Positions 1 through 41,737 of a stretch of 41,737 nucleotides of DNA are shown in pieces. The stretch's first letter is position 1. Every line of letters begins with the position of its first letter. The notes beneath the pieces are model-generated. The model searched no databases and had not been told where the DNA came from. It was given only the letters and a program-made list of their open reading frames with translations. Source of the stretch: Gammaproteobacteria bacterium (GTDB taxonomy: Bacteria; Pseudomonadota; Gammaproteobacteria; GCF-002020875). The translations under genes were made by a program, and so were the position numbers. The stretch spans positions 1 through 41,737 of the forward strand of contig DUYW01000008.1 of NCBI GenBank assembly GCA_013349825.1. Direction: 5' to 3'.

Positions 1-103
1 CAAGGTGAGACGTATTACGTCGAGAGAGACACCCTGGGGTGCGCCTTGATCTTGGACACTATGGACGTAATTCAAATTACCCAGACTTGTTCAGAGGTTC
101 CCT
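1..103. mobile_element. possible end of an IS5-like insertion sequence (partial)
   Basis: No reading frame is convincing in the first 250 bases. Read on the minus strand, positions 103 to about 85 give GGGAACCTCTGAACAAGTC, which resembles the terminal inverted repeats I remember for IS5-type elements, and the next bases toward position 1 look like the non-coding leader of such an element. The other end and any transposase would lie left of the window. No target duplication can be tested. This is recognition from memory only. Confidence 0.28.
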
Positions 104-255
104 AATTACTATGGTGGTTGTAATGGACAGTAGTGCTTTCAATATGTTAAAAAAACATGTGAAGTAATGGGTTATGATTTATACTTGAGAGAACTTTATC
201 CTATGTATAGTAACAGTTGTTAGATTCAGTGCTGTTTTAGAAAGAACCAAGGTTG

Positions 256-651
256 ATGAGCGACTCAAAGTTATATTCACCGCGTGTAATGATTGCAGAT
301 GATGAGCAGACTATGCGTACTCTGCTGGGTGATCTGTTGCGTTGGGAGGGCTGTGAAGTAGTTGCCAAGGCCGCGGATGGTTTAGAGGCTTACGACCTTT
401 TTAAGACAAAAAAACCTGAGATTATTTTTCTCGATATCAATATGCCTCAAGAAGACGGCATTGGGGCGCTGAAGAAGATCCGTGCGGATGATCCAAAGGT
501 GTTTATCTGTATGGTGAGTGCAGATGCCTATCCAGAGACCGTGAAAGAGGCGGTTGCGCAGGGGGTTTCAGGTTTTATTGTGAAGCCTCTGAGTCAGACA
601 CGTGTCCATGATGTGGTGACGAATTTTCTGAATAAGCGTAACAATAGTTAA
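256..651 (+). CDS. receiver-only (CheY-like) response regulator, upstream border of the magnetosome cluster
   Basis: A stand-alone phospho-receiver domain of about 131 residues with no output domain. It has the acidic pocket Asp15-Asp16, the phosphorylation site Asp60 in LDINMP, the switch Ser88 and the conserved Lys110 in FIVKP. I chose ATG 256; an in-frame TTG lies at 253 and both are close to a weak AAGG. Such proteins pass a phosphoryl signal to a partner by protein contact, so the partner cannot be told from sequence. It is 156 bases before mamL with no visible strong terminator. A clear relative, about half identical by eye, lies at 18426-18794 beyond the other end of the magnetosome cluster. 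Confidence 0.85.
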   Translation: MSDSKLYSPRVMIADDEQTMRTLLGDLLRWEGCEVVAKAADGLEAYDLFKTKKPEIIFLDINMPQEDGIGALKKIRADDPKVFICMVSADAYPETVKEAVAQGVSGFIVKPLSQTRVHDVVTNFLNKRNNS

Positions 652-711
652 ATTTCACTATTTCAGGTTTTTTTTAATTTTCTCATCTTCTCTCTCAACG
701 CATAGAATTGA

Positions 712-739
712 TTGCGATTTCTCGCTTTTTATGGATAAT
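712..739 (+). promoter_or_regulatory. possible sigma-70 promoter for the mamL operon
   Basis: TTGCGA (712-717) and GATAAT (734-739) are separated by 16 bases, matching 4/6 and 5/6 of the consensus hexamers. It lies in the 156-base gap between the response regulator and mamL, where a transcription start for the first magnetosome operon would be expected. Hexamer matches of this quality occur by chance, so this is only a candidate. Confidence 0.3.
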
Positions 740-807
740 TGGTCCGCTAATTGAGCTCAGTTCTAGAGCGGCAGTAGCCATGTGTTTTACTTACCAGGTG
801 AGGGGCA

Positions 808-1050
808 GTGTTTAAAAGCGTTTTGGTGTTGATTTTTATCCTTCTGTTGTTGATTTTTTCATCACAGAATATGGAGCATGCGGCGATTCATGTGGTTACA
901 GGGAGGCCTCTCCAGGTACCGTTGATCCTGATTATTGCAGGTGCTTTTGTGGCTGGGTATGCAACCGCGCTCTTCACTTTTATCATGAAAGAGTCGAAAC
1001 GCAGGAATAAGAATAGAGATATTGTTGTGAGAGGGCCTGACCGTTTTTGA
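808..1050 (+). CDS. mamL: MamL, small LapA-like magnetosome membrane protein
   Basis: 80 residues with two hydrophobic segments (about 2-20 and 38-58) followed by a basic tail (KESKRRNKN). Size, two-helix layout and basic C-terminus match MamL, a LapA-related protein that in Magnetospirillum is essential for making the magnetosome membrane invagination; the basic tail is thought to act on the inner membrane surface. The start is GTG at 808, preceded by GAGGGG. It opens the magnetosome cluster and is followed after 93 bases by mamM, as in the conserved mamL-mamM order. Confidence 0.85.
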   Translation: MFKSVLVLIFILLLLIFSSQNMEHAAIHVVTGRPLQVPLILIIAGAFVAGYATALFTFIMKESKRRNKNRDIVVRGPDRF

Positions 1051-1143
1051 GTCAATCAGCGGTGGGGTATGTTTTACGATCAGAATTAGAGTTAAGTGTC
1101 TGTTTTGATATAGGTTGAAACAGTTTGGAGTAGAAGGGGAAGC

Positions 1144-2073
1144 ATGAGATATTCAAAGTGTATCAGCTGCGCAAGCTATGTAGGCTGGGTTGGACTGGGA
1201 ACAAACCTGGTCTTGATGATCCTTAAAGGATTTGTCGGTTTTGTTTCAGGCTCACAGGCTTTGGTTGCGGATGCAATGTATTCAGCCAAAGATGTCGTCA
1301 CCTCTCTGTTGGTAATAGTGGGGCTGAAGGTCTCGGGCAGGCCTCTGGACCGTGAGCACCCTTACGGTCATGGAAAGATTGAATTTATCTTGTCAATGAT
1401 CATCAGTGTGGTCTTTCTTGGAGTTACTGCACTGTTGCTGATTCACGCAATTCAGGTTTTAGTCAATGGGGATGTTCATCAAGCGCCACATATTATTGCG
1501 CTGTGGACAGCGATTATCTCAATTTTGGTCAATGTGATGATGTACTTCTATTCACGTTGTGTCTCGATTGAGGTCAACAGCCCTATGGTGCGGACCCTCT
1601 CTCGCCACCACCATGCGGATGCCACCTCATCGGTTGCGGTGGCCCTGGGTATTGTGGGTGCTCATTATCTGGATATGCCCTCAATTGATACCGCTGTTGC
1701 GCTGTTTGAGACGGCTCACCTGATGTATTTAGGGAGTGAAGTGTTCCGTGAAGCCTATAAGGGGTTGATGGACGGGAGTGCGCCGCCGGAGGTACAGGAA
1801 GAGATTCGCCAACAGGCAATGAAGGTTGCGGGAGTTGAAGAGGTTGAGGAGCTGAAGAGTCGACTGGTAGGGCAAGACCTCTGGGTCGATCTGGTGATTC
1901 GCGTTGATGAAGGGATTACTGTAGATGAGGCGAGTGATATCTCGGATGACGTTTCCGATCGATTGATCAGGGTGATTCCGCATATGGGGAGTGTGCACGT
2001 CAAATTTACTGCAGAGTCTGCAGAGCAAGACGGCTCTGACGACTTCGATGGTTATTCTCCGGTTACCCTGTAA
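1144..2073 (+). CDS. mamM: MamM, cation diffusion facilitator of the magnetosome membrane
   Basis: 309 residues, the usual MamM length. A six-helix CDF transport domain (about 10-210) is followed by a cytoplasmic CDF C-terminal domain (about 215-295). Metal-site motifs are visible: ADAMYSAKDV in helix 2 and the HHxxDA motif RHHHADATSS in helix 5. In Magnetospirillum MamM imports iron into the magnetosome vesicle and stabilises MamB by heterodimer formation. The N-terminal YSKCISCASYVGWVGLG segment resembles that of MamB at 6081 (KFEHCKGCRDEVVWWA), with a paired-cysteine motif in both. MamO follows after 16 bases and mamN, usually between them, is absent. Confidence 0.93.
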   Translation: MRYSKCISCASYVGWVGLGTNLVLMILKGFVGFVSGSQALVADAMYSAKDVVTSLLVIVGLKVSGRPLDREHPYGHGKIEFILSMIISVVFLGVTALLLIHAIQVLVNGDVHQAPHIIALWTAIISILVNVMMYFYSRCVSIEVNSPMVRTLSRHHHADATSSVAVALGIVGAHYLDMPSIDTAVALFETAHLMYLGSEVFREAYKGLMDGSAPPEVQEEIRQQAMKVAGVEEVEELKSRLVGQDLWVDLVIRVDEGITVDEASDISDDVSDRLIRVIPHMGSVHVKFTAESAEQDGSDDFDGYSPVTL

Positions 2074-2089
2074 TAGACCAAGGATGAGC

Positions 2090-3997
2090 ATGGACCATCA
2101 AGCAAGATCTGGGCAGGACGTTCAAGGAAAACGGCTCTCCCACAATAATATTATCTTTTGTAAAAAAGGTTGGAGATTACCCGCGTTGCTGTTGGCGGTA
2201 TTTAGTCTGCTGACCTTTCTCTGGGGTTTCTATATTCTGGAGAACTATTTGGAGGAGTTTGAGCTGGAAGAGTATGCCATCAATAGCCTTGAGCTAGGGA
2301 TGGGGAGTGTGACCAGTGGTGGGATGCTGAATGTGGCTGCACAACATTCAGGGGCGCAGCGGGTAGATGTGGTTGGTCAGCAGGTGAAGCCAGCCCTAGT
2401 GCATATTCAGATGGCAAAACAGCAGCAAGGTGTTGGGCCGTTGGCATCAGGTGTGTTGGTTCATCCGGATGGTTATGTGGTTACTGCATTACATCCACTG
2501 CTCAATATAGACAAGCTGCAAGTTGGGATTCCCACGCCACAAGGGCCTCGGCACTATAAGGCAAAACTGATTCAACAGGACCCGGCCCATAATTTGGCAC
2601 TGTTAAAACTGAAAACCAGAGACCGTTTTCTCTACCTTAAACTGGCGGATACCTCTCAAATTACGAGTGGTTACCCCGTCATTGCCATCGGCTTGGGGCA
2701 ACAAGGCATGACGCTGAGCAGCCAGGGAAGTGTGTTGCAACGCGGTGAAGTCATACAGAGTCGGTTGGGAGCAAGTATTACACGTCTGCTCAGGACGGAT
2801 GCAGTGTCTGTCAGTGGGCAGGTGGGTGGGGCGCTGGTCTCCTCCAATAATGAATTGGTAGGTATCAACCTGCCGGTTGTTACGGGGCAGGGGGTTGTGG
2901 ATGGCTACGCAGTCCCTTCACACGTAATTTACCATGCATTTCAAAAAGATGTGAAGTTCACAGTGGGTACAACACTGACCCCGCCTGCAGGGATGTCAAC
3001 ACAGACGCAGGTGGAAGATATGCGTTTTGTCGGGCCAGGCGGCAGTTTGCAGACAGTCAATGTTGCAGCTACGCAAGGTACAAATCCAGCAACAACCAGT
3101 GCTGCACCATCAGGCATGGCAAGTGACGTTGATCATGTGGTGGAGTTTCGCCTCGGTGGGCATACCATAGAAGCGATTATGGGGCTGGGACTGCTGGGAC
3201 TGTTCTCTGGCTTGGTTGGCGGCTTTATGACTATGGGTGGAGGTATTATTCTGGTTTCAGGGATGTTCCTCTTCTTTGGTTATGGTATGTTGCTGATTCG
3301 CCCAGTGGCTTTTGTGACGAACGTCTTTACCTATGGTGCTTCCTCTTGGAAAAATTGGCAGACTGGATTTATCCAGTGGGGGTTAGTCAAACAGCTGATT
3401 CCTTGGGCGTTAGTTGGCGCAGTTGTAGGTTATTTTATTGGTAGTGCAATGAATGATGAGTGGATTGGTTATCTGCTTGGGATTTTTGCCCTCATTATGG
3501 GGGGTAGAACGCTGCATGAAATCTTTAACCACCGTGAAGAGTATGAACTTGAGCTATCAGATGAGGGTGATGAGGGCGATGAAGATCAGGTCTCGGTAGT
3601 TGACCAACTGAAAGAGAATACAACGGTCCGGCATGGTTTGCTGGGTCTTCCAATGGGGTTGGTGAGTGGTCTGCTGGGTATCAGTGGTGGAGTAGTACAG
3701 GTGCCGTTATTACGTTATCTGGAGGATATCCGCTGGAAAAATGCGATAGCCAATAGCTCAATTATGGTTTTTTCGGCCTCTCTGGTTGCAGCAGTGGTCT
3801 CATTGATACATGGTACGGTAATCGGCGCTTATGACTTGATGCAGCCACTGGGGCTGGCGATGGTGTTGATTCCAACCTCATATCTGGGAGGAGTACTTGG
3901 GGCACGCTGGCTGAAGATGGTCTCTGTAGATGGTCTGAAATGGCTCTATGCAGGTCTGATGCTGGTCATTGGAATTAAGATGTTAATCTTGTCTTGA
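2090..3997 (+). CDS. mamO: MamO, degenerate trypsin-like protease fused to a TauE/SafE-type transporter domain
   Basis: About 635 residues, close to Magnetospirillum MamO. Order: membrane anchor (about 30-50), trypsin/HtrA-like domain (about 95-280), then an eight-helix TauE/SafE region (about 370-635). MamO is needed to nucleate magnetite and to activate MamE proteolysis; it is known as a pseudoprotease. Here the triad histidine is kept (TALHPL, His135), but the aspartate position reads Asn (AHNLALL, Asn168) and the GNSGGPL motif reads GQVGGAL with Val245 at the serine position, so it should be inactive as a protease. ATG 2090 is preferred because AAGG at 2079-2082 is well spaced; ATG 2084 is a near alternative. 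No PDZ domain and no CXXCH. Confidence 0.93.
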   Translation: MDHQARSGQDVQGKRLSHNNIIFCKKGWRLPALLLAVFSLLTFLWGFYILENYLEEFELEEYAINSLELGMGSVTSGGMLNVAAQHSGAQRVDVVGQQVKPALVHIQMAKQQQGVGPLASGVLVHPDGYVVTALHPLLNIDKLQVGIPTPQGPRHYKAKLIQQDPAHNLALLKLKTRDRFLYLKLADTSQITSGYPVIAIGLGQQGMTLSSQGSVLQRGEVIQSRLGASITRLLRTDAVSVSGQVGGALVSSNNELVGINLPVVTGQGVVDGYAVPSHVIYHAFQKDVKFTVGTTLTPPAGMSTQTQVEDMRFVGPGGSLQTVNVAATQGTNPATTSAAPSGMASDVDHVVEFRLGGHTIEAIMGLGLLGLFSGLVGGFMTMGGGIILVSGMFLFFGYGMLLIRPVAFVTNVFTYGASSWKNWQTGFIQWGLVKQLIPWALVGAVVGYFIGSAMNDEWIGYLLGIFALIMGGRTLHEIFNHREEYELELSDEGDEGDEDQVSVVDQLKENTTVRHGLLGLPMGLVSGLLGISGGVVQVPLLRYLEDIRWKNAIANSSIMVFSASLVAAVVSLIHGTVIGAYDLMQPLGLAMVLIPTSYLGGVLGARWLKMVSVDGLKWLYAGLMLVIGIKMLILS

Positions 3998-4040
3998 TCA
4001 AGGTGGAAGGTTTGATCCGTTTAGGAATAGAAGAGTAATT

Positions 4041-4895
4041 ATGGCAATCGAAGTACAGTTGAGTGATCTGTTGGGTCTTTATGGAAAAGCAGGAGCACGT
4101 ATTCTGGGGCGGGTGAGTGATCGTTTTATTAACGGTTTTCATCAGGTGTTCAAAATTGATGATGACCTGCGTCATGACTATTTTCGTGACAAGGGGATCT
4201 CTCTTGCGCGCCGTCATCGCTACCTGCAAGCACAAAAACTACTGATTGAATTACATCAGGAGTTCCCGGATGATTTTGAGGTGAGCCTCTATTTAGGGAT
4301 CTGTTACTTCAAAACAGGAAAAAATGAGAAGGCGTTACCACTGTTGGAGTCTTCGTTGAAGGAGCGCCCGGACAATCAGCGTTTACGCTCGGTATTGGTT
4401 AAGGTCTACTCTGTAACGGGCGATCAACAGAAGTTGCTAAAGCTGCTGCGTGAAAATCGAGAGGCTCGGGTGGATGATTATGACGTTAATTTACAACTAG
4501 CCATTGCACTGGATCGCGCTGGTGAGGTAGATGAGGCGATTGAGGTGTTGCAGAAGGTGTTGGAGATTGATGAAGACAGCTTAAAGGCGCACCGTTTGAT
4601 TGCCGTACTCTATGAGTCTCAGGGCGAGAGTAGCAAGGCTTCAACACACCATCGTCGTGTTATTGAACTGGAGGAGGGAGAGATCAAATTATCTCCATTG
4701 ATGGAAGATGAGGATGTGAGTGCTGACAAAGCACCTTCTAAAAAACCATCAATAGAGACAAAAAATGATGAAGACAGTCCTGCAGCGGAGATAAAGGAAG
4801 AGGAGGCAACTGAGCCCGTATCCGATGAGGCGCTGCTGGCAGCAAATGCGGCGCAACAAAAAAATAGCACTAAGGGCAAGGGGCAGGCACTGTAA
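4041..4895 (+). CDS. mamA: MamA, TPR scaffold protein of the magnetosome surface, with a long acidic tail
   Basis: 284 residues. Tetratricopeptide repeats cover roughly residues 45-215 (for example LYLGICYFKTGKNEKALPLLE and LQLAIALDRAGEVDEAIEVL). MamA forms a soluble oligomeric coat on the cytoplasmic face of magnetosomes and serves as a docking scaffold. The usual MamA is around 217 residues; here about 65 residues rich in Glu, Lys and Ala are added at the C-terminus, apparently unstructured. The gene directly follows mamO with 43 bases between, where mamP normally sits, and its stop codon overlaps the first base of mamQ. Confidence 0.92.
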   Translation: MAIEVQLSDLLGLYGKAGARILGRVSDRFINGFHQVFKIDDDLRHDYFRDKGISLARRHRYLQAQKLLIELHQEFPDDFEVSLYLGICYFKTGKNEKALPLLESSLKERPDNQRLRSVLVKVYSVTGDQQKLLKLLRENREARVDDYDVNLQLAIALDRAGEVDEAIEVLQKVLEIDEDSLKAHRLIAVLYESQGESSKASTHHRRVIELEEGEIKLSPLMEDEDVSADKAPSKKPSIETKNDEDSPAAEIKEEEATEPVSDEALLAANAAQQKNSTKGKGQAL

Positions 4896-5752
4896 TGCCT
4901 CTGGGTTACGATGATCAGACGGGTGGGCGGCGAGAGCGGATGAATGAGTCCAAGGACCGTTTACGTGAACTCTACCATGAGGAGATTAATCCTCGTTTTC
5001 ATATGCCTCATATCCCCGGAGCAAAGATTATTCTGGTGATTTCGTTGATCATCTTGACTATTTTTTCTGCGACAGTCCTCTACAAATTTAATGCCTTTAT
5101 TATGATGCAGGAAGAGGTGCTGGCAAAGCGTGGGCACCTAGAAGGGGCATTCCAGCGTAGAGCCAATCTGTTTGAAAACCTGTTGAAGTTAACGTTGAAT
5201 CACGCCTCATTAGAGCATGCGGTATTCTCTCATGTGGCGGATGCGCGTAAGGATATTATCAAAAAGATCAAGTTACCACCGGAGGTTGAAGCTTCGATTA
5301 CCCGTAGTCTGGCCAGTGAGAAGAACCCAAATTTTGATGATTTTGGTAAAGTGATACGAGAGATGAGTCAGGGTGGAATGGAGGCCTCTCTGGGACGACT
5401 GTTAGGTTTGGCTGAGCAATACCCTGATATTAAGTCATCAGAAACCTATAAAGAGATGATGGCCTCATTGGTCCATATTGAGGATCGTATTGCAGATCGT
5501 CGTATGGCGTATCAAGAGAAGGTACGTATTTTTAATACAGAGATCTCAAACTTCCCTTGGTACATCTTGGCTGAAGTAACCCGTTTCCACCGCTTTGACT
5601 ACTTTGTGGCAGAGGAATTTGCGCATCGTCGACCAGAGATACACCGTAATGTATTTGAGCAGTTACTACCCTTTAGTATGGATGGGACTAGAAAACCTGA
5701 TGAGAAATCTGCTGCAGATTCACATCAGAGTGCTGAAGGAGAGAAAGAGTGA
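4895..5752 (+). CDS. mamQ: MamQ, LemA-family magnetosome membrane biogenesis protein
   Basis: 285 residues. A short cytoplasmic N-terminus, one membrane segment (about 43-65, IILVISLIILTIF) and then a long helical LemA-type domain including FQRRANLFENLLKL. In Magnetospirillum MamQ is one of the proteins required for forming the magnetosome membrane. ATG 4895 overlaps the mamA stop codon (TAATG), suggesting translational coupling; an in-frame ATG at 4940 preceded by GAGAGCGG could be the true start and would remove 15 residues before MNESKDRL. The C-terminus is hydrophilic. It overlaps mamR by four bases. Confidence 0.92.
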   Translation: MPLGYDDQTGGRRERMNESKDRLRELYHEEINPRFHMPHIPGAKIILVISLIILTIFSATVLYKFNAFIMMQEEVLAKRGHLEGAFQRRANLFENLLKLTLNHASLEHAVFSHVADARKDIIKKIKLPPEVEASITRSLASEKNPNFDDFGKVIREMSQGGMEASLGRLLGLAEQYPDIKSSETYKEMMASLVHIEDRIADRRMAYQEKVRIFNTEISNFPWYILAEVTRFHRFDYFVAEEFAHRRPEIHRNVFEQLLPFSMDGTRKPDEKSAADSHQSAEGEKE

Positions 5753-6027
5753 ATCCATTGTGGGTTGTGGTTGGGCGTATCGGAACTCTGCTAGGAGTTA
5801 CGATCAGTCTGAAGAACTTGCGAGAGATCCAGTTGAGAGAGCGAAATGAGATTCAGCCTCACCGAATCTATAATACTCGCGAGGCAGCACTCCTTCTTGG
5901 GGTGGAACGGATCGAGGTGGTGGCGAAGTTAACGAAGGGGCAGATTAAAGGGCGCATGGTAAATGGTAATTATCGTATTCCGGGTAGCAATCTGCTTCGA
6001 TATCTGGAAAGTGAAGAGATAGCCTGA
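5749..6027 (+). CDS. mamR: MamR, small protein with an excisionase-like helix-turn-helix
   Basis: 92 residues, GTG start inside the end of mamQ (GTGA overlap). The C-terminal 60 residues (PHRIYNTREAALLLGVERIEV ... NYRIPGSNLLRYL, written in two parts) match the MamR pattern of a MerR/excisionase-type DNA-binding fold; the N-terminal 30 residues are hydrophobic. MamR of Magnetospirillum affects crystal number and size, and its mechanism is not settled. Its place between mamQ and mamB is the conserved one. Confidence 0.9.
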   Translation: MNPLWVVVGRIGTLLGVTISLKNLREIQLRERNEIQPHRIYNTREAALLLGVERIEVVAKLTKGQIKGRMVNGNYRIPGSNLLRYLESEEIA

Positions 6028-6080
6028 AAGGGTTAGCTCCATAGAGACATATAAATTCAGTGAAAGGTTCAGCATAGATT

Positions 6081-7031
6081 ATGAAATTTGAACATTGTAA
6101 AGGTTGTCGTGACGAGGTGGTCTGGTGGGCCTTTCTGGTAAATATTGGGCAGATGATCTATAAAGGGTTGTTGGGTACCATGACCGGCAGCGCAGCACTG
6201 GTCGCGGATGCGATGCACTCAGGGGCAGATGTTGTTGCGAGTGGAGTGACCATGGCAAGCTTGAAGCTCTCTAACCGCCCTGCTGATGAGAAGCATCCGT
6301 ATGGTTATGGCAATATTCAGTTTATCTCCTCTTCTATTGTTGGCCTCATCCTGATTTTTGGTGCAATCTATCTGATCTATGAGTCTGTTTCGGGGATCAT
6401 TGCTGGGGATATCTCTGAGCCCAATCCAATGGCTCTGCTGGGTGCGCTGATTTCAGCGTTGACCAATGAAATTATGTACCGCTACCAGAGCTGTGTAGGG
6501 ACAGAAAACAAGAGCCCTGCCATCATGGCCAATGCCTGGGATAACCGCTCGGATGCGCTCTCCTCAGTAGGTGTTTTGGTCGGTATTGGTATTGCGGTGA
6601 TGGGGTTCCCGATTGCTGATAATATTGCTGCGGTGGTGGTTGGATTCATGGTCATCCATATTGGTATTGAATTGAACCAGGAAGCAATCTCTGGGTTGAT
6701 GGATTCAACACTCGATATCGATGATTTGAAACAGGTTTATGATCTCTCCCAGGAGATTGAAGGGGTGATTGGGGTCGTCTATCTAAGAGGGCGTCATGTG
6801 GGCGAAGAGATGCATGTGGATATGAATCTCCACGTTGATAAGGGGTTGAGCGTCAAAGAGGGTGATCAGATTGTTCGCTGGGTTAAAGAGAAGATCAGCT
6901 ATGAAATGGAACACATTCATGATATTCGTGTCACATTGACGCCCGCGCAGGTGGTCAAGGGAGGACGCACGGGTCGTAAAAGCAGTGGTACCGGTCATGG
7001 TGGGGACATTCCGGTGGTAACCATCAACTAA
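6081..7031 (+). CDS. mamB: MamB, cation diffusion facilitator and magnetosome membrane organiser
   Basis: 316 residues with a six-helix CDF domain and a C-terminal cytoplasmic domain. Metal-site residues are visible in ADAMHSGADVV (helix 2) and AWDNRSDALSS (helix 5, Asp-x3-Asp). MamB is essential for magnetosome vesicle formation and for iron transport, and pairs with MamM. It is paralogous to mamM at 1144; the MamM helix-5 motif has His where MamB has Asp, the usual difference between the two. The C-terminus ends in a Gly/Arg-rich tail (GGRTGRKSSGTGHGG). A 53-base gap separates it from mamR, and mamS follows after 28 bases. Confidence 0.95.
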   Translation: MKFEHCKGCRDEVVWWAFLVNIGQMIYKGLLGTMTGSAALVADAMHSGADVVASGVTMASLKLSNRPADEKHPYGYGNIQFISSSIVGLILIFGAIYLIYESVSGIIAGDISEPNPMALLGALISALTNEIMYRYQSCVGTENKSPAIMANAWDNRSDALSSVGVLVGIGIAVMGFPIADNIAAVVVGFMVIHIGIELNQEAISGLMDSTLDIDDLKQVYDLSQEIEGVIGVVYLRGRHVGEEMHVDMNLHVDKGLSVKEGDQIVRWVKEKISYEMEHIHDIRVTLTPAQVVKGGRTGRKSSGTGHGGDIPVVTIN

Positions 7032-7059
7032 ATCAATACGGTGCAGCCAGGAGATCACC

Positions 7060-7683
7060 ATGGGTAAACTCTTCTCACAACTCAAGCCAGAGGTGTGGGT
7101 GATGCTGGGTGGTGGAGTACTCTTTACCAGTATCATCCTTGTTGCAATGGTTCCTGGTGATTTGGATGTTGATGTAGCAACGGCGAGAAGTGGTCCTGCT
7201 CAAAATCAGGCTCACCTCCATAGACAGGTGCAGACAGGAGCCGCAGTTAAAGCTAAAACAGACAGTGGAATAGCTCCAGTTAATGCACCGCTCAATCAAC
7301 CCGGAATGGCAGCAGTTCAATGGACGCAGCCCGCACAAGCTCAGACGGTCCGGCAACTGCAGCCCTTTAAAATGGCCACGACAGAACCCTATCAGGGGAC
7401 CGTTTCGCAGATTATAAATCGCGACCCTGGAGGTTGGGGGCAGATCCACTTGATGCTACAGCGTGGTGGTCAGCGTCAGGAGGTTTCTCTAGCGCCGGAG
7501 TGGTATCTCTCTTTTCAGGGGTGTAAGTTTTCAAACGGACAACGTGTTGAGGGGAAGGGATTCCGTTTTGACAAGGTGCGCCCTGATTCTCTGATCTATG
7601 CGCGTCACGTTACGGTCAATGGTGTTCGTTGTCGCCTCCGTTCTATAGAGGGTTTGGCGCTTTGGGGCGATCAGCTCCGTTAA
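7060..7683 (+). CDS. mamS: MamS, magnetosome membrane-anchored crystal maturation protein
   Basis: 207 residues: one N-terminal membrane segment (about 10-32), a low-complexity Gln/Ala-rich linker (about 45-105) and a C-terminal domain (about 108-207) containing SQIINRDPGGWGQIHLML and GCKFSNGQRVEGKGFRF. This layout and the position between mamB and mamT identify MamS, which belongs with MamX-type proteins and in Magnetospirillum controls crystal size and shape. No CXXCH motif is present. The start ATG at 7060 follows CAGGAG. Somewhat longer than the typical 180 residues because of the linker. Confidence 0.85.
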   Translation: MGKLFSQLKPEVWVMLGGGVLFTSIILVAMVPGDLDVDVATARSGPAQNQAHLHRQVQTGAAVKAKTDSGIAPVNAPLNQPGMAAVQWTQPAQAQTVRQLQPFKMATTEPYQGTVSQIINRDPGGWGQIHLMLQRGGQRQEVSLAPEWYLSFQGCKFSNGQRVEGKGFRFDKVRPDSLIYARHVTVNGVRCRLRSIEGLALWGDQLR

Positions 7684-7707
7684 CTGTTCGAGTACTAGAG
7701 ATTCTTT

Positions 7708-8229
7708 GTGAAGAGAATGGATCGTCTGCTTGCTAAGGCTAGATCGGCATTAACGCCTGCGGTGTGGATCTTTGTGGTGCTGGTGCTCATCGGCACTGGT
7801 TTCTTTTGGAAACAGATGATGCAGGATCCTTCACAGCATGCAGCGACCAATGGCTTGATGGGGCGTTTGCCAAAACCAACAGAACCTTCACTAATGGACC
7901 CTGTGTTCGATTTGATCTCGCCGCAAGAGGAATTTCGTCCGATGCGTGTCACTCATATACCTGCTATTAAGTTGGGGGTAAAAATGCCTCACCCCTATGT
8001 GGGGGTTTGTATCAACTGTCATTTGATAGAGGGTGGGGCAATGGCGGGGGCGCAGGATAAAACTCCCATCGGTGCACTCTACGAAGCCATCAGTAAGAAT
8101 GTAGTGAAGCTTGGTCCTCCTATTAAGGCCACTTCGAAGCGTCCACACCCCGCAGCAGGGCGCTGCATCAAATGCCATGATCTGATTGTAATGCAGCCTG
8201 TTGAAAAGGGGTTTTTCCGCTGGAAATAG
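7708..8229 (+). CDS. mamT: MamT, membrane-anchored double-magnetochrome c-type cytochrome
   Basis: 173 residues with one membrane anchor (about 18-34) and two haem-binding motifs, CINCH at 101-105 and CIKCH at 153-157. Each follows a magnetochrome-type HPYVGVC or HPAAGRC lead-in. Magnetochromes are thought to tune the Fe(II)/Fe(III) balance during magnetite growth; loss of MamT in Magnetospirillum gives smaller crystals. I kept the GTG start at 7708; ATG 7717 would shorten it by three residues. It is 24 bases after mamS and, by lack of gaps, the last gene of the mamL-T operon; 185 bases follow before mamD. Confidence 0.92.
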   Translation: MKRMDRLLAKARSALTPAVWIFVVLVLIGTGFFWKQMMQDPSQHAATNGLMGRLPKPTEPSLMDPVFDLISPQEEFRPMRVTHIPAIKLGVKMPHPYVGVCINCHLIEGGAMAGAQDKTPIGALYEAISKNVVKLGPPIKATSKRPHPAAGRCIKCHDLIVMQPVEKGFFRWK

Positions 8230-8414
8230 TTCTTATTTGCAATTGGAGGGCTGGTTCATTGTAAAGCTGCGCTCGTTAGATGATTTGCAGGGGTTGCTGC
8301 ATTTAGTTGTTGATAATTTAGTTGATTTTTAAGGTGTTTTTGGTGGTAAAGAAGAGACTTCCCTGATACCATTTCAGAAGTAATTAGACGGGGAACCTTA
8401 ATCAGCAGGGGAAG
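8230..8414 (+). other. 185-base gap between mamT and mamD
   Basis: No gene is seen. The stretch is T-rich with several TTGAT-type hexamers but no promoter pair I would defend. It is the largest gap inside the cluster and probably separates the mamL-T operon from mamD-F. Confidence 0.4.
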
Positions 8415-9746
8415 ATGATGGCAGAACAGATTTTAATGGCACAGGTAGATACAGCTAATCAAGTTTCACAGCTACTGGCTGCATCTGGAAGTAAAACTTT
8501 CACGGTTGGTAAAGTGAGTGCTGTAGCAGGCAATGCAGGGAGCATGATCACGTTGACACCAAGTACCGGGGGGAGTGCCGTTGCTGTCAAGCTGGAAGGT
8601 GCTCGCCAGATGGCGGATATCTCATCACTGGTGGGGAAAACGGTTGCAGTCAGCAAGCCCTCTATGATGGCAGGTGTTGGCGTGGGTAATAATTGGTTAA
8701 TGTTGCAGCCGGTTAAAGCGGGTGCAGCAAAAGTAGCGGCCTCCTCAGCGACCATGCTGAAGCTTGAAGGTGCACGCCAAGGGATGCAGGCAGCATCATT
8801 GACAGGACAAAAATTTACGGTTGCTCAACCGATGATGGCTGGAAAAACGGGGGCCTCTACGCTCTTTCTGCAACCAGCCAATGGGGGTGATCTGGTTGCA
8901 TTAAAAATGGCCAATGCATCACCTGCGATCTCAGGAATGGTTGGTAAAACGGTTACAGTTGGACAGGCCCCGATGGTTGCGGGTGGTCAGCAGGGTGCCT
9001 GGATTGCTTTAAAACCAGCGGCAGGAGCTACAGCAAGCAAGGTGACAGGTGGGGCTGCTGCTGCCAAAGTGGCTGCACCGGCAGCAGTTAAGGCTAAAAG
9101 TGTTGCTATGGTAGCGCCACTGGCTAAAGCACAGACTGTAGCCATGACCTCAACAGTACCTGCTGCTAAAGCGATGTTGGCAAAAGCTGTAGGCGGTGGT
9201 GGTGTTACTGCAATGGCTGGAATGGGAATGGTCACACTACCACCGGGTGTTGAAGTCGAAGGCATGCGTGGTCTGGCGGCAAAAGCTGGAGCCGGAGTTA
9301 AGGGGGCAGGTGCCAAGGCGGTAGAGATGGAAGGCATGCGAAATGGAGTAATGGCAAAAGGTGCAGCTACAAAAGTAGCGGCAGGTAAGGCCGCTTGTCC
9401 GACAGCTACGGCAGGGTTTCAGGCTGGCGGGAAGGTTGCGGCAACAACAAAGGCGGCAACAGTGGTGAAAGCAACTCCTGTAGTCGGTGTTGGTGGTGCC
9501 AAAATGGTCAATGTGGCTGCAGTTAGCGCGAAAGGTGGCTCTGCTGCGGGAGGGGGGATGACTGCTGTTAAGGGGGCTGGTTTTGGTGGTGCAATGGGGC
9601 TGGGTGTTGGTATTTGGGGTACAGTCTTGATCGGTACGTTGGGTGCAGCCGCTGCCTATGGTTACTACCGTAGTCGTCAGATTGAGGCTGAATTATCGGG
9701 TGAAGAACAGAATCATGCTGTCACTACTGCGACAGCCGAAAGTTAA
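8415..9746 (+). CDS. mamD: MamD (Mms7-like) crystal-associated magnetosome protein with internal repeats
   Basis: 443 residues, rich in Ala, Gly, Val, Lys and Met. The N-terminal 200 residues hold about four copies of a unit of roughly 45 residues: KTFTVGKVSAVAG (27-39), GKTVAVSKPSMMAG (74-87), GQKFTVAQPMMAG (121-133) and GKTVTVGQAPMVAG (167-180), with KLEGARQ between units. A low-complexity middle precedes a C-terminal glycine-rich membrane segment (about 395-418, LGVGIWGTVLIGTLGAAAAY) and a short charged tail, the hallmark shared by MamD and Mms6. MamD binds magnetite tightly and affects crystal size. Known alphaproteobacterial MamD is shorter, around 300 residues. AGGGG at 8407-8411 suits either ATG 8415 or ATG 8418. 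Confidence 0.9.
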   Translation: MMAEQILMAQVDTANQVSQLLAASGSKTFTVGKVSAVAGNAGSMITLTPSTGGSAVAVKLEGARQMADISSLVGKTVAVSKPSMMAGVGVGNNWLMLQPVKAGAAKVAASSATMLKLEGARQGMQAASLTGQKFTVAQPMMAGKTGASTLFLQPANGGDLVALKMANASPAISGMVGKTVTVGQAPMVAGGQQGAWIALKPAAGATASKVTGGAAAAKVAAPAAVKAKSVAMVAPLAKAQTVAMTSTVPAAKAMLAKAVGGGGVTAMAGMGMVTLPPGVEVEGMRGLAAKAGAGVKGAGAKAVEMEGMRNGVMAKGAATKVAAGKAACPTATAGFQAGGKVAATTKAATVVKATPVVGVGGAKMVNVAAVSAKGGSAAGGGMTAVKGAGFGGAMGLGVGIWGTVLIGTLGAAAAYGYYRSRQIEAELSGEEQNHAVTTATAES

Positions 9747-9799
9747 TTAAGAACGTTAATTTATATTGTTAGCCAATCAATTTTTAGAAGGGGATCGAG

Positions 9800-10123
9800 A
9801 TGGTAGAGGCTGTATTGCAGAGCAAGGGGAGTATGAGGTCAAAAATTCTGGCAATGATGAGTTATCTGGGGATTTTAGTATTTGTACCATTGATCATGAA
9901 TCGGGATGACCAGTATGTCTACTTCCATGCTCGCCAGGGGCTGGTGATCTGGATTATGGGGATATTGGCGATCTTTACACTCTACCTTCCAGGTATCGGA
10001 AAGTTCTTCTTTAGCTCCATGGCAACACTTGTATTGCTCTTCTCCTTGGCTGGTATCGTCTCTGTACTCTTTTATAAAGCGTGGCGTTTACCGTTAATTT
10101 ATACCTTGTCGACGCGATTCTGA
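9800..10123 (+). CDS. mamF: MamF/MmsF-type magnetosome membrane protein (DUF4870-like)
   Basis: 107 residues with three hydrophobic segments (about 17-33, 49-67, 75-93). KILAMMSYLGILVFVPL, then DDQYVYFHARQGLVIW and LYLPGIGKFFF, match the MamF/MmsF family. Members affect magnetite crystal size and shape. The single copy does not let me separate MamF from MmsF; MamF is preferred because it follows mamD, as in the mamGFDC group of Magnetospirillum. A clear terminator follows at 10153-10178. Confidence 0.88.
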   Translation: MVEAVLQSKGSMRSKILAMMSYLGILVFVPLIMNRDDQYVYFHARQGLVIWIMGILAIFTLYLPGIGKFFFSSMATLVLLFSLAGIVSVLFYKAWRLPLIYTLSTRF

Positions 10124-10152
10124 TCAACCTAGGAAGATCTCTGGTATTCTGT

Positions 10153-10178
10153 ACGGCCCACTGATGTGGGTCGTTTTT
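10153..10178 (+). terminator. intrinsic terminator after mamF
   Basis: A 9-base stem ACGGCCCAC (10153-10161) pairs with GTGGGTCGT (10166-10174), with one G-U pair and a four-base loop, followed by a run of five T. It separates mamD-F from mamH, so mamH needs readthrough or its own promoter; only about 30 bases lie between terminator and mamH and I see no clear promoter there. Confidence 0.8.
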
Positions 10179-10208
10179 CGTAATCGTTCATTGTGAGTAG
10201 GGTCATCC

Positions 10209-11492
10209 ATGCAGCAAAAACTTGAGGGGTATCATAGAAATACACTCTATTTGCTCTCTGCTATCTGTATGATTTTTATGACCATGGTGTTGGCAATCCA
10301 ACCCATTTTCTTGCGTACTGTGCTGGATGTTAGTGCCGATGACGCGGGGATGATCAATGCGACTGTGCAGACAGTCACAGAAGTTTTCGATCTGTTGTTT
10401 GTAGGCTATCTGGGGTATCTCTCAGACCGTTTTGGTCGTGTTCCAGTGGTTATTTATGGCTTTCTTGTTGCAGCATTGGGTGCTCTGATTATCCCCTCCA
10501 GTCTCGAAATTGGACTCTGGTTGGGGATGAGTGGACTTACTATCTTCTATCTAATGCGCATTATTATGTCTCTGGGCACGGCTGCAGTCTGGCCTCAGCT
10601 TGCAGCACTTGCCGGGGATTTCTCAGACCAGAAGGGGCGAGCATCGATGATGGCAAATGCCGCATTTATGATGTCCTTCGGGGCGACACTGGTGTATGCA
10701 GTGATTATGCAGATTCCACAACACGCTGGTCTGATGGCAACGATGTATCTGGTTGTAGCGGTTGCATTATTGGGGGCCTGGTTCGCGCAGCGTTCATTGA
10801 TTGATGTAGCGGTACGCCTAGATGAGCCAGAGATTCCATGGAGGAAAGTTGCAGCTCTACTAAAGAATGATCTCCGGTTACGGCTCACGTTTGCTTCAGC
10901 CTTCTCTTCTCGCAATGATATGGTTTTAATCGGTCTCTTTTTAATGCTTTGGTTTGTCTATTTTGCGGACATACACGGCTTGACTCAGGAGGAGGCGGTT
11001 GCTCAGGGAGGGCTACTTATTGGGTCAATCGGGGCGGTTATTCTGATCACAATCCCGATCTGGGGCTGGTTTATTCAGCAGTACGGACGACTACCGGCTA
11101 TTGTGCTGAGCATGTTTCTATCGGGAGCAGGGTTTGCCTCAATGTGGTTTGTGGTCAACCCGTTTCAATGGGAGATCTATATCCCTGCATTGTTGATTGC
11201 GGCTGGCCAGGCGGGCACATTGCTCTCCCCACAGGTGCTGACCATTGATCTGGCACCCGAGGAGATGAGAGGGTCTGTGCTGGGTGCATTCAATACCGTA
11301 GGTGGAATCGGGATGATTCTATTTGTACAGATTGGCGGCATTCTGTTTGATTATTTAGGCCCTTATGCACCATTTGTCTTTACTGGAATCGGAAATCTGG
11401 CTATCATGCTATACGCTTTTTGGGTGCTGCAAAATTGTGAGGAGCCTGTCCCGCCAGGTCGAGAGGATCCAGCAGTGGAGTATGATTTCTAA
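10209..11492 (+). CDS. mamH: MamH, major facilitator superfamily transporter
   Basis: 427 residues with about twelve membrane segments, the usual MamH length. The MFS signature between helices 2 and 3 is visible as GYLSDRFGRVPV. MamH is thought to help bring iron into the magnetosome or the cell during biomineralisation. It is the first gene of the H-I-E block that in alphaproteobacteria starts the mamAB operon; here it sits behind mamF and a terminator, 63 bases ahead of mamI. A non-magnetosome MFS drug transporter is the alternative from sequence alone, but the context argues for MamH. Confidence 0.9.
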   Translation: MQQKLEGYHRNTLYLLSAICMIFMTMVLAIQPIFLRTVLDVSADDAGMINATVQTVTEVFDLLFVGYLGYLSDRFGRVPVVIYGFLVAALGALIIPSSLEIGLWLGMSGLTIFYLMRIIMSLGTAAVWPQLAALAGDFSDQKGRASMMANAAFMMSFGATLVYAVIMQIPQHAGLMATMYLVVAVALLGAWFAQRSLIDVAVRLDEPEIPWRKVAALLKNDLRLRLTFASAFSSRNDMVLIGLFLMLWFVYFADIHGLTQEEAVAQGGLLIGSIGAVILITIPIWGWFIQQYGRLPAIVLSMFLSGAGFASMWFVVNPFQWEIYIPALLIAAGQAGTLLSPQVLTIDLAPEEMRGSVLGAFNTVGGIGMILFVQIGGILFDYLGPYAPFVFTGIGNLAIMLYAFWVLQNCEEPVPPGREDPAVEYDF

Positions 11493-11555
11493 TGTTACTC
11501 CCATCGCTCAGCCATGAGAAAGACAGAATTAAAATAGATGGAAGGAATCTTTAAG

Positions 11556-11900
11556 ATGCCAAGTATTATTGTTGGGTTGTTAGCTTTTGCCATGGGACTG
11601 TGGGGACTTTCCGTTTGGTGGTATTCAGTTGAAGAGCTGTTAAGAGGTATGGTGCCTCTGTTGTTGCTACTGTTTGGCGTGGTTGCATTAATGGCTGGAG
11701 TGAGCCGGGTTGTGGAAATCTCTAATGATGAGAAGAGTGATGAAGAGCTGATAGATCTTGATGATGAAGCAGTTAGTGATGAGCCGGCAGAAAAGCCAAT
11801 AGCTCCTGTTAAGCGAGCCGTTAAAAAGAAGCGTGTGGTTAATAAGCGTGTGGTTAAGAAGACCGCAGAAGCAGGCAAGCAGGAGAAGGAGAGCGAATGA
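11556..11900 (+). CDS. mamI: MamI with a lysine-rich C-terminal extension
   Basis: 114 residues. The first 50 hold two hydrophobic segments with the characteristic MamI pattern MPSIIVGLLAFAMGLWGLSV and ELLRGMVPLLLLLFG. MamI is one of the small proteins required to form the magnetosome membrane. Start ATG 11556 is chosen because GGAAGGA lies nine bases upstream and because MPSII is the family N-terminus; ATG 11538 lacks a ribosome site. MamI is usually about 70-77 residues; here an acidic stretch (SDEELIDLDDEAVSDE) and a basic tail (KRAVKKKRVVNKRVVKK) add about 50. The stop overlaps mamE by four bases. Confidence 0.9.
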   Translation: MPSIIVGLLAFAMGLWGLSVWWYSVEELLRGMVPLLLLLFGVVALMAGVSRVVEISNDEKSDEELIDLDDEAVSDEPAEKPIAPVKRAVKKKRVVNKRVVKKTAEAGKQEKESE

Positions 11901-14086
11901 TCAAGTCGCTACTAAATCCACAAATTACTTGTGGAAGAGATCTACGTAAATACCTCTTTGTAGTGGGCGGAGTAGCAGCCACTATTTTGGCTTCTGTTTA
12001 TACCTATGAATACCAATATTTACCTTATCAGGCAGAGAAACAGCTTCATACATCGGCACCAATCAACCAGTTGACTCCGGCAAATGCTGCGCAAGGCAAT
12101 ACGGTAGCAATGATGCAACCGGTGGCTGCACCGCCTGCACCACCTATTCGTGCCAATGCGCCAACGCCGGGCAACCACAAGCGTGATGGGCGGAATAAGG
12201 TTCCCTGTGCACAGTGCCACAAGATTGTTGGTGGGCAAGGGGTTGCATTTATGCAACCGATGGCGGGGAACAATGGCATGGGGTTGAATGTCAATGCCAA
12301 TGAGGATGCCCCACCCAGTTTTCGTGGGGTAGCGATGGCTCTGCGACCCAGTGTAGTAAACATTAACGCAACTACCACAACGGTTAATATGAATGCCGGA
12401 CAACAAGATGGACAGCTTCACTTTGCAAATCCATCTTCAGGTGTCTCAACAGAGAGTATTGGTTCGGGTATTGTGGCGAGTAGCAATGGGCTTATTTTAA
12501 CCAACTATCACGTTATCAAAGGTGCAACCGGTATTCATGTCACCGTATTTACCGGTATGGGGACCAAACGCCATGTTGCCTCAGTGGTCAAGGTAGATGA
12601 GACATTGGATCTTGCTTTGTTGCGTATTGAGCCGGATCAGCTGCTGACGGTCGCCCCGTTAGGGGATAGTGATCGGGTAGATATTGCACAGTCCGTATTG
12701 GCAATGGGAAGCCCCTTTGGTCTGGACCAGACGGTGAGCCGGGGTATTATTTCAGCGCGTCGTAAATCGATGGTGATAGACAATTTGACGCACGCAGAGT
12801 TGATACAGACCGATGCAGCTATCAATCAAGGCAATTCAGGTGGCCCCCTGATTAACCGCAATGGCATGGTGATTGGCGTTAATACAGCGATCTATACCCC
12901 TACGGGAGCATTCTCCGGTGTTGGTTTCGCGGTGCCAATCAATAAGGCAAAGACCTTCATGCAAGATGAACTCAATACAGGGCAACAAGGACAACCGGTG
13001 GCTTGGGGTGGTGGTATGAATGGTATGGGGTTGAATGTGGCTGCAGGACAGTCAGGGCCGCCGATTCGTGTCGGTGCTGCTGCACCCAATAGCCATAATG
13101 ATGGCCGTAACAAAATGGGCTGTAAAATGTGCCACCAGATTCGGGGCGGTAATGGTGCTGTAGCGGGGGGTAATGTTGCATTCAATGGAATGGCGATGAA
13201 TGTAGTTACTCCGGGAGTGCCTCCTGTGATTCTGGCGAAGGCAGCCCCTCCAGGTTCACACCAAGCAGATGGCCGTGCCTCAATGATCTGCAGTAGTTGT
13301 CATCAGATTCAGGGAACGGTTCAGGGTAACGTAGTGGCCTTGGCGACCCCGGGTGGAAACAGTGGCATTGGGCTACCTCAAATTCTAACCAACCCCATGA
13401 TGGGATTGAATGTTGCGGGTGGTGCAAAAAATGTGGTTGAAGGGGCTGAATTGGCACCTATTAACCCTCTGTTGGCAGATGAGCTGAACCTTCAGGTTAC
13501 CGATGGCGCATTTGTCTCCACTGTTTATCCCAATAGTGGTGCAGACCGGGCCGGGGTCATGGCTGGAGATATTATTTTTAAACTGGATGGTCGCTGGGTA
13601 TTGACGCCCAAGCAGTTGACACAACGTGTTGCGTCATCGCAGGTTGGAGACAGTTTGCGGCTGGGGATTTATCGTGGGGGAGAACGTATGAATCTCTACC
13701 TGGTGGTGACTGGACAGCAGATAGGCACAGTTGTAAATACTCCATCTAACTCCATGAGCAGTATGGTTGGCGCGGCTAATAATGGCGTAGGGCTGGTGAA
13801 TGAGATTCGCTGGCTGGGGATGGAGTTGAAACCGATTGGCCCGGACGTGGTTGCTAAAAAACCGATGTTACAAGGCAAGCAGGGCAGTCTGGTGAAGGAT
13901 GTTAAAATTGCAACCGTTGCCCAGAGTAGCGGTGTAATGAAGGGAGATGTAGTACTGAAAATTAATAGCCTCTCTGTTGCAACACCCGGACAGCTGGATA
14001 TGGCGGTTGCACAGGCCAACATGCGCAGTGGAATCTTGTTGCTTGTAGAGCGTAACGGGATGAAGCGGTATGTCACGCTCCAATAA
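11897..14086 (+). CDS. mamE: MamE, HtrA-like magnetosome protease with three magnetochrome motifs and two PDZ domains
   Basis: 729 residues. Order: membrane anchor (about 18-36), magnetochrome 1 (CAQCH 104-108), trypsin-like domain (about 143-355) with a full triad His205 (TNYHVI), Asp238 (TLDLALL) and Ser314 (GNSGGPL), magnetochrome 2 (CKMCH 409-413), magnetochrome 3 (CSSCH 465-469), PDZ 1 (about 515-615) and PDZ 2 (about 640-729). MamE sorts magnetosome proteins and, when proteolytically active, matures crystals; known substrates include MamO and MamP. Reference MamE has two CXXCH motifs, both after the protease domain. Each haem site here has a similar lead-in: PPIRANAPTPGNHKRDGRN, PPIRVGAAAPNSHNDGRN, and a weaker third. 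ATG 11897 overlaps the mamI stop. Confidence 0.95.
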   Translation: MIKSLLNPQITCGRDLRKYLFVVGGVAATILASVYTYEYQYLPYQAEKQLHTSAPINQLTPANAAQGNTVAMMQPVAAPPAPPIRANAPTPGNHKRDGRNKVPCAQCHKIVGGQGVAFMQPMAGNNGMGLNVNANEDAPPSFRGVAMALRPSVVNINATTTTVNMNAGQQDGQLHFANPSSGVSTESIGSGIVASSNGLILTNYHVIKGATGIHVTVFTGMGTKRHVASVVKVDETLDLALLRIEPDQLLTVAPLGDSDRVDIAQSVLAMGSPFGLDQTVSRGIISARRKSMVIDNLTHAELIQTDAAINQGNSGGPLINRNGMVIGVNTAIYTPTGAFSGVGFAVPINKAKTFMQDELNTGQQGQPVAWGGGMNGMGLNVAAGQSGPPIRVGAAAPNSHNDGRNKMGCKMCHQIRGGNGAVAGGNVAFNGMAMNVVTPGVPPVILAKAAPPGSHQADGRASMICSSCHQIQGTVQGNVVALATPGGNSGIGLPQILTNPMMGLNVAGGAKNVVEGAELAPINPLLADELNLQVTDGAFVSTVYPNSGADRAGVMAGDIIFKLDGRWVLTPKQLTQRVASSQVGDSLRLGIYRGGERMNLYLVVTGQQIGTVVNTPSNSMSSMVGAANNGVGLVNEIRWLGMELKPIGPDVVAKKPMLQGKQGSLVKDVKIATVAQSSGVMKGDVVLKINSLSVATPGQLDMAVAQANMRSGILLLVERNGMKRYVTLQ

Positions 14087-14118
14087 TAATTAACCAGATT
14101 GAGTGTTGGGAGAGAGGA

Positions 14119-15690
14119 ATGGCAGCGGCCAAAAAGAGAGCAGGGAGTAAGGCAGTTGTGAAAAAAACAGCAGTCAGAAAGAGCATACCCCCAAAAAGCA
14201 CGGCTAAAAAGAAGGCTGTAAAGAAGAAAGCTGTTCAGAAAAAAGTAGTTAAAAAAGCAGCAGTTAAAAAGGTAGCAGTTAAAAAGGTAGCAGTTAAAAA
14301 GGTAGCAGTTAAAAAGGCAGTAGCGAAAAAAACGGCGGCTAAGAAAAAAGTTGTGAGCAAGCGTGCTCCCAGCAAAACAACAACCAGTAAACAGAGAGGT
14401 GGTGAGGTGGTGAAAAGTTCGGTAACCTCAACAAAGAGTTTGAAATCCAGTTCAGTTCAGGCATCAATCCCTCCCGGTTTTGCAGGAACACCTGTGCCTC
14501 AGAAAGAGAGGCCACCGGTTGTTCCGGTAGGTGTTGCAGAGAGAAAGAGTGGGTCAGTGGTTGAGTCTCAGTCAGTCTGGAATCACCTTGAAACCGTTGC
14601 AGAGAAGGTAAAGCAGCCGCCTGTAGAAGAGAATCAGCAGCATTCGAAGCCTCGTACCTTGATTGAAGAGGTTGCGATGAAGCAAGAGCGGGAGGAAACG
14701 GTCTTTAAACTTCGAAAGGCACACCCAAAAGAGGAGGTGGTGGTTGAAGAAACTCACCTTCCGGGAGCGAAACTGAGTAATGCTCATGTAGAGATTCCAG
14801 CGTATCTCTCTATCTGGTCTGGGCAAGAGACACAGAATAATGAAAATAGCAATGAGCATATTCAGCAGGCAGTTGAGTTCGATGCTGCAGAGATGGAGGC
14901 AGAGCGCTCTACCCCTCGGTCAGTCCGACAGCCTGTGATGGGGGCCTCAATGGAGTCTACTGCATCCTACTCACTGCTTGAGCCTCATAGCTCAATGTTG
15001 GCCGCTGTACATACAGTGGCTTCACACTCTGTGGAGAGTAATAATGCGGAAGTTGAGACCATTGAACCTCCTTCAGTTGAATCTCAAAGTCCAGCATCAC
15101 AATATGATACCTCCTCAGATAACGCTTCCCCAGAGGTGATGATAGCTGGAGCGGGATATGAAAATACAAATAGCGAAAGCAAAGTGAGTCAGTCTGAACA
15201 AAAAATAGAGGCAACAGATCGTGAGGAGGTGCCGCCAATGGCTTCAATAGCAAGTAATGAGCAACAACAGGATGATCAGAGTGAAGCTGAAATAGCCGTT
15301 TCGGCTGAAGAAGTTCAGGAGGCCGATGATCCACATTTTGATGCTGCGCTGGATAAAATTGCAGGTACCCGCAGTGAAAGTTCTCAGTCCGTACAGCGTC
15401 GTGAGGCGATTCGCCACTTTACGGAAGGTGTTGTGAAAAAACGGACACAGCGCCGCAACCAGGTGAGCAGTACTGCGCCTGGTTTAACTCAGGATAGCGT
15501 TTTGTCAAAAACATCTACTCAACCCGAAGAGAGCAATGTTGCTGTAGAAGGGGTCGGAGAGGGGGTCTACAATCTTCTGAGCAATGGTGTTAAAGGTGTA
15601 CTGAATATTGGCCGATACAGTGCCATGGGTTTGAAATACGGCATTCAGGATAGCAAAGCTGCAATTGGTAAAATCACCTCAAAAGAGTAG
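14119..15690 (+). CDS. lysine-repeat/acidic protein in the mamJ position
   Basis: 523 residues with no recognisable fold. Residues about 4-95 are Lys/Ala/Val-rich like histone H1 tails (KKVAVKK repeated); about 130-460 is hydrophilic, Glu/Ser/Gln/Pro-rich and probably disordered; the final 40 residues (VYNLLSNGVKGVLNIGRYSA onward) look like an amphipathic or weakly hydrophobic module. It lies between mamE and mamK, where alphaproteobacteria carry mamJ, the acidic protein that ties magnetosomes to the MamK filament. Position and disorder suggest a MamJ-like tether, but MamJ is not conserved in sequence and I see no direct homology. The start ATG at 14119 follows GAGAGG. Confidence 0.75.
   Translation: MAAAKKRAGSKAVVKKTAVRKSIPPKSTAKKKAVKKKAVQKKVVKKAAVKKVAVKKVAVKKVAVKKAVAKKTAAKKKVVSKRAPSKTTTSKQRGGEVVKSSVTSTKSLKSSSVQASIPPGFAGTPVPQKERPPVVPVGVAERKSGSVVESQSVWNHLETVAEKVKQPPVEENQQHSKPRTLIEEVAMKQEREETVFKLRKAHPKEEVVVEETHLPGAKLSNAHVEIPAYLSIWSGQETQNNENSNEHIQQAVEFDAAEMEAERSTPRSVRQPVMGASMESTASYSLLEPHSSMLAAVHTVASHSVESNNAEVETIEPPSVESQSPASQYDTSSDNASPEVMIAGAGYENTNSESKVSQSEQKIEATDREEVPPMASIASNEQQQDDQSEAEIAVSAEEVQEADDPHFDAALDKIAGTRSESSQSVQRREAIRHFTEGVVKKRTQRRNQVSSTAPGLTQDSVLSKTSTQPEESNVAVEGVGEGVYNLLSNGVKGVLNIGRYSAMGLKYGIQDSKAAIGKITSKE
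14260..14319 (+). repeat. 15-bp coding tandem repeat (four units)
   Basis: Units GCAGTTAAAAAGGTA at 14260-14274, 14275-14289 and 14290-14304 are identical; the fourth (14305-14319) differs by one base. Each encodes five residues of the KKVAV pattern. Identical units indicate recent slippage or unequal crossover, so copy number may vary between strains. Confidence 0.9.
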
Positions 15691-15699
15691 GAATTTTTG

Positions 15700-15705
15700 T
15701 ATAAT
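15700..15705 (+). promoter_or_regulatory. possible -10 box for mamK
   Basis: A perfect TATAAT lies in the 104-base gap before mamK. No good -35 hexamer is seen 16-18 bases upstream, so it may be a weak or activator-dependent promoter, or chance in AT-rich sequence. Confidence 0.25.
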
Positions 15706-15794
15706 CACGGCTCATACAGAGAATAAGCTTTAATAATTATCAGGTTTTAATAATTAGTGGGTCGTAACCACAACAACAAAAAAGGTAGGAAAGG

Positions 15795-16823
15795 ATGGAG
15801 AGTAAAGGAAAAGATCTATTAATTGGAATTGATTTAGGGACTTCAAGAACCTCAATTATGACTGATCGTGGCATGAAGACCATGATTGACTCAGTGGTCG
15901 GTTATCCAAAGGATCTGATTGGTGTCAAGCTTTTGGGGGCAACCCATGTCGTCGGTAGTGAAGCTCTGGAGCGTCATTACCTGAACCACTATTTTCCTCT
16001 TGAAGATGGTGTTATTAAAGAGACAGGGGACCGTGACCAGGAGGTTGCTAAAGAGTTGATACGCCATGTAGTGAGCCTTGCTGATCCTCAACCCGGTGAT
16101 CGTGTTTGTGGCATCGTCGGTGTCCCTGCACGTGCTTCTGCCTTTAATAAGGATGTATTGCTTGAGTTGGCACGAGATGTAATGGATGTTGCGATGGTCA
16201 TCTCTGAACCGTTTATGGTCGCTTATGGGCAAGACGTGCTACTCAATAGTATTGTTATTGATATCGGTGCCGGAACGGTTGACCTCTGTGCGCTGAAGGG
16301 GAAGGTCCCCGATGATGAAGATCAGGTAACGCTGATCAAGGCCGGTAATTTTATCGACAACCTGTTGATGGAGTCGATTCAGATGCGTTACCCCAATGTA
16401 CAGATTAATCTTCGAATTGCTCGTGCCATTAAGGAGCAGTACGCTTTTGTAGGTAAGGCAGAGGAGGCAGTGATGGTGACCATGCGTGAGAATGGTAAAC
16501 CAGTTACCGTTGATGTTACTGAAGAGTTAGAGCTGGCCTGTAATGCTGTTATTCCGGATATCGTAGAGCAGATTGAACACCTGGTAACCGGCTTTGATCC
16601 TGAAGACCAAGAGACTGTGCTGGCTAATATTATCGTGGCGGGTGGTGGTTCCAGAATTCGTAACCTCAACAAGGTGATCAGTGAATCTCTGACTGAGTAC
16701 GGTACAGTTGTAGTGAACTGTGTAGAGGGTGCAGATTATGCCGGCTGTCTGGGGGGACTCAAGCTTGCGAGTGATTTACCTCCTGATTATTGGGATCATG
16801 TGGGTGAGATGGTAACTGCATAG
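15795..16823 (+). CDS. mamK: MamK, actin-like magnetosome filament protein
   Basis: 342 residues, the usual MamK length. Actin-fold motifs are in place: phosphate 1 (IGIDLGTSRTS, 10-20), a glutamate in ISEPF (Glu138) at the position of the catalytic residue, phosphate 2 (VIDIGAGTVDL, 154-164) and the adenosine motif (VAGGGSRIRN, about 284-293). MamK polymerises into filaments that align and partition the magnetosome chain. The ribosome site AGGAAAGG at 15787-15794 abuts the ATG closely. It is the last gene of the cluster and ends at a strong terminator. Confidence 0.96.
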   Translation: MESKGKDLLIGIDLGTSRTSIMTDRGMKTMIDSVVGYPKDLIGVKLLGATHVVGSEALERHYLNHYFPLEDGVIKETGDRDQEVAKELIRHVVSLADPQPGDRVCGIVGVPARASAFNKDVLLELARDVMDVAMVISEPFMVAYGQDVLLNSIVIDIGAGTVDLCALKGKVPDDEDQVTLIKAGNFIDNLLMESIQMRYPNVQINLRIARAIKEQYAFVGKAEEAVMVTMRENGKPVTVDVTEELELACNAVIPDIVEQIEHLVTGFDPEDQETVLANIIVAGGGSRIRNLNKVISESLTEYGTVVVNCVEGADYAGCLGGLKLASDLPPDYWDHVGEMVTA

Positions 16824-16840
16824 TTTAACCATACAAAAAG

Positions 16841-16875
16841 CGCCCCGGGTCTGAGTTAATCTTCCGGGGCGTTTT
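16841..16875. terminator. bidirectional intrinsic terminator after mamK
   Basis: A perfect 8-base stem CGCCCCGG (16841-16848) pairs with CCGGGGCG (16864-16871), followed by TTTT; AAAAAG precedes it, so it also reads as a terminator on the minus strand. It closes the magnetosome cluster and could end a convergent minus-strand gene such as the small frame at 16909-17031. Confidence 0.88.
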
Positions 16876-16908
16876 CTATTTTCAATACGCGAGTCTATAC
16901 TGTATGCA

Positions 16909-17031
16909 TTAGGGGGCGTGTCTGGAGATTTCATCATTGCGCATCTTCAACACCTCAATTGCATTGTTAATGCCAAAATATTTCAAAATCAGCCAAAGAA
17001 TTAACGGAATTATAAGGTAGCGGTACTTCAT
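16909..17031 (-). CDS. possible 40-residue single-pass membrane protein
   Basis: A minus-strand frame starts at ATG 17031-17029 and ends with TAA at 16911-16909. The product begins MKYRYLIIPLILWLILKYF, a clean membrane segment after a basic start, followed by about 20 polar residues ending EISRHAP. It is convergent with mamK and uses the two-way terminator. Against it: no good Shine-Dalgarno is seen before the ATG, and a 123-base open frame can occur by chance. I do not recognise the family. Confidence 0.4.
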   Translation of the reverse strand: MKYRYLIIPLILWLILKYFGINNAIEVLKMRNDEISRHAP

Positions 17032-17072
17032 TGTGAGCGACGTTGGGTGCGGATTGTTGTTAAAAATAATGG

Positions 17073-17295
17073 GTAACTATTATCACCCAAGGGCGTTGCT
17101 TCACTTCAGAGGTTAGGAAAAAGATTAAAGAATTGGATAGTAGCTGTTCAGACTGCACCTGAAATTTACCACCTCAAGGCAAAAAATGTGAGTTTATCCT
17201 TAGATGACTGCGAGCATAGCTCGCAGTGTTACATGTGTAAATGACCATTTTTGAACGCCAAAATGGTGGGTTTCAGGAGTGAGATAAATAGTTAC
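17073..17295. mobile_element. IS66-like MITE, copy 1
   Basis: A 223-base non-coding element matching 32397-32594 over most of its length. Its ends GTAACTATT and AATAGTTAC are inverted. The flanks AATAATGG (17065-17072) and AATAATTG (17296-17303) agree at 7 of 8 bases, fitting an aged 8-bp target duplication. Inside is a perfect 8-base hairpin CTGCGAGC-ATA-GCTCGCAG (17208-17226). Compared with copy 2 it carries about 24 extra bases near the left end. GTAA ends and 8-bp duplications are features of the IS66 family; no transposase is encoded. It ends 15 bases before the start of the next gene. Confidence 0.85.
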
Positions 17296-17310
17296 AATAA
17301 TTGTAGCATA

Positions 17311-18000
17311 ATGGACCTGTACAACCCTCTTTACATTCTCTATATCCTCAATGGCTTGGCCGGTCTGCTGCTAGGTGGTTTTCTCTATCGAGAGTTCCAG
17401 GATGGTTTTATGGTGCTTTTCAGGGAACAGGTCTACTCACTGAAGTGGGTGATGGTAATTCTGTTACTCTCGACTACGCTGGGGAACCTGGTCTGGCTTT
17501 TGAAAGTGAGAAATTTGCAGCAAGATTTACCTCTTTTACTGTTGATGTTCTCTGGAGTGGTTGCCCCTTTTCTCTGGAGAGGAGTGGTGGTTGTCGTCCG
17601 TTTTCTGTTGGTTGATGTCTTGATGGGTTTTTTGGGGGAGGTTTCTGACTCCTTTGCAGATCTGCGTAAAGATCTGAATGGTTGGATAGAAAATCGAAAA
17701 ATTGAGGCCATTCATCACCATGAAGATGCGATGGAGAAGATTCGACAGGTGCGTTTGCAGTGGTCTAAGCGGAAAATCAGCCGTACTGATGCCGTTAAGA
17801 AAATAGATCGCTTGAAGCGGGAACAAAGTGGTAAAAAAAATCCACCACAAGAGCAGAAGAGAAAAGTTAAGACTAAAGTAAGAGTGCGTAAAAAGGGTCC
17901 TCCAAGAAAGAGGGGGGCGAAGCCAGAACAGCAGAAGATGCCGGAGTTGATGTCAGGATTTGTGGATAAGGTTATTAGGCGCAATGATGACAAAAAATAG
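17311..18000 (+). CDS. unknown membrane protein with a basic C-terminal tail
   Basis: 229 residues from ATG 17311; an upstream in-frame ATG at 17251 would lie inside the MITE and is not used. About four hydrophobic segments (about 9-27, 45-63, 72-88, 90-112) are followed by a charged, probably helical and then disordered region with many lysines (RKVKTKVRVRKKGPPRKRG). I do not recognise the family. The basic tail echoes those of mamI and the mamJ-position protein nearby, which makes a magnetosome role possible but unproven. It is separated from mamK by a terminator and the MITE, so it needs its own promoter. Confidence 0.7.
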   Translation: MDLYNPLYILYILNGLAGLLLGGFLYREFQDGFMVLFREQVYSLKWVMVILLLSTTLGNLVWLLKVRNLQQDLPLLLLMFSGVVAPFLWRGVVVVVRFLLVDVLMGFLGEVSDSFADLRKDLNGWIENRKIEAIHHHEDAMEKIRQVRLQWSKRKISRTDAVKKIDRLKREQSGKKNPPQEQKRKVKTKVRVRKKGPPRKRGAKPEQQKMPELMSGFVDKVIRRNDDKK

Positions 18001-18100
18001 TTTCTATAGCCCGAGTGTTTTGCTATGTTAATGGCTGCTTCAGAGGTTAGCTGAAGAGATTTGAATTAATTTATGATGAAAAACAGAAGGAGCTGTGAAA

Positions 18101-18256
18101 ATGCAACATAACTGTCTGCTATGTAAATACGTCTATGATGAAGAGAAAGGTGATCCAGATCATGGGCTGGCGCCCGGGACCTCTTGGGACGACATCCCTG
18201 ATGATTGGGTCTGTCCCGATTGTGGTGCTACCAAGATGGATTTTGAGCCAGTTTAG
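18101..18256 (+). CDS. rubredoxin
   Basis: 51 residues, ATG 18101 preceded by AGAAGGAG at 18085-18092. Iron-binding pairs CLLC (5-8) and CPDC (38-41), with the expected YVYDEEKGD and [11 protein letters not shown] segments, match a one-iron rubredoxin. Rubredoxins are small cytoplasmic electron carriers; those of this type often serve alkane hydroxylases or oxygen and peroxide-reducing systems. No partner enzyme is in the window. It lies alone between the unknown membrane protein and the second receiver protein, close to the magnetosome cluster, where a role in iron redox chemistry is conceivable but only an inference. Confidence 0.95.
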
Positions 18257-18278
18257 GGGGGGCGCTTGCAGGGTGTGA

Positions 18279-18338
18279 GCTACTCTTTTTGACAACTCAA
18301 AATGAAAGCTGTTTACAGAGTTTTGCGGAAAGAGTAGC
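18279..18338. repeat. inverted repeat downstream of rubredoxin
   Basis: A perfect 10-base inverted repeat GCTACTCTTT (18279-18288) and AAAGAGTAGC (18329-18338) encloses 40 bases, in which AACTC (18294-18298) and GAGTT (18318-18322) can also pair. No T-run follows, so it is not a plain terminator. It could be an RNA structure at the end of the rubredoxin message or a regulator site for the following gene. Confidence 0.45.
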
Positions 18339-18366
18339 ATCTGGTTTTGTCTGATTGAGAGCGTGA

Positions 18367-18396
18367 TTGCTGTCTATTGCAATATAAGAATATAGT
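18367..18396 (+). promoter_or_regulatory. possible promoter for the second response regulator
   Basis: TTGCTG (18367-18372) and TATAGT (18391-18396) are 18 bases apart. The -10 box matches 5 of 6 bases, the -35 box is weak. It is 30 bases ahead of the regulator start in AT-rich sequence. Confidence 0.28.
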
Positions 18397-18425
18397 TATA
18401 AAGTGTTTTTCAAGGAATGAGTAAA

Positions 18426-18794
18426 ATGCCAACGGTATTGATAGCAGATGATGAGAAACCGATGAGAATGTTTCTTGCAGGTCTTTTGCAGCAAGAAGAT
18501 TGTAAAGTAGTCGGTATGGGCGCGGACGGTCATGAGGCGTGGAAACTCTTCGAGCAGCATAGGCCAGATATCACTCTACTGGATATTAATATGCCTAAAA
18601 TGAATGGCCTCGATACCTTACGAAAAATTCGTGAAATTGATCAGGATGCATTTGTCTGCATGATCAGTGCGGACACCTTTCCTGAAGTGATTCGGGAAGT
18701 GGCCTCGCTAGGTGTAGGCGGGTTTATCGTAAAACCGCTTACCCACAATAAACTACATCCGATTTTTCAGAAGTACGAAAGAATGCATGGGTAG
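18426..18794 (+). CDS. receiver-only (CheY-like) response regulator, downstream border of the magnetosome cluster
   Basis: 122 residues from ATG 18426, which has AAGGA nine bases upstream; ATG 18417 would add three residues but abuts the ribosome site. It holds the acidic pocket Asp8-Asp9, phosphorylation site Asp53 in LDINMP, switch Ser81 and Lys103 in FIVKP. No output domain. It is closely related to the receiver at 256-651: both share IADDE, LDINMP, CM-SAD and GFIVKPL. It is convergent with the coiled-coil gene downstream. No kinase gene is adjacent. Confidence 0.87.
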   Translation: MPTVLIADDEKPMRMFLAGLLQQEDCKVVGMGADGHEAWKLFEQHRPDITLLDINMPKMNGLDTLRKIREIDQDAFVCMISADTFPEVIREVASLGVGGFIVKPLTHNKLHPIFQKYERMHG

Positions 18795-18822
18795 CCTGAG
18801 CTAGAGGCTATTCCCAATATAG

Positions 18823-19983
18823 CTATTTTCGGTTGTAGCTGTAGGGGGCAGATTGTTTCTGTTCAGAAAGCTCAGAGTGAAGGCTGTAGAGTTTTTGTAA
18901 AATCTCATCAACCTCCTTCTCGCGACCACTATCCTGTAGGGTATTGTTGGCTGGTTTTTGCAGAGGTACCGGAACCACTGGTGCAACTATGGTGCTGGCG
19001 GCTGTGCTGGGCACGGCAGCTGTAACGGTAGGGTGTGAGGGTGCGGAGGGTATTGCCTGAACAATTTTCTCTTCTAACCGTTTCTCCAGTTCAGCAATAC
19101 GTTTTTTCAGATCTTGCTCCATCAGTGAAAATGTCTGCATTTGAGTGTCATTCGCCTGAATCTTCTCCCGCTCACTGCTGAGAGCTGATTGAGTCTGGTT
19201 AAGGTTGCTCTCCAGAGTGCTCTGCTGCTGTTGTAACCGACTTAGACTCTGCTCCATCAATGCAAGTTCCTGCTCTCGCCTTAGCCGTTTCTCCTGTTCA
19301 TCCAGAAGCTGCTGGGTTAATGATTGAGTGAGTGCTGAGTCCATTACGCTGTTTGTCACAGGAGGAGGGGGCTGGGTCGCGATGTTGGGCCAACCAAATA
19401 GATAGAGTGCGCCAGCAGCGGCCACAAATAGCAGCAGATTTAGTGTGATCAATAATTTATGTGTAGAGTAGATAGACTGTTGCGCGCGCCCCTGTTGTGC
19501 TTCATGAATGGCACTTCGAGTGGCTTCATGGGCAAACTCCATCGCCTCTAATGAGGCCTGTGCCGCCTCTTGAGCGGCCTCAGTTGCCAGTCGCACCTGA
19601 CCGTTGCTCTTCTCTTCTTGAAAATGGTGGACTGCCTGTTGTGCTACTTTATGGCTCTCTGCTGCGCTCTCGGCAGATTGGTTCAGATAGTCGGTAGCAT
19701 TTTCTGTAATGTGTTGTTGTTTTGTTGCAGTTGCCCTGCCGTAGCCTGTATGGGCAGAAGAGGAGACCGGTTCTTCTGTAGGCCGGTGGAGTTTCTGTTG
19801 CGGGGTCGGCTCTTTGTCCGGGGTATCTTGTGAAGGTGCCGGTACGGTATCCGCAGCAGGTTTTGGGTCAGTAGACTCTTGAGGCGGCGTTGATTGTATG
19901 GGAGCAAGGCTCTGATGGCGCTGCTCTTCAGCACGTTGTCTGATAAACGAGTCCAGATTAAAGGGCGTTTCAGGTTTCTCCAT
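18823..19983 (-). CDS. unknown alanine-rich coiled-coil membrane protein
   Basis: 386 residues. A Pro/Gln-rich N-terminus (1-90), an Ala-rich helical segment (about 95-165, with AAQEAAQASLEAMEFAHEAT), one membrane segment (about 178-198), a long coiled coil rich in Gln, Glu and Leu (about 215-300), then a Pro/Ala/Val stretch and a final helical segment. The N-terminus is probably cytoplasmic and the coiled coil periplasmic. No domain is recognised. It shares the Ala-rich motif style (AA-AAR/Q-S-EA-F) with the next minus-strand gene, and the two probably work together. It has no stated magnetosome homologue known to me. Start ATG 19983 has AGGATAATAG upstream. Confidence 0.72.
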   Translation of the reverse strand: MEKPETPFNLDSFIRQRAEEQRHQSLAPIQSTPPQESTDPKPAADTVPAPSQDTPDKEPTPQQKLHRPTEEPVSSSAHTGYGRATATKQQHITENATDYLNQSAESAAESHKVAQQAVHHFQEEKSNGQVRLATEAAQEAAQASLEAMEFAHEATRSAIHEAQQGRAQQSIYSTHKLLITLNLLLFVAAAGALYLFGWPNIATQPPPPVTNSVMDSALTQSLTQQLLDEQEKRLRREQELALMEQSLSRLQQQQSTLESNLNQTQSALSSEREKIQANDTQMQTFSLMEQDLKKRIAELEKRLEEKIVQAIPSAPSHPTVTAAVPSTAASTIVAPVVPVPLQKPANNTLQDSGREKEVDEILQKLYSLHSELSEQKQSAPYSYNRK

Positions 19984-20163
19984 CAGACTATTATCCTGGA
20001 TTCCTCAGTTGAACGTGCCAAAGTGTGTGCCTGTATTTACAATTTGATGCATAGCGTACCCTCACCTGATGAGTGAACAAGCTGATTATCGGATTTTTCA
20101 GTAATTGCATCAGGTTACATCTTTTTAAAGCAGTCAACTGAGATTTCTCGGGATTATGCGGCC

Positions 20164-20781
20164 TTAGAAGTTTTTAAGTTGCTTGCGAAGTTGTTCGGTC
20201 TGCTGTCTCAATAGCTGGGTGTGTTCAAATAGTTTACTACTGGTGAGGTTCTGTATTTCAGCATCATTATTGTTGATAGAGGATTCCATCTCTTCAAGCT
20301 CGGTCGCATGTTGCTGAGTAAATGAGTGCGCTTCCAGGGTGGACTGCCGTGCAGACTGGGCAGCAGAGAGCGCGCGTGAAGCAGCGAGGTTGGTTGCTGC
20401 GATAAACTCATTGGTTTGCTCTATCACCTGGTTAGCGACTTCAGTGCTTTTATGAGTGATCTCAGTCACTTCGCGCGCATTGATATCGGCCGCACGGGCA
20501 GCGTCTGTTGCACTTAAACTCTGAATTGAGGCAATGCGAGCCGCTTCTGCAGCAACATCAATCTGTTGTGTTATTGGAAGATTGTCTGCGGGGGGCATCT
20601 CTTGCTCCGGAGTGGGAGAAGGGTTGTCTTGGTTGGGGGGCTGAGGTGCGGTCTCAGGTGGTACCTCCTCAGAACTTGCATCAGAAGGTGCCAAGGGGTT
20701 GACCCCAAGGATCACCTCCATGAGGTCCGGTGGTGGGTTGACACCGGCACTCCATACATTATCTACCTTATTAATTGCCAC
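20164..20781 (-). CDS. unknown alanine-rich coiled-coil protein, partner of the preceding gene
   Basis: 205 residues from GTG 20781 with AGAGA upstream. A disordered Pro/Glu-rich N-terminal part (about 25-75) is followed by a long predicted helix (about 76-205) with heptad-like Ala pattern (AAEAARIASIQSLSATDAAR and AASRALSAAQSARQSTLEAH) and a Leu/Gln-rich end (LLRQQTEQLRKQLKNF). There is no membrane segment, unlike the gene at 18823. Its central helix resembles the Ala-rich part of that protein. A 180-base gap lies between the two genes, with no terminator seen, so they may form an operon with this gene first. Function unknown. Confidence 0.68.
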   Translation of the reverse strand: MAINKVDNVWSAGVNPPPDLMEVILGVNPLAPSDASSEEVPPETAPQPPNQDNPSPTPEQEMPPADNLPITQQIDVAAEAARIASIQSLSATDAARAADINAREVTEITHKSTEVANQVIEQTNEFIAATNLAASRALSAAQSARQSTLEAHSFTQQHATELEEMESSINNNDAEIQNLTSSKLFEHTQLLRQQTEQLRKQLKNF

Positions 20782-21059
20782 AGCTAAGTTCTCTATCTCA
20801 ATTACAAATCATTTGTGAGTTCAGTCGGGTCATGCCATTTTGGGAGGGTGCCACAATATTGGCATTTCCAACTGTCAGGACGGTTTGTTCAGATGAGCAG
20901 CAAGTGTTGTGCCAAAGGGTTTTTTGTGTGGACTGAAAGTTGTAACCACAAATATTCAGGAGCTCCTTTAGAGAGATTGTGATCCTTTATTTGAATAAAG
21001 AGATTTATACAATAATGGTACCTGTGATGGTAAAATTAGTGCTGATTTTTTTGTTTAAA
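20782..21059. other. intergenic region between divergent genes
   Basis: About 320 bases separate the minus-strand coiled-coil gene from ndk. No protein frame is convincing. TACAAT at 21008-21013 could be a -10 box for ndk, but no good -35 is present. The far end holds the hairpin described next. Confidence 0.4.
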
Positions 21060-21086
21060 GGCCCGCACGCTGCGGGCCGATTTTTT
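21060..21086 (+). terminator. strong terminator-like hairpin in the ndk leader
   Basis: GGCCCGCA (21060-21067) pairs perfectly with TGCGGGCC (21071-21078) across a three-base loop and is followed by GA and six T. It ends only 16 bases before the ndk start, with no + strand gene upstream for over 2 kb. It is therefore either the 3' end of a small RNA or an attenuator in the ndk leader. Confidence 0.8.
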
Positions 21087-21102
21087 ATGGAGATGAGACC
21101 TG

Positions 21103-21534
21103 ATGGCGATTGAACGCACTTTTTCGATTATTAAACCGGATGCTGTAGCTAAAAATGTAATTGGTAAAATCTATTCACGTTTTGAATCTAATGGGCTGCA
21201 AATTGTTGCTTCAAGGATGTTACATCTGAGTAAAGAACAGGCTGGAGACTTCTACGCGGTACATAAAGAGCGCCCTTTTTACAATGACCTGATCGAATTC
21301 ATGACATCAGGCCCAGTAATGGTTCAGGTTCTGGAAGGGGAAGGCGCGATTGCAAAAAACCGTGAAATCATGGGGGCAACCAACCCTAAAGAGGCTGCAG
21401 AAGGGACAATTCGTGCAGACTTTGCAGAGACTGTTGATGAAAATGCAGTTCATGGCTCAGATGCGCCAGAGACAGCAGCGGAAGAGATTAAGTTCTTCTT
21501 TGGTGATGATGGGGTTTGTGAACGTACCCGTTAA
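21103..21534 (+). CDS. ndk: nucleoside diphosphate kinase
   Basis: 143 residues, full length. It transfers the terminal phosphate from ATP to nucleoside diphosphates through a phosphohistidine intermediate; the active-site His117 lies in ENAVHGSDA, and [14 protein letters not shown] is the typical N-terminus. The ribosome site GGAGATGAG lies ahead of ATG 21103. It heads the block ndk-rlmN-pilW/F-rodZ-ispG-hisS, a common gammaproteobacterial order. Confidence 0.98.
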
Positions 21535-21599
21535 GCAATTGATTCGATCAGCAGGGATGGTTGGAGAAGGGGTGGGATGAAGGCTCTAAAAAAATCATT

Positions 21600-22682
21600 A
21601 TGAGTACCAACCTGTTGGGACATAATCGTGTGCAGCTTGAGGCCTTCTTCGCTGAACAGGGGGAGAAGGCTTTTCGTGCCTCTCAGTTGATGAAATGGAT
21701 TCATCAACTGGGGGTGACCGATTTTATGCAGATGACCAATCTCAGCAAAGGGCTACGTGAAAAACTGGCACAGGTTGCATCGATCGAACTGCCAGAAGTG
21801 ACGGCAGACCGTCTATCGGTGGATGGTACCCGTAAATGGTTATTTACTCTGCAAGATGGTAATTCAGTAGAGACTGTTTTTATCCCTGAAGGTGAGCGAG
21901 GCACACTTTGTGTCTCTTCTCAGGTTGGCTGTACACTCAACTGTACCTTCTGCAACACTGCACAGCATGGATACAGTCGAAACCTCACCTCGGCTGAGAT
22001 TATTGCCCAGGTTTGGCTGGCTGACCGCTTGCTAGGACGGGAAGGACCCGGTTCACATCAGCGAGTCATTACCAATGTGGTGATGATGGGAATGGGGGAA
22101 CCACTGCTCAACTTTGAGTCGGTGGTTTCAGCGATGGAATTGATGATGGAGGACTTTGCCTATGGTCTCTCACGTCGTCGCATCACCTTGAGTACAGCCG
22201 GTGTGGTACCGATGATTGACCAACTTAAACAGCGGTGTCATGTGAGTTTGGCGGTTTCACTACATGCCACAAATGATGTGTTGCGTGATCAGATTGTACC
22301 GATTAACCAGAAATACCCATTGAAAGAGTTGATGGCGGCCTGTCGGCGCTATGTCGAGGGAGCGCCACGTGCACGTGTCACGATTGAGTATATTCTATTG
22401 GGTGGAGTCAATGACGGTGATGATGATGCCGCAGCCCTGATTCGTCTTTTGAAGACGGTCCCTTCCAAGGTTAACCTCATCCCCTATAACCCCTATCCGG
22501 GAGGGCAATACCAGCGCCCATCCAATCGTGCAATGGATCGTTTCCGATCGCACCTTATTCAGGCAGGATTGACTACGGTAACGCGCAAAACAAGGGGGGA
22601 AGATATCGAGGCTGCGTGTGGCCAGCTAGCGGGACAGTTTAAGGACCGAACACGTCGTAGCCAGAGTGTCAATGTTCAATAG
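21600..22682 (+). CDS. rlmN: dual-specificity 23S rRNA/tRNA adenine C2-methyltransferase RlmN
   Basis: 360 residues from ATG 21600, a radical-SAM enzyme that methylates A2503 of 23S rRNA and A37 of some tRNAs. The Fe-S cluster motif CTLNCTFC (Cys-x3-Cys-x2-Cys) is visible, with GMGEPLLN in the SAM-binding part and the catalytic cysteine near the C-terminus in [13 protein letters not shown] at 21561 would add 13 residues with no family support. It overlaps the next gene by 11 bases. Confidence 0.96.
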
Positions 22683-23148
22683 TGTAATCGCTTATTCAGG
22701 TCTGGTTTGGATTGTGCTGTGGTTGAGTGCATGTACAATGCAGCAGTCACGTAGTGAGTTCGGTTTGATTGATGTGGAACGAGCCCAGGCTCAATTAGAG
22801 TTAGGGCTAGCCTATCTTGAACAGGAGCGGTTAACGTTAGCACAGCAGCATCTTCTAAAAGTGCTGGATTATGTTGATTTTCGGACTGCAGAGGGTTCGC
22901 AAGCACACTATGGCTTGGCTCTACTTCATCTGCGAAGTGGTAATGAACAGGAGTCAGAGGACCATTTTTTACAAGCACTCAATAGTGAAACCCCTTATCC
23001 TGATGCGGAAAACGGGTTGGGTGTCTTGCGTTGTCGGCAGGGAAGGGTAGATGAGGCAGCCCTGCTCTTTAAAAAAGCGATAGATAACCCGCTCTATAGT
23101 ACCCCGGAAGTTGCAGAGAAGAACAGTAGAGCCTGTGCCAATCAATAA
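22672..23148 (+). CDS. pilW: short PilW/PilF-like type IV pilus lipoprotein with TPRs
   Basis: 158 residues from ATG 22672 (GTG 22666 is an alternative). A signal peptide ends in a lipobox LSAC, predicting an outer-membrane lipoprotein, followed by TPR-like helices (for example [20 protein letters not shown] and [20 protein letters not shown]). PilW/PilF assists assembly of the type IV pilus secretin. The family is usually about 230-260 residues; this one stops after about three repeats at NSRACANQ, where others continue. The neighbours rlmN and rodZ are the expected ones. Confidence 0.85.
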
Positions 23149-23173
23149 TAGAAGCATTGTGGAGTGATGGATT

Positions 23174-24154
23174 GTGAGTGAGTCAGTTGGTCAAAAAAGT
23201 GAGTCAGTTGGAGTTGGTGGCGAGTCCGTACATGGATTATCACTAGAGGGCACACTAGGGGCGCGTCTGCGTGCAAAAAGAAAGCAACGTGATCTCAATA
23301 TTGAGGATGTAGCGCACCACCTTAAACTCGATTCGACGTTGCTCAAGGCCTTTGAAGAGGATAGTGGCCCCCCACATGGTCTGCCGGAGGTTTACTATAA
23401 AGGCTTTTTGAGAAACTACGCCCGCTACCTGAAGGTGGAGATAAATGGTGCTGTGAACAGGACCGCTCGGTCTGAGTCTGTTCAGGGGCATGCGCGTTCG
23501 GATCAACCTTTCGAAAGCAGACGGGTCTTGTGGCCCTATTTTTTGCTGTTGATTGTAGCAGCTGCGTATTGGTGGCTGAAAGGTGGAGGCGTAGAGCTGT
23601 ATCAATCTTCTGTGGAGCAGCCGGTGAAAACGGACTCCGGACAACAGTTGTCTCAACCAGAAAAAGCTGAGATGAAGGCTGAAGTGAAGCCAGAGACAGG
23701 GAGTGTGGATACCTCCGATGAGCGGTTGGCAGAGAGTCCAGCAGTAGTGAATGAAGTCAAGACAGAGATTGAAAAGGTGGTGCAAGAGGTGGACCAAACA
23801 TCAGTAGAGCCGACTGTTGTGGAGCCTCAGTCTGGGGAGCATTCAGAACCCTTCATCAAGCCAGGAATTGCAGCGGAAACCGGGAATGTAGAGACGGTGG
23901 CACTTCGAGGTACGGTGACCATCCGTTATATTGACCGCTCCTGGACACAGGTTACAGATGGTTTGGGACGAGTATTGGTAAAACGAACATTGGACGCAGG
24001 TGCGATTGAAGATTTTGAAGGGTTGCTGCCACTGGAAATTAACTTGGGGAATGCGATTGGGGTCCGAGTACAGTTCAATGGTAAGCCTTTTGACCACCTG
24101 AACTATATTGATGACAATAATATTGCCCAATTTACTCTGGGGGGGCAGGAGTGA
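23174..24154 (+). CDS. rodZ: RodZ-like cell-shape protein
   Basis: 326 residues, GTG start at 23174. A cytoplasmic helix-turn-helix domain (about 24-95, [20 protein letters not shown]), one membrane segment (about 117-136), a Glu/Val/Pro-rich linker and a C-terminal DUF4115-type domain (about 240-326, [20 protein letters not shown]). RodZ links the MreB actin cytoskeleton to the cell envelope. The first codons contain a duplicated GTGAGTCAGTTGG. Its stop overlaps ispG by four bases. Confidence 0.93.
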
Positions 24155-25242
24155 TTCGAACCGCCTCTATTACGCGTAGAAAGTCCAGAGCGATCAAAGT
24201 GGGTGATGTTATCGTTGGGGGAGATGCTCCCATCTCTGTGCAGAGCATGACTAATACCTCAACTGCTGATGTGGCCGCTACGGTTCGACAAATCGAAGCT
24301 CTGCAACAGGTTGGGGCGGATATTGTGCGGGTATCTGTACCAGATATGGAGTCTGCAGAGGCCTTTGGTGAAATCAAGCGACAGGTGTTGGTGCCGTTGG
24401 TAGCAGACATCCATTTTGATCATAAAATTGCCTTACGCGTTGCAGAGTTGGGAGTTGATTGTCTGCGTATTAATCCAGGGAATATTGGCCGGGAAGAGCG
24501 GGTACGGGAGGTGGTTGCCTCTGCACGGGAACACGGTATCCCGATCCGTATCGGGGTCAATGCAGGCTCTCTGGAAAAAGAGATTCAGAAGAGGTACGGG
24601 GAGCCAACACCGGAGGCGATGGTGGAGTCAGCTCTTCGCCATATCGATTACCTGGATCGTCTTGACTTTCAGGATTATAAAGTGAGCCTTAAAGCGTCAG
24701 ATGTATTTATGACGGTAGAGGCTTACCGCATTTTAGCCACTCAAATTGAACAACCACTCCACCTTGGGATTACAGAAGCGGGTGGTCTGCGCAGTGGTGC
24801 AGTCAAATCATCGGTTGGCTTGGGGCTGCTGCTCTCGGAAGGAATCGGAGATACCATTCGGGTCTCGTTGGCCGCAGACCCGGTAGAAGAGATCAAGGTG
24901 GGGTTTGATATTCTGAAAAGCCTTCATCTGCGCAGTAAAGGGGTCAACCTGATCGCCTGTCCCTCCTGCTCAAGACAGAATTTTGATGTAGTTGCGACGG
25001 TGAATGCGCTGGAACAGCGGCTGGAGGATATTATTGAGCCAATTGATGTGGCAGTGATTGGGTGTGTGGTCAATGGGCCGGGTGAAGCCAGGGAGGTTGC
25101 TGTAGCGGTTACCGGAGGTAGTCCCAATCTAATCTATCTTAATGGTGCTCCAGACCATAAGATCGATAATGAGCAGCTGGTGGATACACTCGAGAAGCAG
25201 GTGAGAGCACAGTTAGTCGCACGTGTGGCAGAGAAGGTGTGA
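24151..25242 (+). CDS. ispG: 4-hydroxy-3-methylbut-2-en-1-yl diphosphate synthase
   Basis: 363 residues, GTG start at 24151. IspG makes HMBPP in the MEP isoprenoid pathway, using a [4Fe-4S] cluster held by cysteines in CPSCSR and [10 protein letters not shown]. The N-terminal TIM barrel starts with [19 protein letters not shown]. It is the short bacterial form without an inserted domain. hisS follows after 10 bases. Confidence 0.97.
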
Positions 25243-25252
25243 GGGAGATACG

Positions 25253-26536
25253 ATGAGTAATAAGATACAGTCAATTCGAGGAATGAATGATCTGCTTCCA
25301 GAGGAATCGGATCTCTGGCAAGCGGCTGAACAGGTGCTACGAAGTACACTCAATGGCTACGGCTATCAGGAGATTCGTATGCCGATTGTTGAGAAGACCG
25401 AACTCTTCAAACGGTCAATTGGTGAGGTGACCGATATTGTCGAGAAGGAGATGTACACCTTCGAAGATCGGAATGGCGATAGTCTCACCCTGCGTCCCGA
25501 GGGGACGGCAGGTTGTGTACGAGCAGTGATTGAGAATGGGTTGCTGCGTGGACCGGCACAGAGGCTCTGGTATACCGGCCCCATGTTTCGTCACGAACGG
25601 CCCCAGCGTGGGCGATATCGCCAGTTTCACCAGATGGGGGTTGAGGTATTTGGTTTGGAAGGCCCGGACGTAGATGCCGAGCTGATTGCAATCTCTGCGC
25701 GTATCTGGAAATTATTGGGGATTAAAGAGGTGACCCTGCAGCTTAATTCGCTTGGTTCAGCACAGTCTCGCGCACGTTATAGGACTGTTTTGGTGAACTA
25801 CTTTAAGCAGCACCTGCAGCAGTTAGATGAGGATAGTCTGCGTCGTCTGGAGGGTAATCCATTGCGTATTCTGGATAGTAAAAATCCTGATATGGCTCTG
25901 TTGATCGCGCAGGCACCTACACTGGATGAATCACTGGATGATGCAGATCGAGACCATTTTGAGCAGTTGAAGCGTATGTTGGATCAGATGGATATCGCGT
26001 ATGAGATCAATCCGCGACTGGTCAGAGGCCTTGACTACTATGGGCGTACCGTCTTTGAGTGGGTAACGGAGTTGCTGGGGGCTCAGGGGACGATCTGTGC
26101 CGGTGGACGTTACGATGGGCTGGTAGAGCAGGTGGGCGGGAAAGCGACCCGTGCGGTTGGTTTTGCGATGGGAATAGAGCGATTGGTCGAACTCATACGT
26201 GAGCACTCCAGCTTTGAGTTTAAAGCATCACCGGATGCCTACCTAGTGCTGGCTGGAGAAGCTGCAGCTGTTTCTGGGTTGAAGATTGCAGAGCAATTAC
26301 GCAGCGCTGTTCCACAATTGAAGCTACTCTCCAACTTGGGAGGCGGTGGTTTTAAGGCACAGTTTAAGCGTGCTGACCGTTGCGGTGCACGCTTTGCGCT
26401 GGTGGTAGGGGATGATGAACTGGAGCAAGAGGTGGTAACGGTAAAGGATCTGACAGGAGAGTTGGAGCAACAGACACTCTCAATCGATGGTGTGGCACAA
26501 CTGTTGGCAAGTTATAATGGTAAAAGGTCGCTCTAA
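25253..26536 (+). CDS. hisS: histidyl-tRNA synthetase
   Basis: 427 residues from ATG 25253, with GGGAG just upstream; an earlier in-frame ATG-like start at 25223 lies inside ispG and is not used. Class II motifs are visible: motif 2 around [16 protein letters not shown], the histidine A-box [15 protein letters not shown], and [17 protein letters not shown]-terminal anticodon-binding domain follows (about 330-427). Confidence 0.97.
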
Positions 26537-26623
26537 CAGCGCACTTTTCTTGTGATTTCGGTGTCAACTGAATGGTTACGAGATACGTTTAAATATATTT
26601 GGGATGATGGATAGGATTTGATG

Positions 26624-27250
26624 ATGGAAATTAATACGACTGATCAGGACGAGATCGAGATACTCAAAAAATGGTGGAAAGAGAATGGAACTTCTCTGGT
26701 TACAGGTTTGGTTGTAGGGCTTACCATTCTGTTTGGCTGGAGGGGCTGGAATGAATATGTTGACAGCCAGGGGATGGCAGCTTCTCAATATTTTGAGCAG
26801 ATGCAGAATGCGATTATCCAGCAACAGGCTGAGAAGGCTGAAGGGGTTGGAAATCAGTTGATTGACCAGTATCCTGGAACAGTCTATGCGACCAATGCAG
26901 CGTTGGCTCTGGCAGCACTCAGTGTCGAGAGAAATGATGGTGCAGCCGCGCGAGTTCACTTTCAGTGGGTTATTGAAAAGAGTAGTTTTGACTCATCACG
27001 CCAACTGGCACAGTTAGGGGTAGCACGTACCTATCTAAATGACGGCAATCTGGAGCAGGCTCTCAACAATCTTGAGGGTAGTGATGGTATCTACCGTTCA
27101 CATTTCAGTGAAGTGAAAGGGGATGTGTTGCGTCAGAAGGGAGATCATGCTGCGGCCCGGGCGGCTTATGCAGATGCACTGCAGTTAACCGATGTGGTCG
27201 ATCCCCGCAGAGAGCTATTAGAAATGAAAATTGATGAGGTTAAATCGTAA
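26624..27250 (+). CDS. yfgM: YfgM-like inner-membrane TPR ancillary protein
   Basis: 208 residues. A short cytoplasmic N-terminus (MEINTTDQDEIEILKKWWKE), one membrane segment (about 22-40) and a periplasmic TPR-type domain. YfgM associates with the Sec translocon and periplasmic chaperones such as PpiD. ATG 26624 suits both the AGGA seven bases upstream and the family N-terminus; ATG 26621 and TTG 26618 are in frame. The stop codon overlaps bamB by one base. Confidence 0.9.
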   Translation: MEINTTDQDEIEILKKWWKENGTSLVTGLVVGLTILFGWRGWNEYVDSQGMAASQYFEQMQNAIIQQQAEKAEGVGNQLIDQYPGTVYATNAALALAALSVERNDGAAARVHFQWVIEKSSFDSSRQLAQLGVARTYLNDGNLEQALNNLEGSDGIYRSHFSEVKGDVLRQKGDHAAARAAYADALQLTDVVDPRRELLEMKIDEVKS

Positions 27251-28425
27251 TGGCAACAGGGTTGCGCCCCTTCGGGATACTCTTGTTTCTGAGCTTTTTG
27301 GTGGGCTGCTCTACCGTAGATCGAATGGTGGATCAGGCCAGTGGTTGGGTAGGAAAGGATCAGTCAATCGCCAAACTGGCCCCTTTGGCGATTGAAGAGG
27401 TGAAGCCTTCGATTGTATGGAGTGAGCGAATTGGCGATGGCACGGCAGGGTTGATTGTCAGGGTGGAGCACCAAGTGGTCGGGGATATGCTCTATATGGC
27501 TTCCGTCGATGGCGAGATTGCGGCGATTGATCTCCCTTCCGGAGCAGTGCGCTGGAATGTAAATTCTAAAGAGAGAATCATGAGTGGTGTGGTGGTTGGG
27601 CCACGTAATCTCTATGTGGGAAATGAATCAGGTTATCTGGTTGCATTTGATCGTGAAACAGGTCAGGAACGTTGGTCGCTCTCACTGTTAAGTGAGTTGT
27701 TGTCACCTGTAGCCATTGCCCCCGGTCGAGTGATCGTTCGTACCGTAGACGGAAAAATCTCGGCAGTGAACAGTGAAAATGGGGAAAAGCTCTGGAATTA
27801 TGAGAGAGAGGTTCCTGTGCTGACATTACGAGGGACAGGAACCCCTATTGTTGTAGAGGATCAGGTGATTGCCGGTCTGGATAGTGGTGAGGTGGTTGCC
27901 CTGGCCCTGGAAGATGGACGCGAACATTGGCTCAAGAGTGTGACTACGGCACGTGGCCGGACAGAAATTGAGCGAATGGTGGATATCGATGCAGATCCTG
28001 TGGTGGCAGGAGATAAAATCTATGTCGTCGGCTATCAGGGGAATCTGGCTGCACTGAATGTGGCAGATGGTGAACAACTCTGGAAACGTAAGGTAAGCGC
28101 TGTTCAACAGCCGATGACTTTTGGAGGCTACCTTTTCCTCTCGGACCAAGAGGGAAATGTTTGGGCCTTTGATCAAAAAGATGGAACTGCCTTATGGAAG
28201 CAGGATCAGCTGAAAGAGCGCTCACCAACCACACCACTATTGGTTGGGAAAAGTCTGATTGTAGGGGATAGTGAAGGCTATCTACACTGGATCTCTGCAG
28301 AAGATGGTCATCTTCAGGGACGTCTTAAATTTGATCAAGAGGGCATTACCGTATCGCCACGGCAGCATCAGGGGAGTCTGGTGGTGGTTGGTAATAGTGG
28401 CAAGGTAGCCCTGATTAGCCACTAA
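27250..28425 (+). CDS. bamB: outer-membrane assembly lipoprotein BamB
   Basis: 391 residues. The signal peptide ends in the lipobox LVGC, and the mature part is an eight-bladed propeller with PQQ-like repeats such as VAFDRETGQERWSL, SAVNSENGEKLWNY, AALNVADGEQLWKR and WAFDQKDGTALWKQ. BamB supports beta-barrel insertion by BamA. Coupled to yfgM by TAATG and followed by der after 13 bases, the usual arrangement. Confidence 0.95.
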   Translation: MATGLRPFGILLFLSFLVGCSTVDRMVDQASGWVGKDQSIAKLAPLAIEEVKPSIVWSERIGDGTAGLIVRVEHQVVGDMLYMASVDGEIAAIDLPSGAVRWNVNSKERIMSGVVVGPRNLYVGNESGYLVAFDRETGQERWSLSLLSELLSPVAIAPGRVIVRTVDGKISAVNSENGEKLWNYEREVPVLTLRGTGTPIVVEDQVIAGLDSGEVVALALEDGREHWLKSVTTARGRTEIERMVDIDADPVVAGDKIYVVGYQGNLAALNVADGEQLWKRKVSAVQQPMTFGGYLFLSDQEGNVWAFDQKDGTALWKQDQLKERSPTTPLLVGKSLIVGDSEGYLHWISAEDGHLQGRLKFDQEGITVSPRQHQGSLVVVGNSGKVALISH

Positions 28426-28438
28426 CAAAGTTGAATCT

Positions 28439-29848
28439 ATGCTTCCTGTAATTGCGCTGGTAGGACGCCCCAATGTGGGGAAGTCGACACTCTTTAACCG
28501 CCTGACCGGTACCCGGGATGCACTGGTTGCAGACCGTCCGGGTTTAACCCGTGACAGGCAGTATGGAATGGCACGCTTTGATCTTGGAGGTGAGGAGGGG
28601 GCACGCACCTATATGGTGGTCGATACCGGGGGGTTGAGCGATGACCCTGAAGGCATTGAGACCTTGATGGAGGATCAGGTCTGGGTCGCTATTGAAGAGT
28701 CCGATGTGGTGCTGTTTCTGGTCGATGGGCGAGGGGGGATGACGTCAGCAGACCAGGCTATAGGGGAACAGTTGCGAAAGTTGGATAAAGCACTCTATCT
28801 GATTGTGAACAAATGTGAAGGGGTGGATGAAGATCTTGCCAACGCGGAATTCTATGCAATGGCACTGGGGCAGCCTTATGCGATCTCGGCTGCACACAAC
28901 CATCGCATCGGTGCATTGATGGAAAAGGTATTATCTCCTTTTCCGCTGGACCCTGAGGTTGAAACCGATGAAGAGGAGCGCACCATTCGGGTTGCTGTAG
29001 TTGGGCGCCCAAATGTGGGTAAGTCCACACTGATCAACCGCTTGATTGGTGAAGAACGACTGCTCGCTTTTGATCTGCCGGGTACGACCCGAGACAGCAT
29101 TGAAGTGCCGTTTGAAGAGAATGGTAGAAACTACACGCTAATCGATACCGCAGGTGTCAGAAGACGGGGCAAAGTTCATGATGTGGTAGAGAAGTTTAGT
29201 GTCATTAAAGCCTTTCAGGCAATTGAACAGGCCAATGTGGTGGTTGTAGTGATGGATGCTCGTGAGGGGATGACGGACCAGGATGCGACCCTGCTGGGGA
29301 TGGTGATGGATTCTGGTCGCGCAGTTGTGATTGGGTTTAACAAATGGGATGGGATGGAGTCCTCTGAGCGTGAGCGTAATAAGAGTGAGCTGGCACGTCG
29401 GCTTCACTTTATTGACTATGCCGAGATTTACACTATCTCTGCGCTTCATGGGAGTGGCATCAGAGACCTTTTCAGTGCAGTTAATCGCGCCTATCGAGCT
29501 GCACGAAAAGAGTTGAATACCCCAGAGCTGACACGGGTGTTGGAAGAGAGTGTGGTTTCACACCCACCACCACTGGTTCATGGTCACCGTATCAAGATGC
29601 GTTATGCACACCAGGGTGGACAGAATCCACCCCGTATCATTATCCATGGCAACCAGCTGGACTCTGTTCCGAAAGGGTACCGACGTTATTTGATGAATCA
29701 GTTTCGAAAGGCATTTCGCCTGAATGGAACCCCTATTCGTCTCGAATTTAAAACTTCAAGTAACCCCTTTGCAGGACGTAAGAATAAATTGACTGACCGG
29801 CAGGTTAAAAAGCGCCGGCGGTTGAAAACATTTACCCAACGTAAATAG
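28439..29848 (+). CDS. der: GTPase Der (EngA), ribosome assembly
   Basis: 469 residues with two tandem GTPase domains: P-loops GRPNVGKS at residues 8-15 and again near 188-195, switch DTGG and DTAG, and NKCE and NKWD base-recognition motifs. A KH-like C-terminal domain ends in a basic tail (KLTDRQVKKRRRLKTF). Der helps mature the 50S ribosomal subunit. Confidence 0.97.
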   Translation: MLPVIALVGRPNVGKSTLFNRLTGTRDALVADRPGLTRDRQYGMARFDLGGEEGARTYMVVDTGGLSDDPEGIETLMEDQVWVAIEESDVVLFLVDGRGGMTSADQAIGEQLRKLDKALYLIVNKCEGVDEDLANAEFYAMALGQPYAISAAHNHRIGALMEKVLSPFPLDPEVETDEEERTIRVAVVGRPNVGKSTLINRLIGEERLLAFDLPGTTRDSIEVPFEENGRNYTLIDTAGVRRRGKVHDVVEKFSVIKAFQAIEQANVVVVVMDAREGMTDQDATLLGMVMDSGRAVVIGFNKWDGMESSERERNKSELARRLHFIDYAEIYTISALHGSGIRDLFSAVNRAYRAARKELNTPELTRVLEESVVSHPPPLVHGHRIKMRYAHQGGQNPPRIIIHGNQLDSVPKGYRRYLMNQFRKAFRLNGTPIRLEFKTSSNPFAGRKNKLTDRQVKKRRRLKTFTQRK

Positions 29849-30117
29849 TGTCCGATGGCTCCCAGTCTTGGTTTCTCTACCTGCTGGAGTGTGAGAATGG
29901 GTATCTTTACAGTGGAATATCGACTGATGTAGAGCGGCGCTTTCTCCATCACCAACAGGGGAAAGGAGCTAAATTTACCCGTATCAACCGTCCGCTACGT
30001 ATTCTGGGTGTTGAGTCTCATAAGAGTCGAAGCAGTGCCTCCGTTGCAGAGGCAAAACTGAAGAAAATGGTCAGGACAAAGAAGTTGGCGTGGGCTGCAG
30101 CAGCCCTCAAGAGGTGA
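29848..30117 (+). CDS. small GIY-YIG nuclease-like protein (YhbQ family)
   Basis: 89 residues, GTG start sharing its first base with the der stop codon. The GIY-YIG core reads FLYLLECENGYLYSGISTD, followed by the conserved Arg in VERRFLHHQQGKGAKFTR and Glu in VAEAKLKKM. Members of this UPF0213 group are single-domain proteins linked to DNA damage responses, with poorly known substrates. The sequence is full length for the group. Confidence 0.92.
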   Translation: MSDGSQSWFLYLLECENGYLYSGISTDVERRFLHHQQGKGAKFTRINRPLRILGVESHKSRSSASVAEAKLKKMVRTKKLAWAAAALKR

Positions 30118-30127
30118 AAATTGGGGC

Positions 30128-30149
30128 TAGAGTGATTATGTTCACTCTA
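30128..30149. repeat. hairpin after the GIY-YIG gene
   Basis: A perfect 8-base stem TAGAGTGA (30128-30135) and TCACTCTA (30142-30149) with a six-base loop lies 10 bases after the stop codon. No T-run follows, so it may be a message-end structure rather than a classical terminator. Confidence 0.5.
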
Positions 30150-30264
30150 ATAAATATGATAAATATCATCTGCTAAGAGTAATTCATCCGATACTACTCT
30201 GAAGTGTTTATGGTGGGTGTCTGGATGACTTTATAACCAAGGGAGAGGTTGGGCTCAGTAGTGA

Positions 30265-30507
30265 AAAGAGCGTAACGCCAATCAGGAAAAAGATCAATAT
30301 CTTGCTTCGACGACTCATGATTTACGTATACCATTGACTATGATTATGGGTAATAGAGAGTTTCTGGTCGAGAGTGAGTTGAGTGCTGAACAGAGGGGTG
30401 TTCTGCGCTCTATTGATGTGGCAGGAGGTGGATTGCTCTCTCTGATTAATGATATTTTGGATATGTCCAAAATTGGTGCCGGAAAGTTCTGCTACAGCAT
30501 GGTATGA
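30265..30507 (+). pseudogene. relic of a hybrid sensor histidine kinase (dimerisation domain only)
   Basis: An 80-codon frame without a start codon, bounded by a stop at 30262 and TGA at 30505. It translates to a HisKA domain: QEKDQYLASTTHDLRIPLTM contains the H-box (Asp for the usual Glu after His, Ile for Thr), then LLSLINDILDMSKIGAGKF matches the second HisKA helix. The ATP-binding domain, sensor and start are missing. It is too short to be tallied as a gene and is not a functional kinase. A full-length relative with the same motifs (MSHEIRTPLNAIIG and IVNDILDFSKIEAGK) lies at 38077 onward. Confidence 0.82.
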
Positions 30508-30527
30508 TCCACATCGTTTAAATTTAT

Positions 30528-30639
30528 GGTTGACCGTATTGGTCCCCTCGCAATGATACGCTGTGAATCCCGTCAGGCCTGGAAGGGAGCAGCGGCAGCA
30601 GCGGACTCATGTGCCGGGGTGTGGCTGATACGGTTGACC
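30528..30639 (+). ncRNA. ffs: 4.5S signal recognition particle RNA
   Basis: About 112 bases folding as one long hairpin. The ends GGTTGACCGTAT (30528-30539) and ATACGGTTGACC (30628-30639) are largely complementary. The apical Ffh-binding signature is present as GGCCTGGAAGGGAGCAGC near 30578-30595 with TGTGCCGGGGTGTGGCTG on the other arm. The location directly before dnaX is a classic one. Confidence 0.93.
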
Positions 30640-30677
30640 ACCCTAATTCATTAGCTTAGCCACAGCGATCTAAATTC

Positions 30678-32384
30678 ATGTCCTATCAGGTTCTTGCGCG
30701 TAAATGGCGACCTCGTAACTTCAGTGAAATGGAGGGGCAGGAGCATGTGTTACGAGCACTGATTAATGCGCTGGACCGTGATCAGCTACACCATGCCTAT
30801 CTCTTTACCGGCACACGAGGTGTAGGTAAGACAACCATAGCGAGGATCTTTGCGAAATCACTGAACTGTGAAACCAATGGGGTAACGGCGACCCCCTGTG
30901 GAACCTGCGCAGCCTGTCAGGAGATCGATGAAGGACGTTTTGTTGATCTGATAGAGGTGGATGCAGCCTCACGTACAAAGGTCGAAGAGACCCGTGACCT
31001 ACTTGATAATGTGCAATATATGCCGACCAAGGGGCGTTATAAAGTCTACTTGATTGACGAAGTTCACATGTTCTCCAACCACAGCGTCAATGCGCTGTTG
31101 AAGACACTGGAGGAGCCACCACCCCATGTGAAATTTCTGTTGGCGACCACAGATCCACAGAAACTACCCGTCACCATCCGTTCTCGCTGTTTGCAATTTA
31201 ACCTCAAGAGAATCTCCAGTGAACGCATTGCAGACTATCTGGGCCGACTGTTACAGCAGGAGGCCGTTGCCTGTGAAACAGAAGGGTTGAAGTTGATTGC
31301 CAGGGCAGCAGAGGGAAGTATGCGTGATGCGCTGAGTCTATTGGATCAGGCCATTGCCTATGGTGGCGGTCATGTCGATGAGGCAGATGTGGCGGCTATG
31401 TTGGGAACCATTGAACAGCGTCAACTTCTCAATATCGTTGAGGCTTTGATACAACAGGATGGAGTGGCGATGCTGCAGCAGGTGGAGCTGCTGGCGCAAC
31501 AGGCGGTCGATTTTGGTGGAGTATTGATCGAATTGATTGGACTCTTGCATCAAATGGCACTGTTACAATCTGTTCCGGAAGTGGCTGCTGATCGAGGAGT
31601 CAACGGTGAATGGGTGAATCTGGCCAATCAGCTTTCTGCTGAAGATCTACAGCTGTTCTATCAGATTGCCCTTATGGGTCGAAAAGATCTGCCACTGGCG
31701 GTAGATCCGCGTAGCGGCCTGGAGATGGTGTTGTTGAGGATGCTTGCATTTCAACCGCTTAACCAGGGAGGTGTTGCAGTAACATCCCCCCCATCATCGC
31801 CCACGCCCCCAGCCAGGATACAGCGCCCCTCATCGACGGCACGACATTCTGCCGAAGCGAAAGTTACACAAGCAGTACCTTTACAGATACATGAGCCACC
31901 ACCGGCCACTGAGGCTGTAACCGGTCGAGCTTCACCAAACGTCACTTCTGTCCATTCAGATTCCCCTGTTTTGATAAAAAGCGGCCAACCACTGAGTGCA
32001 GAACACTGGGAACAGACGATTCCGGATCTCGGGTTGAGAGGGCTGGCTGGACAACTGATACAGAACTCGATCTTTATTGAACATATAGCAGATCGGGTGT
32101 TATTGGAGATCCCTAAAAAGAGTGAAGCAATTCGTAATGAGAAGAGTCAACAGCGTGTAGAAGAGGCGCTAGGGCAATTTTTGGGGGCACCAATCAAACT
32201 CTCGATTCAGGTGAGTCAGGAGACGGTGCTTGATACCCCCGCACACCGTGCAGAGCAGCGTGTTGAGCAGGCACGTGCTGAGGCGGTTGAGGTGATACAG
32301 CAAGATGCAGACTTTCAAAGCTTGCTGAAGACTTTTGAAGGCTCAGTGGTGGATGGATCAATTGAACCTGTTCCACCCTCATAA
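30678..32384 (+). CDS. dnaX: DNA polymerase III tau (gamma/tau) subunit
   Basis: 568 residues. AAA+ clamp-loader motifs: P-loop GTRGVGKT (about 45-52), a zinc site CETNGVTATPCGTCAACQE, Walker B LIDEVHMFS and sensor TTDPQKLP. After about residue 365 comes a Pro/Ser/Thr-rich linker and then a C-terminal tau domain that binds the polymerase core. I see no A-rich slippery heptamer followed by a stop in the -1 frame at the usual place, so a separate gamma form is not evident. Confidence 0.97.
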   Translation: MSYQVLARKWRPRNFSEMEGQEHVLRALINALDRDQLHHAYLFTGTRGVGKTTIARIFAKSLNCETNGVTATPCGTCAACQEIDEGRFVDLIEVDAASRTKVEETRDLLDNVQYMPTKGRYKVYLIDEVHMFSNHSVNALLKTLEEPPPHVKFLLATTDPQKLPVTIRSRCLQFNLKRISSERIADYLGRLLQQEAVACETEGLKLIARAAEGSMRDALSLLDQAIAYGGGHVDEADVAAMLGTIEQRQLLNIVEALIQQDGVAMLQQVELLAQQAVDFGGVLIELIGLLHQMALLQSVPEVAADRGVNGEWVNLANQLSAEDLQLFYQIALMGRKDLPLAVDPRSGLEMVLLRMLAFQPLNQGGVAVTSPPSSPTPPARIQRPSSTARHSAEAKVTQAVPLQIHEPPPATEAVTGRASPNVTSVHSDSPVLIKSGQPLSAEHWEQTIPDLGLRGLAGQLIQNSIFIEHIADRVLLEIPKKSEAIRNEKSQQRVEEALGQFLGAPIKLSIQVSQETVLDTPAHRAEQRVEQARAEAVEVIQQDADFQSLLKTFEGSVVDGSIEPVPPS

Positions 32385-32396
32385 GGATGCTGTTTT

Positions 32397-32594
32397 GTAA
32401 CTATTCAGAGGTTACTAAAAAGGTTAAAGAATTTGATAGTAGCTGTTCAGATTGCCCCTGAAATTCACCCGTTCAAGGCAAAAAATGTGAGTTTATCCTT
32501 AGATGAGCGCGAGCATAGCTCGTAGTGTTACACGTGTAAATGACCATTGTTGAACGCCGAAATGGCAGATTTCAGGGGTGAGCTGAATAGTTAC
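32397..32594. mobile_element. IS66-like MITE, copy 2, with exact target duplication
   Basis: A 198-base non-coding element with perfect 12-base inverted ends, GTAACTATTCAG (32397-32408) and CTGAATAGTTAC (32583-32594). The 8-base direct repeat GCTGTTTT flanks it at 32389-32396 and 32595-32602, so insertion is proven by the sequence. Subterminal arms CCCCTGAAAT (32455-32464) and ATTTCAGGGG (32569-32578) and the central CGAGC-ATA-GCTCG (32510-32522) make a long folded structure. It sits five bases beyond the dnaX stop plus the duplication, inside the dnaX-ybaB-recR operon. Confidence 0.93.
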
Positions 32595-32682
32595 GCTGTT
32601 TTATGAATAATTGAGGTGCCCATAAGTGATCATCGCTATTGAGCGTGATCATCGTTAATAGAAACTGGAAATGGAGTAGGTG

Positions 32683-33006
32683 ATGAAGGGTGGTTTAGGT
32701 GGCCTGATGAAGCAGGCGCAGAAGATGCAAGAGGATATGCAGAAGGCTCAAGAAGAGTTGGCTGCCAAAGAGGTAGAGGGGCAGTCGGGTGCTGGACTGG
32801 TCAAGATTGCAATGACAGGCCGCCATGAGGTGCGTCGTGTCACAATCGATAACTCCTTGTTGGCAGAAGATCGTGACATGTTGGAGGATTTGGTGGCCGC
32901 AGCGATCAATGATGCCGTCCATAAAGTAGAAGATAGCAGTCGTGACATGATGTCTGGAATGACTGCTGGACTCAATCTTCCAGCCGGTATGAAACTTCCG
33001 TTTTAA
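32683..33006 (+). CDS. ybaB: YbaB/EbfC nucleoid-associated protein
   Basis: 107 residues from ATG 32683 (a GTG at 32680 precedes it). [20 protein letters not shown], then [20 protein letters not shown] and a helical end are typical of YbaB, a dimeric DNA-binding protein. It follows dnaX and precedes recR by seven bases. The MITE at 32397 now lies between it and dnaX. Confidence 0.96.
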
Positions 33007-33013
33007 AGGTCTT

Positions 33014-33601
33014 ATGTCGCTGATTCATGAGTTGATGGATGCGTTACGCTGCCTGCCGGGAGTGGGACCAAAATCTGCACAGCGTATGGCTTACCACTTT
33101 CTGGAACGTGACCGTGAAGGAGCCCTGCGGGTTGCCTCTGCAATTCAACAGGCCGTTGAAAAAGTAGGTCACTGTAAACAGTGTAGAACCTTGAGTGAGC
33201 AGACGCTTTGTACGCTCTGTGCCAACCCCAAAAGAGAGGATGCACAGCTTTGTGTAGTGGAAAACCCGATGGATGTATTGGCACTGGAGCAGTCTGCAAG
33301 TTACCGCGGACGCTACTTCGTGCTGATGGGGCATCTCTCCCCTCTGGATGGTATCGGCCCCAAAGAGCTGGGTCTGGAATTGTTAGCAGATCGGCTCAGC
33401 TGCGGTGAAGTTGAAGAGGTTATTCTGGCAACCAATACCACGGTAGAAGGGGAGGCAACCGCTCACTACATTAGTGAGATGGCACGCTCCAAAGGGGTGA
33501 AGACGACCCGTATCGCCCATGGTGTACCTCTGGGAGGGGAGCTGGAGTTTGTAGATAGCGGGACTTTAGGTCACGCAATTTCAGGACGACAGCTCTATTA
33601 A
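33014..33601 (+). CDS. recR: recombination mediator RecR
   Basis: 195 residues. A helix-hairpin-helix ([20 protein letters not shown]), a four-cysteine zinc site ([16 protein letters not shown]), a Toprim domain ([13 protein letters not shown] onward) and the C-terminal Walker-like part. RecR works with RecO and RecF to load RecA on gapped DNA. Confidence 0.97.
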
Positions 33602-33668
33602 GAATAAACTGGAATTCTCTTTTATAAAGTTCGGTTTGGCGGCATACAGTCCATTTGCAGGGGAGTCT

Positions 33669-35042
33669 TTAATAGGTCCGAAAACGTAACTGCTCACTCA
33701 AGTTCAGATTGAGTTCCACTTCACGCCCTTCCATAAAGTCCGGATTGTGGCCATTGATGGTTGCCTGGATCTTGATCAACATACTCTGACTATCAAAGTC
33801 GACTGTTGCTTTTAGCCTCTTGTAGTGAAAGTTAGAGAGTGCCTGTAATGCTTGGTTGATACCTTGCTCTCCCAGTGAAATAGTGGGTGGATTGAAGCGA
33901 ATTACTCCACCGGATGGAGCGGCGTTGAGTGAACCATTTTGAATCTTCACTGCCCCTTGTTCGATGGTGATGGGTAGCTCTCCCCGGAGAGCTCCGCTGA
34001 TGTTGAGTGCATGGCTACCAGCCATTTTAAGCAATCTTGAGAGTTCGATCTGCTGCAGCTGTAAGGTTGCCTTGCCAGTATTCTGTTGGATGTTGATAGG
34101 GTGTAGGCTTCTAATCGTCCCTCCCAGCAGTTGGAATGAGAAGGTGCTGAGTTTTACTGCATGGAGTGGAGCGGTTGATGAGTCTGGTTTTATCTGCAAT
34201 GCGAGAGCGGTCTGGAGTTGGTCGATGGTCTCGGAGGAGCTACTTCCCACAGGGGGTAGTTCAATCTGCTGAATCGTTAGGGGGGCAATTGCCAGGCTGT
34301 ATACTCCAGGATTGCGGGGGTTGGGCTGAATGGTGAAAGGGGCTGAAAGATTATTGATGGTGCCTCCAAACTGCTCTAGCGTTACTTGATGGAGAGACCC
34401 CTGGATAGATTGAATTGCGTCCTGTAATGAAAAGGGTGGTGTGAGGTCACTTTCAAGTTCTGCAGTTATGGTGGCATTCCCCCGGTGTAGATTGAGATCT
34501 GGTAGTTCAATGCCTGCATTGGCAGCAAGCTGAGTCAATGATTGCAGGGGTTGCGGAGGAAGCTCAAGACGGGCAGAGAGATGGTATGGTGTGTAGTGAC
34601 CATCGTATAGGTTGATCATCAACAGTTGAGACTGGTAGCTGAGCTGTTGCAGGGTAAATTCATCCAACCACTGTTTCAGTAACTGGTTCAAGATCAATAA
34701 TAGGGGCCGTGAGTCAGAAGATGGAGCGCTCTGCAGTGCTGTCTCATCCATAACCTTGACTTGGCCTATAGCCAGAGACTGGATGCGACCTTGCGAGAGG
34801 GTATCGAGATCATAGTTAAATATCAGTGAACGGAGTTCAAAATTTCGTTCATTGGCGTGGTCCCGAAGCCTCACTGAATCGATCACCCATTGATGATGGT
34901 CGGGTGGCTTCAGCTTTAATTCGATTAGTTTATACTCACTACCCTGTAAGCCAAAGGCGATTAGAGGCTGCACATAGAACGGGAGAGTCCACCACAGTAG
35001 TGCGACCAGAGAGAAGAGGGCAAGTAACGTTCGTCCGAAAAT
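33669..35042 (-). CDS. ydbH: YdbH-like AsmA/TamB-type envelope protein, possible ATT start
   Basis: About 457 residues if translation begins at ATT 35042-35040. YdbH is a large periplasmic beta-groove protein that, with the lipoprotein YnbE and the chaperone YdbL, forms a bridge for phospholipid transport to the outer membrane. The beta-rich sequence and its place after ynbE and ydbL identify it. The first ATG/GTG-type codon is GTG 34973, which would cut off the hydrophobic anchor (LLALFSLVALLWWTLPFYV). No ATG, GTG or TTG exists upstream in this frame before a stop, but AGGA lies seven bases before ATT. E. coli YdbH is about 880 residues, so this is a short version, ending in the conserved VNLSEQLRF-like LNLSEQLRFRTY. 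Confidence 0.8.
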   Translation of the reverse strand: MFGRTLLALFSLVALLWWTLPFYVQPLIAFGLQGSEYKLIELKLKPPDHHQWVIDSVRLRDHANERNFELRSLIFNYDLDTLSQGRIQSLAIGQVKVMDETALQSAPSSDSRPLLLILNQLLKQWLDEFTLQQLSYQSQLLMINLYDGHYTPYHLSARLELPPQPLQSLTQLAANAGIELPDLNLHRGNATITAELESDLTPPFSLQDAIQSIQGSLHQVTLEQFGGTINNLSAPFTIQPNPRNPGVYSLAIAPLTIQQIELPPVGSSSSETIDQLQTALALQIKPDSSTAPLHAVKLSTFSFQLLGGTIRSLHPINIQQNTGKATLQLQQIELSRLLKMAGSHALNISGALRGELPITIEQGAVKIQNGSLNAAPSGGVIRFNPPTISLGEQGINQALQALSNFHYKRLKATVDFDSQSMLIKIQATINGHNPDFMEGREVELNLNLSEQLRFRTY

Positions 35043-35081
35043 AGTGGATTCCTGCGGTTTCCTGGTTCAGGAAGTTTTGGG

Positions 35082-35417
35082 TTACTTCTGTTTCCAATCA
35101 CCCTGGATCAATAACCAGCTCCCTTTGGGTAGTTTTTTAATGATTTTTGGTGCCATACGTTGACCGACCGTGGTGATTGTTAAATTATTTTTCTCAGCGA
35201 TATGTCGGTATTTATTGAGCCGTTTATGGTTGATCTCCTCGACTAGAGAGAGCACGCTCATGTTTTTAGAACGTGCCACCAGCAGCCCCTCGCTGTTCTC
35301 TCCAACAATTCCACGATTTCGAGCCTCACTGAGGTCTAAAGCGTAGAGTGATGTGGAACACAGCAGGGTGAGAATAAGAGCAAAAAGTTTTTTAGAGTGT
35401 TGATGTGTAGGTTTCAT
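35082..35417 (-). CDS. ydbL: YdbL-like periplasmic chaperone (DUF1318)
   Basis: 111 residues: a signal peptide (LFALILTLLCSTSLYA) and a small domain with ALDLSEARNRGIVGENSEGLL and INHKRLNKYRHIAEKNNL, matching YdbL. YdbL regulates assembly of the YdbH-YnbE bridge. It is 27 bases downstream of ynbE and 39 before ydbH in the same direction. Confidence 0.93.
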   Translation of the reverse strand: MKPTHQHSKKLFALILTLLCSTSLYALDLSEARNRGIVGENSEGLLVARSKNMSVLSLVEEINHKRLNKYRHIAEKNNLTITTVGQRMAPKIIKKLPKGSWLLIQGDWKQK

Positions 35418-35444
35418 AAAAAAGCCTGTGGATCGGTGGAGTGG

Positions 35445-35642
35445 TTAAAAGAGGTCTTCATCTTTATCCAGAAGGGACTCAAGGTCACGGTCTACTTTAA
35501 GCAGGATTTCATGTTCAATATTGACGTTAAGGTTGATAGTGATGGGTTTGTCGGGAGCTTCAACTTTTACAGTGGGACCGCAGCCCGTTAAGGTGAGTAC
35601 AGTCAGCAAGATAGCCAGTGGGCGTGGATGGGGGTGAATCAT
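35445..35642 (-). CDS. ynbE: YnbE outer-membrane lipoprotein
   Basis: 65 residues from ATG 35642, with AGGAGA upstream; an earlier in-frame start at 35675 lacks family support. The signal peptide ends in the lipobox LTGC, and the mature part KVEAPDKPITINLNVNIEHE matches YnbE. YnbE oligomers stack on YdbH to complete the bridge to the outer membrane. First gene of the operon ynbE-ydbL-ydbH. Confidence 0.93.
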   Translation of the reverse strand: MIHPHPRPLAILLTVLTLTGCGPTVKVEAPDKPITINLNVNIEHEILLKVDRDLESLLDKDEDLF

Positions 35643-35862
35643 AGAGTCTCCTAGAATAGGTACCCAATATACCATACAGTGAATGGCAGAGATGGAGGGA
35701 CAGCTTAAACGGATGCTGGGTGGTTTAGTTTTTTAGGTAGAGTGATATACTTTATTGAAATTAAAGAAGATGACAACAGATGTTTATCTGTTGGTAGTTG
35801 TGTTGATGGTGGAGTCAGACTCTACAATAAAGCCATAAAATTATCATGAGATGGAGGAATGA

Positions 35863-38046
35863 ATGAAGGTTAAAGACAGCTTTTGGGGGGCAATTGTTAT
35901 ATTGCTTTTGCTTGTCTGGCTTGTGGTTAGCTATACCCCAGAAACTGTTCAGCACTCCCAACTCTCACCGGGTACCTCTGCATTATTGGAGGCCTCCAAA
36001 AAAAGAGAGGGTGAAACTATCTGGGACTTACGTTTTGGGCACAATATTCCAGAGAGCAGTGCACTTCACAAAGCTGCGCTACGTTATGCCAAAGAGGTTG
36101 CTACAAAAACAGATGGCAAGGTTCGAATTACGGTCTTTCCTGCACAACAACTGGGTAATGATCATCAGATGGTTGAAATGGCACGTGCAGGTGAAATCGA
36201 TATCATTCTGACGCCAACCGCTAAACTCAGTGTTCCGGTACCTGCAATGCAGTATGCCGATCTCCCTTTCTACTTCTCATCACCGGATGAGCTCCATGCC
36301 ATGTTAGATGGTGAGCCGGGTAAAATGCTGCTTGAGCGGTTGAATGTCATTGATTTGGTCGGGGTAACCGTTTGGGATAATGGTTTTAAACATTTTACGG
36401 GTGATCGTCCATTGACGAAGCCTGCTGATTTTAGAGGACTTAATATTCGTACGATGAAAAGTCGAATCATTATGGAGCAGTTTAAATCGGTAGAGGCCAA
36501 CCCGATCCCTATCGATTTTCATGCAACACGCCAGGCACTTTCAGATGGTGTGGTGAATGGACAAGAGAACCCACTGACGGCTATTGTAAGTATGGGGTTC
36601 CATGAAGTGCAGTCTGACCTCACGATAAGCAACCATGCCTATTTGGGGTATGTATTCTCCTTAAGTAGCAAGTTACTCGACAGGATGCCAATGGATATCC
36701 AGAATATTCTGATTGAGACAGCACAAGAGCTGACTCCATGGGAGCGTCAGCTGACTCATCAGGGGGAAGAGCGACTGTTGCAAATTGTTCGTGAAGCGGG
36801 TGTCCATATTCACCATCTTGAGCCGGAGGCTCAACAGCAATTTTCCCGGTTAACGGCACATATCCCTTCCCGTTTCGAGGAGGTGGTTGGGTCAGATCTT
36901 ATCTCCAAGACTGAAGAGTTGAAGTTACTAAGAGCAATTCAGGCGGGAGAGGAGTTACCTGTTATCATTGGATTGGATACGGATCTCTCGATGGATACAC
37001 GTACTTCGGGGTTAGCCATCAAGCGAGGAGCTTCAATGGCTATTGCCGAGGTCAATGCCAATGGCGGTGTCTTGGGTAGAAAACTGGTGCTGCTCACCAG
37101 GGACCATAAAGGGATTCCCAGTAAAGGGGTCTCCAATATCAAAAGTTTTGTTGCAGACCCCAATGTGGTTGCCGTTCTGGGGGGGCAGCAGAGTCCTGTT
37201 ATTATTCCTGAACTGCCACTGCTCCAGCAGGCAGGATTACCGCTGCTGGCAACCTGGTCATCAGCAGACAGGGTCGTGGAAAATGGTTATGAAAATAATG
37301 TAGTGTTCAGAGTCTCTGCCAATGACCGCTTAACAGCCCCTTTCATCATTGACTATGTGCTGAAGCATTACAAGAGACCGGCGATTATCCATGAGAACTC
37401 CATCTGGGGAGCCGGTAACTTACACAACATGGAGAACGCTCTTCAAGAGCGAGAGAGTCGGTTTGTTCGGGTCGAGGAGATTAATCGTGGACAGCAGACC
37501 TTCTCGTCACTTCTTACCCGTATAAGACAAGCTAAAGCAGATGTGATTTTAATGGTTGTAAAGCCCCTGGAAGGCAGTCTGTTGATTAACGCAATGGCGG
37601 AACACGCTTCACCACTTCCTGTAGTCTCCCACTGGGGGGTTACCGGAGGTCACTTCTGGAAAGAGAATCGCGAAGCATTGAAAGTGGTCGATCTCAGTTT
37701 TTTCCAGACGGTGTTGCTGGATGAGTCAAACCGATTGCAGGCCAAGAAGCTGGTGCAGCGATTCCATCAACTCTATACGATTCCAGGAGAACATGACTAT
37801 ATTGATGCTCCAACCGGCATGGTACATGCTTATGATCTGGTTCATCTGCTTGCGTTGGCGATTGAGCAGGCAGGTACTACCTCACGCAGCGCAGTGCGCT
37901 CTGCGTTGGAAAATCTTCCCCTTTATGAGGGGGTAGCCAGAAAATATGCGCCTGCCTTTACAGTCGAGGATCATGATGCGCTGGATCAGGGAGATTACCA
38001 CATGGCTCGTTATAATGATCAAGGTTCGATTGAAGCGGTACGCTAA
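35863..38046 (+). CDS. fusion of a TRAP-type (DctP) and an amino-acid-type (Peripla_BP_6) periplasmic binding protein
   Basis: 727 residues. An N-terminal membrane anchor or signal (about 8-24), then a DctP-type TRAP solute-binding domain (about 54-345, with LPFYFSSPDELHAML and RGLNIRTMKS), and a second, unrelated Leu/Ile/Val-binding-type domain (about 363-715, with AIKRGASMAIAEVNANGGVL and PNVVAVLGGQQSP). There are no TRAP or ABC permease genes nearby. It is 30 bases ahead of a hybrid histidine kinase, so it probably senses one or two ligands and passes the signal to that kinase rather than transporting. The start ATG 35863 follows GGAGGA. Confidence 0.9.
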   Translation: MKVKDSFWGAIVILLLLVWLVVSYTPETVQHSQLSPGTSALLEASKKREGETIWDLRFGHNIPESSALHKAALRYAKEVATKTDGKVRITVFPAQQLGNDHQMVEMARAGEIDIILTPTAKLSVPVPAMQYADLPFYFSSPDELHAMLDGEPGKMLLERLNVIDLVGVTVWDNGFKHFTGDRPLTKPADFRGLNIRTMKSRIIMEQFKSVEANPIPIDFHATRQALSDGVVNGQENPLTAIVSMGFHEVQSDLTISNHAYLGYVFSLSSKLLDRMPMDIQNILIETAQELTPWERQLTHQGEERLLQIVREAGVHIHHLEPEAQQQFSRLTAHIPSRFEEVVGSDLISKTEELKLLRAIQAGEELPVIIGLDTDLSMDTRTSGLAIKRGASMAIAEVNANGGVLGRKLVLLTRDHKGIPSKGVSNIKSFVADPNVVAVLGGQQSPVIIPELPLLQQAGLPLLATWSSADRVVENGYENNVVFRVSANDRLTAPFIIDYVLKHYKRPAIIHENSIWGAGNLHNMENALQERESRFVRVEEINRGQQTFSSLLTRIRQAKADVILMVVKPLEGSLLINAMAEHASPLPVVSHWGVTGGHFWKENREALKVVDLSFFQTVLLDESNRLQAKKLVQRFHQLYTIPGEHDYIDAPTGMVHAYDLVHLLALAIEQAGTTSRSAVRSALENLPLYEGVARKYAPAFTVEDHDALDQGDYHMARYNDQGSIEAVR

Positions 38047-38076
38047 AGTACAGTTTCTGATGCCGGGTTACTGCCT

Positions 38077-41000
38077 ATGAAAAATGTTATTTCAACCAAT
38101 AAGAGTCTGAAACGGAATCTGACGCGGCAGGTTGCCCTTTTTGTGGCGACAGTGATGGTGTTGGTGACACTGTTGATCTCGGTAATGCTGAATAATGCTC
38201 TGACCGTGCAGATGAAAGGGGCGTTGCAGAATATGGCGCGCTCCTCTGAACTGTTGCTGGAGCAGCGTATCTCCTACCTGGTAGAGAATATTGAGCGCTT
38301 GTCGGAGAACCATATTGTAGTGAATGGGCTGTTATCGGTAGAGAGCATTCAGGATGACCTGCTAAAACTGGTTGAGAACTTCTCTTCCGGGAGAGATGTA
38401 ACCTCATTTGTGTTGGTTGATTTCGATGGGCGGGTAGTGTTTCAAAATGGGCGGGATACAGAGGTCGACTACAATAGTTTTCGTGGACTGCGTACAGCAC
38501 TGGCACGGGGCAAACAGGCGCTGTTTGTAGATGCAGCGAGAACAAAGCTGGTTATTGTGGCCCCTGTGAGCTACTACAATACAACACAGGGTGCAGTAGT
38601 GACCGAGTTTGATCTCAATAAGCTGGCGATGTATGGACTGCCGAGTCGTGAAGATGCCTACTTCATGCTTTATCACCAGGGAGAGGAGATTGTGTCACTT
38701 AATCGGGACCTATCCACCCGGTACATCTCGGAGCGATTGGTTACCCAGCAGCGTGCGCTATTGATGCGTAGTGCAAAATTATCACTGGAGATTGGTGTAC
38801 CTGAGTCTATTCACCGAAAATCAGTATGGGATGTCACTTTCCGCTTCCTGTTGGTGGGCGCGTTGTTTATTCTGGCGGCTGTACTGGTTGCAACTCGAAT
38901 TGGAGAGGGTATTTCCCGTCCAATACTGGAACTCTATAACCGCGTTTTACGTGCCAGTAGGGCACAGGATGTGCGTTGTAGTCCCATTGGAACCGGTGAT
39001 GAGCTGGAGGTGCTGGCCTCTGCCTTTGATGATCGTACTGCTGAACTCAGAGCGGTTCAAAGTGAGCTGGAAGAGCGTGTACGCCACAGGACTTTTGAAC
39101 TGTTATCGGCCAAAGAGGATTTGGAACAGAGTCAATCGGCTCTGGAGAAGGCGCAAGAGTTGGCCCATCTAGGGAACTGGATTTGGGAGATTCCTAATTT
39201 TGCCTTTTCCTGGTCTGAAGAGATGTATCGAATCTTTGGCTTTAATCCACAGGATAAGGAGATTTGCCGAGAAAGTTTTCTCTCCTGTGTCGAGGAGGCA
39301 GAACAGCATGTGATCCGTGAGCAGTTTGAACAACTTCTTACAGATCCCGATGCAGTGTTAAAAATTGAGTACCGAATCTATCGTTCAGATGGTGAAATTC
39401 GTTATGTGCAGGAGCAGGCGGTTGTCCACTTTGTGCATGGCTCTCCAATTCGTCTCATCGGAACTGTATTGGATATCACCGATCGCAAGCTCTCTGAGAA
39501 CAAAATTCGCGAAGCCAGTGCACTGGCAGAATCAGCCAACCGTGCAAAGTCAGATTTTCTTGCCAATATGAGTCATGAAATTCGCACCCCGCTGAACGCC
39601 ATTATTGGTATGAATTATCTTGCGCTACAGACTCACCTCAGTCCAAAACAGCATAATTATGTGGAAAAAGCACACCGTTCAGCTGAGACGTTGCTTGGGA
39701 TTGTGAATGACATCCTCGATTTTTCGAAAATTGAGGCGGGTAAAATGGATCTTGAAGAGCGGGAATTTAATCTTCAGGAGTTATTGGATAACTTGACCAA
39801 CCTGATCGGCATGAAGGCAGAAGAGAAGGGGCTGGAGTTTCTGTTTGATGTCTCGCCCGAAGTACCAACGGTTTTTGTGGGGGATCGGCTACGCCTTGAA
39901 CAGGTCCTGATCAACTTAGGGTTTAATGCAGTTAAATTTACTGAAGCGGGGGAAGTGGTGCTCTCTGTACGGCCTGGAGTGGTGCAGGATGACAGTATGG
40001 TGGTCCATTTTTCAGTACAGGATTCCGGTATTGGAATGAGCGCAGAACAGCAGGGGCGGCTGTTCAAATTCTTCTCTCAGGCAGATAGCTCAATTACCCG
40101 AAAATTTGGGGGTACCGGCCTGGGGTTGGCGATCTCAAAAAGCCTGGTTGAGATGATGGGTGGTGATATCACGGTTGAGAGTGAAGCGGGTTATGGCAGT
40201 AACTTCAAGTTTTCCGTGTTATTACCCTTTCGTGAAGAGATTGATCTCACTGTGGACCATCTCAACCTAAATGAAGTGACCAATAAACGGCTGCTAGTGG
40301 TGGATGATAGTGCGATTGCGCGTGAGGTGTTGGGGAACCTCTTAAGCTCTATAGGGTTTGAGGTGAGTTTTGCAGAGGGGGGCGAGTCTGCAGTGTCGAT
40401 GGTTCAGCAGTCAGTTGAAGCGCAAAAAGGGTATCATATTGTGTTAATGGACTGGAGGATGCCTGTAATGAACGGTCTTGAAGCAATCTCAACTATTCGT
40501 GCCTCTATTGATATAGCCGATCAACCCAAAATGATGTTGGTGACAGCTCATGATGTCTCTGAAGTGGCTGAGGAGTGGGGGTATCATGGGCCGGTGTTAA
40601 CCAAGCCGGTAACTCCTTTAACACTGTTTGATGCAATTATGGGGCTGTTGGGGCACCCTGAAAAACGCCACATCCAGTCGGATAATAAGGATGGGGAGCA
40701 GCGCAGTGCAGCGAACAGACTCTCTGGTGCACGAATTTTGCTGGTGGAGGATAATCTGATTAATCAGGAGTTGGCGGTGGATCTGTTGTCTGATGCCGGG
40801 ATTATGGTGCGTGTTGCAGGAAATGGTCAGGAGGCACTTGAGCTACTGGATGTCGAGAGCTTTGATGGGGTATTGATGGACCTGCAAATGCCGGTGATGG
40901 ACGGTTTGACCGCAATCCGGAAAATTCGCAGCCAACCCAAATTCAGTAAACTGCCGGTACTTGCAATGACTGCAAATGTGATGACTGGTGACCTGGAACG

Positions 41001-41737
41001 TGTACTCGATGCGGGTATGAATGACCTGATTGGTAAACCCATCAACGTAATGGGGATGTTTGAAACCATGGCGAAATGGATTGTTTCGGTGAGCCATCAT
41101 GAGGAAGAGACTTCAGCGCTGGTCATTGATCCACAGGGAGTGGTTGATCCCGCTACGCTCCCAAATCTTGACGGTATTGATTCTGCAAAGGGACTGAAGA
41201 ATAGTCATGGTAAGATTAAAACATGGCGTAAATTATTACGGCTGTTTCATGACGATCAGAGAGATTTTGTTGAGCGTTTCCGTTACCACCAGAAACAGCA
41301 GATGATGAAGGATATGATGCGTTTGGCACACACCCTGAAAGGTGTATCAGGAACCATCGGAGCCTATCAACTGAGTGATGCAGCACGCCTGTTAGAGGAG
41401 GCTTGTGGAGAAAAGATGGGACAGGATGCTATTGAACAGCGACTATTGGGTGTACAGTTACTGTTGAGACCGGTGGTTATGGTCCTGCATCAGTTTTTGC
41501 AGGATGATTCGACGGTTGGTCAGGAGGTTGTTGAGTTTGATCATGAGCTATTTTCTGATCAGCTGAATGAACTCTATCTACTGCTGCTAGAGGATAATAC
41601 CGATGCGGTCGATTCTGTGGATAATCTGTTGTTGCTGGTAGGGGGAAGCGGCTCGATTGGTGAGGCATTGAATCAGATTGAAAAATGTACCAGCCGTTTT
41701 GATTTTGAGGGGGGGCTTGTGCTATTGGAGCAGTTGG
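38077..41737 (+). CDS. hybrid sensor histidine kinase, runs off the window
   Basis: At least 1220 residues, C-terminus missing. Order: membrane segment 1 (about 19-41), periplasmic sensor region (about 42-250), membrane segment 2 (about 252-275), HAMP (about 280-335), PAS/PAC (about 361-468), HisKA with His500 in SHEIRTPL, HATPase (about 600-715, with NAVKFTEAG, DSGIGM and GGTGLGLAI), receiver 1 (738-860, Asp about 791 in LMDWRMP), receiver 2 (888-1005, Asp about 934 in LMDLQMP), HPt (about 1065-1150, His in AHTLKGVSG). The LVVDDS and LVEDN receiver motifs are intact. It makes an operon with the dual binding protein upstream. ATG 38077 is the first good start. Confidence 0.95.
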   Translation, partial: MKNVISTNKSLKRNLTRQVALFVATVMVLVTLLISVMLNNALTVQMKGALQNMARSSELLLEQRISYLVENIERLSENHIVVNGLLSVESIQDDLLKLVENFSSGRDVTSFVLVDFDGRVVFQNGRDTEVDYNSFRGLRTALARGKQALFVDAARTKLVIVAPVSYYNTTQGAVVTEFDLNKLAMYGLPSREDAYFMLYHQGEEIVSLNRDLSTRYISERLVTQQRALLMRSAKLSLEIGVPESIHRKSVWDVTFRFLLVGALFILAAVLVATRIGEGISRPILELYNRVLRASRAQDVRCSPIGTGDELEVLASAFDDRTAELRAVQSELEERVRHRTFELLSAKEDLEQSQSALEKAQELAHLGNWIWEIPNFAFSWSEEMYRIFGFNPQDKEICRESFLSCVEEAEQHVIREQFEQLLTDPDAVLKIEYRIYRSDGEIRYVQEQAVVHFVHGSPIRLIGTVLDITDRKLSENKIREASALAESANRAKSDFLANMSHEIRTPLNAIIGMNYLALQTHLSPKQHNYVEKAHRSAETLLGIVNDILDFSKIEAGKMDLEEREFNLQELLDNLTNLIGMKAEEKGLEFLFDVSPEVPTVFVGDRLRLEQVLINLGFNAVKFTEAGEVVLSVRPGVVQDDSMVVHFSVQDSGIGMSAEQQGRLFKFFSQADSSITRKFGGTGLGLAISKSLVEMMGGDITVESEAGYGSNFKFSVLLPFREEIDLTVDHLNLNEVTNKRLLVVDDSAIAREVLGNLLSSIGFEVSFAEGGESAVSMVQQSVEAQKGYHIVLMDWRMPVMNGLEAISTIRASIDIADQPKMMLVTAHDVSEVAEEWGYHGPVLTKPVTPLTLFDAIMGLLGHPEKRHIQSDNKDGEQRSAANRLSGARILLVEDNLINQELAVDLLSDAGIMVRVAGNGQEALELLDVESFDGVLMDLQMPVMDGLTAIRKIRSQPKFSKLPVLAMTANVMTGDLERVLDAGMNDLIGKPINVMGMFETMAKWIVSVSHHEEETSALVIDPQGVVDPATLPNLDGIDSAKGLKNSHGKIKTWRKLLRLFHDDQRDFVERFRYHQKQQMMKDMMRLAHTLKGVSGTIGAYQLSDAARLLEEACGEKMGQDAIEQRLLGVQLLLRPVVMVLHQFLQDDSTVGQEVVEFDHELFSDQLNELYLLLLEDNTDAVDSVDNLLLLVGGSGSIGEALNQIEKCTSRFDFEGGLVLLEQL

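Follow-up and report, generated by a model that had tools for sequence, protein, structure and literature searches.

The magnetosome gene cluster in the 41,737-nucleotide stretch of DNA analysed here (the window) is best read as an organelle cluster of a known kind whose arrangement is new, the product of duplication and differential loss: two old blocks of genes stand in swapped order and are joined between mamT and mamD, a reading to which we give a probability of about 0.55. The window is contig 8 (41.7 kb) of a 274-contig genome of 2,866,084 bp that matches MAG_00172_gam_018, and its attribution to a gammaproteobacterium in the initial annotation was right. The magnetosome clusters of this genome and of five sister MAGs were published by Uzun et al. 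2020 (PMC7449369), and therefore the existence of the cluster is not new. The portions of that paper drawn on here report a cluster with only mam genes for this genome, and their text does not discuss the order of the blocks or a second cluster with O, P and N; the clusters are drawn in its Fig. 2, where the gene order is presumably already depicted. A literature search returned no paper joining "magnetosome gene cluster" with "circular permutation".

Open reading frames and profile searches of the window delineated the genes mamL-M-O-A-Q-R-B-S-T-D-F-H-I-E-(J)-K, all on the + strand at 808-16823. The single-strand cluster of the initial annotation is thus real, but its count of fourteen mam genes plus J was off, as the string that it listed holds 15 mam genes plus J. 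Thirteen genes (M, O, A, Q, R, B, S, T, D, H, I, E and K) are recognized by NCBIfam profiles at the positions below, with E-values that span 1e-18 (R) to 1e-187 (H). The curated cut-offs are exceeded by M, Q, B, D, H, I and K and missed by O, A, R, S, T and E, and mamL and mamF are supported by weaker homology. The genus of the window was represented by six genomes, the window's own (G000) and G001-G005, which are also the sole members of its order that were compared. The features are as follows:

253..651, + strand: RRup, stand-alone response regulator of the left flank (PF00072), 48% identical to RRdn
808..1050, + strand: mamL, by position and homology
1144..2073, + strand: mamM (NF033615, 439 bits, cut-off 350)
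2084..3997, + strand: mamO, pseudoprotease with a TauE domain (NF040961, 587 bits)
4041..4895, + strand: mamA, TPR protein (NF040959, 145 bits)
4895..5752, + strand: mamQ, LemA protein (NF040966, 264 bits, cut-off 250)
5749..6027, + strand: mamR (NF040990, 66 bits)
6081..7031, + strand: mamB (NF033616, 455 bits, cut-off 350)
7060..7683, + strand: mamS (NF040991, 152 bits)
7708..8229, + strand: mamT, two magnetochrome motifs (NF040992, 172 bits; PF18509)
8230..8414, no strand: intergenic T-D junction, at 185 bp the largest gap in the cluster
8415..9746, + strand: mamD, Mms6-like C-terminal part (NF040916, 196 bits, cut-off 100; NF040917, E 3e-8)
9800..10123, + strand: mamF, by homology (sub-threshold PF09685, E 0.007)
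10209..11492, + strand: mamH (NF040986, 622 bits, cut-off 300)
11538..11900, + strand: mamI, Lys/Arg-rich C-terminal extension (NF040963, 87 bits, cut-off 80)
11897..14086, + strand: mamE, protease with magnetochromes and PDZ domains (NF040960, 531 bits)
14119..15690, + strand: J-position protein, Lys-rich N-terminus and conserved C-terminal motif
15795..16823, + strand: mamK (NF040964, 498 bits, cut-off 400)
17251..18000, + strand: ORF of no known family (orf249), kept next to the D-K block in both G003 and G004
18417..18794, + strand: RRdn, right-flank response regulator, likewise conserved in G003 and G004

MamL (808-1050) matched no MamL profile and nothing relevant in NCBIfam, with LapA_dom falling exactly at its cut-off; it is 53% identical to the ORF in the mamL position of nS315bin38 and about 30-55% identical to its counterparts in other proteobacterial clusters. 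MamF, with no profile above threshold, shares 42-58% identity with the ORFs in the mamF position of clusters from outside the genus. An overlap of mamO with mamM requires a GTG start at 1991, and the ATG at 2084 is the likelier start of mamO. At the triad positions of MamO, Asp is replaced by Asn and Ser by Val, in agreement with the metal-binding MamO pseudoprotease described in PMC4794232. MamE has an intact protease triad and magnetochromes on both sides of its protease domain, one preceding it and two following it; a single motif N-terminal to this domain is seen in MamE of the window genus (window 11897-14086; L092:3357-5510; L093:2287-4476), unlike the MamE proteins compared from the gammaproteobacterial family f23 and Alphaproteobacteria, in which every magnetochrome motif follows it. 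The J-position protein matched no MamJ profile, only Lys-rich histone H1-like models, and its C-terminal motif recurs in the protein between E and K in G003, G004 and f23 and in the mamK-adjacent proteins of nS315bin38. Seven of the core magnetosome genes mamA, B, E, I, K, M, P and Q (PMC9840458) are encoded in the window, and P lies elsewhere in the genome beside mamO2, a second mamO gene. The Pseudomonadota-specific genes mamH, F, S and T (PMC9840458) are all present, H, S and T by profile and F by homology alone. Judged by its gene content, the locus is a magnetite-type magnetosome gene cluster of the Pseudomonadota.

By the established roles of Mam proteins, vesicle formation falls to L, Q, I and B, and A coats the vesicle. 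Iron and protons are handled by M, B, H and N, iron redox chemistry relies on the haem of P, T and E, O binds metal, and the protease E sets off crystal growth; D and F shape the crystal, and K would set the chain together with the J-position protein. The gene set predicts a chain of magnetite magnetosomes in the uncultured host, which is represented by a MAG. We also observed hexapeptide-repeat proteins (PF00132, left-handed beta-helix) that adjoin a second mamF-like gene in G000 (C75:11017-12114; L126), G003 (L099:2116-3225) and G004 (L009:8324-8803). The C-terminal part of the G000 protein matches the Mms6 and MamD profiles (E about 1e-12), and we know of no described crystal-shaping protein of such make-up.

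For the comparison of gene order we combined a scan of genome contigs, a set of 369 genomes spread over Gammaproteobacteria, six of which (the window's own counted) have a MamB over the cut-off, and direct look-ups. The f23 genomes (G027, G174) have the order I-E-J-K-L-M-N-O-P-A-Q-R-B-S-T-CDF-mms6/D-F-H-I, and a second gammaproteobacterial family, f116, has K-F-L-M-N-O-P-A-Q-B-S-T. In nSSYDbin4 (L143), deposited as Alphaproteobacteria, D/mms6-F-H-I-E lies on one contig and E-J-K-L-M-O-P-A-Q-R-B-S-T on another, and its full order assumes that the two are joined at E. The window shares 15/15 directed adjacencies with f23 and 14/15 with nSSYDbin4, as against at most 6 in 20,000 shuffles, so the order is far removed from chance. 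With N, P and the extra CDF gene dropped and the second mamI of f23 collapsed, the window order and each of these two are exact rotations of one another, which bears out the earlier description of the window order as a circular permutation of the usual one. The further suggestion that the crystal-growth genes mamD and mamF were inserted at the joint does not hold, because D/mms6-F-H-I-E is already contiguous in nSSYDbin4, with D/mms6-F upstream of H as in other clusters; relative to the order of that genome, T-D is the sole new adjacency and K-L the sole missing one. nSSYDbin4 and two relatives thus resemble the window in 14/15 adjacencies and in D/mms6-F-H-I-E, but differ from it in having the usual E-J-K-L...T order with P in place. 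Nor is the window order universal in Gammaproteobacteria, a possibility that had been raised, as those of f116 and f23 differ from it and the congener G004 is without the T-D junction.

In trees of the L-T block and of the D-K block, which agree with each other, the window genus groups with nS315bin38, with support of 100 and 97 respectively, and f23 groups with alphaproteobacterial bins, apart from the window. nS315bin38, the nearest lineage outside the genus (L010, L159), resembles the window in that N and P are missing from its main operon, between M, O and A, but differs in that E adjoins L and a separate J-K-J-K unit holds a duplicated mamK; the two mamK copies (L159, G371:C368), each preceded by a J-like protein, lie apart from the E-L contig. 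The magnetosome proteins of f116 (L033, L134, L135) nest within Magnetococcales, and the gammaproteobacterial clusters occupy three separate tree positions, namely f116, f23 and the window clade. These relationships bear on the idea that the T-D arrangement is ancient in Gammaproteobacteria, as in the T-(CDF)-mms6/D-F-H string of f23, and was later lost by G004. f23 indeed has all 15 window adjacencies once its extra CDF gene is dropped, but its D-position gene is nearer to Mms6 than to MamD, it does not group with the window in the trees, and nS315bin38, which is closer to the window, has E beside L; we regard this history as improbable.

Magnetosome genes are present in three genomes of the genus, G000, G003 and G004 (SI037_bin54, L009). 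The latter two share with the window the same blocks (56-96% identical proteins), the same flanking ORFs and the second cluster: the block D-F-H-I-E-J-K-orf249-RRdn is kept in both, and RRup-L-M-O-A-Q-R-B-S-T in G004. However, in G004 other genes follow T and other DNA precedes D, so that T and D lie on different contigs and are not adjacent, and the contig of G003 stops 106 bp before D. The T-D order is not fixed within the genus, and the mamT-mamD junction, whose sharing had been proposed as a check, is absent from G004. The occurrence of T-D in one independent assembly only, together with the different neighbours at both ends in G004, would also fit a false join of two separate contigs of one genome. 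Against this, both blocks lie on the same strand of a 41.7 kb contig, the intergenic gap between them is normal and their G+C is uniform (48.4 and 48.7%), and five sister MAGs have identical genes according to the account in PMC7449369; we consider an assembly join very unlikely.

The apparent loss of mamP and mamN from the main cluster is accounted for by a second cluster, so that a claim that both were lost is to be rejected. A search for magnetochromes recovered, on contig C77 of G003, a Fur-like gene (read from sequence), an ABC-transporter gene, mamO2, mamP and mamN, with scores of 502 bits to NF040961 for MamO2, 290 bits to NF040965 (just under the cut-off of 300) for MamP and 495 bits (cut-off 500) for MamN. 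G000:C139 and G004:C289 carry matching pieces as far as the contigs extend: that of G004 shows the start of O2, and in G000 a two-magnetochrome protein beside mamO2 is mamP cut by the contig end, with mamN seen in G003 only. In the MamO tree, MamO2 falls inside the alpha/gamma clade (support 100) on a long branch of 1.69, as sister to the MamO encoded in the main operons of the window genus and nS315bin38 (SH-aLRT 87, moderate support). This placement, together with the missing N and P, fits a duplication of mamAB followed by loss of different copies, and suggests that the mamAB genes were duplicated and then reciprocally lost. Alternatively, the O2-P-N cluster could have been acquired separately from another magnetotactic bacterium, a notion to which the long branch and the support of 87 lend something; yet MamO2 belongs to the alpha/gamma clade, where it adjoins the main copy, and the genes that accompany O2, N and P, are just those that the main cluster lacks, so we find separate acquisition doubtful. 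In Alphaproteobacteria, including Terasakiella SH-1, in which MamO is the diverged copy, and AMB-1, mamAB operons are documented to have been duplicated and then to have lost different paralogues (PMC6819731). The window lineage resembles these cases, but differs in that the remnant keeps the sole copies found of mamP and mamN and that the main cluster is permuted.

We infer that such duplication and reciprocal loss also lie behind the observed gene order. The building blocks would be D-F-H-I-E-J-K and L-M-(N)-O-(P)-A-Q-R-B-S-T, and the ancestor most likely had the usual D-F-H-I-E-J-K-L...T order. The cluster, or a large share of its mamAB part, would have been duplicated and different copies then lost, with the main copy retaining most genes and losing N and P, and the remnant retaining O2, P and N beside the Fur-like and ABC-transporter genes. 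The same process would have opened the K-L link and closed the T-D link, with related response regulators at both ends. A rotation with related ends could come about either by tandem duplication and deletion of one D-K part and one L-T part, or by recombination that integrates a circle. Limits on this view are that T-D is found in one assembly only and that an intermediate with two full copies was not found among the genomes compared.

RRup and RRdn are direct copies at the two cluster ends, 48% identical, and are the sole two matches at E <= 1e-22 in G000; the only repeat between the ends is a 165-bp, 64% match within the regulator genes. These regulators, with the exact rotation, could point to excision of the whole cluster as a circle, T closing to D, and its re-insertion by recombination in a response-regulator gene between K and L, by which each end would have received one regulator. 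Such an event is unlikely, as the regulators share just 48% of residues with no chimera visible, the O2-P-N cluster is left unexplained, and in G004 the blocks lie apart, each with its own regulator. With so low an identity the pair may be unrelated to the rearrangement, and it is too diverged to show a crossover. Duplication with differential loss, the preferred reading, has room for the second cluster as its remnant. The size of the T-D gap, the largest of the cluster, suggests that the D-K and L-T parts may be transcribed separately; a promoter scan gave matches no commoner than in shuffles, and a terminator-like hairpin after mamF is a consensus match only.

The contig begins 252 bp before RRup, so that the statement of the initial annotation that genes on both sides are gammaproteobacterial has only the right side to draw on. 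There, ndk lies downstream of the magnetosome cluster and the ORFs that flank it. The downstream string ndk-rlmN-pilF-rodZ-ispG-hisS-yfgM-bamB-der is, except for pilF, in synteny with E. coli K-12. Features of a recently acquired genomic island were not seen: the G+C of the cluster is 48.5% versus 49.8% in the housekeeping neighbours, no tRNA was found in the window and no integrase among the ORFs searched. In G001, G002 and G005 hscA and ndk are neighbours, and their regions lie close together in E. coli, whereas in G000 and G003 hscA is followed by a gene in the fdx position and a DEAD-box helicase. A simple insertion between hscA and ndk is accordingly rejected, the region being rearranged in G000 and G003 and a clean empty site not having been found. 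The isc-ndk neighbourhood (window 21103-29848; L096, L097, L098, L125, L137) is thus intact in non-carriers and broken in these two carriers. Three ORFs without a clear family at 17251-18000 and 18823-20781 are kept beside the D-K block in carriers and are candidates for unrecognised magnetosome-associated genes. A single ORF at 35863-38046 fuses a DctP-type solute-binding domain to Peripla_BP_6, an odd pairing of periplasmic binding proteins.

The remaining congeners, G001, G002 and G005 (95, 98 and 99% complete), lacked matches to MamB at E <= 1e-85 and to MamK at E <= 0.001. A seven-protein tree rooted with E. coli K-12 groups G000 with G003 (100/100) and G002 with G005 (98/97), with the position of G001 left without resolution. 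A single gain on the carrier branch would be a short account of this distribution, but losses may also have taken place. Tentatively, one genus may thus record the remodelling of a magnetosome cluster by duplication and reciprocal loss, its core set split between a permuted main operon and an O2-P-N remnant and its members with or without the genes; if this is true, both the gain and the split would be datable within a single genus.

Magnetosome gene order is used in arguments on transfer and common origin. As the order here is derived, varies within a genus and consists of two blocks, each moving as a unit, it should not be taken as a sign of lineage. Likewise, with mamN and mamP in a second cluster, a scan of the main operon only would wrongly call a core gene lost. 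The genus supplies close relatives both with and without magnetosome genes.

Follow-up and report, generated by a model that had tools for sequence, protein, structure and literature searches.

The window, a whole contig of 41,737 nucleotides, carries on its forward strand a gene (35863..38046) for a protein of 727 amino acids in which two unrelated types of solute-binding protein (SBP), a TRAP-type DctP domain and a LivJ-type Peripla_BP_6 domain, are fused in one chain. This DctP-LivJ fusion is a conserved family occurring in at least four phyla and is followed, with great regularity, by a membrane receptor carrying one particular kind of periplasmic sensor. We consider it highly probable that the fusion is not an uptake protein and acts as the extracytoplasmic co-receptor of the adjoining receptor, in the manner of LuxP and LuxQ, and we infer that it forms a physical complex with the sensor which is switched by ligand.

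The reading frame starts with ATG and has the sequence GGAGG just 5' of it. Pfam recognised DctP at residues 58-332 (E 4.7e-77) and Peripla_BP_6 at residues 367-718 (E 9.7e-37), both far above the cut-offs, and NCBIfam also called DctP, with the TRAP subfamily TIGR00787 above its own cut-off. An AlphaFold2 model built on an alignment of 70 sequences (pLDDT 93.8, pTM 0.90) showed an N-terminal membrane helix (residues 2-23, 35866..35931), a disordered stretch (residues 25-49), the DctP domain (residues 54-343, 36022..36891), a mostly helical linker (residues 344-366, 36892..36960, with a helix at 344-360) and the Peripla_BP_6 domain of the LivJ or type I class (residues 367-727, 36961..38043). 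The length of the linker in relatives is 22-33 residues. In a fold search the LivJ half matched 4q6w with Z 44.1 and the DctP half matched 4p47 with Z 38.1; among the 50 matches listed no structure spanned both halves. Because the fusion could be aligned over its full length in 70 sequences, it is neither a chance product nor an assembly artefact. The architecture given in the preliminary description, a single chain joining DctP and Peripla_BP_6 in front of a hybrid kinase whose sensor is periplasmic, is thus borne out. On inspection the N-terminus had no lipobox and no clear signal-peptidase site. Hydropathy indicated a transmembrane-like N-terminus in 72 of 76 members of the family, and a few had a lipobox-like sequence. 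Most members have a helix at the N-terminus in place of a cleavable signal, which suggests that the protein is tethered to the membrane.

The next gene begins at 38077, 30 bp after the fusion gene, and encodes a hybrid histidine kinase with phosphorelay domains. Since the window is the whole contig, this gene is cut at the contig end (38077..41737, 1220 residues; the orthologue from the same genus has 1237) and genes beyond it are unreadable here. According to Pfam and to our reading of the frame, the kinase comprises a periplasmic sensor region, a PAS domain, HisKA, HATPase, two receiver (REC) stretches and Hpt. The model and a fold search place the dCache-like sensor (about residues 45-245, 38209..38811; pLDDT 91.1) in the periplasm between two membrane helices. 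The kinase core of HisKA and HATPase_c lies at 39544..40218 (H-box SHEIRTPLNAIIG), the C-terminal receiver domain, which another receiver stretch precedes, at 40735..41049 and the Hpt phosphotransfer domain at 41233..41451, all on the forward strand. Upstream of the fusion we read dnaX-like, ybaB-like and recR-like genes from the sequence, while Pfam identified YdbH-like and DUF1318 genes; permease genes were absent from this side, the only one readable in the window. At the corresponding place of a same-genus locus (L024:10847-11599, minus strand, equivalent to L047:83-832) the gene 17 bp before the fusion encodes a Tll0287-like protein bearing a CxxCH haem motif; no such gene stands at this place in the window. 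Further away, at 1991-3997 and 11897-14086, the window encodes two magnetosome-type proteins, one MamO-like (trypsin-like and TauE domains) and one MamE-like (trypsin-like, magnetochrome (MCR) and PDZ domains), and the organism is probably magnetotactic.

A full-length fusion was found in 8 of 369 genomes drawn evenly from the class, and a genome of the same genus (G002) has one at 66% identity. Eighty relatives, nearly all of full length, came from a single scan of genome contigs. The 80 fusion rows of a tree comprised 49 Pseudomonadota (Beta- and Gammaproteobacteria and Magnetococcia), 13 Campylobacterota, 6 Thermodesulfobacteriota, 2 Nitrospinota, one Planctomycetota, one Myxococcota and 8 without phylum assignment. 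The single rows of Planctomycetota and Myxococcota may be binning errors. Magnetococcales account for 11 rows. Seven genomes of one genus (g354; L186-L192) possessed a second, divergent fusion-sensor pair beside the main one, and two of the partners in these divergent pairs had PAS domains by Pfam and no kinase or GGDEF domain that we could find. Membrane-bound channel-like and other single-chain LivJ fusions in the genomes G037 and G038 were considered as members of the family and proved to be different proteins. One of them (G037, L154:2-3364, minus strand) joins Peripla_BP_6, mechanosensitive-channel domains and a cyclic-nucleotide-binding domain in one chain, and another (G038, L155:1805-5065, plus strand) fuses Peripla_BP_6 directly to PAS, GGDEF and EAL. 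In a third (G037, L157:123-2489, minus strand) the stretch after Peripla_BP_6 weakly matches the membrane region of neurotransmitter-gated channels (E 6e-06, below the cut-off), and the protein could possibly be a ligand-gated channel with an SBP head.

The strongest regularity concerns the gene that follows the fusion. In 75 of the 75 loci where this gene could be read, it encoded a partner with the same N-terminal sensor (E at most 1.7e-61), starting between -89 and +108 bp from the end of the fusion gene and overlapping it by 4 bp in 24 loci. The pairing with a signalling partner proposed at the outset therefore holds, and it extends beyond kinases: 52 partners were classified as kinases and 20 as GGDEF proteins, with 3 unclassified by the same test. 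Among 45 partners examined with Pfam all had HisKA and HATPase, 42 a receiver and 32 Hpt, and of 23 other partners 20 had both GGDEF and EAL. Judged by a simple pattern, 16 of the 20 GGDEF proteins have an intact motif; the H-box is intact in 48 of the 52 kinases. A sensor profile made from the kinases alone recovered all 20 GGDEF partners, with a worst E value of 7.4e-90. On the fusion tree the GGDEF rows and an unclassified row clustered as one group of 21 (support 94), next to the group of kinase rows in which the fusion of the window falls. On the simplest reading, the output was exchanged once while the sensor stayed the same.

The association also holds when viewed from the other side. 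A search with the sensor only gave matches in 13 of 321 genomes of the class, and all 13 had a LivJ-type SBP immediately upstream (8 fusions and 5 LivJ-only proteins). Across the phylum there were 44 matches in 35 genomes; two were left out, L183, which starts at a contig end, and one other. Of the 42 sensors thus assessable, 40 had an SBP immediately upstream, usually the fusion and sometimes LivJ alone, and two (L170 and L176) had none. Since nearly all sensors follow an SBP and some of these SBPs are LivJ-only, LivJ is the constant partner and DctP an addition. In other words, the best explanation of these patterns of gene order is that the LivJ half was the ancestral partner of the sensor and that the DctP half came to be added to it. 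The LivJ-only versions, like the membrane tether and the GGDEF-EAL partners, had escaped notice in the preliminary description.

In a LivJ tree the transporter LivJs stood outside a group (support 98) that united the LivJ halves of the fusions with the kinase-linked LivJ proteins. On this tree the fusion was tested for multiple origins, and a single clade of fusion LivJ halves survived the AU test (p-AU 0.88), which means that it is compatible with the data and does not thereby prove a single origin. Pairwise distances correlated best between DctP and the sensor (r 0.85), followed by LivJ and the sensor (0.56) and by DctP and LivJ (0.49). However, the alignment of each domain rejected the trees of the other two with similar strength, and the distances between the trees were alike (RF 54-64 of 114), so that the trees do not tell which half touches the sensor. 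Inference of module swaps or contacts from the trees was accordingly rejected.

A possible mechanism may be outlined as follows. The fusion would hang in the periplasm from its N-terminal helix, with the LivJ-type half as the ancestral partner of the dCache-like sensor and the DctP half placed in front of LivJ in one branch of the family. Closing of one or both SBP domains on their ligands would alter the seating of the fusion on the sensor, and the changed seating would set the activity of the cytoplasmic output. In the window this output would be the phosphorelay of the hybrid kinase (HisKA-REC-REC-Hpt), which most likely ends in a REC-HD-GYP c-di-GMP phosphodiesterase encoded beyond the contig end; in the sister branch a GGDEF-EAL module would take the place of the kinase. 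A REC-HD-GYP gene lies directly downstream of the kinase in a same-genus locus (L047), in the close relatives L049, L050, L053 and L126, whose proteins are about 57-63% identical to that of L047, and also in L037. HD-GYP motifs occur near the system in 15 loci. Because several close relatives add such a regulator, an output towards c-di-GMP is likely. A search of the window's own genome for an orthologue gave no clear one, the best match having 40% identity over half the protein, and since the contig ends as well, the HD-GYP gene for the window is a prediction; that the kinase has an HD-GYP target in this genome is what we infer from its relatives.

What the two halves bind can be judged in part from residues known from other SBPs. 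In the DctP half R196 is conserved in 70 of 70 sequences, N236 in 69 and K121 in 68, and these residues align with R169, N209 and K94 of IctP/DctP. Because they are kept, the ligand of this half is likely to be a carboxylate. In a single pairwise alignment the IctP residues K41, Q171 and S91 fall on L68, M198 and P118 of the fusion; since they are not kept, a standard C4-dicarboxylate is not assured. For the LivJ half the best fold match was an SBP with bound 3-hydroxybenzoate, and other aromatic-acid binders as well as amino-acid binders were among the best matches, so that the amino acid originally suggested as second ligand is one candidate among others. An aromatic or amino acid would be a lead only. 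A LivJ-only relative in Azospirillum lipoferum adjoins the paa phenylacetate genes.

Two ligands are plausible because the carboxylate-binding arginine of the DctP half is kept in every sequence. It may be, then, that each SBP domain binds a ligand of its own and that the receptor answers to the combination, a reading to which we give a little less than even chances. Such a gate is favoured by the confident models of both domains and their conservation across several phyla, and by the retention of the TRAP arginine together with its asparagine, but the ligands of both halves are putative and the pocket region of LivJ is variable across relatives, so that the second ligand may differ between lineages. 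Alternatively only the LivJ half might bind the signal and touch the sensor, DctP having lost its use in signalling and serving as a spacer or scaffold. LivJ-only versions do pair with the same sensor, and the three IctP contacts for C4-dicarboxylates (K41, Q171 and S91) that are not kept by the pairwise alignment point the same way. We nevertheless regard this as unlikely, since the DctP half is better conserved than the LivJ half (mean column entropy 1.34 against 1.98 bits) and retains the ligand clamp formed by R196, N236 and K121, which would be unexpected in a mere spacer.

The signal might also be perceived by the receptor itself. The sensor of the kinase matched KinD (Z 18.1), DctB (Z 17.6) and LuxQ (Z 15.3), and PctA was also among its top fold matches; because its Pfam dCache_1 score (PF02743) was 27.3 bits, below the cut-off of 45, the term dCache-like refers to fold. 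Small ligands are commonly bound directly by dCache domains, such as those of DctB, KinD and PctA, and two residues of the sensor, R139 and Y167, vary hardly or not at all. A sensor that detects the ligand and is only modulated by the fusion nevertheless seems improbable in view of its nearly obligatory pairing with an SBP, and LuxQ, which has the same fold, is listed without a ligand of its own (PMC8694187). Another structure resembling the sensor is PDB 5ere (Dret_0059 of Desulfohalobium retbaense), a solved chain of 540 residues titled extracellular ligand binding receptor, the C-terminal part of which matches with Z 16.0 and which is listed as a cytosine-bound dCache (PMC8694187). If its N-terminal part were an SBP, it would provide an example of an SBP joined to such a sensor. 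A sequence match between kinase-linked LivJ proteins and 5ere was sought and not found.

Transport was addressed by searching the flanks of 94 loci (0.63 Mb upstream and 0.69 Mb downstream) with DctQ, DctM, LivH, LivM, LivG and LivF. No DctQ, DctM or LivH was present; a single locus (L091) had Liv-type matches, LivM/LivGF at 6-8 kb upstream, and other matches were generic ATPases. As positive controls, the same queries detected DctQM next to ordinary DctPs and LivHMGF next to the LivJs of transporters. As far as the flanks reach, then, the fusion locus lacks a gene set for a DctPQM TRAP or a Liv/HAAT ABC transporter, in agreement with the absence of neighbouring permeases noted in the preliminary description. 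That the fusion delivers substrate to a TRAP or ABC permease from another part of the genome, and stands before the kinase incidentally or for reasons of regulation, is very improbable: DctM-like genes are present elsewhere in 18 of 19 fusion genomes (a few matches being weak or partial) and would allow use in trans with a distant permease, but the membrane tether, the permease-free flanks, the strict linkage to one sensor family and the genome of Methylomonas methanica (G379, L111), which has the fusion and no DctM match, all speak against it.

Among known systems LuxP-LuxQ of Vibrio is the closest parallel, in that a type I SBP of the periplasm and a hybrid kinase of the membrane are separate proteins. 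LuxQ binds LuxP (1zhh, 2hj9) by a sensor whose fold is close to that of the window's kinase (1zhh_B, rmsd 3.3 over 181 residues). The likeness proposed is one of function and fold, and LuxP is a single-domain protein whereas the fusion has DctP in front and a membrane tether. TorT-TorS and XylFII-LytS are likewise SBP-activated kinase pairs, with other sensor domains and a single SBP domain, and complexes of SBPs with the sensors of LuxQ, TorS and LytS have been solved (PMC6321045). In Bordetella the carboxylate-loaded SBP BctC acts on the sensor of the kinase BctE (PMC9602780), but BctC belongs to the TctC family and is part of an uptake system in its own operon. DctP TRAP SBPs (4ovs, PA5167 DctP and PA0884 IctP) share the fold and about 30% identity with the DctP half, as well as the Arg, the Asn and one Lys of the carboxylate site; Lys41 and Gln171 of IctP, which serve the second carboxylate, are not kept in the fusion, which also lacks DctQM and has LivJ attached. 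A further comparison is the LivJ-only pair AZOLI_RS25445/RS25440 of A. lipoferum 4B beside the paa genes. Its SBP is 39% identical to the LivJ half and its kinase has the same sensor domain (E 1.5e-18), but the SBP lacks DctP and has a soluble-type N-terminus. A caution comes from Pseudomonas aeruginosa, in which no interaction was seen between the sensor kinases AgtS and AruS and three SBPs whose genes lie near theirs (PMC11113362), so that gene neighbourhood alone can mislead. The fusion goes beyond simple neighbourhood because its linkage to the sensor runs in both directions, spans phyla and persists where the output changes.

SBP-driven kinases are thus already known, and action of SBPs on diguanylate cyclases or phosphodiesterases is a reported mechanism (PMC9602780), but here a single shared sensor links one fusion family to kinases as well as to GGDEF-EAL proteins. 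In the open-licence literature we found no earlier report of DctP fused to Peripla_BP_6 and accompanied by a kinase, as had been supposed at the start. What seems undescribed within that literature is the union of a TRAP-type with a Liv-type SBP on a tethered chain that is paired near-obligately with one family of sensors, borne by kinases and GGDEF-EAL proteins alike. We tentatively propose, as a possibility that is on balance doubtful, a class of receptors in which two unrelated SBP folds on one tethered chain convey two ligands to a shared dCache-like sensor with exchangeable outputs. If true, this would represent a natural two-input control of c-di-GMP, by a phosphorelay to HD-GYP or by GGDEF-EAL. 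SBP-driven receptors are thought to be common, yet only about ten SBP-kinase cases have been characterised (PMC9602780). In this family dozens of independent natural pairs show near-obligate linkage, some hosts are in culture (Amphritea atlantica, Dechloromonas denitrificans, Zoogloea oleivorans and Parazoarcus communis), LivJ alone can be compared with DctP-LivJ, and one sensor bears two output types, which together make the integration of signals by SBPs directly testable.
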